IMG/VR virus record: IMGVR_UViG_3300032285_001775
Location: 1 to 22,336 of that record
Direction: 5' to 3' (one strand)
Length of the DNA: 22,336 bases
Source of the DNA: a virus
Position 1 is the stretch's first letter. Every line of letters begins with the position of its first letter. Under the pieces are notes generated by a model that was not told where the DNA came from, did no database searches, and worked only from the letters and a program-made list of their open reading frames with translations. The translations under genes were made by a program, and so were the position numbers. Below, in pieces: positions 1 to 22,336 of this stretch.

Positions 1-1275
1 AAATAAAGATTGAGCAACCGAAGCCGGAATGTTTAGGAATTGAACTAAGAAAACTATCGCTTGCTCAGTTGTCAAAATTCCCTCTTTTACTTTTGCAAAA
101 ATGTCAATCGCTGAACTAATTTGCGCACCATTATAAGATATTGCAGCATCGTTGGTAACATTTGCCGGAGTTTCTCCTGTAGCATTTGCCACAACGTCCT
201 CAGCTCTTAGGCTTTCAAATTGTAAGTCAAGCGTTATTCCATTAACAGCGAAAATATCCATTAATCCATCTAAAATGATTTCCTGTTTTGGTTTGATTAC
301 ATTTATCATTAACTCCTCAAAACCTACTTTTATTTCGTCTGCGTTTGAGCTAAATCCGTTTGCCTCTTTTACTCCTACTAACATTGGAGAAGTCAATTTA
401 TGAGACGTGCATAATTGTTGGCGCGCCTCTGTACTCAAATAAGCATATTGTTGATGAGCATCGGAAACCTCAAGCGCTGAAATTGTTATCTCGCTATCTT
501 TATTGTCGTTCCAATTTAAAAAGAAAGCTCCGGCGTTTTGTGATCCGGTTAAGTGATTACGAATTTGTCTCGTATTTTCTTGAATTGTCTCTGCGCTTTC
601 TTGTATTCCGCAATTCATATTTATAATATGACCAAAAGACAATCCCTTCTGTATGTGATTGATTGAATAGTTACTTATTTCCTCCTCCATTTTGGCCCAC
701 GAAATCCCTGAGACATAACTCGGATTAGAATAATAAAATTGGCCTACCTGATAATCCCTAATAATGTAAATTTCTGAGCGTTCGCCTAAGCCTTCACCAT
801 ATCCAAAAGCGTCAAAGCGCTCCGGCTTGTATTTATTTACATTTGAGAAATCATAACTATACCAATATCCTGTAATATCTCCGTCCTCATTTGCAACCTC
901 TGGAGCAATTCTTTGCTTTGCAATATGAAAGCATCTTTGTATTTTATTATTGATATATTTTACTTCAATTGAAGCCTCGCCAAACATTTCAAAATCCTTA
1001 CAAATTTTTCTCAAGTCTTTTTTTGAAACTAACGAAATTATTGCGGCCCACTCCGACGGCTTTTTTGATTTGTCATTTGACGTCAATCCTTTACCATAAA
1101 TGAACTGACTATAAGAGTCTATTATCGCCGAGTTAGTTGGTGATCCATTGTAAGCGTCTATAATAATTTGATAAAAGCTGTTTTTTTCTCCATTTAAAAC
1201 CCACTTTTTACCACTCACCTCTTTAATCTCTGGGCGAATGTAATTTGATAGGTTTATTATTTGTAATTTATCCAT
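1..1275 (-). CDS. Phage portal protein (partial, 3' end beyond left edge)
   Basis: I translated this frame by hand. It is open for 425 codons from an ATG at 1275 to the window edge, beginning MDKLQIINLSNYIRPEIKEV. Portal proteins form the dodecameric ring at the capsid vertex through which DNA enters and to which the neck attaches. The call rests on overall resemblance to portals of Bacteroidetes phages: an opening stretch like those portals, the segment SAIIDSYSQFIYGKGL near residues 50-65, a core rich in Tyr and Trp, and a C-terminal helical region (SSAIDIFAKVKEG, then TTEQAIVFLVQFLNIP) typical of portal stems. The start lies 5 bases after the stop of the 102-aa gene, so the two are probably co-transcribed. 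It is the last gene of the late region visible here, whereas portals usually follow the large terminase. No motif is diagnostic on its own. Confidence 0.8.
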   Translation of the reverse strand, partial: MDKLQIINLSNYIRPEIKEVSGKKWVLNGEKNSFYQIIIDAYNGSPTNSAIIDSYSQFIYGKGLTSNDKSKKPSEWAAIISLVSKKDLRKICKDFEMFGEASIEVKYINNKIQRCFHIAKQRIAPEVANEDGDITGYWYSYDFSNVNKYKPERFDAFGYGEGLGERSEIYIIRDYQVGQFYYSNPSYVSGISWAKMEEEISNYSINHIQKGLSFGHIINMNCGIQESAETIQENTRQIRNHLTGSQNAGAFFLNWNDNKDSEITISALEVSDAHQQYAYLSTEARQQLCTSHKLTSPMLVGVKEANGFSSNADEIKVGFEELMINVIKPKQEIILDGLMDIFAVNGITLDLQFESLRAEDVVANATGETPANVTNDAAISYNGAQISSAIDIFAKVKEGILTTEQAIVFLVQFLNIPASVAQSLF

Positions 1276-1279
1276 AAAT

Positions 1280-1588
1280 TTATACTTTTAAAACTCCTTT
1301 ATTGAGTTCAAAATTTTCTAAGTCAGTTTGAGCAGTTGCGAAAGCCTTGCCTCGATATAATAAGTTATCATTTTCGTTGATTGTAACCTCAAAAGATTGG
1401 CCCTCTTTTAAAATTGGCTCATTAAATTTCAATATTAATATATTATTTTGGTAAAATGCGTCTAATATTTCAATCTCAAAAATAATATCTCGTAACTCAT
1501 CACGCAAAAAAAATGTCAATTCGCCTCCATTATAGGATCGAGGGATGCATTTATATTGATAAGGCCTTGTTAAATTAAATATCCACAT
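1280..1588 (-). CDS. Small phage structural protein of unknown role (102 aa)
   Basis: The protein begins MWIFNLTRPYQYKCIPRSYN. The frame stays open further upstream, but that extension would read through a terminator hairpin (1621-1649) and the conserved promoter-like motif, so I place the start at the ATG at 1588 that ends the TATATATATATG element. The sequence is rich in beta-type alternation, with FFLRDELRDIIFEIE at about residues 27-41 and LKEGQSFEVTI at about 60-70. It resembles short proteins found beside tail or head genes in Bacteroidetes phages (pattern EG.S.E.TI....NL.YRGKAF). I know of no demonstrated function for that family. Its position between the tail-tube candidate and the portal suggests a virion or assembly role. 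The portal begins 5 bases after its stop. Confidence 0.65.
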   Translation of the reverse strand: MWIFNLTRPYQYKCIPRSYNGGELTFFLRDELRDIIFEIEILDAFYQNNILILKFNEPILKEGQSFEVTINENDNLLYRGKAFATAQTDLENFELNKGVLKV

Positions 1589-1620
1589 ATATATATAACT
1601 AAAAAATACCTTTTTGTAAC
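1586..1620 (-). promoter_or_regulatory. Conserved late promoter-like motif, site A (102-aa/portal unit)
   Basis: On the minus strand the site reads GTTACAAAA, then 11 bases, then AGTTATATATATATG, where the last ATG is the start codon of the 102-aa gene. The ACAAAA-N11-AGTTATA arrangement recurs with the same spacing at three other late-unit starts. The site directly follows a terminator hairpin, as expected for a new transcription start. It could instead be a translation leader, but the copy before the 77-aa gene is separated from its ATG, which favours a DNA element. Confidence 0.6.
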
Positions 1621-1649
1621 AAAAAAAGCCACCGAAGTGACTTTTTTTT
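1621..1649 (-). terminator. Rho-independent terminator with TTCG loop
   Basis: The minus strand has AAAAAAA-GTCAC-TTCG-GTGGC-TTTTTTT: a five-base stem (one G-U pair) on a UUCG tetraloop, extended by A-T pairs and ending in a T-run. It sits 21 bases after the stop of the probable tail-tube gene and just before motif site A. By symmetry it could also act on the plus strand. Confidence 0.85.
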
Positions 1650-1669
1650 AACAAACTATGAAAGAAAAA

Positions 1670-2194
1670 TTAGGAAACAACCGCTGAACTAACTAAAGTC
1701 ATTAAAGCCGTTTTAGTTGCTGAGTCTAAAAATGGAGACAAATTGCTCTCTTCTCCTGTAATTGTAAGAGTGAAACCTGATAAATCGGCACCAGCTCCTC
1801 CGGTTACTTTTGTGCAGTTTGCCATTGTTCCGTTAGCTGCACCAACTAAAAGAATATTTCCGTTATAATCCTCTACGAAAACGTAAGGACGGCCAGCGCA
1901 AATTAATTGAACTTGAGCTTGTAAATCAGCCGATAATTTTGGAAGTGTAACCGCTAAAGATTGAGCGTTTAAAAATGTTCCGTTATCCTGTGAGCTTGTT
2001 CCAGTCTCTGTTAATGTATTTGTAGTCGCTTTTACTTCGTATTTGAAAACATCCGCTAAAGATCCCAAGCTCGTAACTTGGTGAGCTGCAATTACAAAAT
2101 CATAATCGTCATAATTGGCGAAGTATAAATTTTTGTAACCACCTCTTTGATCTTTACATCCTAGAAGTTTTCCTTTTGATATTAGACAAGACAT
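1670..2194 (-). CDS. Probable major tail (tube) protein (174 aa)
   Basis: The protein begins MSCLISKGKLLGCKDQRGG and continues YKNLYFANYDDYDF. The opening (cysteine-containing, C.D..GG.K..YFANYDD), the central SLAVTLPKLSADLQAQVQL (about 96-114), the VEDYNGNILLVGAANG segment and the end LTITGEE match a family common in Bacteroidetes phages. I read it as the tail-tube subunit that polymerises around the tape measure. The size fits tube proteins, and the sequence is beta-rich with many Thr, Ser and Gly. It is a single-gene unit with terminator hairpins on both sides, which suits a protein made in many copies. The assignment as tube rather than another abundant structural protein is inference. 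Confidence 0.65.
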   Translation of the reverse strand: MSCLISKGKLLGCKDQRGGYKNLYFANYDDYDFVIAAHQVTSLGSLADVFKYEVKATTNTLTETGTSSQDNGTFLNAQSLAVTLPKLSADLQAQVQLICAGRPYVFVEDYNGNILLVGAANGTMANCTKVTGGAGADLSGFTLTITGEESNLSPFLDSATKTALMTLVSSAVVS

Positions 2195-2213
2195 ATATAT
2201 ATGATTTTTTATT
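2191..2213 (-). promoter_or_regulatory. Degenerate late motif, site F (tail-tube gene)
   Basis: The minus strand has AATCATATATATATG ending in the start codon of the tube gene. This aligns with the AGTTATATATATATG half of the conserved motif, but no ACAAAA lies 11 bases upstream: the MCP terminator hairpin occupies that place. It is either a weak or degenerate copy, or simply the AT-rich start context used by several late genes. Confidence 0.3.
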
Positions 2214-2242
2214 AAAAACCGCCCAATTTAATGAGCGGTTTT
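2214..2242 (-). terminator. Rho-independent terminator after the major capsid gene
   Basis: The minus strand has AAAACCGC, a 12-base loop, GCGGTTTT and then TTAATAAAAAAT. The 8-bp stem is perfect and flanked by an A-run and a T-run. It lies 13 bases beyond the stop codon of the capsid gene and 20 bases before the tail-tube start, so it separates these two abundant messages. Confidence 0.85.
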
Positions 2243-2254
2243 GTAGTTAATTAA

Positions 2255-3151
2255 TTAGTCTAAAGATAACCAAACGATTTCTTCAGCGTTGTAGTATCCA
2301 ACTCCGTAGTTGTAAACAACTTTTCCTCTTACTTTACCAGTAAGTAATCCGATTTCGTCCTCATCAACCAAAGCAACTTGGTTATGATCTGCCAATAAAC
2401 CAGTTGCGAAAACTAAGTTTTTCTTTTCGTAGATTACAACTGAATTACTTGGTAATCCATTTAAAACTGTCAATGTGTGACGTCCGAAAGCCAAAGCAAA
2501 ATCAGAATTTCCATTACCATAAGTAATACCCTGAGTTGACAAATAGAAAGCATAAGCCTGAGCAACGTCTGGAGAAACCGCAACGATTAATTCCTTATTT
2601 CTCAAAGCAACTGGAACAGCGTTTAAAGCTGGTTTCAAATATTTTGTCAATACGTTAGCCTCAGTAACCGCAGCGTCAGCAGTTGGCTTGTTAACGTCTC
2701 CGTCAGCTGTGAATAAATCTAAAAATCCAGGTAATTCAGTACCTCTCCAGATTTCAGTTTCTAATTTTTCACCGATAGCTCCTAAAACTTCAGCTTGTAT
2801 TGCGTCCATTATATCGCTTGGTGCTGTAGAATTTGCAGCTCCTGAGCCCATAATTCCGTCAGACCAAGTCTGTCTGAAATCTTCTTTACAAACGTCAAAA
2901 TCATTTTTGAATTTGAAAGGCTCAATAGTATTTTCGTTTAATACGATTGTTCCAGCTGGATTGAATCCACAAGAATAAGCCGTTGTTCCGTCTGTGTATG
3001 CGATTTTACGCAAAGACATTTTAGAGTTAACATTTTCTGCGATTGTTACCGCTTGTTTTTCAATTGTGTCAATCGTTTTAAACGCTTGACCGATAATCAT
3101 ACCGGCATCCTTTCCGTTATAATTTGAAGTTACACTAGTAGTTGTAGCCAT
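2255..3151 (-). CDS. Major capsid protein (298 aa)
   Basis: The protein forms the icosahedral shell. It starts MATTTSVTSNYNGKDAG and continues with an alpha-helical arm (AFKTIDTIEKQAVTIAENV). The core includes DVCKEDFRQTW (about 86-96) and ETEIWRGTE (about 131-139), typical of capsid proteins of Bacteroidetes siphophages. The later beta-rich half has ELIVAVSPDVAQAYAFYLS and ends VWLSLD. The length fits an HK97-fold capsid protein without a long removable delta domain, which agrees with a scaffold region carried by the neighbouring protease gene. It lies 10 bases after the protease stop and is followed by a strong terminator. Codons are regular and the composition is slightly richer in G and C than its neighbours, as expected for a highly expressed gene. 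The HK97 fold is inferred from family resemblance. Confidence 0.85.
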   Translation of the reverse strand: MATTTSVTSNYNGKDAGMIIGQAFKTIDTIEKQAVTIAENVNSKMSLRKIAYTDGTTAYSCGFNPAGTIVLNENTIEPFKFKNDFDVCKEDFRQTWSDGIMGSGAANSTAPSDIMDAIQAEVLGAIGEKLETEIWRGTELPGFLDLFTADGDVNKPTADAAVTEANVLTKYLKPALNAVPVALRNKELIVAVSPDVAQAYAFYLSTQGITYGNGNSDFALAFGRHTLTVLNGLPSNSVVIYEKKNLVFATGLLADHNQVALVDEDEIGLLTGKVRGKVVYNYGVGYYNAEEIVWLSLD

Positions 3152-3161
3152 TTTTTAAAAT

Positions 3162-4283
3162 TTAATTTTTTAAGTTATTTAAGATTTTTTGTGATCTAGT
3201 TAATTTCACATTTTTATTTGAAGTTTCAGCAACTTCCGGCTTTGCTTTTGTTGACGCTTTCACTTCAACTTGAGTAGTTTTAACCTCAGCAATTTGAGCG
3301 CTTAATTCTGTGCGAATTGCCTCGATTTGTTTTGAAACTTCAACGCTCATATTGGTAACGATTGCTTTAATCATTTCCTCTGTTGACATTTCAACAGCCT
3401 CCGCCTCAGCTGGCATAGCGTCAGGCGCTACCTCTTCAACCATTGCGTCTTTAATTTCAGCAATAATACCCTCTTGAGTAATTACTAAAATTCTTCCGTC
3501 CTCAAGTTCGTGTTCTCCAACTGGAGCCGGAACTTTGTCTCCATTTTCAGCAACGATAAAAACCGCTTGCTCTGGCTCGAAAGCCTCAGCCTCTAAAATA
3601 GTGACACCATCTTTTAGCATCATTGTAGCCATTGTTACTTCTACATTTTCAGTAGTTTCAACCGCCTCAACTTGCTCGTTTTCGTTCGACATTTTAATCG
3701 ATGCGAAACCCTCTTTTATCGCGTTAACGATAGTTTCTAAATTCATATTTATTTCTGATTTTAAATTTACTTTCTCCATATCAAAGACTCCGTCAATCGA
3801 AAATCCTTTGACTTTACCAGTCTTAACGTAGTCGTTCCAAATCTCGTCGTTATTGACTTTCATTAATCCAAACAACGTACCTACTGGCTCATTAAATCCA
3901 TATAAAACGGATTTGTCGTGTACCTCATCCTCTTTTATCCAAGTCTCAACAAATGTAACATTTGGAATTGACTTTCCGGAATGTTCAATTGTTGAATTAT
4001 TTTGATAACCTTGTTGTACAAAATTATGTTGAACTTGTTTAATTGTCTCCTTTGGAAAGGTGATATTATATTCGTGTCCGTCTTGATTTCTGTATATCAA
4101 TTGGTCCGGTATTAAAATTGGCCCTACTAATATTCTTTGCTCCTCGTTAATAGTTGCAAGTTTGATTTCTTTATTTTTTGAAAGTGATATAAAATTCACT
4201 TCAATAGCCGGATCACTAACTAACGAGATTGCATAGACGCCCTCGTTATCCTCTTCGTTAAATAAAACTTTGTAAGTCTCCAT
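3162..4283 (-). CDS. Prohead serine protease (XkdF/S78-like) with C-terminal scaffold region (373 aa)
   Basis: The protein should mature the capsid by cleaving scaffold material inside the prohead. Its opening METYKVLFNEEDNEGVYAIS and VSDPAIEVNFI match the phage XkdF-like protease family (Peptidase_S78_2). Candidate catalytic residues are His101 (IEHSG) and Ser162 (VKGFSIDG). The FVETWI segment at 111-116 is also typical. After about residue 175 the sequence changes: a short beta module (about 215-285, with EPEQAVFIVAENG and EDGRILVITQEG) and then an acidic, coiled-coil-like helical tail (MSTEEMIKAIV, VSKQIEAIRTELSAQIAEV) and a basic end. I infer that the second half is the scaffold. It is the first gene of a two-gene unit with the capsid protein, behind conserved motif site C. 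Confidence 0.85.
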   Translation of the reverse strand: METYKVLFNEEDNEGVYAISLVSDPAIEVNFISLSKNKEIKLATINEEQRILVGPILIPDQLIYRNQDGHEYNITFPKETIKQVQHNFVQQGYQNNSTIEHSGKSIPNVTFVETWIKEDEVHDKSVLYGFNEPVGTLFGLMKVNNDEIWNDYVKTGKVKGFSIDGVFDMEKVNLKSEINMNLETIVNAIKEGFASIKMSNENEQVEAVETTENVEVTMATMMLKDGVTILEAEAFEPEQAVFIVAENGDKVPAPVGEHELEDGRILVITQEGIIAEIKDAMVEEVAPDAMPAEAEAVEMSTEEMIKAIVTNMSVEVSKQIEAIRTELSAQIAEVKTTQVEVKASTKAKPEVAETSNKNVKLTRSQKILNNLKN

Positions 4284-4319
4284 ATATACTATAACTTTTT
4301 TTTATTGTTTTGTTATAAA
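4281..4319 (-). promoter_or_regulatory. Conserved late promoter-like motif, site C (protease/capsid unit)
   Basis: On the minus strand, ACAAAA is followed by 11 bases and AGTTATA, then GTATATATG, whose ATG starts the protease gene. The spacing is identical to that of sites A, D and E, although the 11 bases between are A-rich here and T-rich in the others. That makes the two outer blocks the conserved part. It follows the terminator-like hairpin of the tape-measure gene. Confidence 0.6.
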
Positions 4320-4326
4320 CTTTTTA

Positions 4327-4346
4327 CATTAAATTTTAATTTAATG
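4327..4346. repeat. Palindrome in the tape-measure/protease spacer
   Basis: The 20 bases CATTAAATTTTAATTTAATG form a perfect inverted repeat with 9-base arms. On both sides is a copy of TATAACTTTTTTTTATT (4290-4306 and about 4348-4363). The 136-base spacer between the tape-measure and protease genes therefore contains the motif site, a duplicated half motif, this palindrome and a hairpin. It could be an operator, but in such AT-rich DNA chance is a real alternative. Confidence 0.4.
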
Positions 4347-4372
4347 ATATAACTTTTTTTTATTTTTAAACT

Positions 4373-4408
4373 TATAACCTTAAAAAAAAAATAAATTTTA
4401 AGGTTATA
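4373..4408 (-). terminator. AT-rich terminator-like hairpin after the tape-measure gene
   Basis: TATAACCTTAAAA and its exact complement form a 13-bp stem with a 10-base loop, 12 bases after the tape-measure stop. The minus-strand continuation is AT-rich with short T-runs but lacks a clean T-tract, so termination would be weaker than at the other two hairpins. It is symmetrical and could also act on the plus strand. Confidence 0.55.
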
Positions 4409-4419
4409 GCTTTAATTTT

Positions 4420-6429
4420 TTATCCCATTGAGGCGTTATTTATAATATTTCTATTTAACGCCTGACCTGTTGTAACGGCTCCAGCTACAACAAACGCTTG
4501 TACTGGTTGTTGATCTTGGTTAGCTATTGATTGAGCAATTTGATTCGGTCCGCTTGGCCCAACTACATTAAAACTTGGTGCAGTCATTCCGCCTCCTCCG
4601 GTTGGTGCTGTAGCTCCTCCCTCTCCTCCGCCTCCTCCTGGTATTGGAGTCGCAATAATATCCTTAACCGCTTTAAATCCTGTCGCGGCAATAATTGCGA
4701 CGTTTGCAATTTTAAGTCCAATTTCAAAAGGCGTCGTCGTTTTGGTTGCAAGCTCTGCGGAGATACCCTGATAAGTATTAATTAAAGCGGCTGCCGCTGC
4801 CATTGCCTTACCGGCTGCCGTATTTTTACCCAATAAATCAGCTCCTTTATTTAAAGTTTCAGAAGTTTTGGCAAATAAAGCCGCTTTAGCTGCCGCCTCA
4901 GCTTTTGCAATATCCTCCCTTGACTTTGCCAAGCCTTTAACTTTGTCATTATATTGCTCTTCTGTTATTACTTTGTCATCGAGTTGCTTTTGATAAAGAG
5001 CTTGTTCTGCATCAATAGCCTCGATTTTGGCTTCGTAACTTGAATTCGAGTCGTTAATAATTTTCTCTAAGTCTGAGGCTTTTTTCTCATCGTCTTTTAG
5101 TCTAGCATTGTCGTCAATTTCTTTTAAATTTGTGAGATGCTGTTTTGTTAATTCCTCAGTCGATAAATTGTTCGCTTCTAAAATTGCTTTTTTCTCTAGA
5201 TATTCTCTGTTTTCTTTTTCAGCTGGAGTCTCTTTTGGTTTTAAACTATCCAAAATCTCCATTGCTTTTTTAGCCGAGTCCATATCCGCTGCAAGTTTAT
5301 CGTCTGCAACTTTTTTCAAAGCCGCTGCCTCTTCCTCAGCTTTTTTAGTTGCTGCCTCTTTTGCGTCGTCTTTTAATTTTTGACTATGCTCTTTTGCTTT
5401 ATCCGAAAACTCTTTATTGTGATTAGTTTGAGATTGTCTTATTTCAACCTGGTGACGATTTTGTATGTCTCTCCTCTCATCAAAAGCTTTCTGTACATTT
5501 TGATTTTGTTTGTTGTATTCTAAAATCGATTTGTTGGTTGTCTCTTGTTGTTTTTTAATTACTTCATCGTCGGCTCCGGATGCTTTCAACGATGCTAAAT
5601 AATTTTTATTTTTTTCGTAGGTATTAAACGCAATCGCTCGAGCGGATTTCTCATAAGCAATTTTCTCATCGATTAATTTAATCTCTAAGGCTCTAATTGA
5701 CGCAGCGCTTGCTCCTGAGGCTTTTGCCATTGCAAGCTCCTGACTTTGTTTTTTATCGAGTTCGCTGGAGTTTCTCTCCAAAGTTTTAGTTTGACTCTCT
5801 AAGGCCTTTTTATTATGATCAACCGCAGCGGTATTTTTAGCGGCAGCCGCTGAGCTTTCCTTAAAATAATTTACAAGCGCAACTCCGGCAGCAATTAAGG
5901 CAGCAATTCCGGCTACAATTGCGACGATTGGATTGGCAGCCATTGCAGCGTTCCAAAGCCATTGGCCCGCTGTTACTATTTTTTGAGTAATTGTATAAGA
6001 TTTTGCAACGGCTCCCAATTGTTTGAACGAGTCAACGCTCTCTCCGACTTGTTGCAAGCCTTGAGACAACGCCATTGCGCTTTGAACTTTTAATAGCGTT
6101 TGCTCAACTTCTTTAGATTGACCTCCAAATAAAGCCATACCTCCTTGAAGCGCAGCAAAACCTCCGGCAACTCCAGCCAAAGACGAAGTCAAAGCCTTGA
6201 ATTTAGCATCCGGATTAAAGGCATCCGTTAAGGCTTTTGCATCTCCTATTTTGTCTTTTAATTCGGCGGCTTTTTTCGCAGCATTTGCAGCCTCAACAGA
6301 AGTAACTCCAAATTTCTCGGACATTGTGGCGACTTCCGCTTGAGCTTGTTTTAATTGCGTGCGTAAACTTCCGACAGCCTCCTCCGCATTACTCTGAATA
6401 TTTATATCAATTACTTTCTCAATCGCCAT
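4420..6429 (-). CDS. Tail tape measure protein (669 aa)
   Basis: The protein sets tail length and is ejected ahead of the DNA. It begins MAIEKVIDINIQSNAEEAVG, continues with Ala-rich helices (residues 20-80) and a Gly/Ala segment SSLAGVAGGFAALQGGMALF (82-101), and has one strongly hydrophobic stretch at about 166-188 (ANPIVAIVAGIAALIAAGVA). Residues about 200-540 are highly charged and coiled-coil-like, rich in Lys, Glu and Ala. The end has a second Ala-rich helix and a Gly-rich linker (PIPGGGGGEGG). These are the usual marks of tape measures. The length is short for the class and predicts a tail of roughly 100 nm by the usual rule of about 0.15 nm per residue. It overlaps the 48-aa gene by 19 bases and is followed by a hairpin. 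Confidence 0.85.
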   Translation of the reverse strand: MAIEKVIDINIQSNAEEAVGSLRTQLKQAQAEVATMSEKFGVTSVEAANAAKKAAELKDKIGDAKALTDAFNPDAKFKALTSSLAGVAGGFAALQGGMALFGGQSKEVEQTLLKVQSAMALSQGLQQVGESVDSFKQLGAVAKSYTITQKIVTAGQWLWNAAMAANPIVAIVAGIAALIAAGVALVNYFKESSAAAAKNTAAVDHNKKALESQTKTLERNSSELDKKQSQELAMAKASGASAASIRALEIKLIDEKIAYEKSARAIAFNTYEKNKNYLASLKASGADDEVIKKQQETTNKSILEYNKQNQNVQKAFDERRDIQNRHQVEIRQSQTNHNKEFSDKAKEHSQKLKDDAKEAATKKAEEEAAALKKVADDKLAADMDSAKKAMEILDSLKPKETPAEKENREYLEKKAILEANNLSTEELTKQHLTNLKEIDDNARLKDDEKKASDLEKIINDSNSSYEAKIEAIDAEQALYQKQLDDKVITEEQYNDKVKGLAKSREDIAKAEAAAKAALFAKTSETLNKGADLLGKNTAAGKAMAAAAALINTYQGISAELATKTTTPFEIGLKIANVAIIAATGFKAVKDIIATPIPGGGGGEGGATAPTGGGGMTAPSFNVVGPSGPNQIAQSIANQDQQPVQAFVVAGAVTTGQALNRNIINNASMG

Positions 6430-6557
6430 TTTAATAGATTTTTAAATAGTTGTAAATAGTTGTTTTTTAGTTCGTATTTTCCTTTAGCTGTCGCGATTAT
6501 TTCATTGTGTTCGTATTGCTCCGCGTGTTTGAGCATTTCTAAAATGTTATTTATCAT
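6411..6557 (-). CDS. Small protein between tail-hub and tape-measure genes (48 aa)
   Basis: A 48-codon frame, MINNILEMLKHAEQYEHNEI and then IATAKGKYELKNNYLQLFKN, fills the gap between the 876-aa and tape-measure genes. Its ATG overlaps the stop of the upstream gene as TAATG, and its end overlaps the tape-measure start by 19 bases in another frame, so translation of all three is probably coupled. The product is predicted helical and basic at the C-terminus (LLKWRLRK). I do not recognise a family. The tight fit at both ends and the absence of any other gene in the gap support it being real. It might be a tail-assembly helper, but that is only from position. Confidence 0.6.
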   Translation of the reverse strand: MINNILEMLKHAEQYEHNEIIATAKGKYELKNNYLQLFKNLLKWRLRK

Positions 6558-9187
6558 TATCCTAATTGCTTTATAGTTAAATAATTTGTGTCTTGTAGAA
6601 TTCCGTCGTTATAATATTCAATACCTATCGCGTCAAATCTGTCAATTCCTGTATAATTTTGTGGAATAAATACTGATAATAATATATCCGAATATTCTGG
6701 CAATCCTGTAACCGGATAACTTATGAAATCTGCCGGCCCTTTTAATATAAAATAATCGTAATCATTTAAATAAATATTTGTATCAAAAGTAAATTCTTGA
6801 TTGTCTGTCTCAACATTAAAAAAAGAGGCGTATCTATAACCGATTGAACTTGCAGCATTTACTCCTCTATAGTCAGTAATTAACTCTAAATTAGTATCTC
6901 CACTTGTCAAATCAATAGTCATATTATTAATAATATATCGTTTATTTCGAATTACTAGCCTATCATTTAAAGCGATTCCAATTTTTTTATTATTACTATT
7001 TATTATATTTGAAGTCATTAAACTAGGAGGCAAAAGCGCTTTAACTTTTACAATACGAGTTTTAATATTGTATAAATTATCGATATAATTTTTATAATGT
7101 CTATAATATAGACCCCTATCGACAATAACATTATACCAGGACGATTGCTCGTTATTAAAATTCATACTCATTAAACCTTGAAAAGTTCTGTCAGTTGGTA
7201 AGCTGTTATATTCATTTGAAAACCTATTCCAATAATTTATCGGAGTGTATCCTGTTGGAGTGTTAATAATAATTCTATCGGATCCTGATAATGGAGTGGA
7301 TTCAACACCATTGCAATATATTAACATCGGCTTAGGTATATATGGCTTTAAATCTTTATCGATTATTGTCGCAGTTTGAAAAGGTTTTGCAAGTTGCTTT
7401 TCAAATAATACATTTTCAAATGGGAGTTTAATATCGTAAGACGCGCTCTCATTTGATGAAATTGGATTATATATTAAATCTCCGTAATTACTATTATATA
7501 TCCCTTTGTATGCTGTATTTAATATATTTGCACTTGTCTCATAAGTGAAATTAAAAGCTTTATATAATTTTGGTCTCTCAATTTCCATTTCCTGAGAGTA
7601 AACATATTCGCTAATATCCATTATTTTACCAGCGTTATAGTACATTTCCAAATGGTTTAAATCATATACGTTATTTTCTTTTGGAATTATCATTAAATTA
7701 AATGCTTTTACAATACCATTTAAAAAATTGTATATTGTCATATCAGGCATAAATTTAGCGATTTCAATATATGCGCTAATTGTTTGACTTCCTGAAAAAG
7801 CTCTTGACCTATATGGATATGTATATTGAACAACTGCTAAGTAATAATTTATATATCCCCTATCATATAATACTTCCGCATCGAATTGAAATTGTGCAGT
7901 TGCACTAATTTGAAAACTATAAACATCATTTACAGCTCCTTCCAAATATCTTTTGTGCCTTACCATTACATTTTGGTAAGTACCTACTAAATTATCAATC
8001 GTAGCATTCAATAATCCATTTTTATACATATATATTGTATATGGAATTGTTGTGCTACCAAATTGCGGAACGACTTTAATAGTAATAACAATTTCTTCGC
8101 TATTAGCTGCAGCACTTCCATAAGAATATGGCGAATAATTCCAAGCTAAAGTGATTTCGCTTGTTGTAGTATTTAATTCAGGGAAAGGAATGTATGGAGA
8201 ACCTGATACATTTGGAAGGTTAATTTTATAATTATTGCCCTTAAAAACTAACTCTGTTGCTGGTTTTAAATATAAATATAATTTTTTATATTGGTCCTCA
8301 TTTAAAAATGATCCTGTAAAATCAATTCCATATCTCTGTTTAATTTTTAAAAATATATTTGAAATTTTTATCGCTGGGAATAATTCATTCCATTTTATTG
8401 ATCCAGCATTTGTCGTAATATCCTCAGAGGCGTGAGCTGAGTCCTGATAATAAAATTTTCTTTTACTTCCTATTAATGGATATTTAATAATATCAGCATT
8501 TGCCGATTCAATACGATTAATTACTTGATTAGCTTGCCAAGTGTGATTGTATTCCGCAAAATCTAAACTTGACAATTTATCGTCTTGAATTATATCTTTT
8601 AATTGAGTTAAATTTCCATAAAAAGTTACGGAATAACTTTCAATATATCCGTTCTTTTTACTTGCTTTCTCAAGTTGGAAATTTCCGTCTTTAAATCTTT
8701 GAGAGTCGATTTCAATATATCCGTCGTATCTTACTCGGTGATCAAACCCCTCATCTAAATTACTTTCGTACCAGTGTGAGAGTATTTTATTATTTTTATT
8801 TGAGGCCGGAATTGTAAATGACTGAGTAAAATCTGTAAATACTTTACCAATATCATTAGCGTTAGCAATTTGAGAAGTAATACTTATTTTTTCATCCTTA
8901 AATAAATCCAATTTTTGATAGTCAGCTCGATATATTTTATATACGCTAGAACTATCAACTTGGATCGGAGTTTGTAATGTTAATTCGGTTGCTGTATTGG
9001 ATGCAATCCAAGAAATTGAGCCTTTGCCTGTCCCCTCTGTTATTCTAATATAATGACCTGTAAATTGATTTGTCGTATATGTACCTGGTCCGCATTTTAT
9101 TAAATAGTACGGACTAAAATTTGCAATAGTTATAATACCACTATCGACAAGAGTATTTTTTTTAATATAAATTTGTACGGCTATCAT
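6557..9187 (-). CDS. Tail tip/hub structural protein (876 aa)
   Basis: Residues about 110-210 carry a block I know from many Bacteroidetes phage tail proteins: LDLFKDEKISITSQIA, DIGKVFTDFTQSFTIPAS, then an RVRYDGYIEIDSQRF segment and a YSVTFYGNLTQLKDI segment. This block is thought to belong to the tail hub or distal tail. Before it lies an unusual extension (residues 1-110) containing ITEGTGKGSISWIASNTATE and TLQTPIQV, which looks like a separate small beta domain. The middle is Tyr- and Asn-rich. The end (about 790-876) looks like an Ig-type beta sandwich (FNVETDNQEFTFDTNI, then SDILLSVFIPQNYTG). It starts within the stop of the 356-aa gene (ATGA overlap). The role is probably tail-tip structure or host contact; no enzymatic motif was seen. 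Confidence 0.7.
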   Translation of the reverse strand: MIAVQIYIKKNTLVDSGIITIANFSPYYLIKCGPGTYTTNQFTGHYIRITEGTGKGSISWIASNTATELTLQTPIQVDSSSVYKIYRADYQKLDLFKDEKISITSQIANANDIGKVFTDFTQSFTIPASNKNNKILSHWYESNLDEGFDHRVRYDGYIEIDSQRFKDGNFQLEKASKKNGYIESYSVTFYGNLTQLKDIIQDDKLSSLDFAEYNHTWQANQVINRIESANADIIKYPLIGSKRKFYYQDSAHASEDITTNAGSIKWNELFPAIKISNIFLKIKQRYGIDFTGSFLNEDQYKKLYLYLKPATELVFKGNNYKINLPNVSGSPYIPFPELNTTTSEITLAWNYSPYSYGSAAANSEEIVITIKVVPQFGSTTIPYTIYMYKNGLLNATIDNLVGTYQNVMVRHKRYLEGAVNDVYSFQISATAQFQFDAEVLYDRGYINYYLAVVQYTYPYRSRAFSGSQTISAYIEIAKFMPDMTIYNFLNGIVKAFNLMIIPKENNVYDLNHLEMYYNAGKIMDISEYVYSQEMEIERPKLYKAFNFTYETSANILNTAYKGIYNSNYGDLIYNPISSNESASYDIKLPFENVLFEKQLAKPFQTATIIDKDLKPYIPKPMLIYCNGVESTPLSGSDRIIINTPTGYTPINYWNRFSNEYNSLPTDRTFQGLMSMNFNNEQSSWYNVIVDRGLYYRHYKNYIDNLYNIKTRIVKVKALLPPSLMTSNIINSNNKKIGIALNDRLVIRNKRYIINNMTIDLTSGDTNLELITDYRGVNAASSIGYRYASFFNVETDNQEFTFDTNIYLNDYDYFILKGPADFISYPVTGLPEYSDILLSVFIPQNYTGIDRFDAIGIEYYNDGILQDTNYLTIKQLG

Positions 9188-10254
9188 ATAACGTCGTTAA
9201 TTAAATTATTTGAGAATTCAAAGTCAATTTCAAAGTTGATATTTTTATCTTTTAATTGAGTCTTATATGTTAACGATTGCGTTTTAATTGTAGCCGGTAT
9301 ATTATCAACCAAAATCGTATCACTTAACATAAGCTCTTGGATGAATTTATTATAATTTTCATAAACCCAGCCAGTATTGCAAGTAATTGACCAAGTTCCG
9401 TTTATATTAAAAGCCTTTGATTGGCCAATTAATGGATTATAATTGACGTTAGATTGCAATAAACTATATTTGCTCCCTTTGACATTTATTTTATTGGAAT
9501 GCGCTTTGAAAAATGTTAATTGCTGCCACCCTCCAAATCGATTAACGTAACTTACATTCACCGGAGTGTATTTGCACTCGTCTAATTTTTCAGTATAAAC
9601 CCTGTATAAAACTCCGTCGTCGTCGTTTTCAATCTCGCAGTAATCTGAGTTATTATAAGCAAGCGGAAGTCTATAATTATAATAATTTGCACTCGTTGCA
9701 GTTCTAAACGTATTGCTATTTAAAAGCGTTCCATTATTTAAATAATATTTTATACTAAAATTTATGCCCAAAGCGCTTTTTAAAATAAAATTGTAGTAAG
9801 GAATTAAATTGTAGTACTGAATTTTATAATTTGAATTATTATCGTAACCCAATAAAGATAAATTTGCGTAATCGTCATTCATATAATTTAATCCCTGACT
9901 TACTTCCGTATATCCATTAACTCCAATATAAACAACATTTGTCAATAAAGTGTAAGTACCGGCGACATTTTTATAAGTCTTAACTCTTACCAAACACCAG
10001 TCGGTATTGCTCTCAATTACCGGAGTGGCTGAGTAATTTACATTTATTTGGTTGATATATTCTAAAATATAAGGAGATATATTGTAGTTTGTCTCTGTCT
10101 GAGTAACTGAGGCAATATTTTCGCTCATTATGTAAGTCGGATTCGTTGGCTCTGTCGTTCCTTTGTTCCAAATAAACAATTCAACTTTGCTCCCTATTTG
10201 GCCTGTCTCGTTTATTATAATTTGAAACGGACTTCTAGCGCTAATTATATTCAT
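9184..10254 (-). CDS. Tail-associated structural protein (356 aa)
   Basis: The opening MNIISARSPFQIIINETGQI, followed by GSKVELFIWNKG and YNISPYILEYI (about 96-107 with preceding ETN), matches a family always found beside the hub-type tail protein in Flavobacterium-like phages. The family has no established function that I know. The product is Tyr/Asn/Ser-rich and beta-type, with no signal peptide, membrane segment or catalytic motif. Near residues 225-250 is a stretch (KYTPVNVSYVNRFGGWQQLT) that recurs in this family. It starts 2 bases after the stop of the gp10-like gene and overlaps the 876-aa gene by four bases, so the pair is translated together. A tail-tip or baseplate role is likely by association. 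Confidence 0.6.
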   Translation of the reverse strand: MNIISARSPFQIIINETGQIGSKVELFIWNKGTTEPTNPTYIMSENIASVTQTETNYNISPYILEYINQINVNYSATPVIESNTDWCLVRVKTYKNVAGTYTLLTNVVYIGVNGYTEVSQGLNYMNDDYANLSLLGYDNNSNYKIQYYNLIPYYNFILKSALGINFSIKYYLNNGTLLNSNTFRTATSANYYNYRLPLAYNNSDYCEIENDDDGVLYRVYTEKLDECKYTPVNVSYVNRFGGWQQLTFFKAHSNKINVKGSKYSLLQSNVNYNPLIGQSKAFNINGTWSITCNTGWVYENYNKFIQELMLSDTILVDNIPATIKTQSLTYKTQLKDKNINFEIDFEFSNNLINDVI

Positions 10255-10255
10255 T

Positions 10256-10777
10256 TTATATCTCTTTAAGTGTAAAATTTAAAAACGACTCCAAATCTAG
10301 GCCGTATTTGTCTGCAATATTATTGTCAAAATTCTTATATTCATCGTCAAACGCATTCCTAAAAAATTTTGTCTCGTACGTTCCGGTCCTATTTATCGAA
10401 TTTGTTATCGAAGTGACCATTAATTTACGATTAACAAATTGACCTCCGGCTCCTCTGACTCCTTGAATGCCTTTTCTCAATACCCATTTGTCAATCGCAC
10501 CCCTTGAGGCATTCGCTTTATATGGAGAGTTCGGAGCTTTTGAACTTGACTCGCTTCCTTTTGTTCCAAAATCCAACTCTTTCCAGTAATCCTCAGCATA
10601 AAAATCAAACTCAATAGAATTTTTATTCTCTTTGGCTTTATAATCTAACGACTTTGACAATTGACCGGAAGCGTTGTGTGTTCCGTAACGTCCTCCAGTC
10701 TTTAAATTTAGCCTAGCTCTCTCAATTACTAACTTGCCAAACTCGTCAAGGGCCTGTTGTACGTTTTTAATCTCCAT
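10256..10777 (-). CDS. HK97 gp10-like head-tail connector/tail component (173 aa)
   Basis: The protein begins MEIKNVQQALDEFGKLVIER. The N-terminal helix followed by a basic RARLNLKTGGRYGTHNASGQ segment, LSKSLDYKA, then DFYAEDYWKELDFGTKGS, fits the HK97 gp10 family of neck/tail-completion proteins. The length is in the usual range. The frame extends 5 codons further to a TTG, but I chose the ATG at 10777 because it overlaps the stop of the upstream gene (ATGGAGATTAA) and lies in an ordinary coupling position. Gp10-like proteins help join head and tail, and its position right after the probable tail terminator agrees. There is no duplicate in the window. Confidence 0.75.
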   Translation of the reverse strand: MEIKNVQQALDEFGKLVIERARLNLKTGGRYGTHNASGQLSKSLDYKAKENKNSIEFDFYAEDYWKELDFGTKGSESSSKAPNSPYKANASRGAIDKWVLRKGIQGVRGAGGQFVNRKLMVTSITNSINRTGTYETKFFRNAFDDEYKNFDNNIADKYGLDLESFLNFTLKEI

Positions 10778-11231
10778 TACAACAAACTCCAAACTCGTTA
10801 TTCGGTACGCTTATCTCAATATCGCACTTCCAGCCGTCAAGCGCATTTGTAAACGCTAATAAAATTGGTTGCAAAGTCGGATCGTTTTGCAATTCAATAT
10901 CGTTGTCGTTTCTTTGCATCCGCATTTTTGTAATCATATAATTTAAAATGGCGTGGCAAGTGTTAAGGTTATCGAGTTCGTTATCGTTCCCCAAAAATTT
11001 GTCTTTAACATTTACCTTTGACATATTTCGAATATCTACAATAGCAACCTCGAAAGTAAAATTAACAACTCCTGAGCTAATTGAAGAGCTGAGGATATTA
11101 ATGTGAGCAAGTGGAAAAATATTTTTCTTAAGATTGTCAATTATATCGGTGCCGTGAGTTATCGTATTTAAAAGAGGCGCGCTTTCGAGCGTGCTTTTTA
11201 TATATTCTATTGCCTGGTAAAATGCTCTCAT
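10767..11231 (-). CDS. Probable tail terminator / tail completion protein (154 aa)
   Basis: The protein starts MRAFYQAIEYIKSTLESAPL. It has an N-terminal helix, a beta stretch (VVNFTFEVAIVDIRN, about 55-69), a helical TCHAILNYMITKMRM segment, a PILLAFTNALDGWKCDIEIS stretch and a cysteine-containing end (VCCNGD). This layout, and the alternation of helices with a beta sheet, fit the small tail-terminator fold that caps the tail tube and joins it to the head. I base the call on that pattern, its size, and its place between the tail chaperones and the gp10-like gene. Direct sequence similarity to well-studied terminators is low. Translation is coupled to the preceding frameshift ORF by an ATGA overlap. 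Confidence 0.55.
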   Translation of the reverse strand: MRAFYQAIEYIKSTLESAPLLNTITHGTDIIDNLKKNIFPLAHINILSSSISSGVVNFTFEVAIVDIRNMSKVNVKDKFLGNDNELDNLNTCHAILNYMITKMRMQRNDNDIELQNDPTLQPILLAFTNALDGWKCDIEISVPNNEFGVCCNGD

Positions 11232-11488
11232 TTTTTAAAATGGTTTTTAATTTGTTTTGCCTCCTCTTTGCTTTCGTCAATTAAGTAAGATAATAATGTG
11301 AGTGATTCGTGAAGAGGCTCGCTTCCAACTTCTCGAGGCTTGATTCCAAGCTCTCTCGAAAGTCGAACAAATGATTGGTACCAACCCCAGCGCTCGTGAA
11401 AGCCTCCTCGAGAGATTTCCCCTCCCTCATCGCCTTGCTCTCCAAATGCGATAGGATATTGTTCAATAATTCCTTGCTTAAAGTCCAA
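11228..11488 (-). CDS. Tail assembly chaperone, -1 frameshift extension (GT-like)
   Basis: This 86-codon frame has no ATG at all and begins at a T-run inside the chaperone gene, so it is best read as the C-terminal part of a fusion made by -1 ribosomal slippage. The segment GFHERWGWYQSFVRLSRELG (about residues 28-47), followed by EVGSEPLHESLTLLSYLIDE, matches the T-type domain of tail chaperones in related phages (pattern GWY.s...L......l..l.l...L..L.y..D). Slippage on T TTT TTT at 11494-11488 would fuse 162 residues of the upstream protein to this part, giving about 248 residues. Such fusions bind the tape measure and tail-tube subunits during tail assembly. The stop overlaps the next start as ATGA. 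A short independent product from the TTG at 11488 is less likely. Confidence 0.75.
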   Translation of the reverse strand: MDFKQGIIEQYPIAFGEQGDEGGEISRGGFHERWGWYQSFVRLSRELGIKPREVGSEPLHESLTLLSYLIDESKEEAKQIKNHFKK

Positions 11489-11973
11489 AAAAAAAGAATT
11501 GATCCTGTTACAATATGCATCGGCACATCATTAAATAACTCCGCTTTGCTTTCGTCTCCGTTGTAGTCCTCAATTTGATAAAATGGCAAAGCCTTTTTTG
11601 TTATTGGGCGATACATTACCGACATTAATAAACTTAAATTCTCATCCATTCCGAGTAGTGAGTCCATTGTCGCGTGTTCTCCAATTGTCATTTTGTCTAA
11701 GTTTGGGATAAATCCATACTCAACGCCGTCCATTTTAAAAATGCGAGTTAACTTTGGTTTTTGATCCAATACCTTAGCCAAATTTTCGACAATTTCCGCG
11801 AAGTCGTTAACCGGTATTTTCATAACATCGGCCACGCTTAAATTACAAAAGATTGCAATCATTTGAATGCAAACAAAAGTCTCATCGTCTTTATTTTCTT
11901 TTACTACTTTTAAATATCTCAAATATTGAGACAATTTAATCTCATTTAAATCCGTTGGAATTATAACTCTCAT
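11281..11973 (-). CDS. Tail assembly chaperone (G-like, 230 aa)
   Basis: The protein opens MRVIIPTDLNEIKLSQYLRY. It is a helical protein whose first 150 residues (IQMIAIFCNLSVADVMKI, FIPNLDKMTIGEHATMDSLL, LLMSVMYRPITK) match tail-chaperone proteins of Bacteroidetes phages. The zero-frame end, GSILFFWTLSKELLNNILSH and a long helix, is also typical. Chaperones of this type coat the tape measure before tube assembly and are not part of the mature virion. The T9 run encoding LFFW at about residues 160-163 is the slippage site for the longer product. The ATG at 11973 is the end of conserved motif site D, so this gene opens the tail transcription unit. Confidence 0.8.
   Translation of the reverse strand: MRVIIPTDLNEIKLSQYLRYLKVVKENKDDETFVCIQMIAIFCNLSVADVMKIPVNDFAEIVENLAKVLDQKPKLTRIFKMDGVEYGFIPNLDKMTIGEHATMDSLLGMDENLSLLMSVMYRPITKKALPFYQIEDYNGDESKAELFNDVPMHIVTGSILFFWTLSKELLNNILSHLESKAMREGKSLEEAFTSAGVGTNHLFDFRESLESSLEKLEASLFTNHSHYYLT
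11488..11494 (-). promoter_or_regulatory. -1 ribosomal frameshift site (T TTT TTT)
   Basis: The minus strand reads ATT CTT TTT TTT TGG ACT in the chaperone frame. The heptamer T TTT TTT fits the X XXY YYZ rule exactly, and slipping back one base gives TTT TTG GAC, the frame of the GT-like extension, which stays open to 11228. I found no convincing downstream hairpin by eye. The nine-T run could also cause slippage by the polymerase, or hide a sequencing error. Confidence 0.75.
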
Positions 11974-12002
11974 ATATATATAACTAAAAAAAGTGATTTT
12001 GT
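11971..12002 (-). promoter_or_regulatory. Conserved late promoter-like motif, site D (tail unit)
   Basis: The minus strand has ACAAAA, the 11 bases TCACTTTTTTT, then AGTTATATATATATG, ending in the start codon of the tail chaperone. The central TCACTTTTT is shared with site E, and the last 15 bases are identical to those of site A. It occupies the 38-base gap after the large terminase gene. Confidence 0.6.
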
Positions 12003-12011
12003 TTATTAATT

Positions 12012-13175
12012 TTATGTAATAATAACGCGACGGCTTTTATTTATTGCGAGGCTCATCATTGCGAAGTACCTCAGCGCGTCAATTGCGTGGTTAAATTCAT
12101 CAATAGGTCGGTTGAGTTTTTTGCCTGTCTTATCTACGTCCCAACTATAACTCCGAAGCTCCTTTATTAAATTTATACTTGACTTTGTAACTAGAATTTC
12201 CTTTTGCTGTAGTACTGAAATTCCATAATTGATTGAGTCGGCTCCTTTTACAACTGGTTTAATATTGTATCCGGCGCGTCTTATCTCCTCAATACTTTTT
12301 GGCTCGGCTGAGTCGGCCCAAATTGGAGCGGTCCTTTCCTGTCGCATTAGTCGAATTATATCGGAGTTCAAAAGTGAGGTTGAGTAAATCATTTCGTCAA
12401 CGATAATCTTACCATTATAATCGTAGACTCCAACGTGAGCGGTTGGGTCATTGCTGTACCCAAAATCGAGTCCGCTTCCTAAGAATTTTGCCTCAGGAGG
12501 TATTGTATCGATTTGCTCCCAGTTTTGGAATATGACTCCCTCAAGTGATCCGAGCTGACCGAGTCCGTAAACATTCCACCAATTGTCCCAATATGTTGAG
12601 GTCGCTGCTTTGTCTTTTGCTTTCTCAATCTCTTTAACGATTGCTGGATCGAGGGCCTCATTATCTTTGTACGTCAATATTACAAAGTCGCTGTCTTCAT
12701 CGTTTAGGAGTTCCGTTTGTACCCAAAATTCATTTGTCGGATTGTAGTCAAGGTATATGAATTTTTTAGTCCTTACGGCTAATTGTTGATAGCTTTCAAA
12801 ATCGATATTATTGCACTCATTTACAAATAGAATATCTCTCCTGGCTCCTCTCAATTTGTCGGGTTGATCCACGCTGAAAAATTCAATATAACTATTGTTT
12901 GAGAATGTATATTTTAGTGAGGATCGATTGAAATTAGCGTCTCGATAATTGTCAGTTAATAACATTATCTTTTGGAAGTCTTTTAAAGCTCCACGTTTCA
13001 AATGCGGAATGCTCTCACTAACAATACTTATCTCCGAGAATGGATTTTGTATTGCGTAAGTAATTAAAAGAGGTAAGATTGAGAAAGTTTTTGAGCTTGA
13101 CGTTCCTCCCTGTACAATCCGAACTCGTTTTTTTAGTTTGGCGATTTTACTCTGTGCCGTTGTTTTCTGGAACAT
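12012..13175 (-). CDS. terL: Terminase large subunit (387 aa)
   Basis: This is the ATP-driven DNA-packaging motor with an attached nuclease. The ATPase has a Walker A-type P-loop GGTSSSKT at 23-30 and a Walker B-type strand DILFVNEC at 114-121, in which the usual Asp before the catalytic Glu120 is Asn119. The coupling motif is probably YLDYNPT at 141-147. The nuclease half has LDFGYSNDPT (Asp237), WADSAEPKSIEEI (Asp288) and DEFNHAIDALRY (359-370, with Asp359, His363 and Asp366), the metal-binding acidic residues of the RNase H-like fold. Length and motif order fit the PBSX/Terminase_3-like family with a Terminase_3C domain. It starts 29 bases inside the small-subunit gene. The packaging strategy (cos or pac) cannot be told from the window. 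Confidence 0.93.
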   Translation of the reverse strand: MFQKTTAQSKIAKLKKRVRIVQGGTSSSKTFSILPLLITYAIQNPFSEISIVSESIPHLKRGALKDFQKIMLLTDNYRDANFNRSSLKYTFSNNSYIEFFSVDQPDKLRGARRDILFVNECNNIDFESYQQLAVRTKKFIYLDYNPTNEFWVQTELLNDEDSDFVILTYKDNEALDPAIVKEIEKAKDKAATSTYWDNWWNVYGLGQLGSLEGVIFQNWEQIDTIPPEAKFLGSGLDFGYSNDPTAHVGVYDYNGKIIVDEMIYSTSLLNSDIIRLMRQERTAPIWADSAEPKSIEEIRRAGYNIKPVVKGADSINYGISVLQQKEILVTKSSINLIKELRSYSWDVDKTGKKLNRPIDEFNHAIDALRYFAMMSLAINKSRRVIIT

Positions 13176-13443
13176 CCAAATCTAAGGAGTTAAAAATTGG
13201 TTTCTCAATACTAATATTTTGATCAATCGTTTGCTTTGGCATTCCGAAGAAGTATTTAAACCACAATTCAATGGCCCATTTTTCACCAGCTTGCATCGCT
13301 GCCTCAAGTTGTAAGATTGCCTCCGGTAAAAAAGGTTTCAATCTTTCGTAAGTGTCTTGCATTTCGGATTTTGTCATCAAACGCTTATCGTCTGGACGCA
13401 TTGCTTTTGTGCTGTGTCCTCCGTTTAACTTTCTTTTATCCAT
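13147..13443 (-). CDS. terS: Probable terminase small subunit (98 aa)
   Basis: The call rests mainly on position: it lies immediately upstream of, and overlaps by 29 bases, the large subunit. The protein begins MDKRKLNGGHSTKAMRPDDK. It has a basic N-terminus, then helices (LMTKSEMQDTYERLKPFLPE, ILQLEAAMQAGEKWAIELWF) and ends with the acidic tail LDLDVPENNGTE. A KYFFGMPKQTID segment at about 63-74 is like short TerS proteins that end their oligomerisation domain with a G.P.Q element. It is smaller than most small subunits and has no evident classic helix-turn-helix, so DNA recognition may rely on the N-terminal basic region. Small subunits bind the packaging site as a ring and stimulate the motor. 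Confidence 0.75.
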   Translation of the reverse strand: MDKRKLNGGHSTKAMRPDDKRLMTKSEMQDTYERLKPFLPEAILQLEAAMQAGEKWAIELWFKYFFGMPKQTIDQNISIEKPIFNSLDLDVPENNGTE

Positions 13444-13459
13444 AATTAATATAAATTAA

Positions 13460-13711
13460 CTAATTAATTTCAGAAGTACCAGAATATTTTCCTAAAATGA
13501 TTTTATTATTAGTTAAAAACATCGACGTAAAGAATTTATAGCCTCTGTAAGACTTTGTTTTTAATAATTTGAACAAGTTATCCGGCATCCATATTTCATT
13601 AGCTGATACGTCCTCTGGTGCGTTGTCAATTACAGCATCAAGAAACGAATAAAATTCCTTTTGCTGTTGTTTTTTCGTTGATTTTGTCGACTTGCTCTTT
13701 GTTGTTGTCAT
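13460..13711 (-). CDS. Hypothetical protein (83 aa)
   Basis: I do not recognise this protein. It starts MTTTKSKSTKSTKKQQQKEF: a Lys/Ser/Thr-rich, probably disordered N-terminus followed by a folded part with FYSFLDAVIDNAPEDVSANE, PDNLFKLLKTKSYRGYKFFT and IILGKYSGTSEIN. The frame is open further upstream (a second ATG at 13762), but that would lengthen the overlap with the HAD-like gene. The ATG at 13711 gives a 74-base overlap, still large, so the start is uncertain. It lies between the HAD-like gene and the terminase pair and is probably co-transcribed. The lysine-rich tail could bind nucleic acid, but this is only composition. Confidence 0.5.
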   Translation of the reverse strand: MTTTKSKSTKSTKKQQQKEFYSFLDAVIDNAPEDVSANEIWMPDNLFKLLKTKSYRGYKFFTSMFLTNNKIILGKYSGTSEIN

Positions 13712-13943
13712 AATGTTCCCTAATTTTATACTTTTGTACAAAGGACCATTTGTCGCGTCCATTTGTAAAATAAATTTTATCGATGCCAAGCTCTTTTGCT
13801 GTACTAAATAAGTCGGAATTGTCTCCGGATTCGTCTCGAGCTGTTAAAATTATGACGTCTTTACCCTCAGATATAAATTTGGAGGCTAGTTCTTTGCCTT
13901 TTTTAGTTGAGAGAGTGCCGTCGTAGTCAAAACTAATTGGCAT
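13638..13943 (-). CDS. HAD-like phosphatase (101 aa)
   Basis: The HAD signature is clear: FDYDGTLS at 5-12 supplies the nucleophile Asp6 and acid/base Asp8, IILTARDE at 31-38 gives the motif II Thr34, and EHYDNN at 76-81 (Asp79) resembles the metal-binding acidic motif. The protein is short, lacking a cap domain, like the small phosphatases of phages that resemble the 3'-phosphatase half of polynucleotide kinase. A role in nucleotide or DNA/RNA end metabolism is therefore possible, but the substrate is unknown. The start overlaps the preceding gene by 11 bases, and its 3' end overlaps the 83-aa gene by 74 bases. The C-terminal NEKTTAKGILFVS is probably not part of the catalytic core. Confidence 0.75.
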   Translation of the reverse strand: MPISFDYDGTLSTKKGKELASKFISEGKDVIILTARDESGDNSDLFSTAKELGIDKIYFTNGRDKWSFVQKYKIREHYDNNKEQVDKINEKTTAKGILFVS

Positions 13944-14307
13944 AATTGAACAATTTATATAAATCTTTTATAATTGTCTCGTGGACCTTTGAGCAAGTTG
14001 GGCAATTTGAATTATCAATACCAAAATAATGTAAATATAAGCCATTTAAATAGTCAACGTCCTCGAAGTTTAACTCTGTTCGTCTTGCATCGATAATTCT
14101 TTGACCTTTTGCCTCTAAAAATAGGCTAAAATGTTCTTTATCGTTTTGAGTCATTTCAGATTTTACCTTTTTAAAGTTAAAAAGTCTGTTTAGTCCAAAT
14201 TGTCTCTCTTTACAATCTAAGCAAGGCTCAATTCCAACCGCTGAGGTTAAATTTGCGACAACATCGCCAAGTCCTTGAATTTCTTTTTTAGTCTTTCTTT
14301 TTGCCAT
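13933..14307 (-). CDS. Conserved phage protein with two CxxC motifs (124 aa)
   Basis: The opening MAKRKTKKEIQGLGDVVANL, followed by TSAVGIEPCLDCKERQFGLN, matches a family seen beside terminase genes in Bacteroidetes phages (pattern GLGD.V......GI.PC..C..R...LN). Its function is not known to me. Two cysteine pairs, Cys29/Cys32 and Cys102/Cys105 (NCPTCSK), could together form one zinc site. The middle is helical and charged, with QRIIDARRTELNFEDVDYLN. Being next to the sigma-like gene and the terminase, it may be a regulator or a packaging accessory. It overlaps the sigma-like gene by 20 bases. Confidence 0.65.
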   Translation of the reverse strand: MAKRKTKKEIQGLGDVVANLTSAVGIEPCLDCKERQFGLNRLFNFKKVKSEMTQNDKEHFSLFLEAKGQRIIDARRTELNFEDVDYLNGLYLHYFGIDNSNCPTCSKVHETIIKDLYKLFNYAN

Positions 14308-14716
14308 TTAATTTGTTTTTTACCATTTTATTAATCCGGTGTATCGTTTGAATATGGATTCCTGTTTGTCTCGACAATTCTCTCTGTCCTATTAGTGTCG
14401 ATTGCTCAAACATTGTGCGTTCATACCAGGTGAGATCTTTGGAGAGTTCTGAGTAATCAATTCCCTCATTATATTGCTCGTCTTCGATTTCAAATTTACT
14501 GAAATCGTCGATTAAAATATCGTTATTTTTCAGAGAGTCATAAAATAATGATCTCAAAGTTACAAAAATATATCCGTCTGAGACAGGAATAGTCCTCTCG
14601 CTTAATTTTATGTACATATTTTGCACCAACTCATCTGCTAAATCTTTGCATTTGCATATTTGCAAAGCCATTTTTCGCCATTGCTGGTCCTTTTTAGCAA
14701 GTTCGTGAATTATCAA
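14288..14716 (-). CDS. Sigma-70-like transcription factor (142 aa)
   Basis: Two regions match the sigma-70 fold. Region 2-like: residues about 18-65, with LQICKCKDLADELVQNMYIK (the DAEDLVQ-type core-binding helix) and GYIFVTLRSLFYDSLKNN (the -10-binding helix). Region 4-like: residues about 95-136, with LTWYERTMFEQ, then a helix-turn-helix GQRELSRQTGIHIQTIHRIN. An acidic linker (IDDFSKFEIEDEQYNEG) separates them. It is shorter than normal ECF sigma factors but has both DNA-binding parts. I infer a late-gene activator for the conserved ACAAAA-N11-AGTTATA motif. The start is a TTG overlapping the upstream stop (TTGA). The frame is closed just upstream, and the next ATG (codon 16) would trim region 2. 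It could also be an anti-sigma-like or polymerase-binding factor. Confidence 0.7.
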   Translation of the reverse strand: MIIHELAKKDQQWRKMALQICKCKDLADELVQNMYIKLSERTIPVSDGYIFVTLRSLFYDSLKNNDILIDDFSKFEIEDEQYNEGIDYSELSKDLTWYERTMFEQSTLIGQRELSRQTGIHIQTIHRINKMVKNKLNGKKKD

Positions 14717-14946
14717 AGCCTCATCGGATTAAAAAACTCACTTAAAAAATGCAAAATGTGGGTTTCATTTTCTATATAATAAGCTGTACCTCTAATAATT
14801 AACACAATTTCCTCAGATGACTCAACCCAATATCCGTCAATACTATCGACGTTGACTCTAAAATCGACAAATGAGCCGTTGAGTCCGAGATTATCGTCCT
14901 CTTGTTCTAACCACATTTGAGTCGATATCGTGTAAGGTTTAATCAT
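14713..14946 (-). CDS. Hypothetical protein (77 aa)
   Basis: I do not recognise this protein. It begins MIKPYTISTQMWLEQEDDNL and is acidic, with beta-like stretches (SFVDFRVNVDSIDGYWVES, IVLIIRGTAYYIEN) and a helical end (ILHFLSEFFNPMRL). I chose the ATG at 14946. A TTG five codons upstream is in frame, but it lies within the TATATTTG promoter box. It is the first gene of the unit that leads into the sigma-like gene, and its TGA overlaps that gene's start codon. The region ahead contains both a host-type promoter and late motif site E. A regulatory role would fit, but nothing in the sequence shows it. Confidence 0.6.
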   Translation of the reverse strand: MIKPYTISTQMWLEQEDDNLGLNGSFVDFRVNVDSIDGYWVESSEEIVLIIRGTAYYIENETHILHFLSEFFNPMRL

Positions 14947-14950
14947 TTGA

Positions 14951-14983
14951 CAAATATACAAATTATATTAATATAACTACAAA
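14951..14983 (-). promoter_or_regulatory. Bacteroidetes-type promoter before the sigma-like unit
   Basis: TTTG (14983-14980) and TATATTTG (14958-14951, matching TAnnTTTG) are 21 bases apart, as in the promoter at 18448-18416. The -7 box ends only 4 bases before the ATG at 14946, so the transcript would begin at or just after that codon. The message could be leaderless, or the 77-aa gene could start at a later codon. It overlaps late motif site E. Confidence 0.55.
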
Positions 14984-14998
14984 AAGTGATTTTGTAAC
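14972..14998 (-). promoter_or_regulatory. Conserved late promoter-like motif, site E (sigma-like unit)
   Basis: The minus strand reads GTTACAAAA, the 11 bases TCACTTTTTGT, then AGTTATA. This is the same spacing as sites A, C and D, but here the start codon is 25 bases further on, and the sequence after AGTTATA changes from the TATATATG seen elsewhere. The motif is thus conserved independently of a start codon, which favours a promoter. Confidence 0.6.
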
Positions 14999-15002
14999 AA
15001 AT

Positions 15003-15641
15003 TTAGAACAATTTTGTTTGATTTGTGTGGTTTTTAATGCGTTCCATTGCCTTATCAAAATATTCCTTATCAAGCTCGCACGCTGTCAATTCAAATCCGT
15101 AATCGTGGCAAGCAATAGCGATTGAGCCACTACCGAGATGCGTGTCTAGGATTTTGTCTCCAGGCTTTGCGTATTTATCGAGTATCCATTTGTAAAGTGC
15201 AACCGGCTTTTGAGTTGGGTGAATACGAGTTTCTTTGTTTTTCATATCGCCTTGTATCATTCCATTCCAAGTAAATTCAAAAATTTGTACACTTTTATGA
15301 GTTGAGCAAATTGCAATTTCACCCTCGCCAAAAGCCGTTCCGTTTTTATTCCATACAATAACTCCACCGCATAAACCTAAAAAATTTCCACCCCAAATAA
15401 TTTGATTTTTTGAAACTCGCTCAAGTTCTAAATAATATTTATTATCGGGAGCAATATTTTCAAACAAGTGATAACCTTTCCTTTTTGTAGCTTGTTTACT
15501 TTGTTTTTTATTATCAGTCAAACCAATAGCATCAATATTTCCATAAGGAGGATCGACAATAGCTAAATCAAAGTAATTATCAGGATAGCGAGCCATTAAC
15601 TCTATATTATCCTCGTTTGTTATTATAAGTTTATTTTCCAT
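15003..15641 (-). CDS. DNA methyltransferase, beta class (N6-adenine or N4-cytosine), 212 aa
   Basis: The enzyme transfers a methyl group from S-adenosylmethionine to an exocyclic amino group of DNA. The catalytic motif DPPYGNID lies at 30-37 and the SAM-binding motif DTHLGSGSIA at 166-175, the order of the beta class. GGNFLGLCGGVIVW (about 85-98) and IHPTQKPVALYKWILDKY (about 140-157) are typical of phage and R-M enzymes of this class. There is no obvious long target-recognition domain, so the site recognised is unclear. No restriction enzyme partner was seen; the adjacent VRR-NUC is not a typical one. A likely role is protecting phage DNA from host restriction, or marking it. It begins 16 bases after the VRR-NUC stop, behind an A-rich leader. 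Confidence 0.88.
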   Translation of the reverse strand: MENKLIITNEDNIELMARYPDNYFDLAIVDPPYGNIDAIGLTDNKKQSKQATKRKGYHLFENIAPDNKYYLELERVSKNQIIWGGNFLGLCGGVIVWNKNGTAFGEGEIAICSTHKSVQIFEFTWNGMIQGDMKNKETRIHPTQKPVALYKWILDKYAKPGDKILDTHLGSGSIAIACHDYGFELTACELDKEYFDKAMERIKNHTNQTKLF

Positions 15642-15657
15642 TTTATTTTTAGTTTAT

Positions 15658-15915
15658 TTATTTTATAAACTCAACATTCCAATCACTCCAAACTAAAACT
15701 TGACATCCGTGTTTTTTAAGCTCTGAGAGCCTCAATTCTTGAAGTGGTGATAATATACCATTTTCTTTTTTTACTTCAATAAAAGTAACGTATCCGTCTT
15801 TTATAACTAATAAGTCCGGAATGCCATTTGTTGAGGTCTTTATTAATTTGGTTACAAAATACCCTTGCGCCTGGAGTTTCTTTTTTATCTTAGTTTGGAT
15901 TTGCTGCTCTGTCAT
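15658..15915 (-). CDS. VRR-NUC domain nuclease (85 aa)
   Basis: This is a stand-alone VRR-NUC protein, a PD-(D/E)xK-type nuclease fold. The motifs visible are GIPDLLV at 31-37 (Asp34), FIEVKK at 45-50 (Glu47 and Lys49) and SPLQELRL at 56-63 (Gln59). The N-terminal MTEQQIQTKIKKKLQAQGYF is the usual leading helix. The length is normal for phage versions. Related phage proteins are found next to SNF2-like helicases and are thought to act on branched or structured DNA during replication or recombination; a SNF2-like helicase is encoded about 2.5 kb upstream. The gene starts 6 bases after the stop of the 118-aa gene and is probably the end of the small-gene operon. Confidence 0.88.
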   Translation of the reverse strand: MTEQQIQTKIKKKLQAQGYFVTKLIKTSTNGIPDLLVIKDGYVTFIEVKKENGILSPLQELRLSELKKHGCQVLVWSDWNVEFIK

Positions 15916-15921
15916 TTTATT

Positions 15922-16278
15922 TTAATCTACAAGGTATTCATCTGTACTTAAACATAGTTGAAATTCTGATAATGCTGTTTCTCTTGCTGTAACATAAACT
16001 GAAGTATGTGGATGATGATTTTCAGCCAAATATTTCATTAATGGTCTAACTGCCTTTTCAAATTTTTGTTGTCTCTCGATTTGTTTTTCCATTTCTTTGG
16101 ATTTTGTATTAGGTTTTCCTTTTCCCTCGTTTAAAACCAATCTAAACTCTGGACTTACAGAAGGAATAACTCTAACTTTTGGAGTCGTTTCAGCTTTTTT
16201 ATCGTCGCCACTTTCATCTGTTGTTGGATCTATACTTGTATTAGTAAATAATTCTTTAAATGTTTTTGGTGTTTTCAT
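15922..16278 (-). CDS. Hypothetical protein (118 aa)
   Basis: I do not recognise a defined domain. It begins MKTPKTFKELFTNTSIDPTT. The first half (to about residue 60) is rich in Thr, Asp, Lys and Pro and is probably disordered (DESGDDKKAETTPKVRVIPS). The second half is a folded or helical region with KEMEKQIERQQKFEKAVRPL, MKYLAENHHPHTSVYVTARE and an end LCLSTDEYLVD. The HPHT..YVT pattern and the D.Y.VD end recall small unknown proteins of Bacteroidetes phages. The start codon is part of the 20-base junction repeat shared with the next two genes upstream. Confidence 0.6.
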   Translation of the reverse strand: MKTPKTFKELFTNTSIDPTTDESGDDKKAETTPKVRVIPSVSPEFRLVLNEGKGKPNTKSKEMEKQIERQQKFEKAVRPLMKYLAENHHPHTSVYVTARETALSEFQLCLSTDEYLVD

Positions 16279-16295
16279 AATCTTATTTGTTTTTA
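16276..16295 (-). repeat. Gene-junction repeat, copy 3 (start of 118-aa gene)
   Basis: The minus strand reads TAAAAACAAATAAGATTATG, ending in the ATG of the 118-aa gene. It contains the TAA stop of the 31-aa gene. The same 20 bases occur exactly 100 bases away at 16376-16395, and with one A fewer at 16695-16713. The A-rich segment before the ATG is probably the translation-initiation region, since this phylum rarely uses Shine-Dalgarno sequences. Confidence 0.7.
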
Positions 16296-16378
16296 AGTTG
16301 TTGTAAAATACTATCTAATTTAGAAGCTATCAACCATAATGGGATTGATATTGCCATAATTTCTAAAAATCTTTCCAT
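16283..16378 (-). CDS. Very small hydrophobic protein (31 aa)
   Basis: The frame reads MERFLEIMAISIPLWLIASK and then LDSILQQLKNK. Its start is set by the junction repeat, whose copies precede two larger genes. It fills the gap between the 104-aa and 118-aa genes exactly, with stops and starts inside the repeats. Residues 4-20 are hydrophobic enough for a short membrane helix, with a charged C-terminus. No family is recognised. Several similar one-helix microproteins occur in this operon. Confidence 0.5.
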   Translation of the reverse strand: MERFLEIMAISIPLWLIASKLDSILQQLKNK

Positions 16379-16395
16379 AATCTTATTTGTTTTTA
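16376..16395 (-). repeat. Gene-junction repeat, copy 2 (start of 31-aa gene)
   Basis: It has the same 20 bases as copy 3, TAAAAACAAATAAGATTATG. It contains the last codons and TAA stop of the 104-aa gene, so both that protein and the 31-aa protein end in Lys-Asn-Lys encoded by repeat DNA. Confidence 0.7.
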
Positions 16396-16697
16396 AATTT
16401 TGCATTGTAGTATTCATCTCCTAAATAAATATCTATTGCTATTATACAAATTCTACCATCTTCATAAGCATTCTCAATCTGTTGCTTTTCCATTTCTTTG
16501 GCTTGTTCACATATTTCAAATCTTTTAAAATGAAATTCTGCTTTAGATATTTCATCATTAAAAAGTTTTGATACTAATATTCCAATTTGTTGTGTTTGAA
16601 ATTCTACTGCTGTTTCTTGTTTAGGTTTACCTCCAAAACAAGCAGATGCTAAATCATTAAATTCTTTTGTTCCTATTTGCGGCATTTGATTTTCCAT
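16383..16697 (-). CDS. Hypothetical protein (104 aa)
   Basis: It begins MENQMPQIGTKEFNDLASAC. It is mostly helical, with FQTQQIGILVSKLFNDEISK, FKRFEICEQAKEMEKQQIEN and AYEDGRICIIAIDIYLGDEY. The pattern AKEMEKQQI..AYEDG......G.EYYN..F is one I recognise from many small Bacteroidetes phage and prophage proteins of unknown function. The chain ends YYNAKFKNK; its last codons lie in the junction repeat. No catalytic or membrane motif is seen. It lies between microprotein genes. Confidence 0.65.
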   Translation of the reverse strand: MENQMPQIGTKEFNDLASACFGGKPKQETAVEFQTQQIGILVSKLFNDEISKAEFHFKRFEICEQAKEMEKQQIENAYEDGRICIIAIDIYLGDEYYNAKFKNK

Positions 16698-16713
16698 AAT
16701 CTTATTTGTTTTA
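16695..16713 (-). repeat. Gene-junction repeat, copy 1 (start of 104-aa gene)
   Basis: The minus strand reads TAAAACAAATAAGATTATG, one A shorter than copies 2 and 3. Here the preceding gene's stop (16721-16719) lies before the repeat, so the repeat's conservation is not just a side effect of a shared C-terminus. Confidence 0.7.
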
Positions 16714-16718
16714 AATTG

Positions 16719-16811
16719 TTATTTAGTTATTATAATAATAAACGCAACGGCCAACGTGATTACTGAAATCCAGGCCAATAATTCAATGATAATTTCATCT
16801 CTATTATTCAT
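16719..16811 (-). CDS. Single-span membrane microprotein (30 aa)
   Basis: The frame reads MNNRDEIIIELLAWISVITL and then AVAFIIIITK. Residues 7-28 are almost all hydrophobic, giving one membrane-spanning helix with an N-terminal charged end (NNRDE) and a C-terminal Lys. It starts 8 bases before the end of the 56-aa gene (overlap), so translation is probably coupled. No family is recognised; roles such as superinfection exclusion, or a holin-like function, cannot be told from the sequence. Confidence 0.5.
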   Translation of the reverse strand: MNNRDEIIIELLAWISVITLAVAFIIIITK

Positions 16812-16974
16812 ATTTTTTTTTATAAATTTTAAACAATTGCTCAAGTGTTAAATCTTTGCCTTTGTAATCCCAAAGATATATCGAATTAAAATCGCACTCC
16901 AAACGGAGCCAAGTAATAAAATTGACGACTCTTATAAGGTCGTCGTCTTTTGGTATATATTTTGTGCCTTTCAT
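16804..16974 (-). CDS. Hypothetical protein (56 aa)
   Basis: The frame begins MKGTKYIPKDDDLIRVVNFI and continues with TWLRLECDFNSIYLWDYKGK and a helical, basic end. It uses the whole gap after the 66-aa gene, starts in its stop codon (ATGA overlap) and ends 8 bases inside the next microprotein gene. The mixed sequence with a clear hydrophobic core (Ile, Val, Trp, Leu and Tyr) suggests a small folded protein. No family is recognised. The exact overlaps at both ends make a real gene likely. Confidence 0.6.
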   Translation of the reverse strand: MKGTKYIPKDDDLIRVVNFITWLRLECDFNSIYLWDYKGKDLTLEQLFKIYKKKYE

Positions 16975-17171
16975 AATCCTTTTTCTATTTTATAGATTTC
17001 TAATAGTTCTTTAAATTCTAAATAATAATCTCTTTCACCTTTATAGAATTTATCTTTGTTTATCCAAAACCACTCTACAAATCCAATAGCAAATTCATCT
17101 GCTACTTGAACACATTTATTAGCTACAATCCATCCGTCAGCAGCAATTTCAAATTTTTCTTTTAATGTCAT
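16971..17171 (-). CDS. Conserved small phage protein of unknown function (66 aa)
   Basis: It begins MTLKEKFEIAADGWIVANKC. The pattern CVQVADEFAIGFVEWF (20-35) and the end KELLEIYKIEKGL are ones I know from many small Bacteroidetes phage and prophage proteins, usually without any known role. Its opening resembles the MTPKEKAEELI start of the two genes upstream, and its C...A.EFA segment lies where those have CALIA.NEI, so it may be a distant third member of the same series. It is linked to neighbours on both sides by ATGA overlaps. Confidence 0.65.
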   Translation of the reverse strand: MTLKEKFEIAADGWIVANKCVQVADEFAIGFVEWFWINKDKFYKGERDYYLEFKELLEIYKIEKGL

Positions 17172-17260
17172 TTTGATCCTAATTTAACTAAATAATTAAA
17201 CATCCATTTAAGTCGGTTTCTTAAAATTTCATATAATAAAATCGTTAGTAATATATTCAT
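17168..17260 (-). CDS. Small hydrophobic/basic protein (30 aa)
   Basis: The frame reads MNILLTILLYEILRNRLKWM and then FNYLVKLGSK. It begins in the stop codon of the 70-aa gene and ends in the start of the 66-aa gene, both as ATGA overlaps, which is strong support for a real gene of this size. The first 13 residues are hydrophobic, and the rest is amphipathic and basic (LRNRLKW). It could be a membrane-associated peptide. No family is recognised. Confidence 0.55.
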   Translation of the reverse strand: MNILLTILLYEILRNRLKWMFNYLVKLGSK

Positions 17261-17469
17261 AAAAGCTTAATTTCTTGTTTAACTTTTTGCCAATATTTAA
17301 AATTTAATCTATCACTATCATAAATATTTGGATTATCATTTATTATCTCATCAACTGCTATTAATGCATATTGCTTTGCAATATCTTCGTGAACTACATT
17401 ATAAATTCCATTTCTGTGAAATCTTATAAATTTATTAATTAACTCTTCTGCTTTTTCTTTTGGTGTCAT
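17257..17469 (-). CDS. Small phage protein, tandem paralogue B (70 aa)
   Basis: It begins MTPKEKAEELINKFIRFHRN and ends WQKVKQEIKLL. The central AKQYALIAVDEII (about 30-42) and the terminal YW..VKQEI are shared with the 74-aa gene just upstream, showing a tandem duplication. The family (ALIAVDEI) is common in small genes of Bacteroidetes phages and prophages and has no known function to my knowledge. It lacks the cysteine pair that the upstream copy has at the ALIA element. It is coupled to its neighbours on both sides. Confidence 0.7.
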   Translation of the reverse strand: MTPKEKAEELINKFIRFHRNGIYNVVHEDIAKQYALIAVDEIINDNPNIYDSDRLNFKYWQKVKQEIKLL

Positions 17470-17690
17470 AGTTTTTCTATTTCTTGTTTAACTTCCATCC
17501 AAAATCTAATCTCTTTATTTGGTGTTTCATATTCGTGCCATTCAATAGCTTCTACAATTTCATTTATTGCTATTAATGCACATTGTTTACAATGTTCTAA
17601 ATTATATTTATAAGTATAATTATTGTAATCATACATAAGTTTTTTTTCATACTTATTAATTAAATATTTTGCTTTATCATTTGGTGTCAT
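17466..17690 (-). CDS. Small phage protein, tandem paralogue A (74 aa)
   Basis: It begins MTPNDKAKYLINKYEKKLMY and ends FWMEVKQEIEKL. The CKQCALIAINEIVEAI segment (about 34-49) aligns with the same place in the 70-aa gene and carries a C..C pair that the copy lacks. The first seven and last eight residues also align, while the middle differs in length. The predicted structure is two or three helices. Function is unknown. It overlaps its neighbours by ATGA at both ends, so the duplicate pair sits in the same transcript. Confidence 0.7.
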   Translation of the reverse strand: MTPNDKAKYLINKYEKKLMYDYNNYTYKYNLEHCKQCALIAINEIVEAIEWHEYETPNKEIRFWMEVKQEIEKL

Positions 17691-17926
17691 ATTTTCCTAA
17701 CAAAATTATCGTTATAATCAAATTCAAGCTCAAAAGTTTCGGAGTTGTCTAAATATTTAAATGTATATATCCAGTGAAAGCAAAACGCTTTTTTTTGATT
17801 GCTCCATTTCTCTGGCATTTCTAAATTTTTTTTCGTTCCTATCATTCTAAACTCACGGCCGGCAGTTCCAACCTGAGGCAGTAAATGAATACCAATTTTA
17901 TTATTTTTTACTATTAGGTAGTTCAT
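17687..17926 (-). CDS. Hypothetical protein (79 aa)
   Basis: I do not recognise this protein. It begins MNYLIVKNNKIGIHLLPQVG and is beta-rich, with RMIGTKKNLEMPEKW, AFCFHWIYTFKYLD and ETFELEFDYNDNF. There is no signal peptide, membrane span or catalytic motif. Its ATG shares a base with the preceding stop (TAATG), and its stop overlaps the next start (ATGA). It is the third gene after the structured leader. Confidence 0.6.
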   Translation of the reverse strand: MNYLIVKNNKIGIHLLPQVGTAGREFRMIGTKKNLEMPEKWSNQKKAFCFHWIYTFKYLDNSETFELEFDYNDNFVRKI

Positions 17927-18222
17927 TATAAATTTTTAATCGCCCAATTAGCGTAGTCAATAATCTTTTGAAAATCCTCTTTATCCTGGCCTTTTTGTCT
18001 CCAGGTATATTTGTCAATATTAAATTTGCAAATAGCTAGGATTTGATCCTTTATCAAATTGGCCTCAGCTCTAGCAAATGTATCGATACCGATTTGATAT
18101 TGATCCGGTTTTGTAACTCCATTTTCATCGTAATTATTTTTAACGTATGGATTTGTATTTGTCTCAAAGAAATTTTGAGCCGTTCCGTTACTTCCTAAAA
18201 CATTTTTTGGTATATGCTTCAT
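17926..18222 (-). CDS. Small phage protein, possibly DUF3310-like (98 aa)
   Basis: It begins MKHIPKNVLGSNGTAQNFFE. The second half (about 50-98: DTFARAEANLIKDQILAICK, FNIDKYTWRQKGQDKEDFQK, IIDYANWAIKNL) has the rhythm of DUF3310, a small phage domain with the pattern N.IKY..R.K.....DL.KA..YL. Its function is not established; it has been linked to nucleotide-metabolism genes in other phages. The N-terminal NPYVKNNYDENG segment is unlike that domain. I chose the ATG at 18222; an upstream TTG is in frame but falls in the preceding microprotein gene. Confidence 0.6.
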   Translation of the reverse strand: MKHIPKNVLGSNGTAQNFFETNTNPYVKNNYDENGVTKPDQYQIGIDTFARAEANLIKDQILAICKFNIDKYTWRQKGQDKEDFQKIIDYANWAIKNL

Positions 18223-18224
18223 AA

Positions 18225-18329
18225 TTACCAATATTTAAAAATAAAATGTAAAATAATAAGCCAAAATCCCGATCCAGCTAAAACAATAAAAGCTCCTTGC
18301 AATAATTCTAAAAAATTTTCCTTATTCAT
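18225..18329 (-). CDS. Single-span membrane microprotein (34 aa)
   Basis: The frame reads MNKENFLELLQGAFIVLAGS and then GFWLIILHFIFKYW. Residues 11-31 form one strongly hydrophobic helix. It is the first gene after the leader, and its stop lies 2 bases before the start of the 98-aa gene (TAATTATG). The leader has a GGAGG about 20 bases before the ATG, too far for a usual ribosome site. No family is recognised. It shares the one-helix design of the 30-aa gene at 16811. Confidence 0.5.
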   Translation of the reverse strand: MNKENFLELLQGAFIVLAGSGFWLIILHFIFKYW

Positions 18330-18345
18330 AATTATAAAAAATAAA

Positions 18346-18411
18346 CCCTCCTCGATTGCTACCGCCAAGCGCAAAAGAAAAGGGAATTATTAAATACTTT
18401 ACTTTGGCGGT
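18346..18411 (-). ncRNA. Structured leader, possible H-type pseudoknot
   Basis: On the minus strand, ACCGCCAA (18411-18404) pairs with TTGGCGGT (18368-18361), and CCCTTTTC (18384-18377) pairs with GAGGAGGG (18353-18346) using two G-U pairs. The order 1, 2, 1', 2' with intervening stretches of 19, 8 and 7 bases is that of a pseudoknot. It lies between a promoter and the first small gene, so it would be the 5' leader of that message. No U-tract follows, so it does not look like a terminator. No known RNA family is recognised. Confidence 0.4.
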
Positions 18412-18415
18412 TGTA

Positions 18416-18448
18416 CAAATATATAAATTTTATTTTTAATTACGCAAA
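18416..18448 (-). promoter_or_regulatory. Bacteroidetes-type promoter of the small-gene operon
   Basis: TTTG (18448-18445), 21 bases, and TATATTTG (18423-18416) match the -33/-7 pattern of this phylum (TTTG and TAnnTTTG). The upstream box lies in the last codons of the SNF2-like helicase. Transcription would start near 18410, at the base of the structured leader. The same spacing is seen in the promoter before the sigma-like unit. Confidence 0.65.
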
Positions 18449-19680
18449 TAATTTTCGTTAAATATTTTCAAAGTGTAATCCTTTTTTTTAAGTACGGCTT
18501 TGTAAATGTCAAGTTCAATGCCTCCTTTGCTAAATATCCAAAAGATTTCATTTGATTGCCTTTGCATTGTCGTCAATCGATCTCGAGATTGCCAGTAACT
18601 TGTAGCACTAAAATCAATATTATAATAAACTAAATACTTTGCATTTTTCAAACTTATTCCCTCACGTCCAGAGACGATTTGCAGCGCAATACATTTGTCA
18701 CTATTGTCAAACTCCTGGACGTTATCCGTCAAATGATCTCCGTATACTGATTTAATAGCGTTAAATTCCTCTTTAAACTTATAAAAAATTGCGATTTTTA
18801 TACCTTTAAATTTGTTATGTATAAAAAATGCCTTATTTTTATCAATTACTTTACTCGATCCGTCCTCAAATTTACAGGTACCGCTCGATAATTGGTGTAT
18901 TTTCTGCATCAATTTAACTCCAGTATCTCCGAGAATGACCTGTCCGTCGGTGTTTTTAACAACTAAATTCTTTTTGAGCTTGTTAATTATTAAGTTAGTT
19001 ATAGGTTGCATCTCGCACTCAAGGATCATTTCGTTAACTGAGGTCGTAAATCCGGCCTGAGCTTGTGTGAAAGTTATAATATAGTGTTGTATATTTCTTC
19101 TAATTAGCTGCTCTTTGGCCTGGCTATAATCTTTTATAACCGCATATCCTAAGCGTTTTTCTTTTACGTCCACATAATCAACGGCCCACTTATAAAAATT
19201 CGTATATTGTTTAAATGGTGAATGATCACTTATCCAAAATTGGTGATACCATTGTGAATGGCTTTCCGGAGTTGGAGTTCCTGATAAAAAAATCATAGGC
19301 AAATGAGAGTAACGCTTTTTAAATAGCTGAGCGACTTTGTTCGGCTTTGGATAAGCTCCGAAGCGGTGGTGTTCATCGTGTATTATCAAGTCAAATACGT
19401 CCCCTTTTTTATCTATATTTGGGACCAAATGCAAACTCTCATCGTTTATAATTGTCAAATCAAAGTCAAAGCCAAAATTATCGTAGTCCCACTGGATTGA
19501 GGAGATTGCTTTTTTCTTAGTTAGGAATAGGACTTTTTTAGCTCCGAATAGCTTTGCAGTATTTATGGCCGTCAAAGTTTTACCGGTCCTCACTTCCATT
19601 GCTAAATAAACGATTTTTTTATGATCCAAAATCTCAGCCGCCTGAGCTGAGATTTTTATTTGGTAGTCTCTGAGTTCCAT
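18436..19680 (-). CDS. SNF2-like superfamily 2 helicase/ATPase (414 aa)
   Basis: The motifs in order are the Q-like opening ELRDYQIKI (2-10), Walker A EVRTGKTLTA at 29-38, IIHDEHHRFG at 99-108 (a DEHH form of the DEAD/DEAH box), FLSGTPTPES at 131-140 (motif III-like), VSGREGISLK near 335 (motif V) and QSRDRLTTMQRQ at 364-375 (motif VI, arginine fingers). This is a compact phage SNF2-type protein with no extra domains. Such proteins move on or remodel duplex or branched DNA; in phages they are often encoded with VRR-NUC nucleases, as here. The start is 2 bases after the primase-helicase stop. The glycine normally preceding the P-loop TGKT is replaced by Arg31. Confidence 0.9.
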   Translation of the reverse strand: MELRDYQIKISAQAAEILDHKKIVYLAMEVRTGKTLTAINTAKLFGAKKVLFLTKKKAISSIQWDYDNFGFDFDLTIINDESLHLVPNIDKKGDVFDLIIHDEHHRFGAYPKPNKVAQLFKKRYSHLPMIFLSGTPTPESHSQWYHQFWISDHSPFKQYTNFYKWAVDYVDVKEKRLGYAVIKDYSQAKEQLIRRNIQHYIITFTQAQAGFTTSVNEMILECEMQPITNLIINKLKKNLVVKNTDGQVILGDTGVKLMQKIHQLSSGTCKFEDGSSKVIDKNKAFFIHNKFKGIKIAIFYKFKEEFNAIKSVYGDHLTDNVQEFDNSDKCIALQIVSGREGISLKNAKYLVYYNIDFSATSYWQSRDRLTTMQRQSNEIFWIFSKGGIELDIYKAVLKKKDYTLKIFNENYLRN

Positions 19681-19682
19681 AA

Positions 19683-22028
19683 TTAAAAAGCAATGTCGTT
19701 CTCGTCCTCAATCTCAGTAATAAATCCATTTATTGAAAATTTACGAATGCCTCCGTTAGTTGTGTCCTCACGTTTCCATTGTTTAAATTCAAAATAAGTA
19801 CCTAACCAACGTCCAAACCAACTCACGTTCATATTTCGAGGCATTTCTCTAACTCCGTCGGCATAGGCTTGCATTATCTCCTTAGTAGTATAAAAATAAT
19901 CGTTTTTCCATAAAAATTCATTCTCACAAAAGTCATAAAAATCCTCGCAAGTATTGGCGATTAATTTTTTAGTTTTACCAGTTTTAAGCTCTGAGTAAAT
20001 CAATCCATTTTTAAAATACTTTTGAATGTTTGAAATCATATAATTAAAAAAAGCGTTCCACTCTGACTCATTCCACCCGTCAAAAAACATTTTTCCAAAC
20101 TCGTTAACCGGCTTGTATTTTTTTGAATAGTGTCTGAATAGTTCAATTTCAATTTTACGAGCGTCGTGAGAGTCTCCAACGCCTGACAAAATATAATTTG
20201 AAGTAAACAAAATTTTAGGACTTTTTACAAAAGGGATTTCAATTGGTTGCAAGTTCTTTTTGTTTAAAGTTAAGTTTCCAGTTATTATACTAAATAACGT
20301 CTCAAATTTAAAGGACCGCTCCATATCGTCAAAGCAAATGATATTATCGTCTAGGTTAATCGTTTGATAAGGAAATTGACCTTTGTTATTAAATTCCTTT
20401 CCGTTTAAAGTTACCATTTTACGCAAATGTCCTAGCGCCTTAGATATTAAAGTCTTACCAGTTCGTCCGCTTGGATTGTCATTTAAAGTCTCATCGTAGT
20501 AAACAATCGCAAGGCCCTCGTCTTGTTTTTTATATGTATTTAGCAAATATCCTATTGACGTTTCAATAGTCAATTTTCGGCTTTCATCCTGGTTAGATAT
20601 ATTATAAATAAAAGTTTCAAAATCCGATTTGTCTTGAGTGATTTTAAAATTATAATCTATTATGTTTTTTTGCCACACAAAGCCTCCAATATTAATGTAA
20701 TCTATAAAATTAACCGAATCAATTTTTACCTCAACGACCTTATTTTTAAAAAATAGATAGGAAGTATCGGCAGTATCTCTGATCATTGTTAAGTCCTTTG
20801 TATCTAATTGGTTTAAATATCCCTCCGTAAATTTAGTTGTAGACTTCGCAAAGAAATTATAAACTTGCATATCAACCTCAATTACGTGATTAAGTACAAA
20901 ATCTTTGATTTGTACCTCATTAACCTCATTTATAATGTTATTATATACTTTTACAAAAGTAAACTCCTTATCATTTAATTGAACTTTATAAAATCCTCTA
21001 TTTTCTAAAAACAATTTAAACTTATAATCGTTTAAAGATAGTTTCCCATTTTTATCAGTGTCCCAAAAGACCAAAAAATCGTCCTCAAAATCAAAATCGA
21101 TTAAGTCCTCAATATCGGAATCCGTTAAGCCGTCTTTTCGAAATTGTTTTTTGGCCTTTTGTACCCCCTTTTTTAAAATTTCCTGAGCCTCTCTTATTTT
21201 ATTATCGTCAACCAAAGTAAGGCTGTCAAACTCATTAATATTTTTATAAGCGCTATTTATAATCGTTTCAAGTTCTGAGTCAGTAAGTCCAGCCGAATAG
21301 TAATTTTTAAACATTCCAAAAGCTTCATCCTTTGGAAGTCCAGCCCTATTCAAACCGGATGCCAATTTAAAAAGATTATTATTTCGCTCTCCAGCATTTA
21401 AAGTAAATTTTTTATTAAACCATTTTATAATAACGTCAACCTTTTTTGAAGTATCATTAATTTGAAAGTGAGTAGGATAATTATTTTTTCGAGTTATCTC
21501 TGTAAATTCATTTTTTAAAATCCAAACTTTTGAATTGTGATTGATAAATAAATCCGGATCAAAGCTCTCATAACAAACTCGAGAGACGTCTTTTGTTTTT
21601 GTGTCAAGACTTGAGTCAAAAGTTTCACAAAGGGCCTCATAGTATTTTTTATGGTTTTGTATTTCTGCCGGTATTTTTACAATTGCTTTAACTCCATTTC
21701 CGGAGGGACTAATAAAAGCGCTATAAATATACTCGTTATCCTGGAGGCTATCTCTTAAACAAATTGCGTCCTCAACGTCGTCAAAATCTAAACACGCAAA
21801 TCCGGAATGATTAACGCAGTTCTTTGCAGCTCGTCGAGAAAATTCTCCACTAAAACAAACAGACTTTAATTTGGCTTTTGCTTGGTTTCTTTTTTCTTTG
21901 TCTTCAATCAATCTTAATGATTCGATTTTATCTTTGTTACTTCCGTCTTTAAACGATAAAAGTACATTGTCAATCTCATCAAAGAATGGATTTTCAACGT
22001 CTGTAATTTTTGAAAATATTGTGATCAT
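19683..22028 (-). CDS. Primase-helicase, VirE_N-type primase plus SF3 helicase (781 aa)
   Basis: This is the main replication protein. Residues 50-170 resemble the VirE N-terminal/BT4734-type primase domain: FSGEFSRRAAKN, then FACLDFDDVED with catalytic Asp81, Asp83 and Asp84 candidates, and ISPSGNGVKAIVKIP at 106-120. Residues about 211-265 look like a primase C-terminal helical domain (NAGERNNNLFKLASGLNRAG). The helicase domain has Walker A NPSGRTGKTLIS (518-529), Walker B NIICFDDME (562-570) and motif C KILFTSN (605-611) with a following DARK arginine (624). This matches SF3 helicases of phages and plasmids. Together they would unwind and prime phage DNA. A DTDKNGKLSLND segment (323-334) looks like a calcium loop but is typical of the family's linker. 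The start is 2 bases after the 81-aa gene. Confidence 0.88.
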   Translation of the reverse strand: MITIFSKITDVENPFFDEIDNVLLSFKDGSNKDKIESLRLIEDKEKRNQAKAKLKSVCFSGEFSRRAAKNCVNHSGFACLDFDDVEDAICLRDSLQDNEYIYSAFISPSGNGVKAIVKIPAEIQNHKKYYEALCETFDSSLDTKTKDVSRVCYESFDPDLFINHNSKVWILKNEFTEITRKNNYPTHFQINDTSKKVDVIIKWFNKKFTLNAGERNNNLFKLASGLNRAGLPKDEAFGMFKNYYSAGLTDSELETIINSAYKNINEFDSLTLVDDNKIREAQEILKKGVQKAKKQFRKDGLTDSDIEDLIDFDFEDDFLVFWDTDKNGKLSLNDYKFKLFLENRGFYKVQLNDKEFTFVKVYNNIINEVNEVQIKDFVLNHVIEVDMQVYNFFAKSTTKFTEGYLNQLDTKDLTMIRDTADTSYLFFKNKVVEVKIDSVNFIDYINIGGFVWQKNIIDYNFKITQDKSDFETFIYNISNQDESRKLTIETSIGYLLNTYKKQDEGLAIVYYDETLNDNPSGRTGKTLISKALGHLRKMVTLNGKEFNNKGQFPYQTINLDDNIICFDDMERSFKFETLFSIITGNLTLNKKNLQPIEIPFVKSPKILFTSNYILSGVGDSHDARKIEIELFRHYSKKYKPVNEFGKMFFDGWNESEWNAFFNYMISNIQKYFKNGLIYSELKTGKTKKLIANTCEDFYDFCENEFLWKNDYFYTTKEIMQAYADGVREMPRNMNVSWFGRWLGTYFEFKQWKREDTTNGGIRKFSINGFITEIEDENDIAF

Positions 22029-22030
22029 AA

Positions 22031-22276
22031 TTATTTTGCTGTTCCATTAAATTTATAATAAAAAATGTCATTTTTTTTAGTCATAAAATCTAAAATGACA
22101 ACTCCAAAATCGTCAAAACTAGGAGTCAAAGTTAACGGGATGCAATTATCAACGTCAATTGATTTCAATAATTCGTGAAAGGCACTCGAATGAATATTTT
22201 TTGAGCTAAATGTTTTGGAGTCTAAGTCATCAAATACGGCCTCCATTTCGTATTTGTTTGTAATAAATAATTTCAT
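22031..22276 (-). CDS. Hypothetical protein (81 aa)
   Basis: I do not recognise this protein. It begins MKLFITNKYEMEAVFDDLDS. It is acidic in the first half, has a helix (SSAFHELLKSIDVDN) and ends with beta-like stretches (FGVVILDFMTKKND, IFYYKFNG). No membrane segment or catalytic motif is visible. It is the first gene of the replication unit in this window, 2 bases before the primase-helicase, with an AT-rich leader that follows the edge hairpin. A regulator or replication accessory protein is possible from position only. Confidence 0.6.
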   Translation of the reverse strand: MKLFITNKYEMEAVFDDLDSKTFSSKNIHSSAFHELLKSIDVDNCIPLTLTPSFDDFGVVILDFMTKKNDIFYYKFNGTAK

Positions 22277-22292
22277 AATAAATAAATTTAAA

Positions 22293-22336
22293 AAGGGATA
22301 AATCCACCAACTTCGACACTGGTTTCATTATCCCTT
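22293..22336 (-). terminator. Terminator-like hairpin at the right edge
   Basis: On the minus strand, AAGGGATAA (22336-22328) pairs exactly with TTATCCCTT (22301-22293), followed by TTTAAATTT. Inside, ACCA and TGGT can form a second short stem (22323-22320 with 22309-22306). It could end transcription of a gene beyond the window, or regulate the 81-aa gene as a leader. The window stops exactly at the outer arm, so the structure may be longer. Confidence 0.55.

Follow-up and report, generated by a model that had tools for sequence, protein, structure and literature searches.

What reads the four copies of ACAAAA-N11-AGTTATA in this viral DNA, each standing ahead of a gene unit, is the question raised by this locus. 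We analysed the whole 22,336-nt stretch of IMG/VR record IMGVR_UViG_3300032285_001775 (the window). Scanning both strands revealed four exact copies, all on the minus strand and none elsewhere (Table 1), while 1000 Markov-1 simulations of the window gave a mean of 0.007 copies and a maximum of 1; the reversed control motif had no copy in the window. Thus, the four sites listed in the first-pass annotation are real. The start codons also lie where it had placed them, 5 nt past AGTTATA for the ATGs at 1588 and 11973, 6 nt for that at 4283, and 25 nt for that at 14946. The enrichment was limited to exact copies; with 2 mismatches the window had 8 sites versus 3.5 expected. A general sigma-70 consensus scan of the window (114 matches versus 83 expected) was uninformative in AT-rich DNA.

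Table 1. Candidate promoters and the genes of their units in the window
Feature	Position	Strand	Remarks
Portal protein	1..1275	-	phrog_33693, E 5e-86; extends beyond the window
102-aa protein, gene 1 of portal unit	1280..1588	-	phrog_31097, weak match, E 0.0013
Candidate late promoter 1, TACAAAA-N11-AGTTATA	1594..1617	-	precedes 102-aa gene and portal; exact copy; site shared in relatives L006, L010, L011
Probable major capsid protein, promoter 2 unit	2255..3151	-	phrog_11320 (unknown function); position after protease
Head maturation protease	3162..4283	-	phrog_34096, E 3e-9; 35% identity to P12024L gp01
Candidate late promoter 2, TAACAAAA-N11-AGTTATA	4290..4313	-	precedes protease/capsid; exact copy, and in relatives
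Tail unit gene 1, putative tail chaperone	11281..11973	-	phrog_32199; downstream of TerL in relatives holding TerL
Candidate late promoter 3, AACAAAA-N11-AGTTATA	11979..12002	-	precedes tail unit; exact copy, and in relatives
124-aa CxxC/CxxC protein, conserved sigma-gene neighbour	13933..14307	-	phrog_32048
Predicted ECF-type sigma factor, 142 aa	14288..14716	-	sigma2 ~1-66, sigma4 ~95-138
77-aa gene, sigma operon gene 1	14713..14946	-	overlaps sigma gene start
TATATTTG, host sigma-A -7 box	14951..14958	-	perfect match, 4 nt upstream of sigma-operon ATG 14946
Candidate late/autoregulatory promoter 4, TACAAAA-N11-AGTTATA	14972..14995	-	precedes sigma operon; exact copy; site in most relatives

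In 80 relatives, the motif occurred 71 times in the forward and once in the reverse orientation, and not at all when the N11 was changed to 9, 10, 12 or 13 bases. Rather than being scattered in genes, the copies precede tail, protease/capsid, 102-aa/portal and sigma-operon units, as in the window. When sites were tallied jointly by spacer and by distance to the ATG, a single peak dominated, at (15,7) with 44 distinct sites; the next cell had 10. The two blocks had been taken as the conserved elements; their spacing, (A/T)ACAAA and the GT(T) core are indeed invariant in the relatives, but the first base of box 2 may be A, C or T, and tail-promoter variants such as CGTTATA, TGTTATA and AGTCTTA leave the spacing unchanged. 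The reading that suits the motif best is that of an ECF-like promoter, (A/T)AC-N15-NGTTA-N7-ATG. We had considered a MotA-like geometry, as the 12-nt gap between ACAAAA and GTTATA seemed too short for -35 and -10 elements, and dropped it as first choice because the count from AC to GT is 15, near ECF spacing.

A scan of a viral collection with the bare motif (14 fixed bases) returned, among the matches listed, loci that looked mostly unrelated, and the ATG was then fixed as well. With the ATG fixed, N11 gave 145 loci, 127 of which had homologues of this phage's proteins, and N13 gave 34, only 4 of which had such homologues. A scan of a genome collection for the identity of the host yielded a single, distant MAG contig from Bacteroidetes and a second match that is probably false; no clear motif was seen in either.

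A candidate to read such a promoter is encoded in the window itself. The first-pass annotation had called one product sigma-like, and profile and fold comparisons back this identity and refine it. The family profile matched Bartonella RpoE bound to NepR best (PDB 5uxx, 8e-6) and also matched SigR (1h3l, 2.5e-4) and other ECF sigmas, and the first 11 Foldseek matches of the predicted fold were all ECF sigmas (probability 1.00). Sigma70_r2 was detected in 18 of 22 family members (best 8.7e-9); the homology to sigma-70 region 2 holds at the level of the family profile, the window sigma by itself falling under the Pfam cut-off. ECF (group 4) sigmas are defined by having sigma2 and sigma4 only, with a linker of < 50 residues, and the predicted structure of the 142-aa protein comprises helices at 2-64 and 97-137 joined by a low-confidence linker of ~30 residues. 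Profiles and predicted structure thus both identify this protein as a sigma factor of the ECF type (sigma2 + sigma4). The promoter rule for this class, AAC at -35 and CGT at -10, is matched in full by the group of phage P12024L (AAC-N17-CGTT). In the window, AAC is present at two of the four sites and TAC at the other two, with AGTT as the -10 at all four; the base before GTT varies in relatives as described above.

Motif and sigma gene were also found together, as the first-pass annotation had expected, and every check it had proposed that sequence can answer favoured its reading. Among motif-bearing records of the family that are long enough to judge (18.5 kb or more), 13 of 13 encode the sigma, and the gene is present in TerL loci that reach far enough upstream. 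FpV9, whose TerL is 53% identical, has neither the sigma gene nor a motif peak. The family shows the genomic pattern of a phage-encoded late sigma/promoter system, in which a sigma gene and a phage-specific motif before structural units are inherited together.

Shared presence does not by itself tell the sigma apart from its 124-aa neighbour. The sites might be promoters at which another phage regulator, such as this CxxC/CxxC protein, binds ACAAA and either recruits host sigma-A or aids the phage sigma, in the style of MotA in T4. Its gene adjoins the sigma gene and accompanies it in TerL loci, and its paired cysteines are suggestive of metal binding; yet searches assigned it to no DNA-binding family, and at three of the four sites box 2 bears no resemblance to TAnnTTTG, the host -7 box. 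The cultured Nonlabens (Persicivirga) phages P12024L and P12024S, of the genus Inhavirus, speak to the same point. They share with the window phage matching terminase, portal, protease and tail genes, a homologous sigma (40% identical over the N-terminal half), and a late-type motif before equivalent units with 7 nt from GTTA to ATG, although their own motif, AAC-N17-CGTTA-N7-ATG, has a spacer of 17 against 15 in the window family. In P12024L, gp01 (the protease orthologue) is preceded by AAC-N17-CGTTA, and the gp05-portal unit, orthologous to the promoter 1 unit, carries a variant motif, gp05 being of the same family as the window 102-aa protein. Unlike in the window phage, the sigma gene of P12024L/S follows VRR-NUC with no motif found ahead of it, whereas the 124-aa homologue has its own copy. 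The layout in P12024L fits the sigma as activator and makes the 124-aa protein unlikely as the primary one. We thus consider a separate regulator improbable.

The position of the boxes relative to the start codon carries a further prediction. Box 2 starts 12 nt upstream of the AUG at 66 of 79 tail promoters, 24 of 27 protease promoters (13 nt at the other 3) and all 4 portal promoters. From this distance of 12-13 nt at the three structural units, +1 is predicted to coincide with the A of the AUG or to fall 1-2 bases from it. The late mRNAs would then be leaderless or nearly so, a leaderless unit being one whose start site is no more than ~5 nt from the AUG. In the window, the predicted +1 is the A of the ATG for promoters 1 (1588) and 3 (11973), and the ATG at 4283 or 1 base upstream for promoter 2; for promoter 4 it falls at ~14966, giving a leader of ~20 nt. 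Structural-unit messages thus probably begin no more than a base or two from the AUG. An L047-type subgroup (13 of the 79 tail promoters) has its AUG ~12 nt further downstream, so that these promoters would not yield leaderless messages. Leaderless mRNAs are rare in Flavobacteria, amounting to 5.5% in F. psychrophilum. We lean towards the view that this whole Bacteroidota phage lineage has a dedicated leaderless structural regulon. The ECF-type sigma would set +1 at the first base of the AUG, and the box-to-AUG distance would have stayed constant while spacer and -10 drifted. If so, late translation in a phylum that does not use Shine-Dalgarno sequences would rely largely on leaderless initiation.

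A fixed distance to start codons could also be expected of an A-rich, Kozak-like leader acting in translation of the mRNA, and Flavobacteria do use A-rich initiation contexts (PMC6847099). However, the upstream block stands 24-30 nt before the AUG, across a spacer fixed in length but free in sequence, which suits recognition of a DNA face; the sigma operon keeps the box pair though box 2 is 32 nt before its AUG; and between families the spacer varies (15, 17) while the ATG distance is constant. A translation signal is accordingly very unlikely. Still less credible is that only host-type promoters exist and the shared boxes are an AT-rich coincidence or a recent duplication of a single site, for although the genome is AT-rich and has many loose sigma-70-like matches, the simulation and the strict strand bias contradict this, and the motif is conserved, with changing spacers, in relatives down to 35% protein identity.

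The sigma operon combines two kinds of signal. The motif had been described as unlike Bacteroidetes promoters, and the three structural promoters indeed lack TAnnTTTG; at the fourth site, however, the separate box TATATTTG follows, so that host promoter sequence does occur here. A box matching TAHHTTTG, the host -7 consensus (PMC6847099), occurs 4 nt upstream of the sigma-operon ATG in 24 of 34 relatives. This tandem of host box and late motif suggests a host-driven start of the sigma operon plus feedback.

From the sites, their spacing, conservation and position, their co-occurrence with the sigma gene and the ECF-type fold, all read from sequence, we propose that the four sites are very probably promoters read by the ECF-type sigma that the phage itself encodes, working as follows. 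The TATATTTG promoter would be read early in infection by host sigma-A holoenzyme, yielding a first batch of sigma, which would join the host core polymerase. Domain 4 would contact (A/T)ACAAA and domain 2 NGTTA across the 15-nt spacer, and the units for portal, protease/capsid and tail would be activated, presumably late. In this phage and most relatives, the sigma would also activate its own operon, a positive feedback. The loop is not universal, because the relatives L043 and L044 lack the motif before the operon, and the region ahead of the P12024L sigma gene yielded none.

Replacement of the sigma factor during infection is the general logic shared with the late and middle systems of T4 gp55 and SPO1 gp28. 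The only motif of T4 late promoters is the -10, and they require gp33 and the sliding clamp; we know of no near-leaderless promoter placement in either system. Closer in kind are phiEco32 and phage 7-11, which likewise use a phage sigma with host core and their own promoters before structural genes, found through intergenic comparison; they are enterobacterial phages with a single extended -10, tAATGTAtA, and a fixed AUG distance is not mentioned in the description available (PMC4331800). EcfG and ECF group 4 resemble the window sigma in having two domains, with regions 1.1 and 3 missing, a promoter of two boxes whose AC and GT cores lie ~16 nt apart, and a promoter site ahead of their own operon, as in most relatives. 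EcfG promoters read GGAAC-N16-CGTT and tolerate -10 variants (PMC7083833), and a host ECF motif of F. psychrophilum likewise has a CGT -10 box (PMC9723704). In contrast to EcfG, the phage gene is positioned to drive structural genes, the spacer is 15 or 17 rather than 16, and box 1 is (A/T)ACAAA without GG; the promoter here abuts the start codon, and no anti-sigma was recognisable among the sigma-gene neighbours.

Bacteroidota dominate many waters and the gut, and late gene control in their phages is almost undescribed in the literature that we found. The system makes an exact and inexpensive prediction, that 5' ends fall on the AUG or beside it, and this bears on how initiation proceeds without Shine-Dalgarno sequences in this phylum. 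A small sigma with a distinct promoter could also give Flavobacteria an orthogonal system for expression. How ECF sigmas set spacing could be studied in the natural experiment of two related families, one with a spacer of 15 and the other of 17; sigma length was not linked to the spacer, group D having ~160 aa with 15 and P12024L 159 aa with 17. The sigma-promoter pair can be read by sequence in many environmental genomes and in the two cultured phages. In P12024L/S, the sigma is annotated merely as a hypothetical protein with Sigma-70 region 2.

The motif ACAAAA-N11-AGTTATA occurs exactly four times in the 22,336-base window, which comes from an IMG/VR virus record, always on the minus (coding) strand, and re-measurement confirmed the site coordinates and distances to start codons reported in the first-pass annotation. 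The reversed control motif was absent from the window, and 1000 Markov-1 simulations of the window gave exact copies at a mean of 0.007 and a maximum of 1; the four-copy motif is thus upheld. Allowing two mismatches gave 8 matches, little more than the 3.5 expected by chance, so that the claim depends on the exact copies and on the relatives.

A terminase (TerL) search yielded 80 loci with 78-100% TerL identity, which are phylogenetically non-independent and mostly metagenomic fragments. Across their 857 kb, the N11 motif was found in 71 forward copies and one reverse copy, while versions with N9, N10, N12 or N13, and the reversed control at N9-N13, gave none. These copies precede the same genes as in the window, namely the tail unit (the gene after TerL), the protease, the 102-aa/portal gene and the 77-aa/sigma operon, and the proposed association with structural units and the sigma operon extends to related phages. 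The spacer is fixed in length and variable in sequence. Because box 2 varies (AGTTATA, CGTTATA, TGTTATA, AGTCTTA) while the spacing holds, the core is best written (A/T)ACAAA-N-GT(T); in a distant subgroup, some protease promoters fit only with a weaker box 2 or with spacing one base shorter. When all viral contigs were scanned for AACAAAA-N11-AGTTATA-N5-ATG, at least 127 of at least 145 loci encoded homologues of the window phage's proteins, against 4 of 34 for the N13 control; among the matches listed, the 18 unrelated N11 loci represent the background level.

ECF sigma factors typically recognize AAC at -35 and CGT at -10 (PMC8103513; PMC4153023). Measured from AC to GT, the motif of the window reads (A/T)AC-N15-NGTTA. 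EcfG promoters have GGAAC-N16-CGTT, with variants including TGTT, CATT and GGTT (PMC7083833), and the cultured Nonlabens phage P12024L has AAC-N17-CGTTA in six copies plus one with N16. The latter precede gp01, gp05/portal, gp08, gp37, gp42, gp45 and gp46. Several of these units are orthologous by family (phrog_31097, portal, phrog_30964, phrog_35281, phrog_38559, phrog_32048), and gp01 is a protease 35% identical to that of the window. P12024L and P12024S encode a diverged sigma homologue (40% identity over the N-terminal half). The N17 pattern recurs in the uncultured relatives L486, L487, L488, L490 and L491 but was not found in the 4.7-kb L489. Together with the P12024L group, the distant records G004, G017 and G044, where a diverged sigma accompanies the motif (N15, 7 nt), provide independent support outside the TerL set.

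Profile matches and the predicted fold identify the 142-aa sigma-like product as being of ECF type. Searched against the PDB, a profile of 22 family members hit ECF sigmas; the strongest match was 5uxx (8e-6), Bartonella RpoE in complex with NepR, and SigR (1h3l) was also hit. Pfam Sigma70_r2 was detected in 18 of the 22, the window protein by itself falling under the cut-off. In an AlphaFold2 model (pLDDT 79), a weak linker connects two helical domains. The model's top 11 Foldseek matches in the PDB were all ECF sigmas at probability 1.00; E-values were only 1e-3 to 1e-2 and TM about 0.4, which is what a pair of domains without a fixed arrangement should give.

Motif and sigma gene also co-occur, as the annotation had anticipated. 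For 50 motif-bearing family records lacking sigma in the examined stretch, the full record was searched: sigma was present in 13/13 of at least 18.5 kb and, as a truncated copy, in one of 16.7 kb, the remainder being fragments of at most 17.0 kb. In the TerL set, sigma was found in loci reaching far enough upstream. FpV9, whose terminase is 53% identical and which has no sigma, gave no peak in the spacer-by-distance table. From sequence, then, the motif sites are real and well explained as predicted late promoters of the phage ECF-type sigma.

The commonest cell of that table, N15 with 7 nt from GTTA to ATG, held 44 distinct sites and the runner-up 10; the P12024L peak, at N17, likewise lies at 7 nt. 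The start of box 2 is 12 nt upstream of AUG at 66/79 tail, 24/27 protease (the other three at 13) and 4/4 portal sites; the exception is an L047-type subgroup (13/79 tail sites), with AUG about 12 nt further on. At ECF promoters the first base of box 2 lies near -12. If so here, the predicted +1 would be the A of AUG or at most 1-2 bases away, and the box 2-to-AUG distance predicts late mRNAs that are leaderless or nearly so. Leaderless mRNAs make up 5.5% in F. psychrophilum (PMC9723704), and in F. johnsoniae 87% of predicted transcripts have leaders longer than 10 nt (PMC6847099).

The fourth site lies 25 nt upstream of the sigma-operon ATG. A TAHHTTTG box stands 4 nt upstream of this ATG in 24/34 relatives, and with F. 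johnsoniae geometry (G at -5) the +1 predicted from the window's own host-type box would again be the A of AUG. In the simplest circuit, the host would drive the first expression of the operon and the phage sigma would then feed back on it. The motif is missing before the sigma operon in two relatives (L043, L044) and was not found before the P12024L sigma gene, so such feedback would not be essential in the lineage. Upstream of the operon in L036-L038, L040 and L045, the phage -10 and host -7 boxes overlap ([AC]GTTATATTTG), and two holoenzymes would thus compete for the same bases.

Further features of the window
Feature	Position	Strand	Remarks
Perfect host -7 box, TATATTTG	14958-14951	minus	between the fourth site and the sigma-operon ATG
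124-aa protein, two CxxC pairs	13933-14307		after the sigma gene, overlapping it
Strong hairpin with U run	1619-1648	minus	z -4.2; ends directly upstream of the portal promoter
Terminator-like hairpin, ACCGC...GCGGTTTTT	2195-2254	minus	between the genes for the capsid-like and 174-aa proteins

The 124-aa protein might act as a sigma cofactor; an anti-sigma or a packaging protein is also possible. Its P12024L homologue has its own predicted late promoter.

T4 and SPO1 encode sigmas that have late promoters of their own. So do phiEco32 and 7-11 (PMC4331800). New relative to these systems are a motif of ECF type, the Bacteroidota setting and the predicted near-leaderless placement; in the literature searched, we found no paper describing this variant.

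The hairpin abutting the portal promoter resembles a terminator, and its sequence recurs in the relatives L006, L010 and L011. After the second hairpin comes ATATATATATG, where the ACAAAA-N11-AGTTATA pair is absent. In most of L019-L022, L024-L029 and L031, a block containing inverted repeats of the GTACGTAATAACGTAC type is inserted between the TerL stop and the tail promoter; it may be an operator or a mobile repeat. In L047-L070, TerL and the tail gene are about 400 bases further apart, and this extra stretch often includes a host-type TATATTTGC box or a terminator-like hairpin, upstream of the phage-type promoter.
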